Assembly: GCF_031127875.1 (NCBI RefSeq)
Contig: NZ_JARXIA010000002.1
Location: forward strand, 248,001 to 312,000
Length of the DNA: 64,000 nt
DNA from: Pelagicoccus sp. SDUM812005
GTDB lineage: Bacteria > Verrucomicrobiota > Verrucomicrobiia > Opitutales > Opitutaceae
Direction of reading: 5' to 3'
The position numbers were made by a program, and so were the translations under genes. The notes under the pieces were generated by a model. It saw only the letters and a program-made list of their open reading frames with translations. It made no database searches and was not told where the DNA came from. This document shows positions 1-64,000 of this stretch, piece after piece (the first letter of the stretch is position 1; every line of letters starts with the position of its first letter).

Positions 1-2
1 AA

Positions 3-206
3 GCCTGCAGCATCCAAGTAAACGGCACCAAAATCGGCGCTCTCGAGCTCTCCGCCCAGCACCCCGACAGCTTCGACGAGATCGCCTTCCCCATCCCCGC
101 CGAACTGATAGCTCCCGGCAAGCCACTCACCGTACGCATCCAAACCATAGACCAACGCCCGAGCCCTATGGTATTCGGCATTTCCCTACGCCGTCAAAAA
201 AGGTAG
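3..206 (+). CDS. C-terminal fragment of an exported carbohydrate-active protein
   Basis: This open frame enters from the left edge and ends at TAG 204-206; 67 residues are visible. The fragment has alternating hydrophobic strands and a typical jelly-roll ending: VNGTKIGALEL, then IPAELIAPGKPLTVRIQ and a final VFGISLRR. Similar endings occur in the C-terminal beta-sandwich of GH127-type and other large secreted glycosidases, where the 'IPxEL...KxxVTVRFQ...VFGxR' pattern is common. The catalytic part lies outside the window, so family assignment is an inference from a short tail. The first copy of a 60-bp repeat begins exactly over its last codons. Confidence 0.6.
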   Translation, partial: ACSIQVNGTKIGALELSAQHPDSFDEIAFPIPAELIAPGKPLTVRIQTIDQRPSPMVFGISLRRQKR

Positions 207-364
207 GACGTGACCGCCGGGCAAGCCGCATTGCAAGATCATCCCCGCCAGCGTTCCACCTCCCCAAAAACACGATCCACAACCTCCCCCTACGCCTCCC
301 CAAAAGGTAGGGCGTGACCGCCGGGCACGCCGCATTGCAAGATCATCTCCGCGAGCGTTCCACC
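201..364. repeat. Imperfect 60-bp direct repeat, two copies
   Basis: Copy 1 runs 201-260 and copy 2 runs 305-364; they differ at about five positions. Each begins AGGTAGG and ends AGCGTTCCACC. Copy 2 contains a perfect 6-bp inverted repeat (GGCGTG and CACGCC around 9 bases), so it can form a REP-like hairpin; the arm is degraded in copy 1. Copy 1 overlaps the stop codon of the upstream gene. The repeats lie between a gene end and the end of the convergent mscS-like gene, a normal place for REP elements. Nothing else is seen in 207-452. Confidence 0.75.
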
Positions 365-452
365 GCCCCAAACCCAACAATCCCAAACCCTCCGCGAAAT
401 CCCCTTCGCGCCCTCCCCAAAGGAAGGCGCACCCTGCGAGCAAACGTCCCCG

Positions 453-1964
453 CTAGCTCTCCTGAGGCTTCGCTTCAGCCGTTTCCTCGGGCTTCGCGTC
501 AGGCTGCTTCATCACCACCTCGATCGGCTTGCCGCCGCGCAGGTTGATGTCGCGCTGCGGGAATGGGATCTCGATATCGTTCTCCTTAAAAAGCTCCCAC
601 AACCGCATGTAAATTTCACTGCGAATACTGCCCAACCCATTCGCAGGGTCTCGTATCCAAACTCTCAATTCGAAGTTCACCGAGCTATCGCCAAAATTCA
701 ACAGCCAGCAGCTAGGCGGCTTGTCCCGAACCACGCGCTTGCATTCGGCCGCCGCCCGGTTGGCCAACTCCATGACCTTCTTCCCGTCCGCATGGTAGGA
801 CACGCCAAACGGCACCCGCACCCGCACCAGGTCGTCGCTAAACGACCAGTTCGTCACCTTCTCCGTGATCAAAGTCTCGTTCGGGATCAAATGCTCCATC
901 CCGTCCCGCGTGATCACGCTCACGTAGCGAGCGCTCAGCTTGTTGATCCAGCCGTAGGTGTTGTCCACCTCGATCACGTCGCCCGGCTTGATCGAGCGAT
1001 CGCTCAGCAGGATAACCCCGCTGATAAGGTTCGAAACCACCTTCTGGAAGCCGAAGCCCAAGCCCAGGCCGACCGCCCCCCCCATGAAGGCTAGCGCCGA
1101 AAGATCGATCCCCATGGAGCTGATCCCAAACAGGATCGCCCCCACCACGACCATCGCCTTCAACACCTTGATTACCAGCATCTGCAAAGCCGGCGTCAAA
1201 GCGGGCGACTTCTTCACGCGCCCCTCTCCCAAACGCATCACCCAGCCCGTCAGCGGTATCAGGATTAGAATTACAAAAATACCCTTACCGATCGTCAAGG
1301 CCGTCACCCGAGTCGACTCGCCCTCCGCCACCGGCAGCACCTGCAGGCTATCCAGCCCATCGCGGATCACCTCCCAAACCCCCAGCAAATTCAACACCAG
1401 CAGCACCGCCGTCACGAAATAGAGCGTCTTGAAGTAGGCGCGCGTACGGATCGGACGCGGCAGCGCCCCCGACAGCAGGATCAAGGTCGCCAAGCTGGCC
1501 GCCGCCCGCAAAAGGATGTAGTTCTTGGCCTCGACCGCCTTCTCGGCCGCCACCTGCCCCTCGGCCATCACGGCCGCCGCCGGCTGACCCGACTCCAGAG
1601 CCGCCACCACCGCCAGCTGCTCGTTGCGCCCGTCGAAGTAGATCGACACCGACCAAAGCAAGGACGCCAAGGCAATGCGGAAAAAGTTGTCGCTGACCCA
1701 GTCGATGGCCGACTCCACCCAGTCGTCCCGTTCCTCGATCGCCTCCGTGACCTTCCGAAACAAAGGCTTCAAGGCAAAGTGCAGCACGTAGGCCAGGGCC
1801 GCCACGCCCGCGATGGCCCCGAGCTGGATATAAAGGTCCTCTCCTACCAGCAAGCCGCGAAACGACTCCCAGGCCGAAACGATCCACTGCTCAGCCATCT
1901 CGGACCAAGTCGCGCTCTTCGAAGACTCCGCTTGAAGCAACAATGGGGTAAACAGGTCAAACAT
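453..1964 (-). CDS. Mechanosensitive channel, MscS family
   Basis: The predicted product is a 503-residue inner-membrane channel that opens under membrane tension to release solutes on osmotic downshock. The open frame extends 74 codons further upstream, but that part is Cys/Arg-rich, unlike a channel N-terminus, and runs into the promoter region of the divergent gene. I therefore chose the ATG at 1964 (MFDLFTPLLLQ). Several hydrophobic helices occupy the first half. The pore helix and beta-domain are recognisable: a glycine/alanine-rich LAFMGGAVGLGLGFGFQK, then NLISGVILLSDRSIKPGDVIEVD and a conserved LIPNETLI. The tail is rich in Pro, Glu and Lys. It is larger than E. coli MscS (286 aa), fitting the larger MscS-like subfamilies. 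Confidence 0.9.
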   Translation of the reverse strand: MFDLFTPLLLQAESSKSATWSEMAEQWIVSAWESFRGLLVGEDLYIQLGAIAGVAALAYVLHFALKPLFRKVTEAIEERDDWVESAIDWVSDNFFRIALASLLWSVSIYFDGRNEQLAVVAALESGQPAAAVMAEGQVAAEKAVEAKNYILLRAAASLATLILLSGALPRPIRTRAYFKTLYFVTAVLLVLNLLGVWEVIRDGLDSLQVLPVAEGESTRVTALTIGKGIFVILILIPLTGWVMRLGEGRVKKSPALTPALQMLVIKVLKAMVVVGAILFGISSMGIDLSALAFMGGAVGLGLGFGFQKVVSNLISGVILLSDRSIKPGDVIEVDNTYGWINKLSARYVSVITRDGMEHLIPNETLITEKVTNWSFSDDLVRVRVPFGVSYHADGKKVMELANRAAAECKRVVRDKPPSCWLLNFGDSSVNFELRVWIRDPANGLGSIRSEIYMRLWELFKENDIEIPFPQRDINLRGGKPIEVVMKQPDAKPEETAEAKPQES

Positions 1965-2167
1965 AGAGCAAACCCTACCCAACCCCGCCCCGCCCGCAAC
2001 TGAGATTTTCCATAACTCCCGCCCCTTCTCTAACTTAAACACCCCAGTTGGCGCGAACCTTGTAATGCAACGATGAAAAGCGGCTCGCCCGGGGCAAGAC
2101 CGCCCCGGGCCCATGCAGCTTGCAAAACCCACCCTGCAAAAGACAAGAAAACCGAATCGACAAAGCC

Positions 2168-3079
2168 ATGCCACACAAGCACCCAACCCAAGCCGACGCC
2201 CAGTCGCGCCCGCAGCCTTGGAGCATCGCCGCCAACCTCGGCCTATCCGTCTTCCAATTCGTCGCCGGACTGCTCTCCGGCAGCGCCGCCCTGCTCGCCG
2301 ATGCCCTGCACAACACCAACCATGCTGCCTCCCTCGTGGTCGCCTCCATCTCCAAACGCATCTCCCGCAAGCGCCCCAACGCCAAGTACACCTTCAGCTA
2401 CCGCCGGGCCGAGCTCATCGGAGCCCTCATCCAGCTCACCGCGCTCGTAATTATCGGGCTCTTCCTCGTCAGCCACGCCATCGAGCGCTTCGCAAATCCC
2501 GTGCCCGTCGCCAGCAGCTGGGTCGTCTTCGGCGCCAGCATCGCCCTGCTCGTCGACCTCACCACCGTCGGCCTGCTCTGGGCCACCACGAAAAGCAGCC
2601 TCAACCTCAAGGCCGCCCTCCAGCCCAAGCTCGCCGACGCCGCCCCCACCCTCGCCGTGCTCTTCGGAGGCGCCCTCATGCTGCTCTCCGGATGGACCTG
2701 GATCGACCCCTTGCTCACCCTCGCCATCGCCGCCTTCATCATCCTCAGCTCCCTCAAGCGCCTCGCCCAGACCAGCCGCACCCTCATGGAAGCCACTCCC
2801 GAAGACATCGACCTCACCCAGGTCAAGGAGCAAGCCGAATCCATCACCGGCGTGAACGACCTCCACCACCTGCACGTCTGGGAGCTCGACGAGTCGCACC
2901 GCGCCCTCGAAGCCCACGTCGTCATCTACGACGACATCACCCACCGCCAGCGCGACATCAAGCGGCAGCTCAAAGGCCTCTTCGCCGAACGCTTCTCCAT
3001 CACCCACAGCACCCTCGAGTTCGAGCGCGCCTCCGAAGCCTCCCGGCGCAAGGAAACCCGCCTCGTGGCCTCCCACTAG
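2168..3079 (+). CDS. Cation diffusion facilitator (CDF) family metal exporter
   Basis: This 303-residue inner-membrane protein probably exports a divalent cation by proton antiport. ATG 2168 is preferred over an upstream TTG at 2120. Six hydrophobic segments are followed by a C-terminal cytoplasmic domain (from about residue 205) with the usual 'HHLHVWEL' strand. The subfamily signature YTFSYRRAELIGALI matches CzcD/ZitB-type exporters. The metal site is unusual. TM2 reads HNTNH (H48, H52) where relatives have HNxxD, and TM5 reads PKLAD (P153, D157) where relatives have HxxxD. Two of the four canonical ligands are therefore changed and the metal specificity is unclear. It is divergent from the mscS-like gene, and a hairpin terminator follows. 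Confidence 0.88.
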   Translation: MPHKHPTQADAQSRPQPWSIAANLGLSVFQFVAGLLSGSAALLADALHNTNHAASLVVASISKRISRKRPNAKYTFSYRRAELIGALIQLTALVIIGLFLVSHAIERFANPVPVASSWVVFGASIALLVDLTTVGLLWATTKSSLNLKAALQPKLADAAPTLAVLFGGALMLLSGWTWIDPLLTLAIAAFIILSSLKRLAQTSRTLMEATPEDIDLTQVKEQAESITGVNDLHHLHVWELDESHRALEAHVVIYDDITHRQRDIKRQLKGLFAERFSITHSTLEFERASEASRRKETRLVASH

Positions 3080-3129
3080 GACCCCGTTTCGCTGCGCCCA
3101 GCGGGAACCCAAGCAAAAACTTGCTTTCT

Positions 3130-3165
3130 AAAAAAAGGCCGCCACATTCGGCGGCCTGTTCTTTG
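3130..3165 (+). terminator. Bidirectional hairpin terminator
   Basis: A perfect 7-bp G/C stem (GGCCGCC 3137-3143, GGCGGCC 3150-3156) encloses a 6-base loop. It is preceded by an A-tract at 3130-3136 and followed by TGTTCTTT. It follows the CDF gene by about 50 bases. On the minus strand the stem is followed by a clean U-tract, so it could also stop transcripts arriving from the transglutaminase-like gene. Confidence 0.75.
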
Positions 3166-3268
3166 ACTTCCAGTCAAGACGCCGCTCCCAAGCGGCAACC
3201 ACAACCGAAGTTCCGATTCCAACTTCACCCATTCACTTTTTCGCGATTTACCAGCGACGCTGGCTAAT

Positions 3269-3680
<412 letters not shown>

Positions 3681-3911
3681 GCCCGCCATAGTCTCGACGA
3701 CGGTGGGCCCATTCAGACCTCATTGCGCAAGCGCTTTCTCCTGCGCATAACGCTTCTGCGCACGGCTTCGGCTGGCTCCGCCAGTAAGAAGTCTTGTCGA
3801 AGGCGGAAACTCGCAGAGTGCAGGAGGACACACAATCCACCGTAGCCATTTCCTAATACGCACTTGATTGCATCGCCCTTTGGGGCGATTCCAACGGTCA
3901 CGACCTAGGCC

Positions 3912-4733
3912 TTAATCCTTCGTTCGCCAGATCGTCGCCACTGGCTCGAACTTGTCCAAGATCCAGTCCGAGTTCGCCACTCGCATGTGACCATTGGTCG
4001 ATTCTATTCGCCAAAGCCGCTTCCCGATCATCGCCTGCACCCATGCGTGCCCCGGCTCGCCAGGTAGGTAGTCTTCGGATACGCCAATACACAGGGCAAC
4101 CTCCTCGACTCCCGCTTTCACCAATAGCTCAGCCAAGAGCAGCGACTTGTCTGCACAATCCCCTTCGTTGCGACGCAAGGTCTCCTCCGGCAATCCCCAA
4201 CCGTGCGACTGTGCCGAATACGGAATGCCACCCACCCTCCGAGCAATCCTCCGTACCGTTTCATAGGTTTCGCTAACGGACAGCGAAGTCACCCCAGACT
4301 CCAACGCGTCCAATCTCTCCTGAAGCCACCGCACCTCTTCCGGATTGATCCGTCGCGCATCCCCTGCGACCTCCGCACTATCCGGTCTCCAGCCTCCTTT
4401 ACCGCTCGCGACCGTTTCCACGCTCGAACTCTCCAACACTGAAGACATCGCGCTCGACGACAATGTCACCGCATGGCCACTCGAGCGTTCCGAAACCGGC
4501 ACCTCCAAAACTGCCGCCTCTCCCAATTCGATCTGCGGCTGACCAATCAATTCAACGGGCTCGGCCGCGACCATTCCCCTGGCGTCAACCTCTGCCACGT
4601 CCGAACGAGCTTCCCAATTCAAATGGGTTTTGGCCAAGTAAACCAAGGCGAGCACCAGCAAGCTCCACGCACCGAACCAAGCCAGCTCCCTCACCGTTGG
4701 CGTGTATCCAGATCCATATTTTCGCGCAGCCAT
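3912..4733 (-). CDS. Membrane-anchored transglutaminase-like cysteine protease-fold protein
   Basis: This 273-residue protein has one N-terminal transmembrane segment (about residues 17-34, WFGAWSLLVLALVYLAK), a long low-complexity Ser/Glu linker, and a C-terminal transglutaminase-like domain. The catalytic triad pattern is visible: Cys in EGDCADKSLLLAELL, His in PGHAWVQAM, and an acidic residue in the following RIESTNG strand. Such domains act as peptidases or cross-linking enzymes outside the cytoplasm, but no substrate can be inferred. It stands alone between ssrA and the restriction remnants. Confidence 0.75.
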   Translation of the reverse strand: MAARKYGSGYTPTVRELAWFGAWSLLVLALVYLAKTHLNWEARSDVAEVDARGMVAAEPVELIGQPQIELGEAAVLEVPVSERSSGHAVTLSSSAMSSVLESSSVETVASGKGGWRPDSAEVAGDARRINPEEVRWLQERLDALESGVTSLSVSETYETVRRIARRVGGIPYSAQSHGWGLPEETLRRNEGDCADKSLLLAELLVKAGVEEVALCIGVSEDYLPGEPGHAWVQAMIGKRLWRIESTNGHMRVANSDWILDKFEPVATIWRTKD

Positions 4734-5130
4734 ATCAAAGAGTCAGTTCCACAGACTCATTCGACAGAACCCGCCGGAAATTTACCCCTAGCTCTCACAA
4801 TCCCCGCTGCCTGCCCCCCAGTCGCGGAAGCAGCCATGCAACAACGCCCCAGAGCCTCCTTTAGAAGCATAGATCATCCTCGACGAAGAGATCTGAGCGT
4901 GTCGAAGGGCCCCAACCTTGAGCTAGCTCTGATTACTGGATACACGATCCGGCAACAGCTGACCGAATAGACGAGGAATAGCACATGATACGCGAGCCTA
5001 AGACATCCACTGTAAGATACGTTTCGGTAAACTCGATTTTCCTCAGACCAAAGAAATCGCTCCTAAGTAAAAACCTTTAGCTCGCAAATCTACACTCAGG
5101 GCCTTTTTTCTGAGCATCCACTCGAGTGAA
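4734..5130. other. Intergenic stretch without a gene
   Basis: No credible open frame or RNA is visible. The stretch has lower G+C than its neighbours near 4970-5110. It contains a short inverted pair (CTCAG/CTGAG) around a T-run just before the HsdR fragment, and a 10-bp palindrome CACTCGAGTG directly upstream of that start codon. Confidence 0.6.
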
Positions 5131-5682
5131 ATGAACAAAAAAGCCCTCACAGAAGCCGATATCCGCACCAAGTTCATAACTCCCGCCATCGACAAGGACA
5201 AGCAAGGTTCTTGGGATACTATGACGCAAGTCCTCGAGGAGCATTACCTCACGGCCGGTCGCGTCACCGTAAGAGGCAAATCCATCCATCGCGGCAAAGC
5301 CAAGAAGGCCGACTACCTGCTCTTCCATAAACTAAACCTTCCCCTCGCCGTCATCGAGGCCAAGGACAACAAGCATGCGCTCGGCCATGGCATGTCACAA
5401 GTCCTTGAATACGCCAAAGTTCTCGACATCCCCTTCGCGTATTCGTCAAACGGATACGACTTCCTCGAGTATGATCGCACCGACCTTTCCGATCCTGTCG
5501 AACGCGAGATCCCCCTCGACCAATTTCTCTCCCTCGAGGAGCTCTGGCAACGCTATCGATGCTCCAAAGGCTACACCGACGAGCAAAAGGAAATCGCCAC
5601 CTACGACTACTACGACGATGGCTCCGGCAAAAGCCCCACTCCACCGCCACAAACCTCCCCACTGCGCTCGTCACCGAACTGA
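5131..5682 (+). pseudogene. hsdR: Truncated type I restriction endonuclease subunit R (N-terminal nuclease part)
   Basis: These 183 residues match the start of HsdR: IRTKFITPAI, then KADYLLFHKLNLPLAVIEAKDN containing the D...E-x-K nuclease core, then PFAYSSNGYDFLEYDRT and LPLEELWQRY-like text. Full HsdR is about 800-1100 residues and continues after YYDDGSGK into the helicase motor. Here similarity stops at that point, followed by a short Pro/Ser-rich tail and a stop. No hsdM or hsdS is nearby. It is best read as a deletion remnant, although the nuclease motif itself is intact. Confidence 0.85.
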
Positions 5683-5735
5683 CCACAGGCACCAAGAGGC
5701 ATTCTTCAAAACTCAAATCCCCCTTAGCGGATTCG

Positions 5736-6584
5736 ATGCGACAACTCTTCCAACAGCACCTTGAAGCCATCAACCTTCCCGGCAGCGGGAAGGCGAGCTC
5801 CTACCTCAAGGCTCTTGAGCATTTGTCGCGGATGATTGAATACGAACCGCTCGGTTTCGAGGACTGCCAGGACATCTACTCCGTCACTTCCATCAGTCGC
5901 CTCAACGAGCTGTACGAGGTCACCAACCAGCAAAAGCACCTCGGACGGAAAAGCATTTGGGTGGTTCGTGGGATCCCCAGAAGCTACCTGCAAAACGGCT
6001 ACTGCACGGCCGCCATCCGAGCGTATCAGGAGTTCTTGATTCAACATGCCTATGAGAGCGTGCTATTGGAGCGTTACGCTTCTTTCGAAGGCGACGCGAA
6101 AGACTTATCCGCAAAACTCGAGCGAAAGCTTACGATCCCCAAGAACCTTCTTGAGAATTGGCAAGGCCAGGAAGGCAAAGAAACGCTCCGCACTATAAAA
6201 GCCCGCTTCAACCAGAACGTCTTCCGTCAAATGACGCTGCAGAACTACCGAAGCGCCTGCTGCATAACTGGAAATCCCCTGCCCCCACTCTTAACCGCTA
6301 GCCACATCAAACCCTGGGCTTTGAGCAATGCCGAAGAAAAACTCAATCCGAGCAACGGGCTCTGCCTCGCCAAAACCCAAGACGCCGCTTTCGACAAAGG
6401 CCTCATCACCTTAGATGAAAAACTTAGGGTTGTCGTATCCAAGAATATTCGAGATCTCACGTCCGTGACTTCTATCTCAGAGAACTTTCTGCAGTTCGAA
6501 GGAAAAAGAATCGCCCTACCCGTCCGGTTTACACCCTCACAGGCTTTCTTGGAATACCATCGCACCCACGTTTTTGTGGCCTAA
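5736..6584 (+). CDS. HNH endonuclease (HNH_2-type restriction-like)
   Basis: The predicted product has 282 residues: an N-terminal helical region of unknown function and a C-terminal HNH domain beginning near residue 170 (RSACCITGNPLPPLL). The beta-beta-alpha metal motif reads ASHIKPW (H190) and NPSNGLCL (N207), followed by TQDAAFDKGLIT. Relatives usually have His where Q215 stands (THDAAFD), so the third catalytic position is altered. The ATG at 5736 was chosen because translation further upstream is Arg-rich out-of-frame sequence of the HsdR fragment. It lies 53 bases after that remnant and was probably acquired with it. Confidence 0.8.
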   Translation: MRQLFQQHLEAINLPGSGKASSYLKALEHLSRMIEYEPLGFEDCQDIYSVTSISRLNELYEVTNQQKHLGRKSIWVVRGIPRSYLQNGYCTAAIRAYQEFLIQHAYESVLLERYASFEGDAKDLSAKLERKLTIPKNLLENWQGQEGKETLRTIKARFNQNVFRQMTLQNYRSACCITGNPLPPLLTASHIKPWALSNAEEKLNPSNGLCLAKTQDAAFDKGLITLDEKLRVVVSKNIRDLTSVTSISENFLQFEGKRIALPVRFTPSQAFLEYHRTHVFVA

Positions 6585-7006
6585 GCGTAAGCGGTACAAT
6601 ATTTGTTCGGCCGGCAAGTCGGGAGTGCGACGATTCAGGCGAAGCTGACAAGCAAGGACGAACGCATCCCCGGTGGTGGAAGCTCGGACCGCGTAGTTCC
6701 GCCGCACCACTTCGCCGGAGGCAAGTTCAACAAGACCCGCCAAGCTGAAAAGCTCAGCTACTCGGAGCAAATTTCCCATTGGACGAATCATCGCTAGTTC
6801 GACCCGTCGATCTAAAGCCGAAAACACCGAAAAAGGGGGAAAATCAACCTTCCTGCATGGATCTTTGAATACAGCTAAAACTCGGCAAATGCACCCTCCG
6901 AGACACCCTTTGAAGAGTGAAGCAGACTTCACCCTAACAGAAAGATGTAGGTGCGCAATCGGCGCTGCGAGCGGTTTCGCTTGAACGTCCCCCAGTGGCG
7001 GCAGAT
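6585..7006. other. Intergenic stretch, no supported gene
   Basis: A minus-strand open frame of 131 codons and a plus-strand frame of 64 codons cross this region. Neither shows a recognisable domain, a start with a ribosome site, or an obvious partner, and the longer one overlaps the end of the HNH gene. I regard the stretch as non-coding, possibly degraded repeat sequence. Confidence 0.5.
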
Positions 7007-7035
7007 AAAAAAAGGACCACCTGCATGAGGTGGCC
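7007..7035 (-). terminator. Intrinsic terminator of the CHRD gene
   Basis: Read on the minus strand, GGCCACC and GGTGGTCC pair around a short loop and are followed by seven Ts (plus-strand A-run 7007-7013). It lies about 30 bases beyond the stop codon of the CHRD gene. Confidence 0.85.
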
Positions 7036-7062
7036 CTGTGAGTGTCGGTATTCGATTAGCAA

Positions 7063-7554
7063 CTACCGCATGAACCTGCGACGAAGCGCCACCAATCCTA
7101 GCAAGCCCGCCGCAAGGAGGGCGATTGTCGATCCGGCATCGGGAGTTCGGTAAACTTGACCGCGGATCTCCCCGCCCGGGAATTGATCCGTGTGAACGTT
7201 GATGTACCAGTTGCCAGCCAGCAAATTGGTTGCCTCCGCATCTGAAATTACGGCGCTGCTGATGGAAGAATTCCCGACCAAAGGCAAAGGCAGCCGGACG
7301 CCTGCGTTAACCCCTGCGGCAGCTGGACCGTGAAAGTGGGCGACAGTGAGCGTACCCTGAAGTCCGGACCAATTAATTGCCCACGAAAGCACCTTGGTGA
7401 AATCGTCGTAAGTTATGGTGGCAGAGCCAGTCGCTGGGGAAGCATTGGGCGGAACCTCCTGAGTCCCACTCAGGGTAGCTTCTAGATTGTAAACAACAGC
7501 TTGGGACGCTGCCGCAAAAGTCAGGCAAACGATGAGGGTGACTAATTTTTTCAT
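7063..7554 (-). CDS. Secreted CHRD-domain protein with PEP-CTERM-like sorting signal
   Basis: This 163-residue protein has an N-terminal signal peptide (MKKLVTLIVCLTFAAASQA). A single CHRD domain follows (LEATLSGTQEVPPNASPATGSA, later HFHGPA and WYINVHTDQFPGGEIRGQV). It ends in PDAGST, a hydrophobic helix and RRRF. This tripartite tail is the Verrucomicrobia version (VPDSG-type) of the PEP-CTERM signal, recognised by an exosortase and usually linked to exopolysaccharide or surface display. CHRD domains are beta-rich modules of unclear function. It is a single-gene transcript with its own terminator. Confidence 0.88.
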   Translation of the reverse strand: MKKLVTLIVCLTFAAASQAVVYNLEATLSGTQEVPPNASPATGSATITYDDFTKVLSWAINWSGLQGTLTVAHFHGPAAAGVNAGVRLPLPLVGNSSISSAVISDAEATNLLAGNWYINVHTDQFPGGEIRGQVYRTPDAGSTIALLAAGLLGLVALRRRFMR

Positions 7555-7873
7555 ATTTGGTTGGGTTAAGTTGCAAACGCAGAGATAGCGATGAGTACAG
7601 GAGCACTACAGCATCGGCAGTGCCAAAGCTGGCCCGTCTGGTGGTCCAATCCCCGTACACGCACCCCTTCAAGAACTTGCGAAGCATCGTTATTAGGCCC
7701 CATAAGCTAGGGCATCCCTTTTCCGTAAAGAAACGCCATTTGTGTAAGGCCTACTTAACGGTAATACGGTGGCTGGATCATCGGCGAATGAGCGGCCGTC
7801 TTCTTGACTCGATACTTCCATTGGACGCCGTTCGTCCTGCCAGCCAGCCCCCCTTCGCGAGGAGACCGATTAC
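7555..7873. other. Intergenic stretch between CHRD gene and giant protein gene
   Basis: This holds the upstream region of the CHRD gene and the sequence downstream of the giant protein gene; both genes point left. A plus-strand open frame (7557-7877) has no recognisable features. I looked for riboswitch-like conserved blocks and saw none. Confidence 0.5.
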
Positions 7874-10800
7874 TTAGTCCCCTAGGCGCAGGCGAACGAA
7901 TCGCGTAATCCCGTCATCGGTGAGGAAATCGACCAGCACCTCTATCATTCCATCCGATTCGGCTGCCCTCGTCTCAAGCGGAAACCAGGTATCCAAATCG
8001 TAACTACCTTCCAAGGTGTAGAGCTTGCCCGCCCGAGCCTTCCATTGCAGCAGTCCCTCGCCCCCGCTTCCAGCAAGGAGCGTATCCGCAAACTCGAAGC
8101 GTGAGCTCGGGTCCAAGGGATCCGTTCCATAGGCAAGCTCGACCTTGTCGCTCAGGCCATCGCCATCGCTATCGACCAAGCCTGGATCGGTCCCGAGCAG
8201 GGCTTCCTCGCTATCGGTAAGTCCATCTCCGTCGGAATCGACCACCCCTGCTTCCACAAAAGCGACCATGGCGCCTTCCTCGTGAGCAAAGGCCAGCGGA
8301 CCACTCAACAACAGCGGCTCGACCGAAATCACGACTGCGTACTCCTCGTTCGTCCGTCCTGGATCGATCACGACACGGTCCCCCACTTCGAACAAGCGTC
8401 CCGTCGCCTCGAGTTCAGCCAGGCTGAGCGTTTCCAGTTCAACCGCGCCTGCAGTCGCAGGGCTCGCCAGCGGCGAGGCCGGACCGAGGTCCGGGAGCGA
8501 CGCATCGCCCCACGCCAAAGCGCTGGCCCGATCGATCGGTTGCCAGCCCTCGCCTTCCGTCCACACCCGCAGGGACTCCAAGCCGGTCGCTTCGTCGATC
8601 TGCAAGATCGGCCCATCCACGCTGAATACCGCATCGCCATCCGACAAAGGCTGAACGCGACTGCTTGTATTCGCCGAAAAGATACGCGGGTCACTTGCCT
8701 GATCGTCGGACTGGGGCTCGTTGCCCTCCAGCACGCGCAGCACATAAGTCGGGGAGAAGAACGTGAAACGCTTCACCCACTCGGACAAAAGCTGGCGGTA
8801 GATCTTGGGCTGGAAATAGCTGATCAAGTTCGCCTTCACCGAGACTCCTTGCGGATAACCGTCGAGCAACATGAACTCGCCGCTCACATCCTCGCGGCGG
8901 ATCTTCACCGGCTCGCCCTTCTTGCGCACCGGTCGGAAAAACTTGTCGCGCACCGTCTTCTGAACGCCCAGAAAACGCTTGTTGGGCCCGTCCCGCATGA
9001 GGGAGGAATTGTCTACGAAATAGGCAGCCCGCGGCGTTTGGCGCTTGCCCGGACCGATCGCCACCATGGCCTCCGCATCGGGCGCCCCGGCTACGCAGCA
9101 GCGCAAGTACTTCTCCCGGGCATGCTGCAGGAAGAAGGTGAAACTCTCCCCGTGCTGGATACCGACGGCGCTGGCGAGGGCCTCGTAGATCTCGACGCGG
9201 CGTTTCGTATTCGTAATCATCATACCGTTCGGCTCTAGAATCGCCAGGAAATCGACGTCGCCCGTGATCGCCTTGAACTCCGAGGCTGCGGCGCCCTCGC
9301 TAGCGGGGCCGGTAGTGGAAAACTCGAACCGTCGCCGCGTCTCGCCGGTCACCGGGTCCGTGAAGGACTCGATCGGCTTCTGGCGAACGGTTCGCACATC
9401 GTCCACCTTGATCGACTTGCCGGCCTTGCTGGCAAACTGCGTCTGGGCGTCGAAGGCCACGGAGATCTTGTAGGTCTCGGCAACCTCGCCCGTGACCTTA
9501 TCCTTCGGCACCAGCTCGTCCCACTCCTCGGCTCGCGTCTTCAGCCGGTCCGCCACTTCGTAGCGCAGCACGTCGTCATCGGCCAGCTTGGGGTGGGTTT
9601 TGGCCAGCTCGTCGACATAGGCGTCCACCGCCTTGCGCAAGTCCTCCTCGTCCGCGATCCCCTGCAGGGACTTGGGAGGCTCCACGATGCCGATGGTCGC
9701 CCGGGCGTTTTCCGGATAGCCGAGAAACTCGATGTCGATGTCGTTGATGGTCTTGTGCTTCAAGGCCTGCGGCTTGAAGCGAGCGAGCCCCTTCTCCAGC
9801 AAGTCGACCGACAAGGGATTGCGTGACCGGAACGTCAATACGATGTCGAACTCCTGGGCGATCTCCTGCAGGGCCTTCAGCTGCTTCTTGCTGATGCCGT
9901 AGATCTTCAGCAACATGCTGTCGGTCAGGACATCACCGGCCCGCAGAGCCTTGGCTGCATCCGTTCCCGCGCTGAAGGCGTTATCCACGCGCGTCGCAGT
10001 GGTGCTCAGGACCTGCTCGGCCCGCTGCTTCTGGGCGGCCGCCATGAAGTTGTCGGCGCTGCCCTCTGCGATCTCATGCATGGCGATGCGCATCGACCGA
10101 AAGCCACGCAGCATGATCAAAGGCTCCAGGACCAGATCCGGATTCGCTCCCAGGAACTCGCCGATGAGGATCTGCCGCTGCTCGGCGTCGCCCGTCTCCA
10201 GCTTGTACATAAAGTCGGCAAAAGCTCCGATCGCAATCTGGCTGAATTGCTCGATCGCCATTGGCGTCTTCGATCCGGCGTCGCCCGCCATGACGCCGAG
10301 CTCCACCAGGGTCCGGTAGTTCACATACATTTCCTGCGTAAACGCCGCCAGCGCCGCTTCGTCCCCCTGGATGCCTTCCCACAGGTCAACCATAGCCTCG
10401 ACCGTTTCGGAGAGCATGAGAATGCTCAGGTTGGTGGTGTCCTTGCCTAGGTCCACCCCGTAAGCCAAGAGGTCGATCAAGCCCGGACCGAATTTGTTGA
10501 CCAGTCCGCTGCTCACCCCGCACAGGGCAGCGGGCCACCCTCGATCCAGACAATCGTCGAGCAAGTAGGTCCGGTCCGGCATCGGCTGGGCCGCGAGGCT
10601 AACCTCGAACGCGCGCCTCCAGCCCTCCTCGTCGTTCAGCAGCGCCTGGTCGTCCGCGTCCGACAAGGTCTCGTCCTCCTCGATCACCCAAAGCCGCACT
10701 CCGTACTCGACGTGGCCGGTCGAAGGCTTGTCCGTTTCCAAGGTCCGAAAGAAGGCCTGCAGGTCCTTTCGCGTCTCGCCTTCGGCGGGCAGCACGAAGA

Positions 10801-12928
10801 ACTGGTAGGTATCGGGATCCTCGCTTGGCTTGCGTTGGGCGAGATTCTCCTCGCTCTCCACCAAATAGCCGCCACCCACATTTCCTTCCGGTAGTTGATA
10901 AACCATGACAAGAAGATCCTGCGGGCTCCCCGATTCCTCGGATACGTTTTCGATGTAGGCGTCCACCCAGACGTTCTGGCCCGAGAGATAGCTGGTACGG
11001 TTGTCACGCGGCTTGATCCCCCATTCCAGCAGGACTTCTTCGATCAGCTTAAACTCCGCTTCCTTGTACCCACGTACGTTGCCTTCGCCCAGCCCGCCTA
11101 TCGCTAGGCCTTCCAGCTCCAGCTCCGCAGGCGCTCCGATGGTGCCGATCTGCCAGGTGTAGGTGAGCTCCTCGCCGGGCTCGAGGTCGACGAGCTTGGC
11201 CAGCCCCGTCTGATCGTCGATCCCAGAGCTGGGGTCGAAGGCGAGCTGCACCAAGGGCACTCCCGGCTCGTCCAGGTCGAGGCTCGTGATCAGGCTCAGC
11301 ACATCCTCCCCGCCAGGAAAACTGACATTCGTCACCGTCTCCTCGCCCTCGTTCTTCACCGTAGCCACAATTTCAATACAGTCTGTCCAATCCGACTCCG
11401 GATCCCGATCCGCCTCCAGCTGCAGGCAAGGATCCGTCTTCTTGCTGTCTTCCGTCTGGTTGACCACCGTCTCATCCGGCGTGACCGAAAGCGTGACCGC
11501 CAAGGGCGAACTGGTTAGCCTCGCATCCGCGATCAGCGAGATCGTCTCCCCATCCGGCCCGGTGCCCACCGCGGAACTGAAAAGCGACACCGCCCCCTTC
11601 TTCTCCATGAGGACCAAAACGGAAAAGCTGCGACTCGGCTCGTCCGCATCGAGCACGAAGGGCTCCGGCGTATCCACTTCCTCGATCGCCACCACCCCAT
11701 CGACCTCCGGCACCAGCAAGGGGTCGTCGAAAGCGATGGTGTACGGATCCGCCATCGTCGAGCTGACTGTCAAGGTCGCCTCCACCACCTCGCCGAGCGC
11801 GACATCGGTTTCCGAAAGCTCCAAGGCAAGCTTCAAGGTGTTGCGCTCCACCCACTGGACGCTTGAATTCAAAATTACCCCATCCACGAACGGGAACGGC
11901 TTAACGCTCCCGTCGCGACCGATCACGACGTTCTCCACGCTGCCAGGAGTGTACCTGCCCAGCACTTCGGTTTGGTCGGGCGACCAGGCGTAGAGCTGGA
12001 GATTCGAAAGCGCCCCCCGAGACCGCACGTCTCGCCCCAAGGAATTGGAAGTCAAATACCTCGGGGCTCCTCCCGATACCGGTATCAATGCCAGGTTTCC
12101 CACATACTGGCGAGCCTCCTCGAAGGAGTTTCCGACGTTCGACCAATTCCTCGGGTTGATCGGATAAATCGTCCTGAAGGTGCTGATCGCAGCAAGGAAG
12201 TAGTTTCCCGAGGGGTCCCAGAGAAAACTCGAAACGTCAACCGCAGTGTGGACCCACTCCGTGTAGTCCAGCGTGACATCGTGCTCGTTGGTGTAGGGAA
12301 AAACGCTCGTGCTTCGACTACCATAAGGCATAAACAACGGGCCCACCTCCCGGTTTCCTGCCAAATCGAAATAGTAGATGGACGGACCGCCCCCTTGGTA
12401 GTTGAAGAGCGTTCCGTTGAAGCCGATGTGCTTTCCCAAGTAGGCCACCTTCGTTCCGTCTGGAGACCAATATAATTGCGTACCCGTGATATCCGTCTCC
12501 AGCACCTGCTCGTTGGTGCCATCCACGTTGATGACGCGCACCGCTTCGTCATCGATGAGTCCCGACTTGAAGGCGAGTCGCGTTCCGTCCGGCGACCACG
12601 CCAACGAAGACAAAAACCTCAATCCGCCCCGGACGACCCGTGGGTTCTGCCCGTCGAAAGACGCCACCAGCAAGTCCTGTTGATCGCCATTCTGGAAAAC
12701 GTAGGCCACCTCCTGTCCGTTCGGGGAAACCTTGGAATGCATGACATTCTTGTACCACCAACGCCAGCTCCCCTCTTCCACCGAGTAGATTGCTGTGCCC
12801 GAGTCCGAACCCACGGTGTAGGGGAAGAGCACGATCTCCTCTGCTCGGGCAGTCCACAGCGAAGCAAGAGAGCAAAGGGAAAACAATAGGCACAACGGCG
12901 ACCAGCGAAAAGGCGACAAAGAGCTCAT
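7874..12928 (-). CDS. Giant secreted protein: TolB-like propeller, cyclase-like core, TSP3-type repeats
   Basis: The predicted product has 1684 residues. ATG 12928 was chosen because it starts a good signal peptide (hydrophobic core residues 11-25, cleavage after TARA); the open frame continues 20 codons upstream. Residues 30-370 hold TolB/PD40-type propeller blades (WSPDGTRLAF, WSPDGTKVAYLG). CARDB/DUF11-like beta domains follow (about 380-700). A helical region leads to a segment resembling the anthrax edema factor/ExoY adenylyl cyclase core: FRSRNPLSVDLLEKG (from residue 1033), K1052 and K1059 spaced as in edema factor, D1224-V-D1226, and QHGES with H1259. Near 1560-1600 lie two DSDGDGLTDxEE calcium-type repeats, then a small C-terminal beta domain common in Verrucomicrobia. 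Enzymatic activity is an inference. Confidence 0.75.
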   Translation of the reverse strand: MSSLSPFRWSPLCLLFSLCSLASLWTARAEEIVLFPYTVGSDSGTAIYSVEEGSWRWWYKNVMHSKVSPNGQEVAYVFQNGDQQDLLVASFDGQNPRVVRGGLRFLSSLAWSPDGTRLAFKSGLIDDEAVRVINVDGTNEQVLETDITGTQLYWSPDGTKVAYLGKHIGFNGTLFNYQGGGPSIYYFDLAGNREVGPLFMPYGSRSTSVFPYTNEHDVTLDYTEWVHTAVDVSSFLWDPSGNYFLAAISTFRTIYPINPRNWSNVGNSFEEARQYVGNLALIPVSGGAPRYLTSNSLGRDVRSRGALSNLQLYAWSPDQTEVLGRYTPGSVENVVIGRDGSVKPFPFVDGVILNSSVQWVERNTLKLALELSETDVALGEVVEATLTVSSTMADPYTIAFDDPLLVPEVDGVVAIEEVDTPEPFVLDADEPSRSFSVLVLMEKKGAVSLFSSAVGTGPDGETISLIADARLTSSPLAVTLSVTPDETVVNQTEDSKKTDPCLQLEADRDPESDWTDCIEIVATVKNEGEETVTNVSFPGGEDVLSLITSLDLDEPGVPLVQLAFDPSSGIDDQTGLAKLVDLEPGEELTYTWQIGTIGAPAELELEGLAIGGLGEGNVRGYKEAEFKLIEEVLLEWGIKPRDNRTSYLSGQNVWVDAYIENVSEESGSPQDLLVMVYQLPEGNVGGGYLVESEENLAQRKPSEDPDTYQFFVLPAEGETRKDLQAFFRTLETDKPSTGHVEYGVRLWVIEEDETLSDADDQALLNDEEGWRRAFEVSLAAQPMPDRTYLLDDCLDRGWPAALCGVSSGLVNKFGPGLIDLLAYGVDLGKDTTNLSILMLSETVEAMVDLWEGIQGDEAALAAFTQEMYVNYRTLVELGVMAGDAGSKTPMAIEQFSQIAIGAFADFMYKLETGDAEQRQILIGEFLGANPDLVLEPLIMLRGFRSMRIAMHEIAEGSADNFMAAAQKQRAEQVLSTTATRVDNAFSAGTDAAKALRAGDVLTDSMLLKIYGISKKQLKALQEIAQEFDIVLTFRSRNPLSVDLLEKGLARFKPQALKHKTINDIDIEFLGYPENARATIGIVEPPKSLQGIADEEDLRKAVDAYVDELAKTHPKLADDDVLRYEVADRLKTRAEEWDELVPKDKVTGEVAETYKISVAFDAQTQFASKAGKSIKVDDVRTVRQKPIESFTDPVTGETRRRFEFSTTGPASEGAAASEFKAITGDVDFLAILEPNGMMITNTKRRVEIYEALASAVGIQHGESFTFFLQHAREKYLRCCVAGAPDAEAMVAIGPGKRQTPRAAYFVDNSSLMRDGPNKRFLGVQKTVRDKFFRPVRKKGEPVKIRREDVSGEFMLLDGYPQGVSVKANLISYFQPKIYRQLLSEWVKRFTFFSPTYVLRVLEGNEPQSDDQASDPRIFSANTSSRVQPLSDGDAVFSVDGPILQIDEATGLESLRVWTEGEGWQPIDRASALAWGDASLPDLGPASPLASPATAGAVELETLSLAELEATGRLFEVGDRVVIDPGRTNEEYAVVISVEPLLLSGPLAFAHEEGAMVAFVEAGVVDSDGDGLTDSEEALLGTDPGLVDSDGDGLSDKVELAYGTDPLDPSSRFEFADTLLAGSGGEGLLQWKARAGKLYTLEGSYDLDTWFPLETRAAESDGMIEVLVDFLTDDGITRFVRLRLGD

Positions 12929-13080
12929 AGAGTGCCTTAATAAAACAAAAAAACTTCCTTCTGACAAGCGCGACGAAAGGGCAGGCACGCTCCTCGAGCG
13001 CTAGGGATACGGAAGGTCCCGTACCATCCCGCTCGGGCCGGCGAAATTACCGCTGCCAGCCTTCAAATTTAGCTTTCAAA

Positions 13081-14154
13081 ATGAAAGCGCGAAAGGTAGC
13101 TGATCGTTGCCATCGCAACATGTTCAAGCCAGAGAGCCGCCCAGCAACACCAGCAGACGTCGTAGTCGGATTTTCCAAGCAGCGGCTCACGATCCTTCCC
13201 GACGCCGTCGTCGAGCGCTGCCGTACCTTGCCCCTTGTCGAATCCCTGTTCGTCACCCATATCGGCTCCTTCCGAAACGCTCCCTCCCACTTCGTAAAAC
13301 GCCTCTCGGGAGCCCCCCAGCACATCCTTCTCTATTGCATCGAGGGAAAGGGCCGACTCCAGGTATTCGGCAGGTCGCACGTCATCGAAGCGGGCCACGC
13401 GGTCGTCATCCCCGCCAACCACCCCCACCTCTACCGCGCCAAGCGAAACACCCCCTGGTCGCTCTTTTGGATTCATTTCGACGGCAGCCAATCCGCCCGA
13501 GTCGCCGAAACCCTGGGCCTCAGCCCCAAGCAGCCCATCCTCCTCATCCCCGACACGGACCGGATACTCAACGCCTTCGAAGCCGCCTATTCCTGCACCC
13601 AATACAATTACACAGACGCAGGGCTGCAGGCTCTGTCAGCCGCCTTCCTGCAAATCGTCAGCGCCATCAAGCTTCACGAAGTGCCCACCCACCGGGATGC
13701 CCGCAATTCGGAAGCACGGGCCATGGAGACCCTCCGCTTCATGCAGCAGAACCTCCACCGGGATCTCGGCACTGCCGACTTCGCCGAGCGCGCCGCCCAA
13801 TCCGTGCCTCACTACACCCGGATCATTCGGGAAAAGACCAACCAATCCCCCCTCGCCTTCTTCATCCGACTCAAGATCCGCAAAGCCTGCGACCTGCTCT
13901 ACGAAACGAACCTGAGCGTCAAGGACATCGCCCAACAGCTCGGCTACAGCGACCCGATCTCCTTCACCCGCATCTTCAAGAAGAGCCAAGGCTACTCGCC
14001 AAGAAGGTACCGAGAAATCCTCGCTCAATATCGCCGGTCCGGCAACGCGCCATTCCCAGATGCCAGCGATGCTCCGCAGGACGAGAGCAACGGCCTAACG
14101 GCCCCCGACGCCGCAAGCCCGCCGGCCCCACTCGGCCTGACGGCTTCCAGCTGA
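13081..14154 (+). CDS. AraC-family transcriptional regulator
   Basis: This 357-residue DNA-binding regulator has an N-terminal cupin-like effector domain (ILLYCIEGKGRLQVFGRSHVIEAGHAVVIPANHPHLYR) and a C-terminal AraC double helix-turn-helix at about residues 220-320. The second helix-turn-helix signature is clear (IAQQLGYSDPISFTRIFKKSQGYSPRRYR in part). A Pro/Ala/Ser-rich tail of about 35 residues follows and is unusual. ATG 13120 is an alternative start. Divergent from the giant secreted protein gene with only 152 bases between, so it may control that gene; this is inferred from layout. Confidence 0.92.
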   Translation: MKARKVADRCHRNMFKPESRPATPADVVVGFSKQRLTILPDAVVERCRTLPLVESLFVTHIGSFRNAPSHFVKRLSGAPQHILLYCIEGKGRLQVFGRSHVIEAGHAVVIPANHPHLYRAKRNTPWSLFWIHFDGSQSARVAETLGLSPKQPILLIPDTDRILNAFEAAYSCTQYNYTDAGLQALSAAFLQIVSAIKLHEVPTHRDARNSEARAMETLRFMQQNLHRDLGTADFAERAAQSVPHYTRIIREKTNQSPLAFFIRLKIRKACDLLYETNLSVKDIAQQLGYSDPISFTRIFKKSQGYSPRRYREILAQYRRSGNAPFPDASDAPQDESNGLTAPDAASPPAPLGLTASS

Positions 14155-14328
14155 AGACACCGCGGGACCTTCGCCTCCATCCCCATCGGCAACCGCACGG
14201 GCGGCTTCCTCTCTTTAAAAGTGTCAATCCTCACCTCTTGCGGTCGGGGCGCAATGCGAGCGGGCGGCCACCAAGGCCTGCAAGCGCCCCTCGATTGACT
14301 AATCGAGCATCCTCGGTTTCATAAACTC

Positions 14329-15423
14329 GTGACTGGAATCCACACCTTGCTCGCTACCGGCGCGACCCTGCTGGCGACCCTGCTGGCCTGCGCCGCCGAG
14401 GTCCCGGTTACCTTCACCCTCGTCGACAGCGAGAGAACTGGAACCGTTAGCTACAGCAAAGGCGACACCTCCCAGCAAACGATCCACCACAGCGGCACCC
14501 TCGACGCCGAGCTTAGCTTCGACCCCTCCACGAACCGCGTCACCGCTATCCGCTTCACCGGTGCGAACATCAGCGAATCGCCCACCGCCTTCAAAAACAC
14601 AGTTAACGTCTACATCCCCGGCGTCGGCACCAAGAAGGTTATCTTCGAAAAGAGCAGCTCGGCCCTGCGCATGAGGCTCGACACCCTTGGTGCCGCCCAC
14701 CCCGTCGCCAGCGATGGCCGCATCCTAGAGCCCGAACGCCTCCGCTCCTACCCGATCGCCGGAATACTCACCGCCAAGATAACCCTGGACGGCCGCACCC
14801 AAACCCAACAGATCAACGTAGCAAACAATCCGCCCGACCGCATCGACCCCGCGACCGGCGCCGACCTGACGCTCTCGGTCGTAGAAACCGCCCGCCACCA
14901 AACGACCAGCGACTACCGAGTCACCTTCCTTAGCGAAATTGACGAAAGCCGTTCCCAATCCCTGCCCGACAACAACGGCACCTTGACCTCCAGCATTGCA
15001 GGCTTCAGCCGCGCCGAAGCCACCTTCACCGCCCCCAACGCATTCGGCCAGTGGCTCAGCCAAAACGGTTACAGCCCCGGCGACGCCACAAGCACGAACC
15101 CCAGCGGCATTCCCCTGGAGATGCTCTTCGCCTTCGACCTCCCCGCCCAGCACGCCGGAAAGCTCCCTTGGAGCTTCCAACTCGAATCCAATCAACTCGT
15201 CCTAGCCCTGCAGCTCCCCAGCAACGGCCCGCGCCGAGCCCTCCAAATCCAAACCTGCTCCAATCTGCACGCCGACGCCTGGGTGCCCCTTCCCGACACG
15301 GCCTTCCTCGACGGCGACGGACAACAGCTGCACCCTGGCACTCAACTCGAAAACGGACAAGTCCGTATCCAAGTCCCCGATACGCATTCTTACTTTTATC
15401 GCCTAAGCACCACAAACGACTAA
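14329..15423 (+). CDS. Exported protein of unknown function
   Basis: The predicted product has 364 residues, from a GTG start, with an N-terminal signal sequence (LLATGATLLATLLACAAEV). The mature part is beta-rich and low in Cys. It shows a region with 'GTLDAELSFDPSTNRVTAIRF' and a C-terminal module (LQIQTCSNLHADAWVPL...FYRLST) resembling the small terminal beta domain that many Verrucomicrobia secreted proteins carry. I do not recognise an enzymatic motif. It lies 56 bases upstream of a small membrane protein gene on the same strand. Confidence 0.6.
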   Translation: MTGIHTLLATGATLLATLLACAAEVPVTFTLVDSERTGTVSYSKGDTSQQTIHHSGTLDAELSFDPSTNRVTAIRFTGANISESPTAFKNTVNVYIPGVGTKKVIFEKSSSALRMRLDTLGAAHPVASDGRILEPERLRSYPIAGILTAKITLDGRTQTQQINVANNPPDRIDPATGADLTLSVVETARHQTTSDYRVTFLSEIDESRSQSLPDNNGTLTSSIAGFSRAEATFTAPNAFGQWLSQNGYSPGDATSTNPSGIPLEMLFAFDLPAQHAGKLPWSFQLESNQLVLALQLPSNGPRRALQIQTCSNLHADAWVPLPDTAFLDGDGQQLHPGTQLENGQVRIQVPDTHSYFYRLSTTND

Positions 15424-15478
15424 AAGGATCCCTAACAAAACTCCCCTTCGACCGAGAAAGCAAAAGCAGCCCGAACGC

Positions 15479-15988
15479 TTGAAAGACAAACGCCCCTCCA
15501 AGTTCACTCTTCTCCTTCCCCTCGCCGCGATCCTCTTCCTCTCCTACTTCTGGACCAACGCTCATTCGCTTGCCCAAAACGGCAGCGAGCACCGCGTCAC
15601 CATCACGGAAAAAAGGTCCCCGAGGCGCCACCAGCAACGCAGCTACTTCACGCTCCCCGGCGAAAGCAGGCGCCTCGACGTCACCGCCGCCCGCGGCCAC
15701 CGGGTCGGCTCCGAGATCGACGTGATCGTCCTAGGCAACCGTGCCATAGCGGGCAAGAAGAGCGATTTCAGCCTGTTCCTAGCCATCCGCGATCTCGATC
15801 CGATCCATTTCTGGCTCATCGTCATCGTCGCCATCCTTTATCCCCTGTACCGCTGGCTCAGCTACTTGCCCGACGATAGCTTCGCCTGGCTTTCGTTCCT
15901 CGCCAAGAAGCGCCCCCGCTCCCGGCGACGCCGCCTCGCCAGTACAACCGCCCCCGCACCCCGACGCAAAAAAGGAGCCCGGCGCTGA
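15479..15988 (+). CDS. Small membrane protein of unknown function
   Basis: The frame encodes 169 residues from a TTG start. There is a hydrophobic segment at about 8-23 (FTLLLPLAAILFLSYF) and a second at about 108-128 (DPIHFWLIVIVAILYPLYRWL), with a roughly 80-residue extracytoplasmic loop. The C-terminus is very basic (RRRRR and RRKKGARR), which fits a cytoplasmic tail on the inner face of the membrane. No family recognised. The short spacing suggests co-transcription with the upstream exported protein. Confidence 0.5.
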   Translation: MKDKRPSKFTLLLPLAAILFLSYFWTNAHSLAQNGSEHRVTITEKRSPRRHQQRSYFTLPGESRRLDVTAARGHRVGSEIDVIVLGNRAIAGKKSDFSLFLAIRDLDPIHFWLIVIVAILYPLYRWLSYLPDDSFAWLSFLAKKRPRSRRRRLASTTAPAPRRKKGARR

Positions 15989-16301
15989 AAACAGGCCGAG
16001 CTCCGGAGGCTCAACTCGCAATGCGAGCGAGCAAAACGATTAAGCGTTTTTCGTATCCGCAATCAGGGTACAAGAAAGACAGACAAGAATCAGAACGGAG
16101 TAAGCGATGACGAGTATCATAGTGTTGGTGGTTAAGCGGATTATCGTTGTTAATTGACTTATACCAACAAGTGCCCCGCCTCCTCCCCGAGGTGACAGGT
16201 TTTTTGCAGAAAAACGCAAAGGACCCACACCACCAGCGGTTCCACGTCACGCAGAGCTCCAGACCGCGCCTCGACCTCTAGCGTCCCGCGGCGCCAGCGC
16301 T
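15989..16301. other. Gap with one candidate small ORF
   Basis: Apart from a possible 26-codon hydrophobic ORF on the minus strand (16040-16120), no gene, RNA or clear terminator is seen in this convergent gap. Confidence 0.5.
16040..16120 (-). CDS. Candidate 26-residue hydrophobic peptide
   Basis: ATG 16120 to TAA 16040 encodes MILVIAYSVLILVCLSC followed by TLIADTKNA: one predicted transmembrane helix with a short polar tail. The composition differs from random reading of this GC-rich DNA, since the frame has many T-rich hydrophobic codons. No strong ribosome-binding site is visible. It could be a small membrane protein or chance; this is a tentative call. Confidence 0.3.
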   Translation of the reverse strand: MILVIAYSVLILVCLSCTLIADTKNA

Positions 16302-16754
16302 CTAACCGCCGACCGAAGTGCCGGCCCGGTCCATCAGCTTGCGCTTCTCGTCGGGGGTCAGGTAGGCCGCCCAGTCAACGATGATGTCCTTGCCCGCTCG
16401 GGCGCGAACCCGATCCTTTTCCGCGTCCGTCATCAAGTCTCCGTAGTCGATCGCCCGGTCGACCGATCGCTCGTCCGAACTACGGTAGTCCGACTCGTCC
16501 TTGGCTCGCCCCGCTTCCCGGCCGATCATAGCGCCGGCCGCGGCGCCGATCGCCGCACCTTCGCCGTCCTCGCCCGACTGGTGACCGATGATACCACCGA
16601 TGATGGCTCCCGTTGCGGCGCCAGCAGCGGCCCCTCGACGCTCGTGGTAGCCGGAGGACGAGCAAGCGACCAGCCCGAAGCCGACCACTCCGACACAGCA
16701 GAGGCCTGCGAGATGCTTGGAAAATACAGTTCGTTTCTGGGATATCGTTTTCAT
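16302..16754 (-). CDS. Glycine-zipper lipoprotein
   Basis: The frame encodes 150 residues. I chose the ATG at 16754 (MKTISQKRTVF) because GGGA sits five bases upstream; ATG 16760 is the alternative. A signal sequence ends in a lipobox GLVAC followed by SSS, so the mature protein should be a lipoprotein. The middle is a glycine-zipper (GAAAGAATGAIIGGIIGHQ...GAAIGAAAGAMIGR in part), as in YMGG/OmpA-linked envelope proteins. A charged C-terminal domain with DLMTDAEKDRVRARAG and YLTPDEKRKLMDRAG follows. The role is probably envelope-associated; function otherwise unknown. Confidence 0.8.
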   Translation of the reverse strand: MKTISQKRTVFSKHLAGLCCVGVVGFGLVACSSSGYHERRGAAAGAATGAIIGGIIGHQSGEDGEGAAIGAAAGAMIGREAGRAKDESDYRSSDERSVDRAIDYGDLMTDAEKDRVRARAGKDIIVDWAAYLTPDEKRKLMDRAGTSVGG

Positions 16755-16920
16755 GGGCATCCCTATCGCATCTCTCGCGCCAGAGCCCATCGCCGCTACG
16801 CTACGCCTGCGAAACGCCCTTCGACTCCTGCAATCCGCACCCCAGCCGTGCAGTTTTCAATGCCACACCCCGATTGGACCGCCGGCGCTGGAGGTCGCCT
16901 CCCTTTCGAGCCTGCAAGCC

Positions 16921-17145
16921 CTACTTCGTAAACAGGCGCTCGAACAACTCCTGGGAGCGCTGCAGGCCCTCCTCCGTAAACAGCACCGACTTCGCCCTTC
17001 CCCTCGGGTTGTCGATAAAGCCCTTCTCGTATAGCCGGTTCATCACCTCCCAATCGTGCCCCTTCCAAGCGCGGCAGCCGTCGTGCAGGGTTAGGTGCAG
17101 CAAGGCCAGTACCGTTTCGTCCAGCTTATCCTCATCGATCTCCAT
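16921..17145 (-). CDS. DUF6429-family small protein
   Basis: The frame encodes 74 residues starting MEIDEDKLDETVLALL. The core WKGHDWEVMNRLYEKGFIDNPRGRAKSVLFTEEG matches the pattern of the DUF6429 family: an acidic start, then a winged-helix-like body ending in a strand typical of small DNA-binding folds. Function is unknown. Its start codon overlaps the end of the upstream gene by 14 bases, which suggests translational coupling. The frame extends further upstream but that part is a shadow of the neighbouring gene. Confidence 0.75.
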   Translation of the reverse strand: MEIDEDKLDETVLALLHLTLHDGCRAWKGHDWEVMNRLYEKGFIDNPRGRAKSVLFTEEGLQRSQELFERLFTK

Positions 17146-18196
17146 CGTTATCGTCCTCCCATTCCTTTGTAAATTCTTCCTCGCACTGCTTGCAGCCCTC
17201 GTGGGTCGAAAAATGGCTGAACCAAGAGGTCCCTTGCATTTGATGGTGGACCTCGCAATCTCCCAGCTCCTCGAAGAGGTAGCGACAAGCCTCCCGCGGC
17301 GACATGTGTTCGCAAACGTGATACGCAACGTTATACAGGCCCAGAGCTCCGATCGCCGCCTTCAGGGCAGCCTCCACCGCTTCGTCGCTCGCCTTTTCCC
17401 AATCCGGAGCCGGCCCCAGCAAGGCACCGAGTCGATCCCCCTTGGCCTTCCCTTCCCAAATCTCCTCCATCGTCTCCATTTCCTCGAGAAACATCGCTTC
17501 CCCCTCGCCCTCCTGCTTTCCGGACACGCCTAGCATCTTCTTGAAGTCGTCGGAGAAAAGCGAATACGGATCCTCCTCGTCGCTACTGTCGCTTTCCTGC
17601 TCCGCAACGACCGAGCGGGTCACCCGCATCGTCTCGTCGTCGAGGCGCTGGATCTCCACCACTTCGATTTCCGGCGCTCCCGCCTCTTCGTCCTCGGCGG
17701 CTTCAAGCTCCTCCGGTCCCTCCGTGATATCCGGCAAGCGCAGCATCCGCTCGCTGTCTTCGTCGCCTTCCACGATCCAAACTGTAGCGTCCGCCAACTC
17801 CACCAGTACCCGGCCGCAATTGCCAAACCACTCCAGGTACAAGCAGCGCCGCCAAAAGGTAGGGGCCGGCTCTCCCATCTTGCAGCGAAGGTAGAACTCC
17901 TCGATCGGACAGTCGAACAGCTTCACCCGATGCTCAGCCGTCATCTCTCCCGTGGCGCCGACGTAGCGATCCGGGAACTGGCCCGGCTCGGCTGCCTTTT
18001 CCTCGAGCGACTTGTATCCACTTTTCGAACACTCGAAGCGAACGAGCTTCCCCTTCAGGTCATCGTCCAGGTCGCCGGTCAGCTCCAGACGCAAAACGTC
18101 TCCGCTGCCCCTCAATTCCAGCCAGCCCGTCGTCGCGTAGCGTCGCCGGTTGTCGATCTCACCCCGCAGCACGTATTCGCCCAATCTTAAAGCCAT
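17132..18196 (-). CDS. Conserved protein of unknown function with Cys/His-rich C-terminus
   Basis: This is a 354-residue protein with no signal peptide or membrane helix. The N-terminal part (MALRLGEYVLRGEIDNRRRYATTGWLELRG in part) is beta-rich. The middle is strongly acidic (GPEELEAAEDEEAG, ESDSSDEEDPY). The C-terminal 70 residues hold closely spaced Cys and His (HVCEHMSPREAC, GDCEVHHQ, HEGCKQCEEEF), suggesting a metal-binding fold. I do not recognise a characterised homologue. It overlaps the DUF6429 gene by 14 bases, so the two are likely made together. Confidence 0.65.
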   Translation of the reverse strand: MALRLGEYVLRGEIDNRRRYATTGWLELRGSGDVLRLELTGDLDDDLKGKLVRFECSKSGYKSLEEKAAEPGQFPDRYVGATGEMTAEHRVKLFDCPIEEFYLRCKMGEPAPTFWRRCLYLEWFGNCGRVLVELADATVWIVEGDEDSERMLRLPDITEGPEELEAAEDEEAGAPEIEVVEIQRLDDETMRVTRSVVAEQESDSSDEEDPYSLFSDDFKKMLGVSGKQEGEGEAMFLEEMETMEEIWEGKAKGDRLGALLGPAPDWEKASDEAVEAALKAAIGALGLYNVAYHVCEHMSPREACRYLFEELGDCEVHHQMQGTSWFSHFSTHEGCKQCEEEFTKEWEDDNDGDR

Positions 18197-18432
18197 AAGA
18201 GTCCTTCCAAGTTAGCGTTGAATTCCGAGGACGACATTGCGCCAAAAAGCAGCTAGGAGGCAACCCCTCTTACTGTCTGACAAATGTAGTTCTCGCCCCC
18301 GGGCCCGCCTTTCCTGTTAGTATGCCTGCGGTATGACAAACGGGGAAAGCTAGCTATGCTGCCGTCTCCCGACCGTCTCCCGATTCAGCCCCACTCCCGT
18401 CCCGCTTAAAACCAAGGCCCCCAACAACGCCC

Positions 18433-21207
18433 ATGAAAAACATCTGCCGCCGCAGCTTCATTTCCGCCACATCCCTGCTCGCCGTTTCCGCGAAGTCCCT
18501 CGTATCCGGCGCGGACGACCGCTCTGCAGGGACCCGAACCCCAAAGAGCTACCCCAAGCCCGTCGCCGGCAAGAACCAGCTGCGCTGGCTCGAAGGCGAA
18601 CCCCAAGCCCACGCCGGCACCGCTTTCGGCGTAGCCTGGCCCCAGGGGCAGCGCCCCGCCGACACGAGCTTCACCCTCAAGACCCCTGACGGCGCCCCGG
18701 TGCCCCTGCAAAGCTGGACCACCGCCACCTGGCCCGACGGCAGCCTGAAGTGGACCGGCCACGCCCTCGCCCCCGACGCGCCCGCAGCCGACCACTACGA
18801 GATCGCCGCTGGTACGCCCGCAAACCATTCCCACCCCATCCGAGTCAGCGAATCGAGTTCCTCCACCCTCGTGGACACCGGAGCCATCCGCTGCGAACTG
18901 CCGCACAGCGGAGCCGCCCTCATCTCCTCCGTCACCCGAAACGGCCAGCCCATCCTCACCGACGGCCTGCTCGCCGGCAGCCGCCAGGATTCACCGGAAC
19001 GAGGAGCCCGGGTCGAAACCTTCACCAGCGAGATCGAAACCGTATCCGTCGAACAGTCCGGCCCCGTGCGAGCCGTGGTCAAAGTCACCGGCACCCACCG
19101 CACCTCCGGCCAACGCGATTGGCTGCCCTTCTCCGTGCGACTCTACTTCCACGCCGGCTCCGAAGGTATCCGCATGGCCCATACATTCGTCTTCGACGGC
19201 GACGAGAACAAAGACTTCATCAGCTCCCTCGGCGTGCGATTCCACGTCCCCATGCGAGACGCGTTCTACGACCGCCACGTCCGCTTCGCGGGCCAAGGTG
19301 AAGGCATCTGGGGCGAAGCCGTGCAAGGCCTCACCGGACTGCGACGCGACTCCGGCGAAGAGGTACGCAAAGCCCAGGTCGCCGGACAAAAGGTGCCCGA
19401 CATCACCACTTGGCCAAGCAACGTAAGCAGCCGTATCCACTGGGTACCTACCTGGGGAGACTTCACCCTCGCTCAGCCCAACGCCAACGGCTTCTCCCTG
19501 CGTAAGCGGACCAAGGCCGGCCAAGGCTGGATCCCCGCCGACCAAGGCGAGCGGGCCAACGGCTTCGGCTACGTAGGTGGGGCCAGCGGCGGCGTCTCCT
19601 TCGGCATGCGCGACTTCTGGAAACTTCATCCCACCCAGCTGGACATCCGCGACGCCGCCACCGACGCGGCCGAGGTTACCCTTTGGATGTGGTCCCCGGA
19701 CTCTCCGCCCATGGATATCCGCTTCTACCACGACGGCCTCGGCCAAGACGTGGAAGGCCCCCTCCCCGGCACCGATATTCCCGGCATCAAAACTAGCGTA
19801 CCCGACAAGCCCTACGCCAAGCAGCTCGACGCCCTCAACATCACCTACGAAGACTACGAGCCGGGCTTCGGCACTCCCCATGGAGTCGCCCGCAGCACCG
19901 ACATCTACCTCTGGGCCCACGATGCCACCCCTTCTCGGGAGCGACTGGCCGAGCTCGCCCAATTCACCGCCCATCCGCCGCAGCTCGTCCCCAGCCCCGA
20001 AGACCTCCACCGCGCCAAAGTCTTCAGCATCATGTGGGACCTGCCCAAGCGCTCCACTCCCGCCCTTTCCAAGCTGGAAGACCGCCTAGACTGGTCCGTC
20101 GACTTCTACCACGAGCAAGTCGAACAACGCCATTGGTATGGATTCTGGGACTACGGGGACGTCATGCACACCTACGACGAAGACCGCCATGTCTGGCGCT
20201 ACGACATAGGCGGCTACGCTTGGGACAACTCGGAACTCTCCTCCGACATGTGGCTCTGGTACAGCTTCCTCCGCACCGGCGACAGCAAAGCCTTCCGCCT
20301 GGCAGAGGCCATGAACCGCCACAACCGCGACGTAGACATCTACCACCTCGGCCGCTTCAAAGGCCTCGGCACCCGCCACAACGTACAACACTGGGGCTGC
20401 AGCGCCAAGCAGCTGCGCATCAGCACCGCCATGAACCGGCGCTTCCACTACTTCCTCACCACCGACGAGCGTACCGGCGACGTGCTCGACGAAGTCATCG
20501 AAGCCGACAAGGCTCTCGGCACCCTCAACCCGCGCCGCAAGCTCCCCGGCGAACCCTTCACTCCCGAGCAGTCCATCATGTCTCCAGGAACCGACTACGG
20601 AGCCGCCGTATCCAACTGGTTCACCGCTTGGGAACGCACCGGCGACCCCAAGTACCGCGGCTGGATCGAGGATACCATGCGAGCGATCGGCAATTCCAAA
20701 TGGGGCTTCTTCACCACCGCCTTCGACTACGATCCGGAGAGCAAGAAAATGGTGCCCATCGACGAAAAGCCGGACCGCATCTCGCACCTGAGCATCATGT
20801 TCGGCCTTCCTGCCGTATGCGCCGAACTGATACAGTGCCTCGACGTTCCCGAGTTCGAAGCGGCTTGGCTGCAGTACTGCACCCTTTGCAACGCGCCGGA
20901 CGAGCAAGTCAAGGAAGCCCTCGGCATCACCTTCCGCGGACCCGGCTTCGAGAGTTCCCACTCCCGCATCACCGCCTACGCCTCCTACATGAAAGACGAC
21001 CCCAGCCTCGCTAAACGGGCCGTCGACGCCTTCTACAAAAACGAATGGGGCTCCCGCGTCGAACTGAAGACCCATCGCATCGACGGTTCCGACGCGCTCA
21101 ATCCCGTCGACGAAGCGGCATGGGTCTCCACCAACGATGCCGCCCAGTGGGGCCTCGCCGCCATCCAGGTCTCCGCCCTCATCCCTGAAGCCCTAAGCGG
21201 AAAGTAA
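18433..21207 (+). CDS. PcRGLX/YetA-like exo-rhamnogalacturonan lyase family protein
   Basis: The predicted product has 924 residues. It starts MKNICRRSFISATSLLAVSA, a Tat-like twin-arginine leader. The architecture fits the PL26/YetA family: an N-terminal RIFT-barrel-type domain (FGVAWPQGQRPADTSFTL...WPDGSLKWTGHAL in part), a central beta-sandwich, and a C-terminal alpha/alpha toroid (from about residue 540; WYGFWDYGDVMHTYD, YDIGGYAWDNSEL). The founding fungal enzyme releases unsaturated galacturonosyl-rhamnose from rhamnogalacturonan I; the same activity here is inferred from fold only. It is monocistronic and convergent with a GH2 glycosidase, a plausible partner in pectin breakdown. Confidence 0.8.
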   Translation: MKNICRRSFISATSLLAVSAKSLVSGADDRSAGTRTPKSYPKPVAGKNQLRWLEGEPQAHAGTAFGVAWPQGQRPADTSFTLKTPDGAPVPLQSWTTATWPDGSLKWTGHALAPDAPAADHYEIAAGTPANHSHPIRVSESSSSTLVDTGAIRCELPHSGAALISSVTRNGQPILTDGLLAGSRQDSPERGARVETFTSEIETVSVEQSGPVRAVVKVTGTHRTSGQRDWLPFSVRLYFHAGSEGIRMAHTFVFDGDENKDFISSLGVRFHVPMRDAFYDRHVRFAGQGEGIWGEAVQGLTGLRRDSGEEVRKAQVAGQKVPDITTWPSNVSSRIHWVPTWGDFTLAQPNANGFSLRKRTKAGQGWIPADQGERANGFGYVGGASGGVSFGMRDFWKLHPTQLDIRDAATDAAEVTLWMWSPDSPPMDIRFYHDGLGQDVEGPLPGTDIPGIKTSVPDKPYAKQLDALNITYEDYEPGFGTPHGVARSTDIYLWAHDATPSRERLAELAQFTAHPPQLVPSPEDLHRAKVFSIMWDLPKRSTPALSKLEDRLDWSVDFYHEQVEQRHWYGFWDYGDVMHTYDEDRHVWRYDIGGYAWDNSELSSDMWLWYSFLRTGDSKAFRLAEAMNRHNRDVDIYHLGRFKGLGTRHNVQHWGCSAKQLRISTAMNRRFHYFLTTDERTGDVLDEVIEADKALGTLNPRRKLPGEPFTPEQSIMSPGTDYGAAVSNWFTAWERTGDPKYRGWIEDTMRAIGNSKWGFFTTAFDYDPESKKMVPIDEKPDRISHLSIMFGLPAVCAELIQCLDVPEFEAAWLQYCTLCNAPDEQVKEALGITFRGPGFESSHSRITAYASYMKDDPSLAKRAVDAFYKNEWGSRVELKTHRIDGSDALNPVDEAAWVSTNDAAQWGLAAIQVSALIPEALSGK

Positions 21208-21290
21208 GGGAAGCCTCCCCTTCGAGCTGGCCCGCTCTCTCGCGATGTCAGCTCGCAGGGCGACGACTGTTGGCCACACTCTGCAGTGCT

Positions 21291-24089
21291 CTAATCCGCT
21301 TCGAGCTTAAGTAGGTCCGTCGGAGCCAAACATATCTTTGGCTCGAAGTCCGGGCTATCCATGTACTCGAGCAAGCTGGCTCGAAGTTGCTTGCGGACGA
21401 GACAGCCGTCCACCTCCCGTAGATCAACGCTGCACACAAGCAATTTCCCCTTCCCCATCCGAGCTTCCCAAACCAGCCCAAGGCGCCGGCCCTGATACCA
21501 GTCGTCGATAACTTGCACGATGGGTTCCACCTCTACGCCCAACGGGGCCAGATCCATCGCCGCTGTCCCCTTCAAGACATACCACCACTGCCAGTTCGTG
21601 TGGCCCTCGGTCGGAAATGAACGAAACGCAGCGTGCTTGGGATCGCAAAGAATTCCCAGGGTGTGCGGCGCTTGCTGCTGGGTACAAGCCGTATTCCAAA
21701 AGATCGGAGTAAATCCGAGAGCGACCTCCTTGCCCTTAAGCAACTGGTCCGCGACCAATAGGACGCGCTCTCCCGCCTCCAAGGAGGCAATCGCGTCAGG
21801 AATACTGGATACAAGAAGGGACTCTCTAGCTTTAGCTACGATCTCGCCATAAACCCAAAGATCCCAGTCGTTGCAAGCTGCTCGATCGCCGCAGCGAACT
21901 TCTACCTCTAGGCGACAGCGAGCCGGAGCCGGAATCCCCTGCAAGGAACACTGTAAAGACCCCAACTTACACAAACGCCCGCGCCTCAAGAGCGGGCAGT
22001 CCCATTCGCCTCCCACCAAAACGTCACCCACTTCGGAAAGCAGCCTCCAGGCCACTACCGCATCGCTCCAATCCTGCCCTCCGTAGTGAGCTAACTCGAT
22101 TCCAACTTCCAGCTTCTCCGTCGTCGCAAAGACCCGCTTGGGCAAGCGAGCAAGAACTACGACATCGCTGCAGAACCGACGCATCGCTTCCGCGCCGAGG
22201 TACCCCTTGCTCTGCCAAAACGCGTCAAGCAAGCCGACCGGCGCCGTACCCTGCCCGGGAAAGTCCTGCAATCCCAGAAGCTGGAATCCGCCTATACCGC
22301 GCGTTCTCAGAGCAGACTCGATTTCTTCCTTGTAACACAAGGCCTGTAACTTCCCTGACGCCTTCACAAACGCTCTGGCCTGCTCCAAAAGTCCGCTCGC
22401 CGCGAGGCGATCGGCGAACAACTCGTAGCTTTTCGCTTTCAGGTGGCCAGCATACTTTACCGTGTCATAGACTGGTGGATACGCCGCCCATTGCCCGTTT
22501 TCGTGGGCCACGACAGGCACCTGGCGTTTCGCCACGCAGTTCTCGTAGTCGAAAGTCGTCGCAGGCGGGCTTCCATTCAGACGACAGTTCAAACCGTCGC
22601 CCCATTGATGGATGCGGGGTTCGGATATGACTTGAAAATCGTTCGCCTCCAACTCCGGCCACCCTGCCGACCCTGTGTACAAGCGACGCGGGTCCCGAGC
22701 CCGAAAATGCTCTACCCAATCGCCCAGGAAGGACTCGTGACAAGGTCCCCCAGGTTCGTTTCCGCAAGCCATCATGACGAAACAAGGATGGTTTCCGTAG
22801 GCGCGAAGGATGCGCTCGCCCTCCCGATAGACCCATGCGTCGACCTCCTTTCCATCGCCGATGCCTTCGGGGGAGTTAAAGGCTAGTACCGCTACGGAAT
22901 TTGGCCAGGCCGCGCATTCGACCTGAAAGTAGAGCCCCAATTCGTCGCCCGCTACAAAGGCCGCCTCCGGAGGACACCAAGAATGGAACCGGACGTGATT
23001 GAAGCCGTGTCGCTTGATTTGGCTCAAAATCTCCATCCAAGGCTCTACCTCCATGGGCGGGTGACCGGTCAAAGGAAACACGCAACAGTCCAAGGTCCCC
23101 CTCAGAAACGTCCTCGCTCCATTGATACAAAACTGGCTTCCCTCGACCGAGAAATCCCGCAGGCCAAAACGCTCCCGCTCGCAGACGCCCTCGCACCGCA
23201 GTTCCAACTCGTAAAGATGCGGGCAAAACTCGTCCCACAACAAGGCGCTCTCGCCCAGCTCAAGCCGTTTCTCGAACGCTCCCTTCCCGTCCACTTCGCA
23301 CTGCTGCGAGACGATCCATTCGGTCTCAGCCTGCGTTTCCTGATCGTTGCGGGCGAGCGCTCTCACTCTCAAATCCACCGGTTCCTCAAGCGCTCGACCT
23401 TCGAGCCGACCTCGAACAAGGACAGAACGGGTCTCGACCTCGGGATGTATATCCAGGAAAGGCAATCGCAGCGAATCCGTAGCCACTAATTCGATACGCC
23501 CGATCAGGCCGTTCCAATTTCCTTGAGTATGGTCGCTCACGCTATGGGCATTCTCGCCCACCGGAATACGAAGCCGATTGTCGACCCGCAGGGATAAACG
23601 GTAGCTGCGACCCGGCTCCAAACGCCCCAAATCAATTTCAACTTCCGTGGACAAGCTCTCGCCTCCTTCGAGCGCTTTTCCATCGAGCCAAACGGCAAGC
23701 TCCCAATGTACCCGTTCCAAGCGCAGACGGATGTTCCGGCCCGCCCAGTCGGCTGGAACTTCAACATCCCGCTGATACCAGGCCACCCCCACGTACCGCG
23801 TTTCCGGTTGCAAGCAAAACGGGATCTTCAGGTTTCCAGCTTCGCGGTAAGGAGCGTATTCCGGCGCCTCGTAAAAGGATCGGTCGAAAATGGTACCGGT
23901 CCATTCCGTGCCCACGTCCACCGCATCGCCTTTCCCCTGGCCATCCAGGGATCCAGGCAAGGAAACAAGCGCTTCCAAGCGCTTTTGAAACCACTTTTCG
24001 GATACGCCGACGCACAGCGGATCCAAGGCCAGGCGCCATTGGCCAGCAAGCGAGAGAGTTCTAGATTCGTTCGTTCGTAGGATCGACAT
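21291..24089 (-). CDS. Glycoside hydrolase family 2 protein (beta-galactosidase/glucuronidase-like)
   Basis: The predicted product has 932 residues. ATG 24089 (MSILRTNESRTLSLAGQWRLALDP) starts at the typical GH2 sugar-binding domain; the open frame extends 216 codons upstream through non-coding DNA and the start of the divergent gene. Domain order is sugar-binding jelly roll (residues 1-180), immunoglobulin-like domain, then TIM barrel. The acid/base sits in MMACGNEPGG and the probable nucleophile Glu in VVAHENGQW. A long C-terminal extension (about 600-932) is beta-rich and lacks a known catalytic motif. No signal peptide is evident, so it may act in the cytoplasm. The sugar specificity is not evident. 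Confidence 0.85.
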   Translation of the reverse strand: MSILRTNESRTLSLAGQWRLALDPLCVGVSEKWFQKRLEALVSLPGSLDGQGKGDAVDVGTEWTGTIFDRSFYEAPEYAPYREAGNLKIPFCLQPETRYVGVAWYQRDVEVPADWAGRNIRLRLERVHWELAVWLDGKALEGGESLSTEVEIDLGRLEPGRSYRLSLRVDNRLRIPVGENAHSVSDHTQGNWNGLIGRIELVATDSLRLPFLDIHPEVETRSVLVRGRLEGRALEEPVDLRVRALARNDQETQAETEWIVSQQCEVDGKGAFEKRLELGESALLWDEFCPHLYELELRCEGVCERERFGLRDFSVEGSQFCINGARTFLRGTLDCCVFPLTGHPPMEVEPWMEILSQIKRHGFNHVRFHSWCPPEAAFVAGDELGLYFQVECAAWPNSVAVLAFNSPEGIGDGKEVDAWVYREGERILRAYGNHPCFVMMACGNEPGGPCHESFLGDWVEHFRARDPRRLYTGSAGWPELEANDFQVISEPRIHQWGDGLNCRLNGSPPATTFDYENCVAKRQVPVVAHENGQWAAYPPVYDTVKYAGHLKAKSYELFADRLAASGLLEQARAFVKASGKLQALCYKEEIESALRTRGIGGFQLLGLQDFPGQGTAPVGLLDAFWQSKGYLGAEAMRRFCSDVVVLARLPKRVFATTEKLEVGIELAHYGGQDWSDAVVAWRLLSEVGDVLVGGEWDCPLLRRGRLCKLGSLQCSLQGIPAPARCRLEVEVRCGDRAACNDWDLWVYGEIVAKARESLLVSSIPDAIASLEAGERVLLVADQLLKGKEVALGFTPIFWNTACTQQQAPHTLGILCDPKHAAFRSFPTEGHTNWQWWYVLKGTAAMDLAPLGVEVEPIVQVIDDWYQGRRLGLVWEARMGKGKLLVCSVDLREVDGCLVRKQLRASLLEYMDSPDFEPKICLAPTDLLKLEAD

Positions 24090-24275
24090 GGGATATCCGA
24101 GATATATGGCGGCCGTCCCGAGCCTGACAAACCTCAGATTTTCTGATCGTACGACTTCTACGCCCTCCGAGCTAGCCCCACTCCCACACTCCCCGGCCAT
24201 TCCCGCATCGACAAGCTCGTAGCTCGCCTGCACAAAGAACGGCGACCGATTCCCCTTCCCACCTGAGATTTTGAG

Positions 24276-25253
24276 ATGACGAGCGACACAAACAATTGGA
24301 TACGCCGTACCGCCAAGGCTTGCGGCTGGGCGCTCCTGTTCGTTCCCCTCCTCGCCTCCACCCTCTACTTCGGCGAGAGGCTGGGCCTCCCGCCGCTCGT
24401 TTCCCTGCTCGGCGCCTTGCTGCCCTGGCTGGCCCTGGCCCGCTACTCGGGATTGAAGCAAGCCGCCGGCCTCATCCTCGGCTTCAGCGTCGTGACAGCG
24501 GCAAGCTACGCCTGGCAGGCCCCAAGCAACGAGCGGAACTGGATGCCGGAGTTCGCCCAGCTCGCCCGTTTCGAAATTCAGGACCAGCAGCTCCACGCCA
24601 GCAAGCTGCGCGACTTCGATTGGCAATCCGCCGACACCTTCCGCGAACGCTGGAGGTCCGAAACCTTCGACCTTAGCCAGCTCTCCGGCCTCGACCTGAT
24701 CGTGGTGCCCTTCGGCGATTCGGAGCGGGCCGCCCACGTCATGCTCAGCTTCGGCTTTGCGGACGGCCGCAAGCTCGCCCTCTCCGTCGAGGCCAGACGG
24801 GAGGTCGGCGAAGACTACAGCCTACTCGGCGGCGCCGCCCGCCAGTTCGAGCTGATCTACCTCTTCGGCAGCGAGCGCGACCTCCTCGGCCTGCGCGTCC
24901 TGCACCGGGGCGACCGCGTCTACTCCTTTCCCCTGCGGGTCGAGCAAAGCTTCGCCCGCGAACTCCTCCTCGAGCTGTGCCGCGCCGCGAACGACCTACA
25001 CCAGCGGCCCCAATTCTACGCGACCCTGCGGCAAAACTGCGCCACTACCCTCCTAGGCCATGTCAACCGCATGAGGGACGAGCCACTCAGCCCCTTTCTC
25101 GACACCCTCTTTCCCGCAAGGATCGGCCAAGTTCTCCACCGTCTCGGCTATCTGGATACGGAGCTGGACTGGCCCGCGACCCAGGAAAATTCCCGCATCG
25201 ACGACAAAATTCGCAGCCGCCCGCATTTCGCCCCGCTCGCCCCTAATCCCTAG
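24276..25253 (+). CDS. DUF4105 (Lnb N-terminal periplasmic domain) membrane protein
   Basis: The predicted product has 325 residues with two or three N-terminal hydrophobic helices (about 12-75) and an extracytoplasmic DUF4105 domain. Conserved family features are visible: HVMLSFGFADGR, EARREVGEDY, and an NCAT Cys motif after a helix (FYATLRQNCATTLL). DUF4105 is the N-terminal half of Lnb, a lipoprotein intramolecular transacylase, but many relatives are uncharacterised. A role in envelope lipid or lipoprotein modification is inferred. It is divergent from the GH2 gene. Confidence 0.8.
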   Translation: MTSDTNNWIRRTAKACGWALLFVPLLASTLYFGERLGLPPLVSLLGALLPWLALARYSGLKQAAGLILGFSVVTAASYAWQAPSNERNWMPEFAQLARFEIQDQQLHASKLRDFDWQSADTFRERWRSETFDLSQLSGLDLIVVPFGDSERAAHVMLSFGFADGRKLALSVEARREVGEDYSLLGGAARQFELIYLFGSERDLLGLRVLHRGDRVYSFPLRVEQSFARELLLELCRAANDLHQRPQFYATLRQNCATTLLGHVNRMRDEPLSPFLDTLFPARIGQVLHRLGYLDTELDWPATQENSRIDDKIRSRPHFAPLAPNP

Positions 25254-25487
25254 GCAACGGATCCCCCGAGGGACCCACGGTGAATCGCCCAGGATTCCGC
25301 AGGGAGCCCCCCGTTGCGCCGAAGGACGCGGAATCGGGAAAGCCGAGGATACTCGCTTTAACGCCCCCGAAGATCCCCTATTCCAAGAAAAAGACTCGCC
25401 CTCCTCCTTATCCACCGCTTGATCATTGGGCTCTCGGGAAAAACCCGCGTTCGATTTCCTCCCTCCTCCCGTTCTCGAAAGCTAGCA

Positions 25488-26729
25488 GTGAAATTCTTGG
25501 ATCCGAAATACATCGTCGTCGGCAACTCTTCAGACGACCCTTTTGCAATCGATGTCGCCTACGGCATGGGACAGCTCGAAGACGTGGCTGACAAGATCAG
25601 CATGAAACGCTTCGCCAACACCGAGTTCTGCCCGCGCTTCATTTCCGACGAGACCGACTTCGACAAAATCGGCTACAAGATGGAAGGCAAATCCATCATC
25701 ATCGTAAGTGCCAGCAGTTTGGGCATGAGCCGCCAGAGTCTCGCCATGCGCACCTTCATGATCGCCCGCGCCGCCAAGGAAAACGGCGCCGCCGAGGTCA
25801 TCCTGGTAGAGCCGGACCTCTTCTACAGTGCCCAAGACCGCGGCGCCCGCCCCGAGCTGGGCAACACCGCCCACGACCGCGACGCCCGGGACCTCAAGAA
25901 ATTCGACGGCCAGCCCTTCACCGCCAAGCTCTACGCCGAGCTGCTCAAGCTCTCCGGAGTCGACGCGGTCCTCACCGTGCACAACCACTCCAAGTCCGTA
26001 CGCAGCATGTTCACCGAGGTGTTCGGCGGACGCTTCTACGACCTCATCCCCTACGAGATCTACGTCGACTACTTCCTCAACTCCGACATCGTCGACTACG
26101 GCGACGAAGGCGAAGGCCTCGCCCTCTGCGCCCCGGACAAGGGAGCCCGCGAGTTCGTGAAGGAAATGTTCAAGCGACTCGGCCTGCCCAAAGCCAAGTT
26201 CGTCCTGCTCGACAAGGAACGCACCGGCGAGCGCGAAGTGCAAATCAAGCTGCACGCCGAGAGCGAAACCACCTTCGAGGACATCCGCGGACACGACATC
26301 ATCCTCTTCGACGACATGGTCCGCACCGGCTCCACCGTGGTGAAGTCCTGCCAATTCCTCAAGCAGATCGAGCCCGGCAAAACCGTGTTCGCGGTCAGCC
26401 ACTTCTACGCCAGCGAAGAAGGACGCGTTAAGATGGCCAACACCGCCATCGACGAAATCCTCACCCTCAACACAATTCCCACCATCCTCAACCGCGACGT
26501 GCAAGGACGCCTGCGCAAGAAGCTGGTCGTGCTGAAGATCGAGAAATGGCTGGCCCTCAACCTCTGCCGCATCCTCAAGATCGACGAGCCCCAGGGCGAA
26601 GACGAAAGCCTCTACCAAATCGACATGTCCTCCAAGAACGCCCGCTGGAAGCGCAAGATCTGGCTCAGCGAACAGCTGCGCACCTTGCACAAGCCACATC
26701 CGGGCGTGGAAGGCACCATCCCTCAATAA
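25488..26729 (+). CDS. Ribose-phosphate pyrophosphokinase-like protein
   Basis: This 413-residue protein starts at GTG 25488 (VKFLDPKYIVVGNS), the point where family similarity begins. It has the PRPP-synthetase layout: two phosphoribosyltransferase-like domains, an N-terminal half with SASSLGMSRQSLAMRTFMIARAAKENGA in part, and the PRPP-binding loop ILFDDMVRTGSTVV. It differs from classical Prs (about 315 aa): the usual DLHxxQIQGFF region reads VHNHSKSVRSMF and the catalytic flexible loop is DKERTGER. A C-terminal extension of about 80 residues is rich in basic and aromatic residues. It probably makes PRPP from ribose-5-phosphate and ATP, with possible altered regulation. Confidence 0.8.
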   Translation: MKFLDPKYIVVGNSSDDPFAIDVAYGMGQLEDVADKISMKRFANTEFCPRFISDETDFDKIGYKMEGKSIIIVSASSLGMSRQSLAMRTFMIARAAKENGAAEVILVEPDLFYSAQDRGARPELGNTAHDRDARDLKKFDGQPFTAKLYAELLKLSGVDAVLTVHNHSKSVRSMFTEVFGGRFYDLIPYEIYVDYFLNSDIVDYGDEGEGLALCAPDKGAREFVKEMFKRLGLPKAKFVLLDKERTGEREVQIKLHAESETTFEDIRGHDIILFDDMVRTGSTVVKSCQFLKQIEPGKTVFAVSHFYASEEGRVKMANTAIDEILTLNTIPTILNRDVQGRLRKKLVVLKIEKWLALNLCRILKIDEPQGEDESLYQIDMSSKNARWKRKIWLSEQLRTLHKPHPGVEGTIPQ

Positions 26730-26804
26730 GCCGGGGCTTCCCGCCAGCATCCGCAAAAAAGCCGGGGCTTTGCTAGCTAGCGTCCGGGCCGAGGGCTGGA
26801 GCGT

Positions 26805-26990
26805 TCAGCCCACGTTCGGACCGTCGTCGGCGCCGCGACTCTCCGCCTCGCCCGCCTTCTCGCGCTCCCGATCCTTTTCGTTCGCCTTGGTATGCTTAAC
26901 CATCTCCCGGCGGGCCAGCAGGGCGATCACCACCACGAGGGCGATCCCCAGCAGGGCGGAAAAAAGAAACCCGATCACGTTTTCAAACAT
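26805..26990 (-). CDS. Small single-span membrane protein
   Basis: The frame encodes 61 residues: an N-terminal transmembrane helix (VIGFLFSALLGIALVVVIALLA) and a highly charged C-terminal tail (REMVKHTKANEKDREREKAG in part). The start overlaps the end of the AlkZ-related gene by 8 bases, supporting co-expression. No function recognised. Confidence 0.6.
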   Translation of the reverse strand: MFENVIGFLFSALLGIALVVVIALLARREMVKHTKANEKDREREKAGEAESRGADDGPNVG

Positions 26991-27555
26991 CCGAGCCCCC
27001 TTCCCTCTCGAGGCCGAGCTCGCCGTACACCTCCTCGAAAGGAACCCACGTGTCCTTCTTCAAATCCGGCTCGTTGAGCCGCACCATGTTCAAGCTCACC
27101 TGCAGTTCCTTGAGCGCCGTATCGAAACGGCTCTTGCTGCAACCAAAGCGCTCCATCGCCTCCCGGCGAATCTCCGCCGTGGTCCCCGGGCTCAAGCGCA
27201 CGATTTCGTACACCTGCTGGGCGAGCGGCTTGCAGGTCGACACTGGGCGAGCGTTTTTGGGAAAGTGCACCTCCTTCAGGTAGCGCATGCTCATCAGCGC
27301 CGCATGCCCGCCTGGGATTTTTCCGTAGTATACGTCGTCTGGATACAAGGTCGGCAACTCGGTCTTCCAAGCCCAGACGGCTTCCATGCGGGCGCCCCAT
27401 TTCGTGCGTCCGCCCTCTCGATCCGGCAGGTCCACCGCGTCCCAGAAAGATCTCACTCCTTGCACACCCTCGCTGAAAATCGTGCAGATCCCCACCTCCT
27501 GGATAAAGTCGTAAGCGTCCTCGATCGTTTTAACTCCCGCCATAACAAGCATCAT
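26983..27555 (-). CDS. AlkZ-related protein
   Basis: This 190-residue protein starts at ATG 27555 (or ATG 27552) with a good GGAG site 4-7 bases upstream. The sequence resembles the short 'AlkZ-related' family: an IEDAYDFIQEVGICTIFSE N-terminus, a conserved WAWKTELP...YYGKIP motif and a C-terminal winged-helix-like region (EIRREAMERFGCSKSRFDTALKELQ in part). AlkZ itself is a DNA glycosylase that unhooks crosslinks; whether this shorter relative keeps catalytic activity is not visible. It overlaps the small membrane protein gene and sits 37 bases downstream of a histidine kinase gene. Confidence 0.72.
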   Translation of the reverse strand: MMLVMAGVKTIEDAYDFIQEVGICTIFSEGVQGVRSFWDAVDLPDREGGRTKWGARMEAVWAWKTELPTLYPDDVYYGKIPGGHAALMSMRYLKEVHFPKNARPVSTCKPLAQQVYEIVRLSPGTTAEIRREAMERFGCSKSRFDTALKELQVSLNMVRLNEPDLKKDTWVPFEEVYGELGLEREGGSDV

Positions 27556-27592
27556 AAAACTCCTTTCTGCCGGAAAGAGAAAGCCAAATTGC

Positions 27593-29308
27593 TCAGGCCA
27601 GATCCATCACCCGACGCAAGGAGTCGAGCATGATGGGCTTCGGCAGGTAGTCGTTCATCCCTACCATCAAGCACTCGTCCCGGTCGTGCTTGCTCGAGTA
27701 GGCGGTCACGCCGACGATCGGCACCTCGCGGTTGATCGGGCAAACCTCACCGGAACGAACGATACGGGTAAGGCTCAGCCCATCCAGCCGCGGCATCTGC
27801 ACATCCATCAATACGATATCGTAAGGGTGCTCCGCCAGCAGCTTGCGAGCGTCCACGCCGTTGCGAGCAAAGTCTGTATTCACGAAACCAAGACACTTCG
27901 CCATAGACTGGAGCACCTCCAAGTTGATCTCGTCGTCCTCTACGATCAACACCCGTAGGTTCGCCCTGTCCTTAACGCTTCCGTCCCCCGTGTCTCCCGA
28001 TTCGACCGGCATCACATTCTCGAACTTCAGGTCGATGGTGAACACCGTGCCGACCTCGCCCACGCTGCGACAGGCGATTTCGCCGTCCATAGCCGCGACG
28101 AGGCGCTTCACGATAGCCAGCCCCATGCCGATCCCTCCCTTGGAACGCTCCCGATCGCGCCTTACCTGCCGGAACGGCTCAAAGATCCTCTGCTGGTGCT
28201 CTTGGTCGATGCCGATGCCCGTGTCCTTCACTTCGATGAAAAATTCGGAGGTATCCCTCTCGACTCTCGAGAATACCCTAACCTGCACGCCGCCGAACTC
28301 CGTGAACTTCAAGGCGTTTTGCAGGAGGTTGCCAACCACTTGCCGCAAGCTTACCGCGTCGAACAGCACCGGAACGCGCTTTCCCTCGAAGCAAAGGTCC
28401 AGATCCAAGCCCTTGGAACGATACATCTCCTCGAAGCTCTGCACCGTCGACTCCAGCACCTGGATCGGGTCCCCAGGCTTGTACCAGCGCTTCACGTCGC
28501 CGCTCGAGAGGTGCGAGTACTCCAGAACGCTGTCGATCAAGCCCTTCATGTGGTGCCCGCTATCTTCGATCGTGTTGGCGATCCCCTCGACCTCCCCCCC
28601 GGGCCGACGCGACTTGAGCAACTGGGCATAACCCATCATGGCGTTCAACGGCGTACGAACCTCGTGCCCCATCATCGCCAAAAACTCGCTTTGCACCCGC
28701 TCCGCTTCGGCCGCCGCCTCTCGCAGGCGGGCCAGCTCGTCCTCCCTCTTGCGGGCTCGGTAGGCCGACGCGACTACCTGGGCAAATTGGCACAGCAAAG
28801 GTCCCGTCCGATCGTTCACGCAATCGGTCGGCAGAAGATCGTCCACCGCTACGAAGCCAAAAACCTCGTCCTTCTCCAAGAGCGGTACCGTCACGTGACG
28901 CCCCCTCCCAATCACCGCCGCTTCCGCCGAACGCAGGTTTCCCATCGCTTTCTCGAAGTAGTGCGGCGGCTCCCTCCACGACTCCATCATGTTCCGGATA
29001 AAACCGGAGTGGTCGAAGATCCGGTCGCTCCGCTCGTCCACCAGTTTCCCGTCCAAGCCTACCCCATAGGTGCCAACCGCAGAAACGCCGCCTTCCTCCA
29101 ACAGCCAAATTCCCAAGCGGGCGAATCCCAGACGCGTCTGGGCCTGCAGTACCGCCTCGCGCATCACCGCGTCCACATCCTGGCAGTCCGCCAGGGCCGC
29201 GGCGATGCCCGGCAGCTTGCTCAACTTGGCGGCAAGCCACCCCCTTTCCGCCTGCGGTAAATCGTTTTGATAGGAGACAGAGCGGTCAAGCGGCGAACGG
29301 TTCAACAT
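27593..29308 (-). CDS. Hybrid sensor histidine kinase (GAF-HisKA-HATPase-REC)
   Basis: The predicted product has 571 residues from ATG 29308; the frame extends 18 codons upstream. Domains in order: a GAF-like sensor (about 25-185), a coiled-coil linker (about 185-210), HisKA with the phospho-accepting His in MMGHEVRTPLNAM (H215), HATPase_c with DTGIGI and GIGMGLAIVKRL, then a receiver domain (LRVLIVEDDEIN, YDIVLMDVQMPRLDG, phospho-Asp near residue 505). No transmembrane helix is present, so it should sense a cytoplasmic signal. It has no response-regulator neighbour; output may be via a phosphorelay. Confidence 0.92.
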   Translation of the reverse strand: MLNRSPLDRSVSYQNDLPQAERGWLAAKLSKLPGIAAALADCQDVDAVMREAVLQAQTRLGFARLGIWLLEEGGVSAVGTYGVGLDGKLVDERSDRIFDHSGFIRNMMESWREPPHYFEKAMGNLRSAEAAVIGRGRHVTVPLLEKDEVFGFVAVDDLLPTDCVNDRTGPLLCQFAQVVASAYRARKREDELARLREAAAEAERVQSEFLAMMGHEVRTPLNAMMGYAQLLKSRRPGGEVEGIANTIEDSGHHMKGLIDSVLEYSHLSSGDVKRWYKPGDPIQVLESTVQSFEEMYRSKGLDLDLCFEGKRVPVLFDAVSLRQVVGNLLQNALKFTEFGGVQVRVFSRVERDTSEFFIEVKDTGIGIDQEHQQRIFEPFRQVRRDRERSKGGIGMGLAIVKRLVAAMDGEIACRSVGEVGTVFTIDLKFENVMPVESGDTGDGSVKDRANLRVLIVEDDEINLEVLQSMAKCLGFVNTDFARNGVDARKLLAEHPYDIVLMDVQMPRLDGLSLTRIVRSGEVCPINREVPIVGVTAYSSKHDRDECLMVGMNDYLPKPIMLDSLRRVMDLA

Positions 29309-29498
29309 GAGAAAGGGATTAAAATTCAGGCCGGAACTCCATCGACAGAACGTTCTCGGCATAACCCGTGTCCGGGAACCCTACTTATATCGATAAACGC
29401 CCCAATTTCAAACGCGGGGCCGGAAGTTTCGCGAATAAGTGCTTCGCCCTAGTTCCAGACAGATTACCCCAAGCGCATGAAGCGCCTAGAACGTCCGC

Positions 29499-30098
29499 TT
29501 ACTCCTTGAGCACCATGTCGATACACATCACCGCCGCAACGATCAGCTTGCGCAGCGGATGGTCCGCCCCCAGCGAGGGATCGATGCGCAGCAGGTAATT
29601 GTCGGCCGATGTGAACAACTCCTTGCCGAAGCCGGACCATTGCTTGTTCACGTGGGCGAACTCCGTACCGCCGATCCCGAAGGAAAAATCCCAGCCTGTC
29701 CACTTGCCCTTGAGCGAGCAGAGCACTTCACCGGAGGCCGAATACACGTCGAACTTGCCGCCGAGGGAAAAGAACTTCTGCTTGAAGCTGCCCAGCAGCT
29801 CGCCGTTACCATCGAAGACCTCCACCTCCGAGAGCACGAACGAACCCCCGCGCTTGATCTCGATCAAGGTCTTCCCGCCCGGTTCCCGAATCTCGATGTG
29901 GAAAGGCGTCATCCGCTTGTAGTCCGTGAAGCGAAGCAGCTTCGTGAAGGCCCCCAGCTTCTCCTCGCGACACTCCAGCACCAGCCTGCCGCTCTCCGGA
30001 TCGTACATGTCGTAGTTGTTGGCCGCCTTAAACATGCCAACATGCTCTTTGACGACGAACGCGTTGAGGGAAAGTGGAGAGCTCGATACGGGTTCCAT
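29499..30098 (-). CDS. Scramblase/Tubby-like C-terminal-domain protein
   Basis: This is a 199-residue soluble protein without a signal peptide. The sequence is mostly beta-strands ending in a C-terminal hydrophobic helix (KLIVAAVMCIDMVLKE). The pattern NNYDMYDPESGRLVLECREE, then LGSFKQKFFSLGGKFDVYSASGEVL in part, and LLRIDPSLGADHPLRKL resembles the phospholipid-scramblase-related/LURP-one fold (a Tubby-like barrel around a central helix). Bacterial members are uncharacterised. It stands alone, transcribed leftward, between two convergent or divergent housekeeping genes. Confidence 0.6.
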   Translation of the reverse strand: MEPVSSSPLSLNAFVVKEHVGMFKAANNYDMYDPESGRLVLECREEKLGAFTKLLRFTDYKRMTPFHIEIREPGGKTLIEIKRGGSFVLSEVEVFDGNGELLGSFKQKFFSLGGKFDVYSASGEVLCSLKGKWTGWDFSFGIGGTEFAHVNKQWSGFGKELFTSADNYLLRIDPSLGADHPLRKLIVAAVMCIDMVLKE

Positions 30099-30268
30099 GG
30101 CCGGCCAGAAAAGCGAAGTTCCTAAACCTAAGCAACTTCCATTTGCCGCGCACTCCCCTTTAGACGCCGCGAAAACCGAAAACGGATTGCACGGGCAGAG
30201 GTCTGGCCTCCCGCCCCCTCAATTTCGCCCTTCACTTTTTGCCCGACTCGCTCCATCAACCCGCTCCC

Positions 30269-31330
30269 ATGAGCGCAGCAAACGAAAGCAGAGCCAAGAC
30301 TCCTCTCCCCGCCCCCATCCAGGACGGGCAGCCGCTCACCGCGCTCGCGCCCATGCAGGACGTCACCGACAAGCCCTTCATGGCCGTCATCGCCGACTGC
30401 GGCGCCCCCGACTACTTCGTCACCGAGTACTTCCGCGTGCACGTCCAGTCCCGCCTCGAAAAGCATATCCTCGAGGCCGTCACCGAAAACCGCACCGGAC
30501 GCCCCGTCTTCGCCCAAATGATCGGCGAGGATATCTTCCACCTCACCCGCACCGCCAAGGAGCTACAGAAGCACCCCATCGCCGGCGTCGACCTCAACAT
30601 GGGCTGCCCCTCACCCACCGTCTACAAGAAGCAATGCGGCGGCGGCCTCCTGCGAGACCCGCAAAAGGTCGACCAAGTCCTCGGCGCCCTGCGCCAAACC
30701 GTATCCGGACTCTTCACCGTCAAGATGCGTATCGGATTCGCCGATACCGAAAATTTCGAAGCGGTGCTCGACCTCGTCAACAAGCACCAAGTCGACCTGC
30801 TCAGCCTCCACGGGCGCACCGTCAAGGAAATGTACCGCAGCGAAGTCCACTACGACTTCATCAAGCGAGCCGCCGAACGCGTGAACTGCCCCCTGCTCGC
30901 CAACGGCGACGTCACCTCCGCCGCCAAAGCCCGCTGGGTCCTCGACTACACCGGCGCCGCTGGCGTCATGGTCGGACGCCACGCAATCCGCAACCCCTGG
31001 ATTTTCCGCCAGATACGCGAAGACCAAGCCGGCCTCCCCGTATCCAAAATCCCACTTCACCAAGTCAACCGCTACGTCAAGGACCTCTACGCGGCCGTCG
31101 CCAAGCCGCACGCGCCCGAGCAAGCCCAAGTCAACAAGATGAAGAAGTACCTCAACTTCGTCGGCCAAGGCGTGGACCCGGAAGGCAAGTTCCTCTACGA
31201 AATGCGCCGGGCGAAAAGCAAAAGCCAGCTCTTCGACATCTGCGACCGCCACATGCCAGAAGACGGCGACGGACTCTTCGCCGACGAACCCTACGCCGGC
31301 GTCATCGCCCGCCCCAACTGCGAAAGCTAG
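30269..31330 (+). CDS. tRNA-dihydrouridine synthase
   Basis: The predicted product has 353 residues from ATG 30269 (MSAANESRAKT). This FMN/NADPH enzyme reduces uridine in tRNA D-loops. Family signatures are clear: ALAPMQDVTDKPF, VDLNMGCPSPTVYKKQCGGGLL with the catalytic Cys before GGG, FTVKMRIGF, LLSLHGRTVKEMY and LANGDVTSAAKA. The sequence is of the DusA/DusB/DusC superfamily but lacks features that would let me name the subgroup. It ends 64 bases from the stop of the convergent DUF2264 gene. Confidence 0.9.
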   Translation: MSAANESRAKTPLPAPIQDGQPLTALAPMQDVTDKPFMAVIADCGAPDYFVTEYFRVHVQSRLEKHILEAVTENRTGRPVFAQMIGEDIFHLTRTAKELQKHPIAGVDLNMGCPSPTVYKKQCGGGLLRDPQKVDQVLGALRQTVSGLFTVKMRIGFADTENFEAVLDLVNKHQVDLLSLHGRTVKEMYRSEVHYDFIKRAAERVNCPLLANGDVTSAAKARWVLDYTGAAGVMVGRHAIRNPWIFRQIREDQAGLPVSKIPLHQVNRYVKDLYAAVAKPHAPEQAQVNKMKKYLNFVGQGVDPEGKFLYEMRRAKSKSQLFDICDRHMPEDGDGLFADEPYAGVIARPNCES

Positions 31331-31394
31331 CGCGTCGCGGAAGCCAGCGATCTCGACTTAAAACGCGGGCAAATCCTCCGCGCTACGGGATCAA

Positions 31395-33284
31395 CTAGAA
31401 GTCGCGGACTTCCCAGACTCCCAGCGTCGGATGCTCGACCTGAATGTATTCATCGTCGCAGGACAGAATCTTCCACGGCTTCGCAGCCTCGCTGTTCGCC
31501 CCGGCGTAACTTAGGCTAACCAAGCAAACCGACTCGCCCGCCCCCAGCTCCCCGAGCAGCAGTCCTGTCACGTGAAACGGAGCTTGAATGCTACGGCGCG
31601 GTCCGTCGCTTTCACTCGCTCGCTCGTCCAGCCCTACCGCTTCGTAACCCGCTACCATCTGCAACACCATCGCCTTCTCGTCCGTCCGCGCCTCCACCAT
31701 CGTTTCGCCACGTTCAACCAAGATCGATTGATCCTCGTCATAGCTAAGCGAATACGAACCAAAGCGCAGCGTCACGTCCTGGCAGGCCCGACACCGGTGT
31801 ACCGCGAGCTGCCAATCGCCCTTCCAAAAGAGGCTCGTTTCGACGCTCACCTGCAGCCCGTCGACCTTGCCGCCCAAACTGTACATGCAGGCCATGCGCT
31901 CGCTCTCCAGCGCCAAAGGCACCGTACCATGGCGACCGTAGACAAGCTCGCTTCCCTTCATTTGAGCGGTCAGCGATCCATCCAGTGGATACAGGCCATC
32001 ACCCTTCGGCAGTGTGAAGCCCCAGCCCGACTTGTAGCTCAGGCGACCCCATTTGTGGACGCCAAAGCGGGTATTCGAGGAACCGATCTGCGTACCGACG
32101 TTAACGATTTCCGAAGCGCCGTTCACCTTGCGGACAACCAAGTTCGGGCCTTGCAAGGCAACGCTGCGATCTCCTTCCGGCGCAGCTGCTTCCTCCGTCC
32201 AAAATGGATCGCTCGGCGGCAGCAGCAAGGGAGCGAAGCCCTTGGCCGCCCAATAGGGAGAGCCGCCGCAGGAGTAACTCTCCGCCAGCTCGGGAAATTC
32301 GTCCACCCAACCTATCGACAAACAGCCTTGGCTTTGTTCGATCGGCCGCGTCAGGAAAAACTCGAGATTGCGAGTACACAAACTCCGCGATTCCGCAGGA
32401 CTGAGCGGCGACGCGCCCACCAAGTAGGCCAAGGCAATCGGCGCCGTCGCATTGAAACGATAGGCGATGGATCTTCCGAACGCAGGGTGCTCCCCGTTGT
32501 CCGCGAAAAACAGGCTGTAGTTTTCCAGGAACAAACGGGTACGATCGGAAAAGCGCTGGCATCGCTCTACGTCCTTCTCGCTATAGAGCCGTATCCACCA
32601 CAAGGGATAAAAATGCCACGCATAGGCATTGTAGAAATCGTAGGCCTGGTTGCTGCCATCCATGTACCAACCATCGCCCGAATACATCCTCTCCAGCTCC
32701 TCGAAATACCAATCGATCGCGGCCCGATAGCGGGGATTCTCCCCACGCTCCGCCGCCAAAAACTCCAACAAGAAAACGCCAAAGAAGAGATGGTTGTTCC
32801 AGTGATGCCCATTACCCGCGTCCGACTCCAGCCAAAGCAAAACCTGCTCGCGTTCCGCCGCGTCCAGCCCATCCCACAGCCACTCGCGGCTCATCTCGAA
32901 GGCAATTCCCAGCAGCCCCATTTCCACCGAGTGCTGCCGGTAGTTCGTCGAGTATCCAAAAAACTGATCAGACTGCGAATCCGTCCCTAGGAGCAAGGCC
33001 TTGCGAAACCAAGCCTTCCCCTTCTCCAAGGCGTCCAGGTCGCTCTCCTCCCGGTAGTTCCTCAAGGAAACCTCCCAGTGGCAAAAGAGTAAAAAGGGAC
33101 GGGCAAAAGCTTCCAAGCGATCGGCGTCGAGGCAGTGGTCGCTGGCCTTGCCCTGGATCGGTATATGGGCTTCGCCTTCCTGCATCAATGCGAGCAATGG
33201 CTCCAGCAAGCCCTTCGCGGCGTTTTGCCAATAGCGGTAGCTAGCCGGCACGGAGTCGGCGGTGGGAATCGAATCTTCGTTCAT
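31395..33284 (-). CDS. DUF2264 protein 1 (predicted carbohydrate-active alpha/alpha-barrel)
   Basis: The predicted product has 629 residues; ATG 33284 sits 8 bases after the stop of the dehydrogenase gene. It lacks a signal peptide, so it is probably cytoplasmic. Conserved DUF2264 blocks are present: FFGYSTNYRQHSVEMGLLGIA in part, NGHHWNNHLFFGVF, GDGWYMDGSNQAYDFYNAYAWHFYP in part, and HPAFGRSIAYRFNATAP. The first 400 residues should form an (alpha/alpha) barrel, the rest a beta domain. The His/Asn/Asp-rich centre fits a glycosidase or lyase active site, but I infer no specific reaction. It is paralogous to the gene at 45560-47506 and, as there, follows a D-2-hydroxyacid dehydrogenase gene. 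Confidence 0.85.
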   Translation of the reverse strand: MNEDSIPTADSVPASYRYWQNAAKGLLEPLLALMQEGEAHIPIQGKASDHCLDADRLEAFARPFLLFCHWEVSLRNYREESDLDALEKGKAWFRKALLLGTDSQSDQFFGYSTNYRQHSVEMGLLGIAFEMSREWLWDGLDAAEREQVLLWLESDAGNGHHWNNHLFFGVFLLEFLAAERGENPRYRAAIDWYFEELERMYSGDGWYMDGSNQAYDFYNAYAWHFYPLWWIRLYSEKDVERCQRFSDRTRLFLENYSLFFADNGEHPAFGRSIAYRFNATAPIALAYLVGASPLSPAESRSLCTRNLEFFLTRPIEQSQGCLSIGWVDEFPELAESYSCGGSPYWAAKGFAPLLLPPSDPFWTEEAAAPEGDRSVALQGPNLVVRKVNGASEIVNVGTQIGSSNTRFGVHKWGRLSYKSGWGFTLPKGDGLYPLDGSLTAQMKGSELVYGRHGTVPLALESERMACMYSLGGKVDGLQVSVETSLFWKGDWQLAVHRCRACQDVTLRFGSYSLSYDEDQSILVERGETMVEARTDEKAMVLQMVAGYEAVGLDERASESDGPRRSIQAPFHVTGLLLGELGAGESVCLVSLSYAGANSEAAKPWKILSCDDEYIQVEHPTLGVWEVRDF

Positions 33285-33292
33285 GAAAAGGT

Positions 33293-34309
33293 TTAGGTCG
33301 AGCGGTCGTAGACCTCGCAAGTGATGGGAGCGATAAGGGGCTTGCCTTCCCGAAACCGCTGCAGGTTCTCGATGGCCCGATCCGCCGAATCGATGCGGCG
33401 ATCGGTGGTCGGCCCGCTGAGGTGCGGCAGCAAGGTCACGTTGCGGCAGCCGCGCAAGGGGTGGTCCACCGGTAGCGGTTCGATCGCAAATACGTCCAGG
33501 CCGACCTGCAAATCCGTGCTCTTGACCACCCGAACCAGAGCGTTTTCGTCCACCAATGCGCCTCGGGCCACGTTCACGAAGACCCCGCCAGCCGGAATGC
33601 TGCGCAGCAACGCTTCGCCGATGATCTTGTGCCGCGCCGGCGTCAACGCTTCCACTTCGATGATGACGTCGTGGTTCGCGAAAAGGGCTTCCAGGCTATC
33701 GGCCTTTTCGACTCCATATTCCTGATACACCTCGTCCGGCATTCCTTCCGTATAGGCGGAGATGCGGGAAGTGAACGGCCTCAATAGCGGCACCAATTCC
33801 TTGGCAATTGCCCCAAAGCCATGCAGCCCCACGCGGCGGTCGAACAAAGACTGGGTCTCGGTCGCCGGAGTTTTCCAGGCTCCCTTGTCATGCATTTGCT
33901 CGGCCCAATAGGTAAGCCGCCGCATGCAACTGAGCGTAAGCAAAAGAGCGCATTCGGATATGGTCCGACTGATCGAGTTCCCCCAGTTCGTTACCAGCAG
34001 CCCTGCTGCGATTTGCTCGCGAGAAACGAGGTGGCGCACCGAGCCCGCCAGGTAGCAGACATACTTTAAGGCTGGAGCCAACTCCGACAGGGCATTCGCC
34101 GGCAGCGGCCTCATAGCCCAGCCGCCTACGACGATTTCCGGATTTGCCTCCCGCAACACCGACTCCCATTCCTGCGGCGAGCAATCCTCGGCCGACACCA
34201 CGCGACATGGCTCCAGCAGTTGCTCCATCTTTGCCAGACGTCCCTCCCTCAGGAAGGTTTCGCTCTCCCTTTGAGTAACGACAATGAGATTGGTTGATTT
34301 CAGATTCAT
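33293..34309 (-). CDS. D-2-hydroxyacid dehydrogenase 1
   Basis: This is a 338-residue NAD(P)-dependent oxidoreductase of the phosphoglycerate/glyoxylate-reductase superfamily. The nucleotide loop reads GLHGFGAIAKELV, with Ala where the third Gly is usual. Catalytic residues are visible: Arg in VNVARGALVDEN, Glu in VFAIEPLP and His in LLPHLSGPT. The substrate-binding domain is N- and C-terminal as in the family. Within operon A it lies between the SSS transporter and DUF2264 genes, so it probably reduces or oxidises an acid derived from the imported sugar. About 60% identical by eye to the copy in operon B. Confidence 0.88.
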   Translation of the reverse strand: MNLKSTNLIVVTQRESETFLREGRLAKMEQLLEPCRVVSAEDCSPQEWESVLREANPEIVVGGWAMRPLPANALSELAPALKYVCYLAGSVRHLVSREQIAAGLLVTNWGNSISRTISECALLLTLSCMRRLTYWAEQMHDKGAWKTPATETQSLFDRRVGLHGFGAIAKELVPLLRPFTSRISAYTEGMPDEVYQEYGVEKADSLEALFANHDVIIEVEALTPARHKIIGEALLRSIPAGGVFVNVARGALVDENALVRVVKSTDLQVGLDVFAIEPLPVDHPLRGCRNVTLLPHLSGPTTDRRIDSADRAIENLQRFREGKPLIAPITCEVYDRST

Positions 34310-34330
34310 AAAAACGGTCCTATGCCTCGA

Positions 34331-36088
34331 CTACGGCTTCACGGGGCGCTTCCCCGTACGAGCCAAGGCGTATCCAATTACCAACAACACTCCTCCGCAA
34401 AAGAGGAAGGCTATTCTGCCGCTGAGCGGATTCGGGATGATCGCGAGCAAGGCCACGAACCCGCCGTAAATCATGGAGAGAATACCCAAAGCCTTTCCCT
34501 GAGAGGCGTCCTTCTCGCCCGATCCCGTTTCGCTCGCTTCCACGGGAGTCTTGAGGTTCTCGAAAAAGGTATCGACCTCCGCCTTCCGCTCTTTCGACGG
34601 TTCCGTATAGAAGAAACTGGAGCCGAGATAGATCAGCGAACCGAAGGAGAGGTTGATCACGACGCCTAGGATTAGCTTCAGGTCGCCCGCCTCGCGCCCG
34701 GAAAACTCCGTGCCCAAACCGAGCAGCTCGTGGACGAACTCCGGCGTCATCCACGTATTCACCATAAACGATACACAGAGCCCGAGCACGATGGAAACCC
34801 AGCTGGCCCAATCCGGCACTCGCTTCACCACCAAGCCCCAGATCAGAGGCACCTGCATCGGGATGGCCACCAAGGCTCCAAACTGCAGCATCAAGTCGAA
34901 CAAGCCGATGTCCTTGAGTTGGCTAAACTGGATACCTGCCAATATAATGCAGCCCCCCATCACCAAGGTCGTGATCTTGCCCACGAAGAGCAGCTCCTTC
35001 TCGTCGGCATTGGGCCGAATGATCGGCAAGTAGAAGTTGCGTACGAAAATGCCGGCATTCCGGTTCAAGCCGCTATCCATCGAGGACATGGTTGCGGCAA
35101 ATATGCCCGACATCAACAAGCCCAGCATGCCGGCAGGCAAGGTCAGGATGCAAATGGCGACGTAGCTGGCTTCCTCGGGGTTGTTCAACTGAGGAAACAT
35201 CGATCCAAGATCTGGATACAAGATAGCTGAGGCCATCGGCGGAACAAACCAGACCACCGGTCCGATCACGAACAGCGCCGACGCGAGCAAGGCCCCCTTT
35301 CGCGCCTCCTTCGTATCGCGAGCGCAGAGATAGCGCGAGGCATCCATCAGGTTGTTGGTGGAGGCGAATTGCTTGACGATGATCACCACCACCCAGATCC
35401 AGATGAGCGCCGAGTAATTCGTATCGCCGCCAAACAAGCGGTCCGCTGGGAACTCGTTCACGAATGCCTCGACCCCACCGACTTCCTTCAAGGCGAAAAA
35501 GGCGCAAACCACGCTGATCGGCATCAGCACCAGAACTTGCATAAAGTCCGACGCGACCACGGCCCAACTTCCCCCCGTTACCGAAAGGAAAAGCACCACC
35601 AAGCCAGTCACCAAAACCGTTGTCTCGATATCGAAGCCAAACACCGCTGCAAAGAAAACGCCCAGCCCGTTCAGCCAAATCCCCGCGTACAAGGTTCCGA
35701 TGGGAATCTGCAGCCAAGTGAACATTTGCTCCGCTGTCTTTCCAAAACGGATACGCATCGCCTCAACTGGAGTCACCACCCGCGACTGCCGACACTTCGC
35801 CGCGAAGTACCAGTAGTTGGCGAGGAATCCGATCGCGTTGCCGAAAAAGATGACTAGGATCAGCACCCCGTCCTGATAGGCCTTGCTCGCCGCTCCCGTA
35901 AAGGTCCAAGCGCTGAACTGCACCATGAAGGCGCTGCTGCCAGCCATCCACCACGACATCTGACCTCCCCCGCGAAAGTAGTCGCTCGTATTGCCAATGA
36001 ACTTCCTAAACAGAAGCCCGATGGCTAGCATGAACAGGAAATAGAAGCCGACTACCCCGTAGTCGAATTGGGTAAGGGATATATCCAT
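34331..36088 (-). CDS. Sodium:solute symporter (SSS family) 1
   Basis: This 585-residue inner-membrane transporter has about 13 hydrophobic helices. ATG 36088 is used; a TTG two codons earlier is the only extension. The family core is clear: SAFMVQFSAWTFTGAASKAY in helix 1-2, WLQIPIGTLYAGIWLNGLG, TGGSWAVVASDFMQ and MSGIFAATMSSMDSGLNRNAGI in part. SSS proteins import sugars, acids or amino acids with Na+. It is almost a duplicate of the gene at 49617-51374, with identical long stretches. Only 6 bases separate it from the upstream lipoprotein gene, so it is in the same operon. Confidence 0.93.
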   Translation of the reverse strand: MDISLTQFDYGVVGFYFLFMLAIGLLFRKFIGNTSDYFRGGGQMSWWMAGSSAFMVQFSAWTFTGAASKAYQDGVLILVIFFGNAIGFLANYWYFAAKCRQSRVVTPVEAMRIRFGKTAEQMFTWLQIPIGTLYAGIWLNGLGVFFAAVFGFDIETTVLVTGLVVLFLSVTGGSWAVVASDFMQVLVLMPISVVCAFFALKEVGGVEAFVNEFPADRLFGGDTNYSALIWIWVVVIIVKQFASTNNLMDASRYLCARDTKEARKGALLASALFVIGPVVWFVPPMASAILYPDLGSMFPQLNNPEEASYVAICILTLPAGMLGLLMSGIFAATMSSMDSGLNRNAGIFVRNFYLPIIRPNADEKELLFVGKITTLVMGGCIILAGIQFSQLKDIGLFDLMLQFGALVAIPMQVPLIWGLVVKRVPDWASWVSIVLGLCVSFMVNTWMTPEFVHELLGLGTEFSGREAGDLKLILGVVINLSFGSLIYLGSSFFYTEPSKERKAEVDTFFENLKTPVEASETGSGEKDASQGKALGILSMIYGGFVALLAIIPNPLSGRIAFLFCGGVLLVIGYALARTGKRPVKP

Positions 36089-36094
36089 AATCAA

Positions 36095-37678
36095 TTAGTT
36101 TTCAGAGGAAGCGGACTGCCAAAGCTCCAGCTCCTTTTCCAAGTGAGCCGGCACACGACCCAATCGCAAAGAGAGCTGAGCTTCGAACAAAGACTCCGGC
36201 TGCACCGGCTGGCCAAGACTTTCCAGGGTGCCCAAGTTGGCTTCGTTGAAACGGGTTTCCTTCCCATGAAACCCTACGATGTTGGCATCGAGGAACAGGT
36301 CGCGCTTGTTGTACTCCTGTCTCCAAAAATCGAATTCAGTCTCCTCGCCTCCCGTGCGTTCGAAGTTCCATAGGGTCAATCCGCGCAGGTGGTTCGGCAT
36401 GCCTACCAAAGGTCCGCCGCTGCGCCCATACCTCCAACCGCCGCGGCAGGAATCCAGCAAGGTCGCGTACGGCCCCGTGGAATGGGCATCGAAGGAGTTC
36501 TTAGGCGTATGCTCGAAACGCCAGAAGACGGTAGAGGCGCTCATATAGCCTACTCCAGGCCCGTGAAAATGGCCCGCCGTGTCCGCGACCAAGCCGAAGA
36601 GTACGCCGTAGCCGCCGCGAGCGTGCACGGCGTGGTGGCCCAGCGTTCCTCCGAGCCGCAACCTGAGCACGCTAAAGGCCGAGCAATCGTCCATGCGAAT
36701 ACCGTAGTTCCAGTCGTTCATCACGACATCGCGTATCCAACCGTTCCTGACACTGTGCAGGCGAATCCCGCTCCAACCGCCATCGTCCAAGGCGCTGCGG
36801 TGGTGCACGAAGTCCCCTTTCCAGCCGCCCACGAAACGCAGCTGCTCGATCCCCACTTCCTCAATCGCCGGATAGTCCTGCACCGACCAACCGAACTGCG
36901 GATCGACCGTCACTTGCAAAGGAGCCCGCAGGCGCAGGGTATTGCCGTTTACGGATACAATTTGATGCCGCTCGGAAACGCCTATCCCGTCGGAGACCAG
37001 GCGCTTCCACTCGGGCCGGATTGGGCGGTCGCCAAAGAAGGCGGGAACCGCTTTCGGATCCCGCAAGCGCAGCGTAATCCAGTCGCCCGCAGCAAAGGGA
37101 GACGGATCTTGCACCGTCAGCTCGAAGGAACCGCGCTCGGACTTGCCGACCACTTTCGACAAAAATCGCTCTTGGGTATTCGTCGGCTCGACATGCAACA
37201 TGAACGGCGTCGAATACATGCGGTCCGGAAACTCGGGCTCGAGGTGGCGTTCGAACACCAGGTGGGTCCCCTCTTCTCCGGAACCCGCCCCGCGCATGAC
37301 CACATTGCCCTGGCTCAAGCGGAGCGGAGCTTCCTCCCCGTCCAGTGTATTCAGCAGATACCTACCTCTTTGGAAAAGGACCACCCCGCCCTTTTTCGAC
37401 GCTGCGTCCAAGGCAGCTTGTACCGCATCCCGGTCCGATACGCCATCGTCCGCCTTCGCCCCGAATTCTTCCACCTTGAACACCCGAGCAGGCCCCGCCG
37501 GAATCGGCGAATCCATGAAGTCGTAGCCCGCATAGGAATAGTCGGGCAAGGTCGCGGAGCCTCCCCGCTCCGAAGCTTCGACAAACTCCCGCCAAAGCGC
37601 CGACTCTCCCCGGCCGTCCGAACAAGCCGGCATGGATAGGAGCGAAGCGAGAATTACCAGTGGAGAAAGGGACTTCAT
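36095..37678 (-). CDS. DUF4955/pectate-lyase-like beta-helix lipoprotein
   Basis: This 527-residue protein has a lipoprotein-type signal (MKSLSPLVILASLLSMPAC). The mature protein begins with a Pectate_lyase_3-type strand VEEFGAKADDGVSDRDAVQAALDAA in part and contains many short beta-coils (MRGAGSGEEGTHLVFER in part), the look of a right-handed parallel beta-helix. The end, LRGLTLWNFERTGGEE, resembles DUF4955. It is likely to bind or cut a uronate-containing glycan at the outer membrane or in the periplasm. It leads the SSS-dehydrogenase-DUF2264 genes; a terminator and 170 bases separate it from TonB receptor 1. Confidence 0.8.
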   Translation of the reverse strand: MKSLSPLVILASLLSMPACSDGRGESALWREFVEASERGGSATLPDYSYAGYDFMDSPIPAGPARVFKVEEFGAKADDGVSDRDAVQAALDAASKKGGVVLFQRGRYLLNTLDGEEAPLRLSQGNVVMRGAGSGEEGTHLVFERHLEPEFPDRMYSTPFMLHVEPTNTQERFLSKVVGKSERGSFELTVQDPSPFAAGDWITLRLRDPKAVPAFFGDRPIRPEWKRLVSDGIGVSERHQIVSVNGNTLRLRAPLQVTVDPQFGWSVQDYPAIEEVGIEQLRFVGGWKGDFVHHRSALDDGGWSGIRLHSVRNGWIRDVVMNDWNYGIRMDDCSAFSVLRLRLGGTLGHHAVHARGGYGVLFGLVADTAGHFHGPGVGYMSASTVFWRFEHTPKNSFDAHSTGPYATLLDSCRGGWRYGRSGGPLVGMPNHLRGLTLWNFERTGGEETEFDFWRQEYNKRDLFLDANIVGFHGKETRFNEANLGTLESLGQPVQPESLFEAQLSLRLGRVPAHLEKELELWQSASSEN

Positions 37679-37794
37679 GTTTTTGCTTTTTCGATAAAGG
37701 GTTCACGGCTTGGGCTTTCCGGAACGCTGCGGCGAAAACCAGAACGGAACTGCCTGTTAGGAAAGCCAAATCAGATTCATTCGCAATAGTAGGA

Positions 37795-37823
37795 ATAAAA
37801 AGGGCGGGATACGCTCCCGCCCT
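37795..37823 (-). terminator. Intrinsic terminator of TonB receptor 1 gene
   Basis: On the minus strand GGGCGGGA and TCCCGCCC form an 8-bp stem around five bases, followed by five Ts. It lies about 25 bases after the receptor stop codon. Because operon A continues beyond it, it may attenuate rather than fully stop transcription; the beta-helix gene may also have its own promoter. Confidence 0.85.
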
Positions 37824-37848
37824 CGAAATCGATGGTCTCGACCAAGAC

Positions 37849-40266
37849 CTACATCTTGACGCGGTAGCGGAAGATGAAGCGCTGCGGGTCGCCGCGCTTC
37901 GCCGAGGCCCGCGTGTACTCCTCGTCGAAGATGTTCTTAGCGGTAAGCTGCAGCGTGTGCTTGCGCTGCTCGCCCCAGTTGTAGCCGACCCCGCCTTCGA
38001 AAAGGGTGTAGCCATCCTGGATGATCGCATGGCGCCCGCTGGAATTCGTGTAGCGGGACTCCCCCGTATCGCGAATGCCGAAGGTATAGAACAAGCCTTT
38101 TGCCTTCCCTTCCCGCACGCTGTACTTCATCACGACGTTGGCGCTGTAGTCAGGAATTTCCGCGACCGGCAAGCCTTCCAGATTCGGATTATCGGTGATG
38201 GCGATTTCCGAATCCACGATTCCGATACCGCCCGTCACGCTGAGCGAGCGGGATACCTTGTAGTTGAAATCGAATTCGTAGCCGGTCGCCTGCTCCAAGC
38301 CGTTCTGGGCCTTGTAGGTGAAGGTCTCGCCCGGGTTTGCAGGGTCCGGAGCGCTCACGTTGATCACCACGTCCTCGCGCTTGATGTCGAAGTAGGCCAA
38401 GGTGAAGGAAAGTTTGTCGCCAAATCCGTCGCCCTTGAACCCGATCTCCATGCCATCGCCCTTTTCGTTCTCGAAGATCTGCGCTTCGGCCAAAGGCTCA
38501 CCCGTGACCGGATCCACCGTGTTGAAATCGCGGCTCGGCAAGAAAGACGTGCTGGTATTTCCATACACCATCAAACCTTCGGCCAGCTTGTAGTTCACGC
38601 CGAACTGGTAGGTTTGCTCCGAAACGGATTCGCTAGTCGTACTGGGCGTGTTCTGGGCCGAGGAGCTCAAGCTGAACGGAGCATTGTACAGGTCCGTGGT
38701 CACCTCGTCGTAGCGAAGGCCCATGTTGATGTTCAAGTCGCCGTCGAGAGCCTTCATCTGGTTCGCGATGAACACGCCTTCCACGTCAACCGTGCGATCC
38801 GAATTCGTATCGACTACGCCGATACCGACCGGATCCGTGTTGTCGCCTACGATTCCGAAGGTGTCGGTTTCTCGGATGAGGTCGCGGGACTGCTGGTCGA
38901 TCCAGCTGTAGTCGGGATTGGATACGTCGAAGCGACGGTCCTGCACGGCGTTGAAGAAGGAGTTGCGACGCAGGTCCTTGTTCGTGATATCGATTCCGAA
39001 GCGCTCTTCCAACATCGCTTGCTGCTCCGCCGTAGTATTGCGGTTCAAGCGGGAACGAACGCGGATGTCACGCTGCTCGTTCTTGTCGAAGGTAACGAGC
39101 AGGCGATTTTGGATACGGTCCGTGTTGAACTCCTTGAGGAAGTCGACCTGGAAGGAATCTCCCGATTCCCAAATCTCGTAGTTGACCGGCTCGACATAGC
39201 GCACGACGCCTTCTTCGAAAACGACTTCCGCGGTGATTTCATCCGCCGTACGATCGCCGAAGTCCACCGCGACCTCGCCGGGGTAGCCGGTGAACTGGTC
39301 AAAGTAGCGGTCGTAGTTGTTGTAGGCCGCACGCATGGAAAAGGTCTCGCTGAACTTGTGGGAGAAGCGCAGATCCGTGGTATCGATATCGCGATCGTTG
39401 ATCTCCTCGGAGCCGAGGAAGCTGTAGTCGTAAAGCTCCGTAGCGAGGCGAAGGTACTCTCCCCCGTCGCTGTTGCGAATCGGCAGCAGCGAACGCCCGC
39501 GAGCCTGCGAGCGCTCCAGGTACTCCTTTTCCAAAGTGATCTGGGTGTTCTCGGATACGTTGTACTCCAGCACTCCCGATACCGCGAACTGGTCGCGACC
39601 GGTGAAGCCCCAGTCGTCGCGCGTCAGCCAAGCGCCGTCCAAGCGGTAGAGCAGCTTTTCGTCCTTCGTGAGCGGCCCGGTCGTCGCCACCGCAAGACGC
39701 GTGTAGTCGTCGGTGCCGAGCTCTACGGAATACTCCTGCTGCGGGGTCGCGGAAGGAGACTTGGTCACGATGTTAATGATGCCGCCCGGATTGATCTTGC
39801 CGTAGCTTCCGGCCGCCGGCCCCTTGATCACCTCCGCGCGGGAAACCGTGACGCGATCGATCAAACCAAGGCGGGTAAAGCCGTTGCGGAGCTGCGTCTG
39901 CTGCTTGAATCCTCGCAGCTGGTACCATCCTTCCACCTCGTCGCCCGCGAACGAACTCACGTAGGCGAACTGGTCGTCCAAGGAGTCCGCCGCGAAGTCC
40001 TCCAAAAATTCGTTCGTCACTACGTTGACCGCATAGGGCAGCTCCGCGATGCGGGTGCGGATACGCGAGCCGGTGATGGACTCCGCCGCCGAGTAGCCGC
40101 CCTCGTCGGTCGCCGTGACCGAGAACGGGCTCAGGGTGAAGACTTCTTCCTCTCCGTCCTGCCCAAAGGCAGGCGTCGCCAAAGAGGCAGCGAACAAAGA
40201 ACCGGCCACAGCCGCTCCTAGCTTGGACCCGCGACGGGTCAATTTCTCAAGGGGACTCAGTTTCAT
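37849..40266 (-). CDS. TonB-dependent outer-membrane receptor 1 (siderophore-receptor-like)
   Basis: The predicted product has 805 residues; ATG 40266 starts a signal peptide (hydrophobic core about 18-34, cleavage at AFG/QD). A TonB-box-like FTLSPFSVTATDEG follows, then the plug domain (ELPYAVNVVTNEFLEDF, GSYGKINPGGIINIVTK in part) and a 22-strand barrel ending in an aromatic residue (FRYRVKM, last strand FIFRYR). There is no N-terminal carboxypeptidase-like domain. In Opitutae such receptors often import glycan fragments rather than iron; context here supports a carbohydrate ligand. A terminator follows it and a divergent LacI gene precedes it. Confidence 0.92.
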   Translation of the reverse strand: MKLSPLEKLTRRGSKLGAAVAGSLFAASLATPAFGQDGEEEVFTLSPFSVTATDEGGYSAAESITGSRIRTRIAELPYAVNVVTNEFLEDFAADSLDDQFAYVSSFAGDEVEGWYQLRGFKQQTQLRNGFTRLGLIDRVTVSRAEVIKGPAAGSYGKINPGGIINIVTKSPSATPQQEYSVELGTDDYTRLAVATTGPLTKDEKLLYRLDGAWLTRDDWGFTGRDQFAVSGVLEYNVSENTQITLEKEYLERSQARGRSLLPIRNSDGGEYLRLATELYDYSFLGSEEINDRDIDTTDLRFSHKFSETFSMRAAYNNYDRYFDQFTGYPGEVAVDFGDRTADEITAEVVFEEGVVRYVEPVNYEIWESGDSFQVDFLKEFNTDRIQNRLLVTFDKNEQRDIRVRSRLNRNTTAEQQAMLEERFGIDITNKDLRRNSFFNAVQDRRFDVSNPDYSWIDQQSRDLIRETDTFGIVGDNTDPVGIGVVDTNSDRTVDVEGVFIANQMKALDGDLNINMGLRYDEVTTDLYNAPFSLSSSAQNTPSTTSESVSEQTYQFGVNYKLAEGLMVYGNTSTSFLPSRDFNTVDPVTGEPLAEAQIFENEKGDGMEIGFKGDGFGDKLSFTLAYFDIKREDVVINVSAPDPANPGETFTYKAQNGLEQATGYEFDFNYKVSRSLSVTGGIGIVDSEIAITDNPNLEGLPVAEIPDYSANVVMKYSVREGKAKGLFYTFGIRDTGESRYTNSSGRHAIIQDGYTLFEGGVGYNWGEQRKHTLQLTAKNIFDEEYTRASAKRGDPQRFIFRYRVKM

Positions 40267-40606
40267 GATGAGTTTTGTTTTCTTGGGGGGTTCTGGTAGG
40301 ATCGCCAAACAGGCTCAGGCCTGTTGCCGACGATTGAGAAGCGCCAGACAGCGCTCCCCTAGTAGGACAAGACGCCGCCGCGAAACAGCGCGGCGACCCT
40401 CCGAAACACGCCCAAGAAAAGCCGCCTCGTCAATTTAAAATTAATAATTATTAAGCCTATCATTCATATTATCAACTAAAACCCTGACCCTACCGAATCC
40501 GTTTAATAACATTAATCACTAGCTATCCGTTACTTATAGCGTTCTCGAAGTTTTATTAACTAAACCTTGCTCCTAATAAACTTATAGATATTAGTTTGTT
40601 TCGATC
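40267..40606. other. AT-rich divergent control region between TonB receptor 1 and LacI 1
   Basis: The region 40430-40600 is strongly AT-rich compared with the flanking genes. It holds a 14-bp palindrome (40441-40454), a TTGACG-like -35 on the minus strand at 40428-40433, and an imperfect 20-bp palindrome at 40578-40597 (16 of 20 positions symmetric) 9 bases before the LacI start. No open frame is credible. Confidence 0.65.
40441..40454. promoter_or_regulatory. AT-rich 14-bp palindrome upstream of TonB receptor 1
   Basis: TTAATAATTATTAA is a perfect palindrome and is followed by GCC. It lies 7 bases upstream (minus-strand sense) of TTGACG at 40428-40433. A related palindrome is found in the same arrangement before TonB receptor 2. 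It could be a LacI-family operator or an UP element; the sequence alone cannot decide. Confidence 0.5.
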
Positions 40607-41677
40607 ATGAGCGCCGCCAAACCTAATAAAAGAGTTTCCCAAGCCCAAATCGCCCAGGAGGCGGGCTGCTCCCAAGCTTTGGTCTCCCTCATCCTCAACG
40701 GCCGCACCAAGGGCATCGCCCCCAAGTCCCTGGAACGGGTCCGCCAAATCGCCGCCCAGCATGGCTACGCTCCCCGCGGCATGAAGCTCGACGACGACGC
40801 GGCGGAGCGCATCCGCACCGTCGGCTACATTCTGCGCTCCCCTCTCAAGCTGGCCAACAAGAGCAACTTCTTCAGCCACATCCACCAAGGCCTGCACGAG
40901 CACCTCAGCCAGCATCAGATCAAGACCGTCTACCTCGGCTCCGAAGACGACTTCAAGGCCGGCAAAGGCTCGCTCCGCGACCACCTGCCCGAAACCGTGA
41001 AAGCGGTCGCCGTCATGGGCCAGATCAACGGAAAGCTGCTCGACGAGCTTCGGCTGCTCGGAAAGCCCCTCGTCTACATTTCGGCTCGGGAAACCGGCAA
41101 ATGCCACTCCGTGCTCTCCAACGAGGCCGATACCGCGGAACTCCTGGTAGAGCACCTCTACCAGCTCGGGCACCGCAGCTTCGCCTGGATCGGCGGCACC
41201 CCCAGCGGACGACGCGAGGAGCGGCTCGGAGCCCTGCTGCAGGCCCTGCAGCGAAGAGGACTCAGCCTGGAAGCCGACTTCAATATCGCCACCATCGAAG
41301 CGGACCGGAACCAAGGCTTCGACGCGGCCCAGCAGATCCACCAGACCGCCCAAGCGAAAGGCCTAGCCATGCCGACCGCGTGGATCGGCTTCAATGCCCT
41401 CATGGCCCGCGGCGCCATCAACTACCTTTTCCAGAACGGATTCCGCATCCCGGGCGACATCAGTTTCGCCGCCTTCGACATGACCCGCGTCTGCATCGAG
41501 GAACGGCCTGAGATCACCTCCGCCGGAGCCGACCCGGAGAAGATCGGCATCGAAGCAGGACGCATCATCATGCAGGCCATCGAGCAGGAGATGGAATCGC
41601 TCTGCGACCTAACCCTGCCTGCCCACCTCAGCGTGCGCGACACCAGCGCCGCCGCCAAGCCCAGCCCTGTCGCTTAG
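40607..41677 (+). CDS. LacI-family transcriptional regulator 1
   Basis: This 356-residue repressor-type protein has an N-terminal helix-turn-helix (KRVSQAQIAQEAGCSQALVSLILNG in part) with the hinge helix, then a periplasmic-binding-protein-like sensor domain (VGYILRSPLKLANKSNFF, ending FAAFDMTRVC...ITSAGADPEKIG). A conserved stretch SNFFSHIHQGLHEHL is nearly identical in LacI 2. It is divergent from TonB receptor 1 and its last 4 bases overlap the end of the convergent TIM-barrel gene. It probably senses a glycan breakdown product and controls operon A or B. Confidence 0.92.
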   Translation: MSAAKPNKRVSQAQIAQEAGCSQALVSLILNGRTKGIAPKSLERVRQIAAQHGYAPRGMKLDDDAAERIRTVGYILRSPLKLANKSNFFSHIHQGLHEHLSQHQIKTVYLGSEDDFKAGKGSLRDHLPETVKAVAVMGQINGKLLDELRLLGKPLVYISARETGKCHSVLSNEADTAELLVEHLYQLGHRSFAWIGGTPSGRREERLGALLQALQRRGLSLEADFNIATIEADRNQGFDAAQQIHQTAQAKGLAMPTAWIGFNALMARGAINYLFQNGFRIPGDISFAAFDMTRVCIEERPEITSAGADPEKIGIEAGRIIMQAIEQEMESLCDLTLPAHLSVRDTSAAAKPSPVA

Positions 41678-42495
41678 GAAAGGCTCCGCAACCACTTCAC
41701 GTATGCTTGCAAGGCCACGTCCGGCTCTTCCAAGTCCGCATGCCAACGCTTCTCGTGCTCGAATACGTACCAGCCCGCGTAGCCGCCTGACTTAAGCGTC
41801 GCCACCGCCTTGGCGAGCGGAAGCTGCCCCTCGCCCGGCAGGACGTAGCGCCAGCCGTCCTTCATCGCGAACTCATGGCTCTCGTCGAAAACCGCATCCT
41901 TGAGGTGCACGCAGGGGATAAAGGATCCCAGCTGAGCAAAGGTGGTCTCGGGCGACTCCGTACCGATCCGCGTCGTGTGGCCGATATCCCAAAGGATCCG
42001 AAAGCAAGGATGCCCCACCGCGTCGAGCAACATTCGGCAGTCCGCCGAATCCACCCAGTAGTCGTGCATTTCCAGCAGCCAGTCGAGCTGCTCGGCGCCC
42101 TCCAGCTTCAAGATCGCTTGCATGCAGCGAGCCCCCTGCGCGACCCACTCAGCCCGCGAGGCGCCCTCGTCACCGTATCCGAAAACACGAATTTGCTTCG
42201 CTCCCAAGGCAAGCGCCACGGGAATGGTCCGCCGCGCCTCCTCCAGATTCGCTTCGAGCTTATCCGTATCGCAAATGCGAATACTGGAGCTCACTCCGCT
42301 CACGACCAATCCGCTCTCCGCGATCAATGCCCGAGTCGCCTCGATGCCAGCGGTAAACTCCGGCTGCTCGGTGATGTCGATCCCCGAACCGGTTCCCCGA
42401 AAGTCCACTCCATCGAAGCCGTACTCGGCTCCCTTGCGGATAATTGTCTCCAAGTCCCATTCGGGACAGGCTAAGGTAGTAAAGGCTAGCTTCAT
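41674..42495 (-). CDS. Sugar phosphate isomerase/epimerase-like TIM-barrel protein
   Basis: This 273-residue cytoplasmic protein belongs to the xylose isomerase-like/AP-endonuclease-2 superfamily. The metal site can be followed: Glu in WLLEMHDYW, Asp and His in LWDIGHTT, His in CVHLKDAVFD and Glu in YVFEHEKRW. Such enzymes epimerise or isomerise sugars or sugar acids. It is the last gene of operon B: its ATG overlaps the end of the heparinase-like gene by 4 bases (ATGA). The 3' end overlaps the convergent LacI 1 gene by 4 bases. Confidence 0.85.
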   Translation of the reverse strand: MKLAFTTLACPEWDLETIIRKGAEYGFDGVDFRGTGSGIDITEQPEFTAGIEATRALIAESGLVVSGVSSSIRICDTDKLEANLEEARRTIPVALALGAKQIRVFGYGDEGASRAEWVAQGARCMQAILKLEGAEQLDWLLEMHDYWVDSADCRMLLDAVGHPCFRILWDIGHTTRIGTESPETTFAQLGSFIPCVHLKDAVFDESHEFAMKDGWRYVLPGEGQLPLAKAVATLKSGGYAGWYVFEHEKRWHADLEEPDVALQAYVKWLRSLS

Positions 42496-44783
42496 TGGAA
42501 GACGATCAAACCACTATCGCTCAGATCAAGTCGATAGACTTTTCCCGAAACGCGGGCGATTCCCTGCACCGGATTGGCAACCGAGTAGTAAAGCTGCAAG
42601 CCGGCAGCCCCGGACTCGACAGCGATGGTAGCCGGCCCGTTGAACTGGAACTCGAGGTCCTTGCTAATGCGAACGTACTCGCCTTCCACGGCCGCCGCCC
42701 GCAGCAGGCCGCTATCGGAAACCTTGAAAAAGGAGAACAGGGCATCCGTCTTCCAAACCGATTCGCCGATGGCAGCGCCCGTGCGATTGGCTGCGATCCA
42801 TTCGCTCCCGGCCGCATTGCGAACCACCACCGCGGTCTCCGACTTGCGTTCGTAAGCGTAGGCCTCGCCCTGCTCAGTGGCCGCGACGGGATCGAGCAAG
42901 GTCAAGCCGAAGGCATCCGCCGTCCCGTTCTTGATGTGCTTGAGGTAAGGAAAGGCTGCGTAGTCGCCCTTGATGTAAGTCAGCTCGCCAGAAAATTCCT
43001 TGGTCCGAAATCCCTTGCCCCAGAACCATTGACGCAACCCAGCAGCGGAGCCGTAGTCGTCGTCCTGATACGACCAAGCGTACAAATCGTCCACCACGTC
43101 GAGGCTGGCCCGACCGCCATGCATGACAATCTCCACTTGGCCCGCTGCCGGCAGCTCCACCTGGTCGAGAACCGCGAAGCGATCCCCTTCCAGCATAGCG
43201 ATCAAGCGCTGGTGCTCGCCGCCGTCCGCATAGCGAGCGGTTTTGATCTCGCAGGAGAAAAACGGGGAAACCAAGCGCGAACGCGAAATCGGAGCCAAGT
43301 TGGGGGCAACATCGCCGGGAGCCTTGCCGTTAGCCAGCACCACGTTGTGCGCTTCCGCGGTCAAGTACCATTCCCTGCGGATCGCTTGACCATAGCTCGC
43401 TCTCGTGTATCCGGAATCCGATGACATCAATTGATTCTCAGCCTGCAAAATAAAGCTCAGGTGGTCGTAGTGCTCGTGGTTGTCAGCTTCCGCAACGGCC
43501 TGGAACAAAAGCGTGCGGGAATTCGGATCGTTATAGTTCCAATCACTTCGAAAGACACTTTGTCCCGATTCGAGAAACTGCACCGGAGAAACATCGGGCT
43601 GCGTCGCGACGATGTCCGGCTGGTAGCACAAGTACTCCATCAAGGGTTTCGGATAATCCCAACTGGCCCCCGTATAGTTGTACCCCGTCTTCGCCTCCGA
43701 TTTGTCGAAAGCGGAATAGTCGGTGCTGTGAAAGTTCCACTGGAGGACTTCGGAAAGCGGAGCGCTGGAATGCAAGCTCGTAGGCTTATCGCGAAATGCT
43801 CCCGCAACCAACTGAGACGGGTACGGCTTGATGAAGCTGTCCTCTATGTTCGGCGTCCATCCCTTCCCATTGCGGGTAACGATCGGCCACTCGAACGCTG
43901 GCTGGAAAACCGAGAATCCATCGAAGCCTGCCGCATTTTCGTAGTGATACAGGAAAGGAACGAAATTAATGAAAGAAAAGAGGTAGTAGAACGAACCCTC
44001 ACGGTACACGCCATCTCCGCTAAAGAAATAACGCGTGTTGGCATTCGAGGCCGCAACGGCCCTCTCCAACCAAGCTTCCGCATCGGGATGGTCCGACAAG
44101 CACAAAGCCATGCTTCCCAATCCCCAAGCCGGCTTAGAAAGGTGGTTATGAGGGCTGCCTGCCCAAGACCAAAGATTCTCATACATGTATTGAGTATGCT
44201 CGACCAGATGACCGCGGATAATCGCGTCGTCCTCTTTGGACAGAGCCGGCTGCACCCAGTCGTAAGCCGCAGCAAAACTCTGGGCCCAAACGCCTTGGTA
44301 GATTTCGTCCACAGCGCTTCCCTTGACGATCGGGTCCAGCTGGTAAAGCGGTCCGGCGTAGCCACGCTTCAGCGCCTCGACCGCCTTGTCCAAGTAAGCC
44401 TGCTTCTTTCCGTCGTTGGATACTTGATACAGAAACGCGTTGTAGGCCGCGACCTGGGTAAGCGTTCCGTAGTATTTGTGCACGACCTTCTTGTCGTCCA
44501 CCAGCGAAGGGATCGGCGGCAGCTCCGCCAATACGAACTCGCTCCCTGCCAGCTCCTTCCAATAAGCGGCCGCCACATCGTCGGCGTCCTTCTTCTTGGC
44601 AAGGGCTGCAGCCTCGTCCGCCGAAAACCAAAGCGAGGGATGGACTTCCTTCGCAGGCATGGTCACCTGGCTCGGAAGCTCGAAGCCGTCGTAGGTGTAG
44701 TAGTACTCGCGCTCGTTCAATCCGAAGGCCGCATTCGCAGCGATAGCTGCCGCAACCCCTAGCGATAAAATTCTAGCAACCAT
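42492..44783 (-). CDS. Heparinase II/III-type polysaccharide lyase
   Basis: The predicted product has 763 residues; ATG 44783 has GGAGG five bases upstream and overlaps the SDR gene by 11 bases, indicating coupling. A signal peptide is present (MVARILSLGVAAAIAANAAFG). An N-terminal (alpha/alpha) toroid holds the Asn-His pair SPHNHLSKPAWGLG and a Tyr-rich REGSFYYLFSFINF; the C-terminal beta-sheet domain has the family signature DNHEHYDHLSFIL. Heparinase-type enzymes (PL12/15/17/21/39) beta-eliminate uronate polymers. The uronic acid specificity is unknown. It is the only clear lyase in operon B, so it probably defines the substrate. Confidence 0.85.
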   Translation of the reverse strand: MVARILSLGVAAAIAANAAFGLNEREYYYTYDGFELPSQVTMPAKEVHPSLWFSADEAAALAKKKDADDVAAAYWKELAGSEFVLAELPPIPSLVDDKKVVHKYYGTLTQVAAYNAFLYQVSNDGKKQAYLDKAVEALKRGYAGPLYQLDPIVKGSAVDEIYQGVWAQSFAAAYDWVQPALSKEDDAIIRGHLVEHTQYMYENLWSWAGSPHNHLSKPAWGLGSMALCLSDHPDAEAWLERAVAASNANTRYFFSGDGVYREGSFYYLFSFINFVPFLYHYENAAGFDGFSVFQPAFEWPIVTRNGKGWTPNIEDSFIKPYPSQLVAGAFRDKPTSLHSSAPLSEVLQWNFHSTDYSAFDKSEAKTGYNYTGASWDYPKPLMEYLCYQPDIVATQPDVSPVQFLESGQSVFRSDWNYNDPNSRTLLFQAVAEADNHEHYDHLSFILQAENQLMSSDSGYTRASYGQAIRREWYLTAEAHNVVLANGKAPGDVAPNLAPISRSRLVSPFFSCEIKTARYADGGEHQRLIAMLEGDRFAVLDQVELPAAGQVEIVMHGGRASLDVVDDLYAWSYQDDDYGSAAGLRQWFWGKGFRTKEFSGELTYIKGDYAAFPYLKHIKNGTADAFGLTLLDPVAATEQGEAYAYERKSETAVVVRNAAGSEWIAANRTGAAIGESVWKTDALFSFFKVSDSGLLRAAAVEGEYVRISKDLEFQFNGPATIAVESGAAGLQLYYSVANPVQGIARVSGKVYRLDLSDSGLIVFQ

Positions 44784-45540
44784 ATACGCCTCCGTTGATG
44801 TCCAAAGTCGCGCCACTGATGAATCCGTCGTATTCAGAAGCTAGGAAAAGCACCGCGCGGGCCACGTCGTCCGGATTGCCGGCCCGTTCCAGCGGCAGAG
44901 ACTTGATCGTCGCCTCCGCCGACTCCTGCGTCGTGTGCGTATTGTGAAAGGACGTCCCCAGGATCAGGCCCGGAGCGATTGCGTTTACCCTCACGCCCTT
45001 CGGTCCAAGCTCGGTGGCGAGCGAACGGGTCCAGGTCAAGATGCCGCCCTTCGCAGCCGAGTAGACGATCGATCCAGCATGGCCTCCCTTGCGGCCAGCC
45101 AAGGAGGAAAGGTTCACGATGCTGCTGTTCTCGTTGACGACCAACATGTCCAATACCGCTTGGGTGATCAGGAAGTTAGAGGTCACGTTAACGTCCCAGA
45201 CCGACTTCCAAAAGGAATCCTCGATGGTGCCCAGATCGCGACGGCCGATGAGCGAACCGGCGTTGTTCACCAGAATGTCCAAACCGCCCAAAGCCGCCTT
45301 CACTTCCGCTGCAACCTTCTGGGCATCCTCGCGCTTGCACAGGTCTCCCTGCACCGCGACCGCCTTCAAGCCTTTCGACTCGGCGAGCTCTACCAACGAC
45401 TTGGCCACGCTATCGCTGGAGAAATAGTGGATGGCCACCAAGGCTCCTGCCTCGATGAACTGACGCGAAATCGCTTCTCCTATACCTTGAGCGCCCGCTG
45501 TCACGAGTACTCGCTTACCCTTCAATTTTTCTGAAATCAT
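44773..45540 (-). CDS. Short-chain dehydrogenase/reductase
   Basis: This 255-residue SDR has the cofactor loop TAGAQGIGEAI, NNAG strand (ILVNNAGSLIG), catalytic Ser in VNLSSLAGRKGG, and YSAAK active-site Tyr/Lys. The end GFISGATLDINGG is typical of classical SDRs. In uronate pathways SDRs reduce keto-uronates such as DEH, which would fit after a lyase; this is inferred. Its end carries the ribosome site for the heparinase-like gene, so the two are co-translated. Confidence 0.88.
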   Translation of the reverse strand: MISEKLKGKRVLVTAGAQGIGEAISRQFIEAGALVAIHYFSSDSVAKSLVELAESKGLKAVAVQGDLCKREDAQKVAAEVKAALGGLDILVNNAGSLIGRRDLGTIEDSFWKSVWDVNVTSNFLITQAVLDMLVVNENSSIVNLSSLAGRKGGHAGSIVYSAAKGGILTWTRSLATELGPKGVRVNAIAPGLILGTSFHNTHTTQESAEATIKSLPLERAGNPDDVARAVLFLASEYDGFISGATLDINGGVYGC

Positions 45541-45559
45541 AATTTTTCCTTTGTATCTA

Positions 45560-47506
45560 CTATTTGCTTACAGCGAGGAGAGATTCGTCCTCAATTAGCC
45601 ATGTACCATGAACCGGGTGACTCAAACGCCAGACCCCGTCTTCCAAGGAATCAAACGACCAAGCCTGCCCCTCTTCCTCGCAGGTCCCTGCAAAGCTCAA
45701 GACCGCGAGGTCGCGCGTCTCGTTCGCAGCCACTTCCGTTTCGAGCACGGCCGTCGCGTGGTAAGGCGTCTGGATGTGACGCCTCGGGCCGTCCGAGTCG
45801 CTCAGTCGCGCATCGAAGAAGCTCGAGCTGAAGCCACAAACCGATTGCAAGGCAAGCGAACGCTCTCCGTTGCTTGCCGCAGCCCTGGGGAAGGAATTCG
45901 AAAGGTCCGCCTTCTGCTCAGCGGCCACCGGCAACGCGTAGCTTCCGTGCCGCAGCGTCGCGGCATCCTTGGCGATGACGCGATGGACAATCAACTGCCA
46001 GTTGCCCTTCCACCAAACTCTCGTTTCAACCGATACCTGAAACTGCTCCTGCTTACCGCCAAGGCTGTACAAGCAACCCATGCGATCCTCTTCGATCGCG
46101 AAGGGAGCCGTATAGTGGCGGCCGTATACGACCGAGGATCCAAGCTTCTGGGCGGTAAGGCCTCCATCCAATGGATACATCGCTGGATCCTTCGACAAGG
46201 CGAAGCCCCAAGCGCTCTTGTAGCTCAAGCGGCCCCACTTGTGCGGACCGAAACGGGTGTTCGTCGATGCGATTTGCGATCCGGCGTTAATAATCTCAAC
46301 TTCGCCGTCCACTTGGCGAACGATCAAACAAGGCGCCTTGAGCGCGAGGACTCGGGATTCCTTCCCGTCCTCGACCGGAGCAGCTTCCTCGCTCCAAAAC
46401 GCGTCGTCCGGCGAAAGCAAAAGCGGCGAGAAGGCCTTGGCGGCCCAATAGGGCGAACCACCCGTCGAATACACTTCGACCATCGGCAGGAATTCGTCAT
46501 ACCAGCCCAACGACAAGCATCCTTGGCTTTGCTGGATCGGCTTCGACAAGAAAAACTCCAAGCTCCGCTGGCAAAGGCCACGAGCGCGGGAAGGCTCGAG
46601 GGGCGAAGCTCCCAAAGCTTGGGCCAGACCAAACGGAGCGGTCGCATTGAAGCGATAAGCGATAGAGCGACCAAAAGCGGGATGCTCACCGCTCTTGGCG
46701 AAAAAGTTGGGATAATCTTCCAGAAAGCGGCGGGTGCGGGCCTTGAAGCGCTCGCAACGTCCCGTATCCGTTTCCCCATACAGGGCCACCCACCACAAGC
46801 TGTAGTAGTGCCACGCGTAGGCGTTATAAAAATCGAACGCCTGGTTCATGCCGTCCATGTACCATCCCTCGTCGGCGTACATGCCTTCCAGCTCCTCGAA
46901 CCAGCGATTCACCACCCCACGGTAAGCAGCCCGGCGACGGCCTTCGCGCTGCAGGAACTCAAGCACGAAGATGCCAAAGAACATATGGTTGTTCCAATGG
47001 TGCCCATTGCCCACGTCCGACTCGAGCCAGGACAAGATCTGCTCCCGCTCCTCATCGCTTAGCTCGTCCCAAAGCCAATCGCGACTGAGCTCCAAGCCGA
47101 TCACCAGCAACCCCATCTCTACGGAATGCTGATGAAAGTTCGCCGCGTATCCAAAAAACTGATCCGAGTTTGGATCGCTTCCCAGCAACAGGGCTTTGCG
47201 AAACCAGTCCTTCGACTTGCCTAGCAAGGCATCGTCCTTTTCGTCCTTGAAATAGCGAGTGGAACGCTCCCAGTGGCAAAAGAGAACGAACGGGCGAGCC
47301 AAGGCTTCGAGCCGGTCCGCATTCTCATCGTGATCGCTCGCCATCCCTTCGATATCGAGCTGGGACTTGCCCTCCTCCATCAAGGCAGCCAAGGGCTCGA
47401 TCAGGGAACGAGCGTGGTTTTGCCAAGTCCGGTACGACGACGGAACCGAATCCCGCCGAGCGTCTGCACCATCAAAAAAGCGCGGTAACATTTCGATTGT
47501 ATCCAT
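45560..47506 (-). CDS. DUF2264 protein 2 (predicted carbohydrate-active alpha/alpha-barrel)
   Basis: This 648-residue paralogue of the gene at 31395-33284, similar throughout, has identical blocks such as NGHHWNNH, GWYMDG, HPAFGRSIAYRFNATAP and WGRLSYKS. It has an AGGA site just before ATG 47506 and no signal peptide, so the product should be cytoplasmic. It follows the D-2-hydroxyacid dehydrogenase gene in the same order as in operon A, which argues the two proteins act on successive intermediates. Function unknown. Confidence 0.85.
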   Translation of the reverse strand: MDTIEMLPRFFDGADARRDSVPSSYRTWQNHARSLIEPLAALMEEGKSQLDIEGMASDHDENADRLEALARPFVLFCHWERSTRYFKDEKDDALLGKSKDWFRKALLLGSDPNSDQFFGYAANFHQHSVEMGLLVIGLELSRDWLWDELSDEEREQILSWLESDVGNGHHWNNHMFFGIFVLEFLQREGRRRAAYRGVVNRWFEELEGMYADEGWYMDGMNQAFDFYNAYAWHYYSLWWVALYGETDTGRCERFKARTRRFLEDYPNFFAKSGEHPAFGRSIAYRFNATAPFGLAQALGASPLEPSRARGLCQRSLEFFLSKPIQQSQGCLSLGWYDEFLPMVEVYSTGGSPYWAAKAFSPLLLSPDDAFWSEEAAPVEDGKESRVLALKAPCLIVRQVDGEVEIINAGSQIASTNTRFGPHKWGRLSYKSAWGFALSKDPAMYPLDGGLTAQKLGSSVVYGRHYTAPFAIEEDRMGCLYSLGGKQEQFQVSVETRVWWKGNWQLIVHRVIAKDAATLRHGSYALPVAAEQKADLSNSFPRAAASNGERSLALQSVCGFSSSFFDARLSDSDGPRRHIQTPYHATAVLETEVAANETRDLAVLSFAGTCEEEGQAWSFDSLEDGVWRLSHPVHGTWLIEDESLLAVSK

Positions 47507-47522
47507 TTTCCTGTAGATTCGA

Positions 47523-48533
47523 TTAAGTTGAGCGATCGTAGATCTCTAGAGTGATCGGCTGCAGCACCGGCTCGCCGCTTTGGAAGCGACGCAGATTCTC
47601 CAAGCTATGGTCCGCGGCATCGCGACGACGGTCCGTCGACGGCCCGCCCAAATGCGGCAGCAAGACGATGTTGCGGCAGCCGCGGAACGGATGGTCGGCC
47701 GGCAAGGGCTCGACCGTATAGACGTCCAAGCCGACCTGCAATCGACCTTCCTGAGCCACTCGGAACAAAGCATCCTCGTCAACCAAAGCCCCGCGGGCTA
47801 CGTTCACGAAAGCGCCGCCAGCCGGGATGCTGCGCAGCAATTTCTCGTCGACGATCTTTTCGCGCTCGGGCGTGAGGGCCTCGAGCTCGATGACGACGTC
47901 GTTCTCCGCAAAGAGTCGCTCAAGGCTCGTTTCCTGCCGGATGCCGTACTCCTTGAAGACCGACTCCGGCACCCCTTCGGTATAAGTGGAAATCTTATCG
48001 GTAAAGGGCCTTAGCAGCGGCAAGAGAGCTTTGGCCACCGCTCCGAAGCCGTGGATACCAACGCGGCGGTCAAACAGCGACTGCGTCACCGTTTTCACGT
48101 CCTTCCATCCCCCTTGGTCGTGCATCTGATGCGACCAATAGGCAACCCGGCGCATACAGGCCAAGCTTAGCAGCAAGGCGCACTCCGCAACCGTACGGCT
48201 GATCGAAGAGCTCCAATTCGTAACCGTGACTCCCTGCTCGATCAGCTCGCGCGGCACGAGCTTACGGATCGACCCCGGCAGGTAGCAAATGTACTTCAGG
48301 GCTGGAGCGATCTCCGCGCAGGCATTCGCCGGCAACGGTTTCGTTTTCCAACCCGCAACCAAAATCTTCGGGTTCGCTTCCTTCAGAAGCTCAAGCCACG
48401 ACGCGTCCGTAAAGGACTCCGCGTCCACTACGCGACAAGGAGCGATCAACTCGCGCAGACGCTCCAATCGGCCTTCCACGAGGAAGGTCTCGATCTCGAT
48501 CTGCGACAATACTATTAAATTCGTAGACTGCAT
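47523..48533 (-). CDS. D-2-hydroxyacid dehydrogenase 2
   Basis: This 336-residue paralogue of the 33293-34309 gene shares the start (STNLIVLSQIEIETFLVEGRL in part) and the family motifs VNVARGALVDED, EPLPADHPFRGCRN and LLPHLGGPS. The cofactor loop GIHGFGAVAKALL again has Ala in the third position, so this deviation is a shared trait of the pair and not an error. It lies 16 bases before the DUF2264 gene and 10 bases after the PMI-like gene. The product should be a cytoplasmic NAD(P)-linked reductase. Confidence 0.88.
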   Translation of the reverse strand: MQSTNLIVLSQIEIETFLVEGRLERLRELIAPCRVVDAESFTDASWLELLKEANPKILVAGWKTKPLPANACAEIAPALKYICYLPGSIRKLVPRELIEQGVTVTNWSSSISRTVAECALLLSLACMRRVAYWSHQMHDQGGWKDVKTVTQSLFDRRVGIHGFGAVAKALLPLLRPFTDKISTYTEGVPESVFKEYGIRQETSLERLFAENDVVIELEALTPEREKIVDEKLLRSIPAGGAFVNVARGALVDEDALFRVAQEGRLQVGLDVYTVEPLPADHPFRGCRNIVLLPHLGGPSTDRRRDAADHSLENLRRFQSGEPVLQPITLEIYDRST

Positions 48534-48543
48534 TGCAAATTCC

Positions 48544-49620
48544 TCAAATGACAGGACCGGCCAGCTCCAGAAACTCGAGCCCTCCCGTCGTCTTAAATGT
48601 TACCTCACCCGCTTCCGCCGCGATGAATACTCGGTCGTACTGCTTCACCTCGCAAAGCTGCCCGCCTACTTCGATCGTTCCCGATCCCTCAGTGACTACC
48701 AGGATGTAGAATCCCTCCTCGTACTTCGTAACCATTCTTTCGATACGGGTCGAGCGAGCCTCGAAGCAAGGAGTTCGATCCGCACCCACGAGAAGCCTTT
48801 GCACCGATCCGTCCGCAAACTCGTGCAGGACACGCGGCTCGCAAACGAAGTCCGCAGCCTGCTTCGGTTCCAGGTCGAAGACGTTCAGGCAAAAGTCGAG
48901 ACCGCGCCCCATGAAGCGCGAGTCCTCGGGCAGCACGTATCCGCCCCGTTCGAATTCGAATCGCACTACCAAGTCACTGGCTTCCATGAGCTCGACCATC
49001 AAGATCCCTTCGCCCAAAGCATGAGGACAGCCGCCGGGTATCAGGAAAACGTCCCCGACCTTAACGGGTATTTTGTCGAAGCACGACTCCAGGGCCGCGA
49101 TGTCCTGCGTCTCTATCCAGCGCTTCAGCTGCTCGCGGCTGGGAGGACGCTGGAACCCTGCATAGATGTAAGGATCCTTGATTTCCTCGCGAATGGCCAA
49201 GATCACGTACGCCTCCGTCTTCCCTTTGTTGACGCCCAAGTGCTTGGCGGAAAAGTCCGCCGTGGGATGAACCTGGAAGTGCAGGCGGATCGCCGAATCC
49301 AAGTACTTCGCCAAGATGCGCATATCCGTTCCGAAACGCTCCACGTGCTCCTTGCCCAGGTAAAACTCCGGCTCCTTCGCTACCAGGTCGCTAAACGGAA
49401 CCAGCTTGCCTTCCTCGTTATGCACCTTCGCCAAACCTTCGTCCGGATCGCTCTCCACTGGATTGTTGGCCCGCGTGAGCGAAGCGATCCAATCCTCCGG
49501 ATAATGGCTATCGGCCGGAGCCGGCTTGCCTTCGATTCGGTCCAAGGTGCACCCGCCCAAATAGCTGCGCCACACTCGGTTTGCCTGCAAAGGCAAGAGA
49601 CTCTTTCGCGTTAGCATCAT
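48544..49620 (-). CDS. Class I mannose-6-phosphate isomerase-like protein
   Basis: This 358-residue cupin-fold protein has zinc ligands that can be traced: Gln/His in LHFQVHPTADFS, Glu in KTEAYVIL and His in PGGCPHALGEG. The C-terminal beta domain ends ITLELAGPVI-like, as in ManA/YvyI-type isomerases. It would interconvert an aldose and ketose, perhaps a mannose-6-phosphate analogue or a sugar acid. It is present only in operon B. ATG 49620 overlaps the SSS 2 stop codon (ATGA), so the two are translationally coupled. Confidence 0.85.
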   Translation of the reverse strand: MMLTRKSLLPLQANRVWRSYLGGCTLDRIEGKPAPADSHYPEDWIASLTRANNPVESDPDEGLAKVHNEEGKLVPFSDLVAKEPEFYLGKEHVERFGTDMRILAKYLDSAIRLHFQVHPTADFSAKHLGVNKGKTEAYVILAIREEIKDPYIYAGFQRPPSREQLKRWIETQDIAALESCFDKIPVKVGDVFLIPGGCPHALGEGILMVELMEASDLVVRFEFERGGYVLPEDSRFMGRGLDFCLNVFDLEPKQAADFVCEPRVLHEFADGSVQRLLVGADRTPCFEARSTRIERMVTKYEEGFYILVVTEGSGTIEVGGQLCEVKQYDRVFIAAEAGEVTFKTTGGLEFLELAGPVI

Positions 49621-51374
49621 GCTTTCGCCTTTCCTTTTCCGGTCTGCATCAATGCGTATCCAATTCCCAACAACACCAGTCCACAGAACATGAAGGCAAA
49701 GCGTCCCAGCATCGGGTTAGGGATCGCGGCCAGAAGGAAAACGAAACCGCCGTAGATCATGGAGAGGATACCCAAAGCCTTGCCCTGGGAAGAGTCGCGC
49801 TCTTCAGACCCCGTCTCGCTCGATTCCACCGGAGTGTGCAAATCCTCGAAGAAGCGGTCGACCTCCTCCTTGCGCTCCTCGCTCTGGTCCTTGTAGAAGA
49901 TGGACGACCCCAAGTACACGGCCGAACCGACGGTAAGGTTGATCACCACGCCGAGGATCAAAGACAGATCGCTCGCTTCGCGCCCCGAGAACGAGGTTTC
50001 CAAACCGAGGAAGCTCTGCACCCAATCCGGAGTCATCCAGGTCTTGATCACGAAGGAAACGCAAAGCCCCACTACGATCGTCACCCAGCTCGCCCAGTCC
50101 GGCACTCGCTTCACGAGGATACCCCAGATCAAGGGGACCTGCATCGGAATGGCGACCAGCGCCCCGAACTGCAGCATCAAGTCGAACAAGCCGATATCCT
50201 TAAGCTGGCTGAACTGGATACCGGCCATGATGATACACAGACCAAAGACCACGGTGGCGATCTTGCCTACCAAAAGCAGTTCCTTCTCGTCCGCCTTCGG
50301 GCGAATCAACGGCAAGTAGAAATTGCGCACGAAGATACCGGCATTGCGATTCAAGCCGCTATCCATCGACGACATCGTCGCCGCAAAGATCCCCGACATG
50401 AGCAGGCCGAGCATGCCAGCCGGCAAGGTCATGATACAGATCGCCACATAGCTGGCTTCCTGGGGGTTCGTAAGCTGCGGAAACATTTCCCCAAGATCTG
50501 GATACAAAATCGCCGAAGCCATGGGAGGCACGAACCAAACGACCGGCCCGATCACGAAAAGAGCCGAGGCCAGCAAGGCCCCCTTGCGGGCCTCCTTGGT
50601 ATCGCGAGCGCAGAGATAGCGGGACGCGTCCATCAAGTTGTTCGTCGAAGCGAACTGCTTGAGCAAGATCACCACCACCCAAATCCAAATCAAGGTAGAG
50701 TAATTCGTGTCGCCGCCAAAAAAGCGGTCCGCCGGGAAGCGCTCCACCAACTCGCTCACCCCGCCCACTTCCCTCAGGGCGAAAAACGCAGCGACCACGC
50801 TGATCGGCATCAAAACCAAGACCTGCATGAAGTCCGACGCGACGACCGCCCAGCTCCCCCCTGTCACAGAGAGAATGAGCACTACCAAGCCCGTAACTAG
50901 AACGGTCGTCTTGATGTCGAACCCAAAGACGGCGCTGAAAAACACGCCGAGTCCATTCAACCAAATTCCTGCGTAAAGCGTCCCGATGGGAAGCTGCAGC
51001 CAAGTGAAAACCTGCTCCGCGGTCTTGCCGAAGCGAATCCGCATCGCCTCCACCGCCGTGACGACTCGGGTCTGCCGGCACTTCGCCGCGAAATACCAGT
51101 AGTTCGCCAGAAAGCCGACCGCATTGCCGAAAAAGATGACCAGCACCAAAAGCCCGTCGCTGTAGGCCTTGCTCGCCGCACCGGTGAAGGTCCAGGCGCT
51201 GAACTGCACCATGAAAGCGCTGCTGCCCGCCATCCACCAGGACATCTGCCCTCCGCCACGGAAAAAGTCGCTCGTGTTTCCGATAAACTTACGAAAGAGC
51301 AAGCCTATCGCCAACATGAACAAGAAATAAAAGGCGACGACGCCGTAATCGAAATTCGTGAGGGTAATATCCAT
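49617..51374 (-). CDS. Sodium:solute symporter (SSS family) 2
   Basis: This is a 585-residue inner-membrane transporter, near-duplicate of the gene at 34331-36088: the first 100 residues and the MSGIFAATMSSMDSGLNRNAG region are almost identical, differences being scattered conservative changes. It is the first gene of operon B and lies 85 bases downstream of a candidate sigma70 promoter. It probably imports an oligosaccharide or uronate. Having two near-identical transporters argues for recent duplication. Confidence 0.93.
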   Translation of the reverse strand: MDITLTNFDYGVVAFYFLFMLAIGLLFRKFIGNTSDFFRGGGQMSWWMAGSSAFMVQFSAWTFTGAASKAYSDGLLVLVIFFGNAVGFLANYWYFAAKCRQTRVVTAVEAMRIRFGKTAEQVFTWLQLPIGTLYAGIWLNGLGVFFSAVFGFDIKTTVLVTGLVVLILSVTGGSWAVVASDFMQVLVLMPISVVAAFFALREVGGVSELVERFPADRFFGGDTNYSTLIWIWVVVILLKQFASTNNLMDASRYLCARDTKEARKGALLASALFVIGPVVWFVPPMASAILYPDLGEMFPQLTNPQEASYVAICIMTLPAGMLGLLMSGIFAATMSSMDSGLNRNAGIFVRNFYLPLIRPKADEKELLLVGKIATVVFGLCIIMAGIQFSQLKDIGLFDLMLQFGALVAIPMQVPLIWGILVKRVPDWASWVTIVVGLCVSFVIKTWMTPDWVQSFLGLETSFSGREASDLSLILGVVINLTVGSAVYLGSSIFYKDQSEERKEEVDRFFEDLHTPVESSETGSEERDSSQGKALGILSMIYGGFVFLLAAIPNPMLGRFAFMFCGLVLLGIGYALMQTGKGKAKA

Positions 51375-51459
51375 AAGGCTGATAAGTTAAGAGTTCTCGC
51401 GCCGCCCGAAGGGGGAACAGTCTAGCGCGAGAAACGGGGTTTCGCTTAAAACAAGTGAA

Positions 51460-51489
51460 CTTATAATTATAAGCCTTTATCAGAGTCAA
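51460..51489 (-). promoter_or_regulatory. Candidate sigma70 promoter of operon B with overlapping palindrome
   Basis: On the minus strand TTGACT (51484-51489) and TATAAG (51460-51465) are separated by 18 bases. The -10 region is contained in the perfect 14-bp palindrome CTTATAATTATAAG (51460-51473). A LacI repressor bound there would block the promoter, which is the classical repression geometry. The assignment is by eye. Confidence 0.55.
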
Positions 51490-51601
51490 CTCATTAAGTA
51501 AGTAACAACGAATAAGGAAGGCGCCGCTGCCTTGAATTGCGGCTTCCAATCCACTGATTCTGATATATATAAAGAGAAAACTGATAAATTCAGCCTTCCT
51601 T

Positions 51602-52651
51602 ATGACCCAACCGAAGAAACGACGCATTTCCCAAGCCCAGATCGCCAAAGAGATCGGCTGCTCCCAAGCCCTCGTGTCCATGGCCCTCAACGGCCACACC
51701 AAGGGAATCTCCGAAAAGACCTACAACGCGATCCGCGAGCTAGCCGCCCAGCAGGGCTACGCCCCCAAGGGCATGAAAATCGAGGCCAACCTCAGCGAAC
51801 TGCAGCAGCGCACCATCGGCTACATCCTGCGTTCCCCCCTCAAGCTCGCCAACAAGAGCAACTTCTTCAGCCACATCCACCAAGGCCTCCACGAGCACCT
51901 GCTCGAACACAAGCTCAAGACCGTCTACCTCGGCTCCGAGGACGACATCAACCAGTCCGAAAGCAGTTTCGCGTCCCACTTCTCCGACTCCGTACGCGGC
52001 ATCGCCATCATGGGCGAAGTCGATCCCGGCTTCCTCGCCAAAGTGCTGGAGACCGGACGGCCGCTCGTCTACATTTCGGCCCGCGCCTCCGGCCAGTGCC
52101 ACTCCGTGCTTTCCAACGAGCACGAATCCGGCGAACTGCTCGTCAAGCACCTCTACGACCTCGGCCACCGGCAATTCGCCTGGCTCGGCGGCGGCCGCCC
52201 CCGTGGACGCCACGACGATCGACTCAACTCCGTCGAAGCCGCCCTTTCCAAACGGGGGCTCAGCCTAAGCGAGGCAGCCAAAGTAACGCTCGACGGAGCC
52301 GACCGCAACGAGGGCTACCTCGCCGCCAAGCAGATACTCGAGCAGACAGGAGAACGGCCCACCGCCTGGATCTGCCTCAACGCCCTCATGGCCCGAGGCG
52401 CCATCAACCTCCTCCTGCAGCATCAGGTGGAAATCGGAAAATCCGTCAGCATCGCCGCCTTCGACATGACCCGAATTTGCGAAGAAGAGCACCCCACCCT
52501 CACCTCTGCCGGAGCCGACCCCGAAGCGATGGGACGCGAGGCGGGACGCATCTTGACGCAATCCATCGAAGCGGATTCCGCCGGCCTGACCGACGTAACT
52601 CTGCCCGCCCACCTCAAGGTGCGCGAATCGACCGGCCCCGCCCCCCAGTAG
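51602..52651 (+). CDS. LacI-family transcriptional regulator 2
   Basis: This 349-residue regulator is paralogous to LacI 1 (start KKRRISQAQIAKEIGCSQALVS in part; sensor domain ILRSPLKLANKSNFFSHIHQG in part). The sensor domain ends with FDMTRICEEEHPTLTSAGADPEAMG, the same signature as LacI 1. It is divergent from SSS 2, so it most likely controls operon B and itself. The recognition helix differs slightly from LacI 1, so the operators may differ. Confidence 0.92.
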   Translation: MTQPKKRRISQAQIAKEIGCSQALVSMALNGHTKGISEKTYNAIRELAAQQGYAPKGMKIEANLSELQQRTIGYILRSPLKLANKSNFFSHIHQGLHEHLLEHKLKTVYLGSEDDINQSESSFASHFSDSVRGIAIMGEVDPGFLAKVLETGRPLVYISARASGQCHSVLSNEHESGELLVKHLYDLGHRQFAWLGGGRPRGRHDDRLNSVEAALSKRGLSLSEAAKVTLDGADRNEGYLAAKQILEQTGERPTAWICLNALMARGAINLLLQHQVEIGKSVSIAAFDMTRICEEEHPTLTSAGADPEAMGREAGRILTQSIEADSAGLTDVTLPAHLKVRESTGPAPQ

Positions 52652-52938
52652 GGCGACCGATTGGGGCATCGCCCAATCGTCCGTTCGAAGGATTCCCTTT
52701 CACTGGCCCGTCCCTCCAAGAAAGGCCATCCGCTCTGCTGCGAAAACGCTCGCCAAGCCGACCGGATAAAACCGGAGCTTCGCCCTGCGTTTCCCAATCA
52801 GCCGGTATTTGATATCCCGATACCTGCAAGGAATGCGGCTCCCGTGATTTCACGGATACAATAAAAAAAACGCGTAGTCCTTTCGGACTACGCGTTCGTA
52901 GTTAAAACTCAGATACTGTCTTAAAAGGCGGGGGGGGG
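52652..52938. other. Intergenic region after LacI 2
   Basis: This holds a hairpin (CGATTGGG/CCCAATCG, 52658-52679) just after the LacI 2 stop, the terminator of TonB receptor 2, and a run of nine G (52930-52938) directly after the receptor stop codon. No gene is seen. Confidence 0.6.
52863..52896 (-). terminator. Intrinsic terminator of TonB receptor 2
   Basis: A perfect 12-bp inverted repeat (AACGCGTAGTCC 52869-52880, GGACTACGCGTT 52885-52896) with a 4-base loop is followed on the minus strand by eight Ts. It lies about 45 bases downstream of the receptor stop codon. Confidence 0.9.
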
Positions 52939-55900
52939 CTAGAACTTGCCCTTTACGCCCAAGGCCCACTGTACGCCGAACTCTTCGATACGCTCAGGAA
53001 CCACGATGCTACGGTCAGCATTAGCAACGAACTGCTTCTGCTCCTTGTTGAAGATATTGCGGCCGCTCACGAAGATCTTAGTCTTCTTGTTGATGCTGTA
53101 GTCAATATTCAGGTCGACCTGCTCGAGGCGATCGCGGTAGAGCTGGAAGTTCTCCACGAAATCACCATTCGAATCGTAGGTTCTCATGTCCGAGAAACCT
53201 CCGACGAGCTGCTCGCCCTTGCTGTTGAACTTCAACTGGATCTTCAGCGGCTTGCGGTCGTAGGTGAGGCCGAGGTTGTAGCTCTCTTCCACCATGTCTT
53301 CCAACTCGTGGATCACGGAGCCGTTAACATTGCGCTTCACGTCGATGAAGGTCGCATTGGCCAATAGGCTGAAGCTGCTCAGCCAATCAGGCATTCCAGC
53401 TCCCTTGAGAGAACGGAAGTAGCTGAACTCCATACCATCGATGGTCGCTTCGCCACCGTTAACCTGAGTCTCGAATCGATATTCAGGAGTGTCAGCCAAG
53501 AAGCTTGGCAGATCGAAGGCAGCGAACTCCGCATCGCTCAGCTGGTTCAAGATACCATTGTAGCTTACGATGTAGTTGGAGATTTCCTTGCGGAACAAAC
53601 CAGCCGAGATGGAACCGCCCGATTGTGGGTAGTACTCGAAGGTTAGATCGTAGTTGTCGGCATCTTGAGGACGCAAGCCGGTGTTATTGAATTCCACGAC
53701 ACCATCGGACTCCATTTCATCTTCCGCAGGACGATCGATTTCGAACTGTGGAATGATAGAGCTAAAATCCTGACGTCCAATTGTGTTCGCATAAGCGAGA
53801 CGCATCAAGAAATGCTCGTTGAAGTCATAAACAGCGTGGAGGCTTGGGTAGAAGTCATCGTAGCTAGTGCTAGATACCTTACGCTGGCTCCACTGAGCCA
53901 TGAGGCGTTCCGTTTCATCGGCGATCCCTTCCCCGAGGCTTTCATCGAAGTAACCACCTTCGCCGGTCATATCGGTCTTCTCGTAGCGTACGCCACCAGT
54001 AAGCTTCAGCTTGGAATCCATGAAGTTCAACTGACCCATCATGTACGCGGCAGAGATCTTCTCTTCAGCCGTGTAGCGCTGGTTCGCGAGCTCAACGATG
54101 TTTTCAGTCGTGCGGCTACCCCATTCGAAGTTGTCCTGGTTCGCTGCGTAGTAATCGTAGATATCCTCGTAGTCAGGCCATTGGATAATGCCAGGGCCGA
54201 TATAGAGAGCGTCTTGCCCAGAATAGATCTGCTCCGCAGGCAATCCAGTATCGTCGTATGTCGAATTTACGTGACGCAGACGAGTACGGTTGCGGTTGGC
54301 GTGACGCTCTTGCTTCTGCTGGCGAACACCCATCTTGAAGTAACCTGTGTTTTCGCCAACACGGATGTTGCGCTTCATGTCGAAGTTGAACCCGGTGAAA
54401 TCGTCCTGAGCGTCTTGCTCGCGGGTCTGCACCTCGTCCAAGTCAAAAGTCGATAGGCTCGCGACACCATAGGTCGGGTCGACGTTACCGCTAGAATCAT
54501 AGAGCGTCAAAGTAGGCGTATATTGAACTACGCCATTATAAGGATCGCCAACGTTACTGAACTCAAAGCGTCCGGTGTAATCGTCGTCACCGATGACCGC
54601 CATGATCATACCTTGGGAAAAGTCGTCGTAGAAGTTAGTCGCGGTAGAGGAGAATGCTCCCGCTTCGTAAGTCCACACGTCGCCGTAGTGCTTGATCTTG
54701 AAATCGCCGTGCCATGTGTCGCCGTACTTGTTTCTCCAGGAACCGCCGAGGTCGATGTCGCCGCGGCCTACGTCGCCGAGCATATAAGTCGGAGAGATAA
54801 CGGAGTCCGGATCATTGCCATCGCTATCAGTTGTCGAGGTGATATTAGTATCCCAAGTGATATTGCGATTACGGAATTCCGAAGAGTAATCGTTGAACTG
54901 CAAGCTGCCGGAAATGACAGTGTTCTCGCCCCACTTATAGTCGGACTTGATGTGATAGGATTCGCGGTGAGTGTACTTAGGACCATCCTGAATGTAGTAG
55001 CGGCGCAGCATTGGGGTACCGATGCCGTCGCCTGAATTATCCGTTACCCAACGGGTACGAACGCGATGCTGCTCGTTGAACTGATTGGAGTTCGTGTAGT
55101 TGAATATAACGCCCAACGTTCCGTCCTTGAAGACGTCCGCATAAGTCAGGTCAAAACCTGGCTTGATCTTATGGCTGTTGAAGTCGCCGTGACCTGGAGT
55201 GGATCCCAGGTCCAAATCTTCGCTGTTGCCGCTGAAGTATACACGATACTTGATCTCGCGACCGTCACGCTCGAAGGCGCTCTTGCTCACGAGGTTTACC
55301 GCGCCACCCAGCGAATCCGCCGCGATGTCCGGAGTGGGAACCTTAGCGACTTCCACGCGTTCGATATTATTGATGGAAAGCTGCTCGAGCTCGAAATCGC
55401 GAGCCTTGGCGCCGGACGCGGCGCTCGCCATGCGATTGCCGTCCACCGTCACCGGCGTGAAATTGTCCGCCATGCCACGAACCGTGATCGTACGAGCATC
55501 CGCCGCGACATAGTTGATGTTCACGCCAGGCAACATCTTAACGAACTCGCCCACGTTACCTTCCGTCACGTCGCCAAAGGCGCCGGAGTCGACCACGTTG
55601 ACGTTGTAGTCGGACACGCGCTGCTGGTTGATCGCTCGGCTGTAGGCGTCGACTTCGTTCTTCACCTCGAATGCCGCCAACTCGAAGACTTCTTCGTCGT
55701 CGTCGAAAGTATTGCGGCTTTTCAGCTCTATCGTCGCCGGCGTTACGCTCTGCCCTGCCTGCACGTCTACCATAATAGTGCGAGCGAAGTAACCCAAGTG
55801 CTCGATGTCCAAGGACACCGTGCCAGGGGCAACGCCTGTCAGGCGGTAGGTTCCGTCCGGGCCAGTCCGAGTGGAGTTGCCCGTATCCGAAACGCTAACG

Positions 55901-56082
55901 GTTACGTTTTCTACATAGAGTCCAGATACGGCATCCTTTACACGCCCAGTGATACGGCCGGTGTCCTGGCCGAAGGCGCTAATACCCGAAGCCAATACGG
56001 CGACAAGTAGAGTTAGAAAGCGAGGCAACGCACATGCGTCGGCAGAAACTCGCGCAATTCTCGTACGAGAAAATAGTTTCAT
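52939..56082 (-). CDS. TonB-dependent outer-membrane receptor 2 with carboxypeptidase-like N-domain
   Basis: The predicted product has 1047 residues. An N-terminal signal peptide (LPRFLTLLVAVLASGISAFG) is followed by a CarboxypepD_reg-like beta-sandwich (ITGRVKDAVSGLYVENVTVSVSDTG in part), the plug domain (VNVVDSGAFGDVTEGNVGEFVKMLPGVNI in part, AADSLGGAVNLVSKSAFE in part) and a 22-strand barrel ending WALGVKGKF. This layout is common in receptors for carbohydrate uptake in Opitutae, Bacteroidetes and Xanthomonas-type systems. It is of a different type from receptor 1, so the locus may take up two related ligands. It has its own terminator. Confidence 0.92.
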   Translation of the reverse strand: MKLFSRTRIARVSADACALPRFLTLLVAVLASGISAFGQDTGRITGRVKDAVSGLYVENVTVSVSDTGNSTRTGPDGTYRLTGVAPGTVSLDIEHLGYFARTIMVDVQAGQSVTPATIELKSRNTFDDDEEVFELAAFEVKNEVDAYSRAINQQRVSDYNVNVVDSGAFGDVTEGNVGEFVKMLPGVNINYVAADARTITVRGMADNFTPVTVDGNRMASAASGAKARDFELEQLSINNIERVEVAKVPTPDIAADSLGGAVNLVSKSAFERDGREIKYRVYFSGNSEDLDLGSTPGHGDFNSHKIKPGFDLTYADVFKDGTLGVIFNYTNSNQFNEQHRVRTRWVTDNSGDGIGTPMLRRYYIQDGPKYTHRESYHIKSDYKWGENTVISGSLQFNDYSSEFRNRNITWDTNITSTTDSDGNDPDSVISPTYMLGDVGRGDIDLGGSWRNKYGDTWHGDFKIKHYGDVWTYEAGAFSSTATNFYDDFSQGMIMAVIGDDDYTGRFEFSNVGDPYNGVVQYTPTLTLYDSSGNVDPTYGVASLSTFDLDEVQTREQDAQDDFTGFNFDMKRNIRVGENTGYFKMGVRQQKQERHANRNRTRLRHVNSTYDDTGLPAEQIYSGQDALYIGPGIIQWPDYEDIYDYYAANQDNFEWGSRTTENIVELANQRYTAEEKISAAYMMGQLNFMDSKLKLTGGVRYEKTDMTGEGGYFDESLGEGIADETERLMAQWSQRKVSSTSYDDFYPSLHAVYDFNEHFLMRLAYANTIGRQDFSSIIPQFEIDRPAEDEMESDGVVEFNNTGLRPQDADNYDLTFEYYPQSGGSISAGLFRKEISNYIVSYNGILNQLSDAEFAAFDLPSFLADTPEYRFETQVNGGEATIDGMEFSYFRSLKGAGMPDWLSSFSLLANATFIDVKRNVNGSVIHELEDMVEESYNLGLTYDRKPLKIQLKFNSKGEQLVGGFSDMRTYDSNGDFVENFQLYRDRLEQVDLNIDYSINKKTKIFVSGRNIFNKEQKQFVANADRSIVVPERIEEFGVQWALGVKGKF

Positions 56083-56189
56083 AAGTCGATAGGGTTAGGG
56101 TTCTTGGGGGAAACCAGACAGACGGACGTTCAATCCAATCCGACTGTGGCTCCTAATAACTATCAGAAAGGACCGTTTGTCAAATAAAA

Positions 56190-56203
56190 CTTATAATTAT
56201 AAT
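56190..56203. promoter_or_regulatory. AT-rich palindrome upstream of TonB receptor 2
   Basis: CTTATAATTATAAT matches the first 13 of 14 bases of the palindrome in the operon B promoter. It is six bases upstream (minus-strand sense) of a perfect TTGACA. Layout and flanking bases (TTTTAT before TTGACA) resemble the receptor 1 promoter (TTTTAAA before TTGACG). No good -10 is visible at 16-18 bases, so promoter assignment is weak. Confidence 0.5.
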
Positions 56204-56431
56204 CTCCGTCATTATAAGAATTAGCAGCGACTGCCCCCAAGGGACTTCTCCCTAGCGGAGGGCGTTTCACTCTAACAGCGGGGAACTGGGCAGATGTCCT
56301 CATTTCGGAATTTCCTCCGGCCTCTCCCAGCCGCGAACATTGTTCGCCCGGCCGCACTTTCAAAAACCTGCAAAAAAGAAAAATTGCTTCGCAGGAGCGT
56401 TGCTGCGCCCCGCAAGCCAGGCTCCAGACGC

Positions 56432-56460
56432 AAAAAAGCGCCCCGCGAACAACGGGACGC
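56432..56460 (-). terminator. Intrinsic terminator of the sppA-sufT unit
   Basis: On the minus strand GCGTCCCG and CGGGGCGC pair (one G-U wobble) around a 7-base loop and are followed by six Ts. It lies about 28 bases beyond the SufT stop codon. Confidence 0.8.
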
Positions 56461-56487
56461 CCAAGCGCTAAACGGGTTGGCCTTCCA

Positions 56488-57021
56488 TCAAGTGATCCCT
56501 AGGATCTTGCGGCCTTCCTCGGAGATCATCTGCGGGTTCCAAACCGGATCCCAGACGATGTCCACCGTAGCCTCCGAAACCGAATCCAACTGCTTGATAC
56601 GAGTCCGGGCATCCTCCGCGATCACCGGCCCCATGCCGCACCCCTGGGCCGTCAAAGTCATCTTCACGAACACTTCCGATTGCCCGGCCTCCGCCTTCTC
56701 GATGCGCAAATCGTAGATCAATCCGAGGTCGACGATGTTGATGGGGATTTCCGGATCGAAGCACTGACGCAAGGCGCCCCACACCTGGTCCTCCAAGGAC
56801 TCGCCGTTATCGCCGGCCGCAGCCGCGTCTTCCCCCAAGTCAACCTCCTCCAAAGCATCGACATCCAAGCTCGCGATGCGAAACAAGCCCGCATCCGTAC
56901 GCACCGTGACGTTACCGCCCAAAGTCTGCGTGATGAAGACTCCCGTCCCCTTTTCCAGCGTCACCGCGTTTCCGGCGGGAATCGCCGTCGCGCTACAGTC
57001 TCTCGTAAGTACCGTTTCCAT
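56488..57021 (-). CDS. sufT: Putative Fe-S cluster assembly protein SufT (DUF59/MIP18)
   Basis: The predicted product has 177 residues from ATG 57021, with a GGAAA site upstream; an extra 21 codons upstream are not likely to be used. An N-terminal beta-rich segment (AIPAGNAVTLEKGTGVFITQTLGGNVTV in part) is followed by a DUF59/MIP18 domain. The conserved motif TAQGCGMGPVIAEDAR with its Cys, and VDIVWDPVWNPQMISEEGR in part, are typical. SufT helps mature Fe-S proteins. It lies 28 bases after the SppA gene and shares its terminator. Confidence 0.88.
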   Translation of the reverse strand: METVLTRDCSATAIPAGNAVTLEKGTGVFITQTLGGNVTVRTDAGLFRIASLDVDALEEVDLGEDAAAAGDNGESLEDQVWGALRQCFDPEIPINIVDLGLIYDLRIEKAEAGQSEVFVKMTLTAQGCGMGPVIAEDARTRIKQLDSVSEATVDIVWDPVWNPQMISEEGRKILGIT

Positions 57022-57049
57022 TTCGTTTTCCTCTAGCAGGTAAGTTATT

Positions 57050-58846
57050 TCAGTCGATCGAGATCGTGTACGGCAAAACGGCATACACGCCCTTCGGATC
57101 GTTAAAGCGGGAGCTCATCTCACTGGCTTCTCGGTAGAGGTCAACCAAAGGCTGCAAGGCCCCGCGAGCCGAAGCATCCGCGGTTTGCTTGGAAACGTTC
57201 TGAAACAAGTCGTCCAAGAAGTTCTTTGCCTTGGGAAGCTCCATCACTGCGGGCGTCTCCCCCAAGCCCGCCTCCGCACCCGCAAAGGCGATCGCGTCGC
57301 CCAAGCCGCCCAACTCGTCCACCAAGCCAAGCTCCAGAGCGTCGGCTCCCGACCAGATACGCCCTTCCGCGATCTCCGCCACCGCCGACACCTCCAGGCC
57401 ACGCCCCTCCGCGACTTTCGTCAGAAAGGAATCGTACACCAGATCCACCTGACGCTGCACCAGCGCCATCTCGCGGTCCGTCTTAGCCCGGAACTGACCC
57501 ATCAAATCCGCATGCTTCGTCGTCTTCACCGTATCGAAATTCACGCCATGGGTAGAGGCCAGCTCCTCGTAGTTGAAGAAAACGCCGATCACGCCGATCG
57601 AGCCCGTCAAGGTATTGGGCTGAGCGTAGATCTTGTCCGCGTATGCGGAAATCCAATACCCGCCCGACGCAGCCAACGAACCCATGGAAACGACCACGGG
57701 CATCTTTTCCTTAGCCAGTCGAACCTCGCGCTGGATCACTTCGCTGGCCAAGGCGCTGCCGCCCGGCGAATTTACCCGCAGCACCATCGCCTTCACCTTG
57801 TCGTTCTGGCGGGCCTGGCGAATTTCCCGAGCTAGCGAGCTGCCGCCCACCTGGCCGTCCTTGCCCTCCCCATTCACGATCGATCCCTCCGCATAGATCA
57901 CCGCCACGAAGCCATCGCTCGAATACTCCGGACGCACCGTGGCGGGCAGGTAAGCGTCGAGCGACGTCTGCACGAAGGAATGGGACGTCTCGTCCACGCT
58001 CGAAACCGCCTGCATCTTGGCGATCAACTCGTCCGTATGGAGCAGCTCGTCGACCAGTCCCAGCTCCAGGGCGTCCTTCGCCACCAACATGCCCAGCTCG
58101 TTGAGCTTCCGCTCATAAAGCTCCGGCTCGATCCCCGCTCCTGCGGCGATCACTGCCAAGTATTCCGACCAAAAGTCCTCCAGCACGGCCGCGTTCGCTT
58201 CCCGGGACGGCTCGCTCATCCCCTCCAGCACAAAGCTCTCCGCTGCCGCCTTGTACTCGCCCGCGCGCGTCACTTGCACCCCGATGCCGTACTTCTTCAT
58301 GAAACCGCCGAGGTAGGGATAGCTCATCGACATGCCCGTGTCCGAAACCACTCCCTCCGGATTCATGTAAATCGTGTCCGCAGCAGCCGTCACGTACATG
58401 TCACGAGCGCTTGGATACACCAGGTAAGCGGCAACCGGCTTGCCGGACTCCTTGAAGCTCTCGATCGCCTCCCGCACTTCCTTCAATGCCGCGAAACCGG
58501 AGCCGTAGCCGTCGGTCGAGAAAGACCCCGTCAACAACAAGCCCTTGATGCGATTGTCCTTCCCAGCCGCCACCAAGGCCCGCTTGAGCGACAGCAAGGA
58601 AAAGCTCCTCTGCCCTTCCCCGCCCAGAACCTCGTCCATGATCGCGTCGCGGGTCATGCCCACCGGACGATCCTGCACGGTGGCCGACATGTCGAAGACC
58701 AGCACGCTGCCGTTCGCAACTTGCGGTACCGGTTGGCTCATCGACGCGATCACACCGAACAAAACCATCACGAAAAGCGCCAAACCACCCGCCGCGAATA
58801 CGATCGCCAGCAAGGACGCAAAAAACGTCTTAAAAAATCCCTTCAT
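57050..58846 (-). CDS. sppA: Signal peptide peptidase SppA, 67 kDa type
   Basis: The predicted product has 598 residues with an N-terminal transmembrane anchor (MKGFFKTFFASLLAIVFAAGG in part). There are two tandem S49 peptidase domains as in E. coli SppA. The catalytic Lys is in ARAGEYKAAAESFV in the first domain and the nucleophile Ser in VNSPGGSALASEVIQ in the second. The enzyme degrades cleaved signal peptides in the inner membrane, facing the periplasm. It is the first gene of a two-gene unit with sufT; the pairing is not functionally obvious. Confidence 0.93.
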   Translation of the reverse strand: MKGFFKTFFASLLAIVFAAGGLALFVMVLFGVIASMSQPVPQVANGSVLVFDMSATVQDRPVGMTRDAIMDEVLGGEGQRSFSLLSLKRALVAAGKDNRIKGLLLTGSFSTDGYGSGFAALKEVREAIESFKESGKPVAAYLVYPSARDMYVTAAADTIYMNPEGVVSDTGMSMSYPYLGGFMKKYGIGVQVTRAGEYKAAAESFVLEGMSEPSREANAAVLEDFWSEYLAVIAAGAGIEPELYERKLNELGMLVAKDALELGLVDELLHTDELIAKMQAVSSVDETSHSFVQTSLDAYLPATVRPEYSSDGFVAVIYAEGSIVNGEGKDGQVGGSSLAREIRQARQNDKVKAMVLRVNSPGGSALASEVIQREVRLAKEKMPVVVSMGSLAASGGYWISAYADKIYAQPNTLTGSIGVIGVFFNYEELASTHGVNFDTVKTTKHADLMGQFRAKTDREMALVQRQVDLVYDSFLTKVAEGRGLEVSAVAEIAEGRIWSGADALELGLVDELGGLGDAIAFAGAEAGLGETPAVMELPKAKNFLDDLFQNVSKQTADASARGALQPLVDLYREASEMSSRFNDPKGVYAVLPYTISID

Positions 58847-58950
58847 AGCTACAGATAGATGATAAACAACCTAGACACCCACATCGGCGCCTAGTCGCAA
58901 ACCTAAACTACCAAGGGCCGCGGAGCAAGGCAGCCGCTGCCTCGCGCCCG

Positions 58951-60846
58951 CTACCAGCAGGAACGGCCGCCGTCCATCTCGGCGCCCTTCCCCGGCAGAG
59001 GCTCCAAGGCCTCCTCCAGAACGCCCTTCGCCTTCGGCCAACAAAGGATCGCCTCCACCACCATCCAAGCCTCCAGGGCCATGGTAGACACCGCGATGCC
59101 GATCAAGGGCCAGTTCTTGCTCTCCGCCGCGAGCCAACCGCCTTCCGTGAAAAGCTGGTAGCCCATCGCCCACGCCGGCATCACCAGCATGAAAACCGTG
59201 GGGATCGCCACGAACCAGACCGGCAAACGGCGACGCCACATCCAAAAGGCGATCACCAGGAAGGCCAAACCGCCCAAAAGCTGGTTCGTCGCTCCAAACA
59301 TCGGCCACAAGATCAAACCGCCCTTCCCCACGTTTGCCCAAGTCCACTCCATCCCTTCCGGCGGAATCGCCGCCATCCAAAACGCGACCAGCACCGCGAA
59401 AATCGTCGCCCCGTGCTTATCGGTCAGCCACGAAAGCGGATTGGCCGACAGGACCGGCCGGCCTCGCCCGTCCTTCGACGCGAAGGTCCCGGCCAGCTCC
59501 TGCACCACGTAGCGCTGCAAACGGCAGGCCGTATCGAGCGTCGTCGCTGCAAAGGAGGCCACCAGCACGCCCATCAGGGCAACCGCGAACTGCGGGGCCA
59601 AACCGAGCGCCTTCAGGAAATTCGCCGCCCCGTCCACAAAAGCGCCCACCTTGGCCGCCAAACCGCCCGCAGCCGCCCAAGACTCGTAACGCGCCGCATA
59701 GGCCGCTTCGCCCAGCAGCACCTCGCCGCCCGCGCCCTGGATGCCTAGGCCCAAGCCGGCCACGCACGCGAGAATGACCAAGGTCGCCAAAAAGCCCTCC
59801 AGCAACATCGATCCGAATCCCACGAACTGCGCGTCCGTCTCGCAACGCAGCTGCTTGCTCGAAGTCCCGCTCGAGACCAGGCAATGAAATCCGCTGATCG
59901 CTCCGCAAGCGATGGTGATAAAGAGAAAGGGAAACATTACCGGAGCCCCCGCCACCCCGGTGCGAATTGCCGGGGCCGCGATCTCCAGGCTCGGACGCAG
60001 CTCCGAATCCCCGATCGGGCTCCCGCCCGCGAAGGCCGCCACCACCAGGCCTACTACCACCAAGGCCAGCGCCGTGATCAGCTGCAAGCTGTTGATGAAG
60101 TCGCGCGGCTGCAGCAAGGACCAGACCGGCAGCACCGAGGCAACGTAGGAATACACCAGCAGCAAGGCCACCCAATGGGCCACCGGCCACGCCGCCAAAG
60201 TCATGTTGAAGGCATGGATCCAACCTTCCTTGTCGCCAAAGGCCACCGACAGGTACATTAATGCCAAGGCGATCAAAGACGGCAGCAGCAGGCCGATCCC
60301 CTTGCGATGCAACCAAACCCCGATCGCCACCGCCAAAGGGATCTGCACCAAACACGGAAAGATTGCTCCCGGGTAGCTCTTGAAAACCACCGCGATCACC
60401 AAACCGAAAATCGCCAGCACGATCGTGAGAGCCAGGAACAGGATGAACAGAAACAAGAAACGTATCCTCGGATTCAATACGCGCCCCGAGATCTCCCCCA
60501 CCGTCTGGCCGCGATTGCGCATCGATACCACCAGCGAACCAAAGTCATGCACCGCGCCCAGCAGCACCGAGCCGAACAAAACCCACAGCAAGGCCGGCAC
60601 CCAGCCCCAGATCACCGCGATGGCCGGCCCGACGATCGGCCCCGTTCCTGCTATGGAAGTGAAGTGATGACCAAAAACCACGAACTTATCCGTCGGCACG
60701 AAATCCGCGTCGTCGTTCAAGGCCACGCTCGGCGCCTCCACGTCATCGCGCAGCTTGAAGATCTTGCGTGCCAGAAAACGGCCGTAGGTATGGTAAACGA
60801 TCAGGTAGAGGACGCCAACGCCAAGGGCGATCAAAAGGGTAGACAT
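58951..60846 (-). CDS. cstA: Carbon starvation protein CstA family transporter
   Basis: This 631-residue inner-membrane protein has about 16 hydrophobic segments. The CstA signature is seen: FGHHFTSIAGTGPIVGPAIAVIWGWVPALLW in part, then GAVHDFGSLVVSMRNRGQTVGEI in part, and later SGTSSKQLRCETDAQFVGFGSMLLEGF in part. CstA/BtsT proteins import peptides or pyruvate during starvation. The C-terminal extension (from about 560) is longer than a minimal CstA. It is a single gene between convergent and divergent neighbours. Confidence 0.93.
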   Translation of the reverse strand: MSTLLIALGVGVLYLIVYHTYGRFLARKIFKLRDDVEAPSVALNDDADFVPTDKFVVFGHHFTSIAGTGPIVGPAIAVIWGWVPALLWVLFGSVLLGAVHDFGSLVVSMRNRGQTVGEISGRVLNPRIRFLFLFILFLALTIVLAIFGLVIAVVFKSYPGAIFPCLVQIPLAVAIGVWLHRKGIGLLLPSLIALALMYLSVAFGDKEGWIHAFNMTLAAWPVAHWVALLLVYSYVASVLPVWSLLQPRDFINSLQLITALALVVVGLVVAAFAGGSPIGDSELRPSLEIAAPAIRTGVAGAPVMFPFLFITIACGAISGFHCLVSSGTSSKQLRCETDAQFVGFGSMLLEGFLATLVILACVAGLGLGIQGAGGEVLLGEAAYAARYESWAAAGGLAAKVGAFVDGAANFLKALGLAPQFAVALMGVLVASFAATTLDTACRLQRYVVQELAGTFASKDGRGRPVLSANPLSWLTDKHGATIFAVLVAFWMAAIPPEGMEWTWANVGKGGLILWPMFGATNQLLGGLAFLVIAFWMWRRRLPVWFVAIPTVFMLVMPAWAMGYQLFTEGGWLAAESKNWPLIGIAVSTMALEAWMVVEAILCWPKAKGVLEEALEPLPGKGAEMDGGRSCW

Positions 60847-61042
60847 AACGCAAACAGGGTACGCGGTTCAAAATGCAGAAAGCCCCGCTATCCAAGCCCT
60901 CGCCATCGCCTAGGCAATCCTTTTCCCCAGCGGCCCAGTCGCGCAATTGTCGCCGGCAAGCCGGATCCCAGTTTGACTCAGCCCAGCGCCCCGTAGAAAT
61001 TCCCCAGCTCGCAGCCTAAACAACGACCTAAGAACCACGCAC

Positions 61043-62560
61043 ATGGATACCCACGCGGAACCGCAAGAGTTTCTCACCACCAACCGTAAGTCCCTCACTA
61101 TCAATCTCGACAACGAGAAATACGGGACCTTCGCCGAAATCGGAGCCGGACAGGAAACGTGCCGCAACTTCTTCCAGGCCGGAGGCGCCGCCGGCACCAT
61201 CGCCAAGACCATTTCGGCCTACGACATGACCTTCAGCGATTCGATTTACGGTAAAGTCGGCCGCTACGTCTCCCTCGAGCGCGTCATCAAGATGATCGAC
61301 CACGAGTACGCCCTGCTCGAGGAACGCCTCAAAGAGGACGTCGGGCACGAGAAGACCTTCTTCGCCTACGCCAACACCATGAAGGCCAAAAGCTACCGCG
61401 GCGGCGACGACACCCACGGCTGGATGGGCATCCGCTTCCAGTCCGTCCCCGGAGGCGAGCCGAGCGAGATCCTCCTGCACTGCCGCATGTGGGACCCGGA
61501 AAACGTGCAGCAACAGCACGCCGTCGGCATCCTCGGCACCAACCTCATCTACGGCGCCTTCTACCTGCACGACAACGTCGAAGCCTTCATCGAATCCCTC
61601 GTCGACAACGTCGGCAACGAACGCATCGAAGTCGACTTCATCAAGTTCCGCGGCCCCGCCTTCAAAGGCGTCGACGACCGCATCGCCAACCTCCACCTGG
61701 TGCGACGCGGCCTCACCAACGCCGTGCTCTTCTCCCCCGAAGGCGAAATCACCCAACCCTCCGAAGCCCTCTACAAGAAGGCCATTCTCGTCGAACGCGG
61801 CAGCTTCCGCCCCGTCACCCGCGTCAACATCGACATGCTCAAGTGCTCCGGCGCCCAATTCATCCAAGAGCCCTCCGTGCAAGGCAAGGACGTCATCGTG
61901 CTCGCCGAGATCACCATGAACAACCTGCTCGCCTCCGGGAAGCTCGACTACGAGGACTACCTCGCCCGCATCGACACCATCGGCGCCACCGGCAACTACG
62001 TGCTCATCTCCAACTACTTCGAGTTCTACCGCCTCACGTCCTACTTCCGTCGATACACCGGCGAAATGATCGGCGTCTGCATGGGCATCAATAACCTGCT
62101 CGAGGTCTTCAACGAAAAGTACTACGCCCACCTCGCCGGCGGCATCCTCGAATCCTTCGGCCGCCTCCTCAAGAATTCGGTACGCCTCTACATCTACCCC
62201 ATGAAACAGAAGGCCTATCGACGCTACCTGGAAATCCAGAACGCCGAGAACAACGGCCAGCCCGTTCCTCCCAACAACGGCGGCCCCGCCGAAACCAAAG
62301 GCGGCCTCACCGACGACCTACTCATCACCTGCAACAACCTCCGCGTAAAGCCCCAGCTCACCAACCTCTACCTCCATCTACTGGAAAACGGATACATCGA
62401 GCACATCCGCGGGATAGACGAAGAGCTGCTCGAAATCTTCTCCCGAGACATTCTCAGCGCCATCGCCGAAAAGGACCCCATCTGGGAAAAGATGGTCCCG
62501 CCCGCCGCCATCGAATTCATCAAATCGAAACAATTATTTGGATACAGCGAGCAAGCATAA
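61043..62560 (+). CDS. Large conserved protein of unknown function
   Basis: This 505-residue cytoplasmic-looking protein has no signal and no membrane helix. It starts LTINLDNEKYGTFAEIGAGQETCRNFFQAGGAAGTIAKTISAYDM in part, a pattern found in a widely spread family sometimes labelled nicotinate-nucleotide adenylyltransferase without good support. It has a conserved MWDPENVQQQHAVGILGTNLIYG in part and QFIQEPSVQGKDVIVLAEITMNN in part. I see no P-loop or known catalytic motif. The next gene, a polyphosphate:AMP phosphotransferase, starts 34 bases downstream, so the two are probably co-transcribed. Confidence 0.75.
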   Translation: MDTHAEPQEFLTTNRKSLTINLDNEKYGTFAEIGAGQETCRNFFQAGGAAGTIAKTISAYDMTFSDSIYGKVGRYVSLERVIKMIDHEYALLEERLKEDVGHEKTFFAYANTMKAKSYRGGDDTHGWMGIRFQSVPGGEPSEILLHCRMWDPENVQQQHAVGILGTNLIYGAFYLHDNVEAFIESLVDNVGNERIEVDFIKFRGPAFKGVDDRIANLHLVRRGLTNAVLFSPEGEITQPSEALYKKAILVERGSFRPVTRVNIDMLKCSGAQFIQEPSVQGKDVIVLAEITMNNLLASGKLDYEDYLARIDTIGATGNYVLISNYFEFYRLTSYFRRYTGEMIGVCMGINNLLEVFNEKYYAHLAGGILESFGRLLKNSVRLYIYPMKQKAYRRYLEIQNAENNGQPVPPNNGGPAETKGGLTDDLLITCNNLRVKPQLTNLYLHLLENGYIEHIRGIDEELLEIFSRDILSAIAEKDPIWEKMVPPAAIEFIKSKQLFGYSEQA

Positions 62561-62594
62561 GCTTCCGCAAACGCCCACAACCACTCACGCCAAG

Positions 62595-64000
62595 ATGACA
62601 GACACCCAAGACCCCACTCCAAGCGAATCCACCAAGTCGCCCCTCAAGCTCCTTGCCCAAAAGCTCGGCGTCGTCCAGCGCGAAGCCGGTCGCCTCGGAA
62701 TCCCCACCCTCGTCATCATCGAAGGGCTCGACGCCTCCAGCAAAGGCAAGCTGCTCAACCAAATCCTGCTGGAGATCGACAGCCGTTCCTTCAAGGTCTA
62801 CTCCACCCACGCCTCCCACGAAGAGCCGCGCCACTATCCCCTGCTCCATCGCTTCTGGAACAACACCCCCAGCCAAGGAAAGATCCAGTTCTACGACCGA
62901 GGCCCCTACTACCTCGTGCTCGACGCCTGGGCCGAAGGCAAGCTGCACGAAGACCAGCTCGACCAGTACTGGTCCGACATCATCAACTTCGAAAGGCACC
63001 TCCACGACAGCGGCGTGGAAATCGTGAAGCTCTTCCTCGACGTATCCAAAAAGACCCAGGCCAAGCGCTTCCGCAAACTGGAAGAGAACCCCAAGACCGC
63101 TTGGCGCGTCACCGCCAAGGACTGGCGGCGCCACCGCCAGTACCGCAGCTACCGCGATACCGCCATGCAAGGCATCGAAACCACCGACCGCGACTACGCC
63201 AAGTGGCACACCATCGACACCGAAAACTTCAAGGGCGCCCTCATCGAAATCTACAACCGGATCATCGACCACCTCCAAGGCGCCATCAACCGTAAGAAAA
63301 AAGCGCTACAAAGCCCGGCCGACAAAAGCGTCACCCACCAGTGGATTCCGTACATCGGCCACGATTACCTCGGCGATACCAAATTCGAGGAAGCCATGGA
63401 TCGGGCCAAGTACAAGGCCGCCCTCAAACGGAAGCAGGCCAAGATCCACGAGCTCGTCCACGAAATCCACACCCACCAAATCCCAGTCGTCATCGTCTTC
63501 TGCGGTTGGGACGCCGCCGGCAAAGGCGGCTGCATCAAGCGACTCGTGCAAAGCATCGACCCGCGTGGATACGAAGTAAACCCCGTCGCAGCTCCCACCA
63601 AGATCGAGCTCAGCCACCACTACCTCTGGCGCTTCTGGAAGGAAATGCCACGCCGCGGCAAGATCGCCATCTTCGACCGCTCCTGGTACGGCCGCGTGCT
63701 CGTCGAACGCGTCGAGGCCCTCTGCTCCAACAAGGAATGGCAAGCCGCCTACCGCGAGATGAACGAGATGGAGCTCCACCTCGCCAACTTCGGAACCACC
63801 ATCCTCAAGTTCTGGCTCCACATCGACAAGGATACCCAACTCGAACGCTTCGAAGCCCGCCAGCTCGACCCCCTCAAAAACTGGAAGATCACCGAGGAAG
63901 ACTGGCGCAATCGCGAGAAGTGGGAAATGTACGAAGACTCGATCAACGAGATGATCGAAAAAACGAATACAGATTACGCCCCATGGCACATAGTCCCCGC
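62595..64000 (+). CDS. Polyphosphate:AMP phosphotransferase (two-domain PPK2), partial
   Basis: The frame starts at ATG 62595 and runs off the right edge; 468 residues are visible. It has two PPK2 P-loop kinase domains. The first has the altered Walker A region IEGLDASSKGKLL (about residue 45). The second has the canonical GWDAAGKGGCIKRL (about residue 305), FDRSWYGRVLVERVE and a partner lid with TEEDWRNREKWEMYEDSINEMI in part. The two-domain form is typical of PAP, which phosphorylates AMP to ADP using polyphosphate; the C-terminal domain is probably the catalytic one. It would link polyphosphate to nucleotide energy charge. Confidence 0.92.
   Translation, partial: MTDTQDPTPSESTKSPLKLLAQKLGVVQREAGRLGIPTLVIIEGLDASSKGKLLNQILLEIDSRSFKVYSTHASHEEPRHYPLLHRFWNNTPSQGKIQFYDRGPYYLVLDAWAEGKLHEDQLDQYWSDIINFERHLHDSGVEIVKLFLDVSKKTQAKRFRKLEENPKTAWRVTAKDWRRHRQYRSYRDTAMQGIETTDRDYAKWHTIDTENFKGALIEIYNRIIDHLQGAINRKKKALQSPADKSVTHQWIPYIGHDYLGDTKFEEAMDRAKYKAALKRKQAKIHELVHEIHTHQIPVVIVFCGWDAAGKGGCIKRLVQSIDPRGYEVNPVAAPTKIELSHHYLWRFWKEMPRRGKIAIFDRSWYGRVLVERVEALCSNKEWQAAYREMNEMELHLANFGTTILKFWLHIDKDTQLERFEARQLDPLKNWKITEEDWRNREKWEMYEDSINEMIEKTNTDYAPWHIVP

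Follow-up and report, generated by a model that had tools for sequence, protein, structure and literature searches.

Alginate is an acid polysaccharide of seaweeds and a major algal carbon store. The question raised by this locus of Pelagicoccus sp. SDUM812005 was whether two similar operons serve its utilization, and which reaction their shared DUF2264 protein may catalyze. Both operons lie in the window, i.e., the whole stretch of 64,000 nucleotides analyzed (Table 1). LacI regulators, SSS symporters, D-2-hydroxyacid dehydrogenases (2HADH) and DUF2264 proteins were paralogous between operons A and B, with identities of 57, 86, 65, and 59%, respectively. As the earlier note had described, the symporter, dehydrogenase and DUF2264 genes followed the same order in both; in operon B this triad is not contiguous, since a mannose-6-phosphate-isomerase-like (PMI-like) gene lies between SSS_B and 2HADH_B. 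The same note had assigned a LacI regulator and a TonB receptor to each operon, and both were present in each case, but the receptors showed no significant BLAST similarity to one another (best E 0.42) and were therefore ruled out as a duplicated component. The beta-helix lipoprotein was confirmed as an addition of operon A. The PMI-like, SDR, lyase and TIM-barrel genes listed for operon B were also found, but the "heparinase-type" lyase turned out to be a relative of PL39 alginate lyases. A frame of 460 aa adjoining operon A (30016-31398, plus strand) was read as spurious, because it had no Pfam match and a low-complexity Arg/Pro-rich translation. That the region represents one alginate (or closely similar polyuronate) utilization system plus a partial second copy is, in our judgment, an even call.

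Table 1. Features of the two operons and their surroundings (positions in the window; E-values from profile or structure-database searches).
Feature	Position	Strand	Remarks
Operon A	40308 to 31395	-	TonB receptor, beta-helix/DUF4955 lipoprotein, SSS, 2HADH, DUF2264, in order
Operon B	51374 to 41674	-	SSS, PMI-like, 2HADH, DUF2264, SDR, PL39-type lyase, TIM barrel
DUF2264_A (GH154 family, His subclade)	31395..33284	-	PF10022 1.1e-87; 629 aa from likely ATG
2HADH_A, D-isomer 2-hydroxyacid dehydrogenase	33293..34309	-	PF02826 1.5e-38
SSS_A, sodium:solute symporter	34331..36094	-	PF00474 8.7e-37
Beta-helix + DUF4955 lipoprotein	36095..37678	-	PF16315 1.8e-45; lipobox-like LSMPAC by eye
TonB-dependent receptor A	37849..40308	-	PF00593/PF07715
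Operator-like palindrome	40579..40596		3 mismatches to AACTTATAATTATAAGTT; 10 bp before LacI_A
LacI_A regulator	40607..41677	+	PF13377 5.1e-22; divergent from operon A
Xylose-isomerase-like TIM barrel (sugar isomerase/epimerase type)	41674..42495	-	
PL39-type alginate lyase	42492..44816	-	Likely ATG near 44783; signal-peptide-like N-terminus by eye
SDR, candidate DEH reductase	44773..45540	-	PF13561 5.9e-57
DUF2264_B (GH154 family, His subclade)	45560..47506	-	PF10022
2HADH_B, D-isomer 2-hydroxyacid dehydrogenase	47523..48533	-	PF02826 5.1e-38
Class I mannose-6-phosphate-isomerase-like cupin (PMI-like)	48544..49620	-	TIGR00218 6.6e-19, below cut-off; 1qwr 1e-10
SSS_B, sodium:solute symporter	49617..51374	-	PF00474 5.3e-37
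Operator-like palindrome	51458..51475		2 mismatches to the 18-mer AACTTATAATTATAAGTT; between SSS_B and LacI_B
LacI_B regulator	51602..52651	+	PF13377 6.3e-25; divergent from operon B
TonB-dependent receptor B with carboxypeptidase-regulatory-like domain	52939..56082	-	PF00593, PF13620, PF07715; separate from operon B
Operator-like palindrome	56188..56205		Upstream of TonB receptor B

The DUF2264 proteins had been regarded as uncharacterized. This label was rejected, since the family is GH154: a crystal structure with bound substrate and uronate 4,5-dehydratase activity were published for it in 2025 (PMC12269599). Both window proteins scored 294.8 and 285.8 bits against PF10022 (curated cut-off 25), and their fold matched that of solved GH154 members; the open frame of DUF2264_A extends to a TTG at 33320. 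With BcGDH and BT_3677, the two members reported as proven dehydratases and both acting on GlcA (PMC12269599), they share PF10022, the alpha toroid and nine of the ten active-site residues tested. When the BcGDH numbering was mapped by hand, residues E74, R78, N176, N177, F181, Y229, R285, Y289, and Y354 were all kept in both copies (9/9), and the W178 position was His in both. The exchange of Trp178 for Ala reportedly left BcGDH with undetectable activity, and a second domain is reported near the active site of BT_3677 (PMC12269599). The window-type DUF2264s formed one clade, in which this column was His in 40/40 proteins examined, versus Trp in 30/30 other DUF2264s. Because of this change, dehydratase activity is not transferable from BcGDH to the clade. 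Unlike the two characterized enzymes, the DUF2264 proteins of operons A and B showed no signal peptide and look cytosolic by eye.

The genetic company also differed. GH154 is reported to co-localize with GH88/GH105 (PMC12269599), whereas the window clade is usually partnered by 2HADH and alginate-type lyases. No GH88/GH105 was detected by blastp (1e-6) in the window or in 39 fetched loci, the sole match being a query gene itself, in locus L093, and these families were rejected as local partners. The eight queries were the longest frames over seven of the eight GH88-family matches of the genome (one of the eight weak), with one gene used twice, so that distant members were possibly missed. Judged from sequence, a single clade combining the Trp-to-His change with no detected GH88/GH105 appears to be new. 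Against an alginate reading stand the GlcA substrate of the known dehydratases and the reported GH88/GH105 association of a family whose window clade is without them.

Alginate was the leading substrate because of the kinship between the operon B lyase and PL39 alginate lyase. The sequence match to Dp0100 (6jp4, 6jph, 6jpn) spans query residues 39-645 and runs across the catalytic chain, with E-values of 1.1e-187 to 4.3e-189. The catalytic residues of PL39 are Asn186/His187/Tyr239/His405 (PMC12088678), and candidate motifs for them in the operon B protein are HNHLSK 223, EGSFYY 273, and NHEHYDH 446. Related loci in other genomes carried PL39, PL15, PL6 or PF05426 lyases, and an alginate-type lyase, a TonB receptor and an inner-membrane symporter occur together in the window region. 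By the lyase kinship and these related loci, the region is most likely an alginate-type locus. The earlier proposal that the triad takes part in acidic-glycan catabolism was supported. A comparable alginate-induced cluster of Verruconatronum alginivorum (Opitutales; pgaptmp_000046-60) contains an SSF transporter, PL29-type proteins, PL39 and PL15; neither "GH154" nor "hydroxyacid" occurs in the main text of that paper (PMC13274419). Elsewhere in the Pelagicoccus genome, the search for alginate lyase candidates gave a single strong match to PF14592, distant from the window, and four weak ones to PF05426. This small number speaks against the alginate reading. PF08787 (PL7) gave no genome match, but the model was also silent in controls and hence uninformative.

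For the beta-helix lipoprotein, distant kinship was seen with the BT3328 family (PL29-type) and with the N-termini of mannuronan C5-epimerases (NF058554, 315 bits, below the cut-off of 1100; 8xfq, 2.8e-6). In Verrucomicrobiae bacterium DG1235 (L008), a homologue heads the B-type operon. The resemblance of the lipoprotein, below cut-off, to the hyaluronan lyase BT3328 would suit a polymer of glucuronate, be it glucuronan, glucuronomannan or an algal glycan of GAG type, on which DUF2264 acts as a plain glucuronate dehydratase, as would the GlcA substrate of both proven GH154 enzymes (PMC12269599) and a PMI-like gene that could serve mannose. We consider this substrate unlikely: the PDB relatives of the PL39-type protein are alginate lyases, the neighbors in related loci include PL15, PL6 and PF05426 types, and the Trp-to-His switch separates the clade from the other DUF2264s examined.

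In the alginate route that we propose, TonB receptors would carry oligomers over the outer membrane, the PL39-type lyase, plus the beta-helix lipoprotein in operon A, would cleave them by beta-elimination, and the SSS symporter would import uronates to the cytoplasm. The textbook alginate route is not known to include a step for saturated uronate ends. On such mannuronate/guluronate ends or monomers, left by the lyases, DUF2264 would eliminate the C4 hydroxyl as water, with Tyr227 as base, Tyr284 as acid and Arg280 as neutralizer by homology, and release a 4,5-unsaturated uronate/DEH identical to the lyase product; this conversion of saturated alginate uronate is its most likely role. A wider proposal is tentative and falls somewhat short of an even call: the His subclade may be an alginate-specific branch of GH154, a cytosolic mannuronate/guluronate 4,5-dehydratase (or descendant oligoalginate lyase) that converts saturated units to DEH without GH88/GH105, its Trp-to-His change mirroring the His that marks alginate versus GAG lyases and its usual 2HADH partner marking an unrecognized DEH side branch in marine Verrucomicrobiota. 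Reported PL39 lyases are endolytic (PMC8286568) and operon B lacks a PL15/PL17 exo-lyase, so that few saturated monomers are expected, and a duplicated dehydratase therefore seems costly. The His subclade might instead be a cytosolic exo-oligoalginate lyase, with the same chemistry and a sugar in place of water as leaving group, which we hold to be improbable. PL15 exo-alginate lyases combine a toroid with a beta-sandwich, and the catalytic residues reported for one are His311, Tyr365, and His531 (PMC8286568).

The SDR would then convert DEH to KDG, the PMI-like isomerase perhaps assisting. Among the PDB relatives of the SDR (25 chains, E < 1e-36) were 3afm (9.3e-41) and 4w7h (2e-39). Both bear the name "Carbonyl reductase," and we take them to be the DEH reductases of Sphingomonas A1; SDRs with no stated DEH role, 4yqy and 3edm among them, scored above these two, and the match to the KduD model was weak (157 bits, cut-off 369). 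No KdgF, KduI, KduD, KdgK or KdgA model reached its cut-off among the window proteins searched (20 by Pfam, 10 by NCBIfam), in agreement with the earlier note. Its conclusion that this absence implies a non-standard uronate pathway was rejected, because the operon has its own SDR and the genome holds two KDPG-aldolase (PF01081) matches and, in another cluster, a PfkB sugar kinase adjoining UxaC; one partial KduI-family match was also found. This kinase and aldolase would complete the route. The canonical pathway comprises the symporter ToaABC, an oligoalginate lyase, DEH reductase, KdgK and KdgA (PMC8286568, PMC12021255). The operon resembles it in SSS, lyase and SDR, and differs in the added DUF2264, 2HADH and PMI-like genes and in having the late steps outside.

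The co-occurrence of DUF2264 and 2HADH is far above chance. Across 387 Verrucomicrobiota genomes, a 2HADH of the window subfamily adjoined 16 of the 19 window-type DUF2264 genes, bearing out the suggested conservation of the triad, and the subfamily was present in 15/16 genomes with a window-type DUF2264 versus 32/387 overall. Since it is missing beside the DUF2264 of locus L025 and present in other sugar loci, 2HADH is perhaps not an alginate enzyme. Its PDB neighbors were generic, and the sole literature match for 2-hydroxyacid dehydrogenase with DEH treats the enzyme under the serine cycle. It would act on an alpha-keto acid of the route, and we lean toward hydroxypyruvate to D-glycerate. 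The same reaction would close an oxidative DEH route, in which oxidation of DEH by the SDR yields 2-keto-3-deoxyglucarate and an aldolase cleaves this into tartronate semialdehyde and pyruvate; the TIM barrel would then form hydroxypyruvate, and 2HADH D-glycerate for glycerate kinase. The genome has one such kinase, six fetched loci sharing the 2HADH subfamily carry a glycerate-kinase cluster (C15, one member Pfam-identified), and the DEH reductase FlRed can also oxidize DEH (PMC8563752). However, all six loci carry NamZ-type genes, so that the link may belong to another sugar, and the FlRed pathway is reported to proceed by dehydration/decarboxylation rather than aldol cleavage (PMC8563752). 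With no aldolase in the operon, no SDR or TIM barrel in operon A and an unspecific fold search for the TIM barrel, this route appears the least probable of the alternatives.

The literature search returned no paper on DUF2264 by name and, among the matches listed, no link between GH154 and alginate, subscription journals and preprints lying outside its reach; for a mannuronate/guluronate dehydratase it returned only the GH154 paper (PMC12269599) and one on Bacillus subtilis. GH154 is still listed as exo-beta-1,6-glucuronidase in an annotation table (PMC13260240), a label that would mislead pathway reconstruction here. If the proposed branch for saturated uronate ends is real, marine carbon turnover would gain an additional step, GH154 annotations could be sorted by the Trp/His residue as GlcA-type or alginate-type, and an orphan 2HADH family would be given a testable role.

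Finally, matches to an operator-like palindrome, AACTTATAATTATAAGTT, occurred at three sites in the window versus none in 100 shuffles. LacI-type repressors are predicted to bind it and would govern the gene set. It was common to operon B, TonB receptor B, a third DUF2264 gene and a lyase-GH2 operon. Near UxaC lies the third DUF2264, with a palindrome site across its likely start codon, and an exact copy of the palindrome precedes a cytosolic-looking HepIII-type lyase (one of the weak PF05426 matches) and GH2 operon, the GH2 having a mannosidase-type domain; both findings favor the glucuronate polymer considered above. For a purely alginate system, the exact palindrome before the HepIII-type lyase and GH2 genes is an odd fit. 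With one or two mismatches, the palindrome was also present in loci L005, L006, and L008.

Both DUF2264 proteins of the window matched PF10022 (Pfam), and their PDB relatives were the beta-D-glucuronic acid dehydratase entries 9o4u and 9nwf, together with 8oi4. The family is therefore not uncharacterised, as the earlier note had it: it corresponds to GH154, of which a dehydratase has been published (PMC12269599). According to the available text of that article, BcGDH removes water across C4-C5 of a terminal glucuronate, BT_3677 performs the same dehydration on methyl-glucuronide, and all members of the family are proposed to be dehydratases. Replacement of each of ten active-site residues of BcGDH by alanine left activity undetectable in every mutant, in assays whose substrate was poor by the authors' own warning (PMC12269599). 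When this list of residues was mapped by alignment, nine of the ten were found to be kept in the window proteins, and Trp178 was replaced by His. The new system suggested for this region was not borne out; judged from its sequence, the region appears instead to be a partly duplicated locus of the alginate type, with a well-marked GH154 branch of putative activity and an orphan D-2-hydroxyacid dehydrogenase (2HADH).

In an alignment of 70 sequences, all 40 window-type rows had His in the Trp178 column; the window and the scan of relatives supplied 23 of these rows and other genomes 17, with the fetched loci L010/L036 and L025/L052 each coming from one genome. The 30 other DUF2264 proteins compared from the phylum all had Trp; they were the top-scoring among the matches in 49 of 194 genomes, and no genome supplied more than one. 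The peptide patterns used to scan the relatives (59 stretches, 21 loci) stop short of the Trp/His residue, so His was not forced by the scan. In the tree, the His group (39 rows) formed one side of a branch with a support of 100/100; L121, a long-branched Trp row, grouped weakly with it. Other positions varied: F181 was Met in ten His-group rows, the Y354 place was Trp in the truncated L053 (His group), and N176 was Cys or Ser in ten Trp-group rows. A His-type protein was also seen in the alphaproteobacterium Tropicimonas sediminicola (NZ_FZOY01000002.1), near AraC and DUF3604 genes; it was sister to that of Puniceicoccaceae K14 in the tree and was likely acquired by horizontal transfer. An Opitutales-type locus, within the Opitutales clade in both trees, was present on a contig labelled Crocinitomicaceae (Bacteroidota; L014, NZGF01000057.1), which was likely mis-binned or transferred.

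The triad of sodium:solute symporter (SSS), 2HADH and DUF2264 highlighted previously was found to recur elsewhere. Among 387 Verrucomicrobiota genomes, 19 window-type DUF2264 matches were obtained (E 1e-60 or better; three in the source genome), and, judging from coordinates, a 2HADH of the window subfamily lay directly beside 16 of them; one of the remaining three had a 2HADH 15 kb off and two had none. Overall, 32 of the 387 genomes encoded a 2HADH of the window subfamily, compared with 15 of the 16 in which a DUF2264 match was obtained. Neighbourhoods were compared by BLAST (E 1e-15) in 37 fetched DUF2264 loci, many cut by contig ends and partly redundant (L010/L036 and L025/L052 duplicates, L005/L020 overlapping). 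A 2HADH was located within 300 bp of DUF2264 in 29 loci; PMI-like genes occurred anywhere on the fetched stretch in 24, SSS in 23 and loosely labelled SDR genes in 20. PL39 was found in 15 and PL15 in 11, one or the other in 26; PL6-like (11, a loose label) and PF05426-like (4) matches were also present. Family scans of single examples bore out PL15-type (DUF4962 and heparinase C) in L044, PL6-type in L007 and L048, and PF05426 in L025 and L044. No GH88 or GH105 was detected by BLAST in the window or in 39 loci (two without DUF2264). No subfamily 2HADH adjoined DUF2264 in L021, L023, L024 or the third copy of the source genome. The Pontiellaceae locus L025 likewise had the row DUF2264-PMI-SSS-SDR-PL39 without one, a window-type 2HADH of that genome lying 15 kb away, and carried a PdxB-type gene that may be a chance neighbour or a replacement. 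GSDH-type (glucose/sorbosone dehydrogenase) genes were observed in other Opitutales, and pseudopilin-like genes adjoined several loci, recalling the pseudopilin reported for the alginate cluster of Verruconatronum alginivorum (PMC13274419, available text).

The window 2HADH proteins showed the motifs RGxxVDE, EP and PH (by eye), which we take to be hallmarks of the family. In the 2HADH tree, DUF2264-linked genes were intermixed with others, the starred branches forcing at least five changes. A glycerate-kinase cluster and a NamZ-type exo-muramidase cluster occurred together in six fetched 2HADH loci, most of which added fucose-isomerase-like, AP_endonuc_2 and Gfo/Idh/MocA genes; these may be peptidoglycan-sugar loci. 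Further loci of the subfamily carried GH39, melibiase, BNR_4, DegT or SBP genes. This mixed tree and the variety of sugar loci argue that the 2HADH is a general enzyme of the sugar-acid side; reduction of hydroxypyruvate to D-glycerate would be a fair but weak guess.

Gene and family scans reproduced the described content of operons A and B. Their duplication held for LacI (57% identity), SSS (86%), 2HADH (65%) and DUF2264 (59%), but not for the TonB receptors, which were not paralogues by BLAST. The source genome (6.65 Mb, 118 contigs) had Pelagicoccus sp. SDUM812002, P. mobilis and Verrucomicrobiae bacterium DG1235 as the closest named relatives found, which indicates a marine Opitutales-type bacterium. 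SDUM812002 carried both operons side by side on one contig (L005 and L020), and DUF2264_A and DUF2264_B had separate sisters there, so the duplication predates that split. In DG1235 (L008), a homologue of the operon A beta-helix gene separated LacI from SSS at the start of the B-type operon, an arrangement that links the two operons to a common task. A scramblase-family gene was also noted in the window; such proteins are not known to be common in bacteria.

Features located in the window, the source genome (G000; C11 and C28, its contigs) and fetched loci (L numbers)
Feature	Location	Strand	Remark
Third DUF2264, His type	G000:C11:67112-69121 (L004:9115-11121)		38% identical to DUF2264_B
HepIII-type lyase and GH2 operon	G000:C28 (L092:4377-9492)		Exact core palindrome 37 bp upstream
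2HADH loci with glycerate-kinase (C15) and NamZ-type (C14) gene clusters	L056, L058, L059, L062, L063, L065		One by Pfam (L063 only)
PdxB-type 2-hydroxyacid dehydrogenase (PF02826 and DUF3410)	L025:7972-9120	-	0.9 kb upstream of DUF2264, opposite strand
GSDH-type gene	L009:4092-6032, L010:3440-6031, L016:5909-7786		Upstream of PMI/2HADH/DUF2264 row
Pseudopilin-like N_methyl/DUF1559 gene (gene cluster C16)	e.g. L048:18838-19710		Pfam on L048 only
DUF2264 of T. sediminicola	L023:10001-11896		His type
Scramblase-family protein (PF03803)	Window 29502-30098	-	2.8e-15

The heparinase-type gene of operon B matched the PL39 alginate lyase Dp0100 in the PDB search. This match, and the PL15-, PL6- and PF05426-type genes that accompany DUF2264 in related bacteria, make alginate the probable substrate. 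In V. alginivorum (Opitutales), an alginate-induced cluster comprises an SSF symporter, PL39, PL15 and two PL29-type proteins, with one replicate per treatment, and the available text of the paper contains neither "GH154" nor "hydroxyacid" (PMC13274419). Against alginate, the PL39 lyases so far reported are described as endolytic (PMC8286568, available text). Other candidate alginate lyases were few in the genome when it was searched with the PF14592, PF05426 and PF08787 models: the first gave one strong match, the second four weak ones, and the third none, this last model being silent in every control as well.

The palindrome AACTTATAATTATAAGTT had one site in the SSS_B/LacI_B gap, a second upstream of TonB receptor B and a weaker third ahead of LacI_A (three matches in the window vs. 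none in 100 shuffles), and we infer that LacI_A and LacI_B bind it. Its 16-base core, with up to two mismatches, occurred at five places genome-wide (nine matches on two strands; one for the reversed control): two in the window and one each on contigs C11, C28 and C31. Of 12 loci scanned, L005, L006 and L008 had sites with 1-2 mismatches and L011 had one; L007 and L022 had none, and the others matched at 3-4 mismatches. The C31 site preceded a UxaE-like gene of a PfkB/UxaC cluster. On C11, the palindrome overlapped the likely start codon of the third DUF2264, which had a signal-peptide-like start (by eye) and lay near UxaC, SDR, SSS, beta-helix and sulfatase genes. The C28 HepIII-type lyase, without a signal peptide (by eye), looked cytosolic, and the GH2 had a mannosidase-type domain; the position of these genes behind the palindrome argues against a pure alginate diet.
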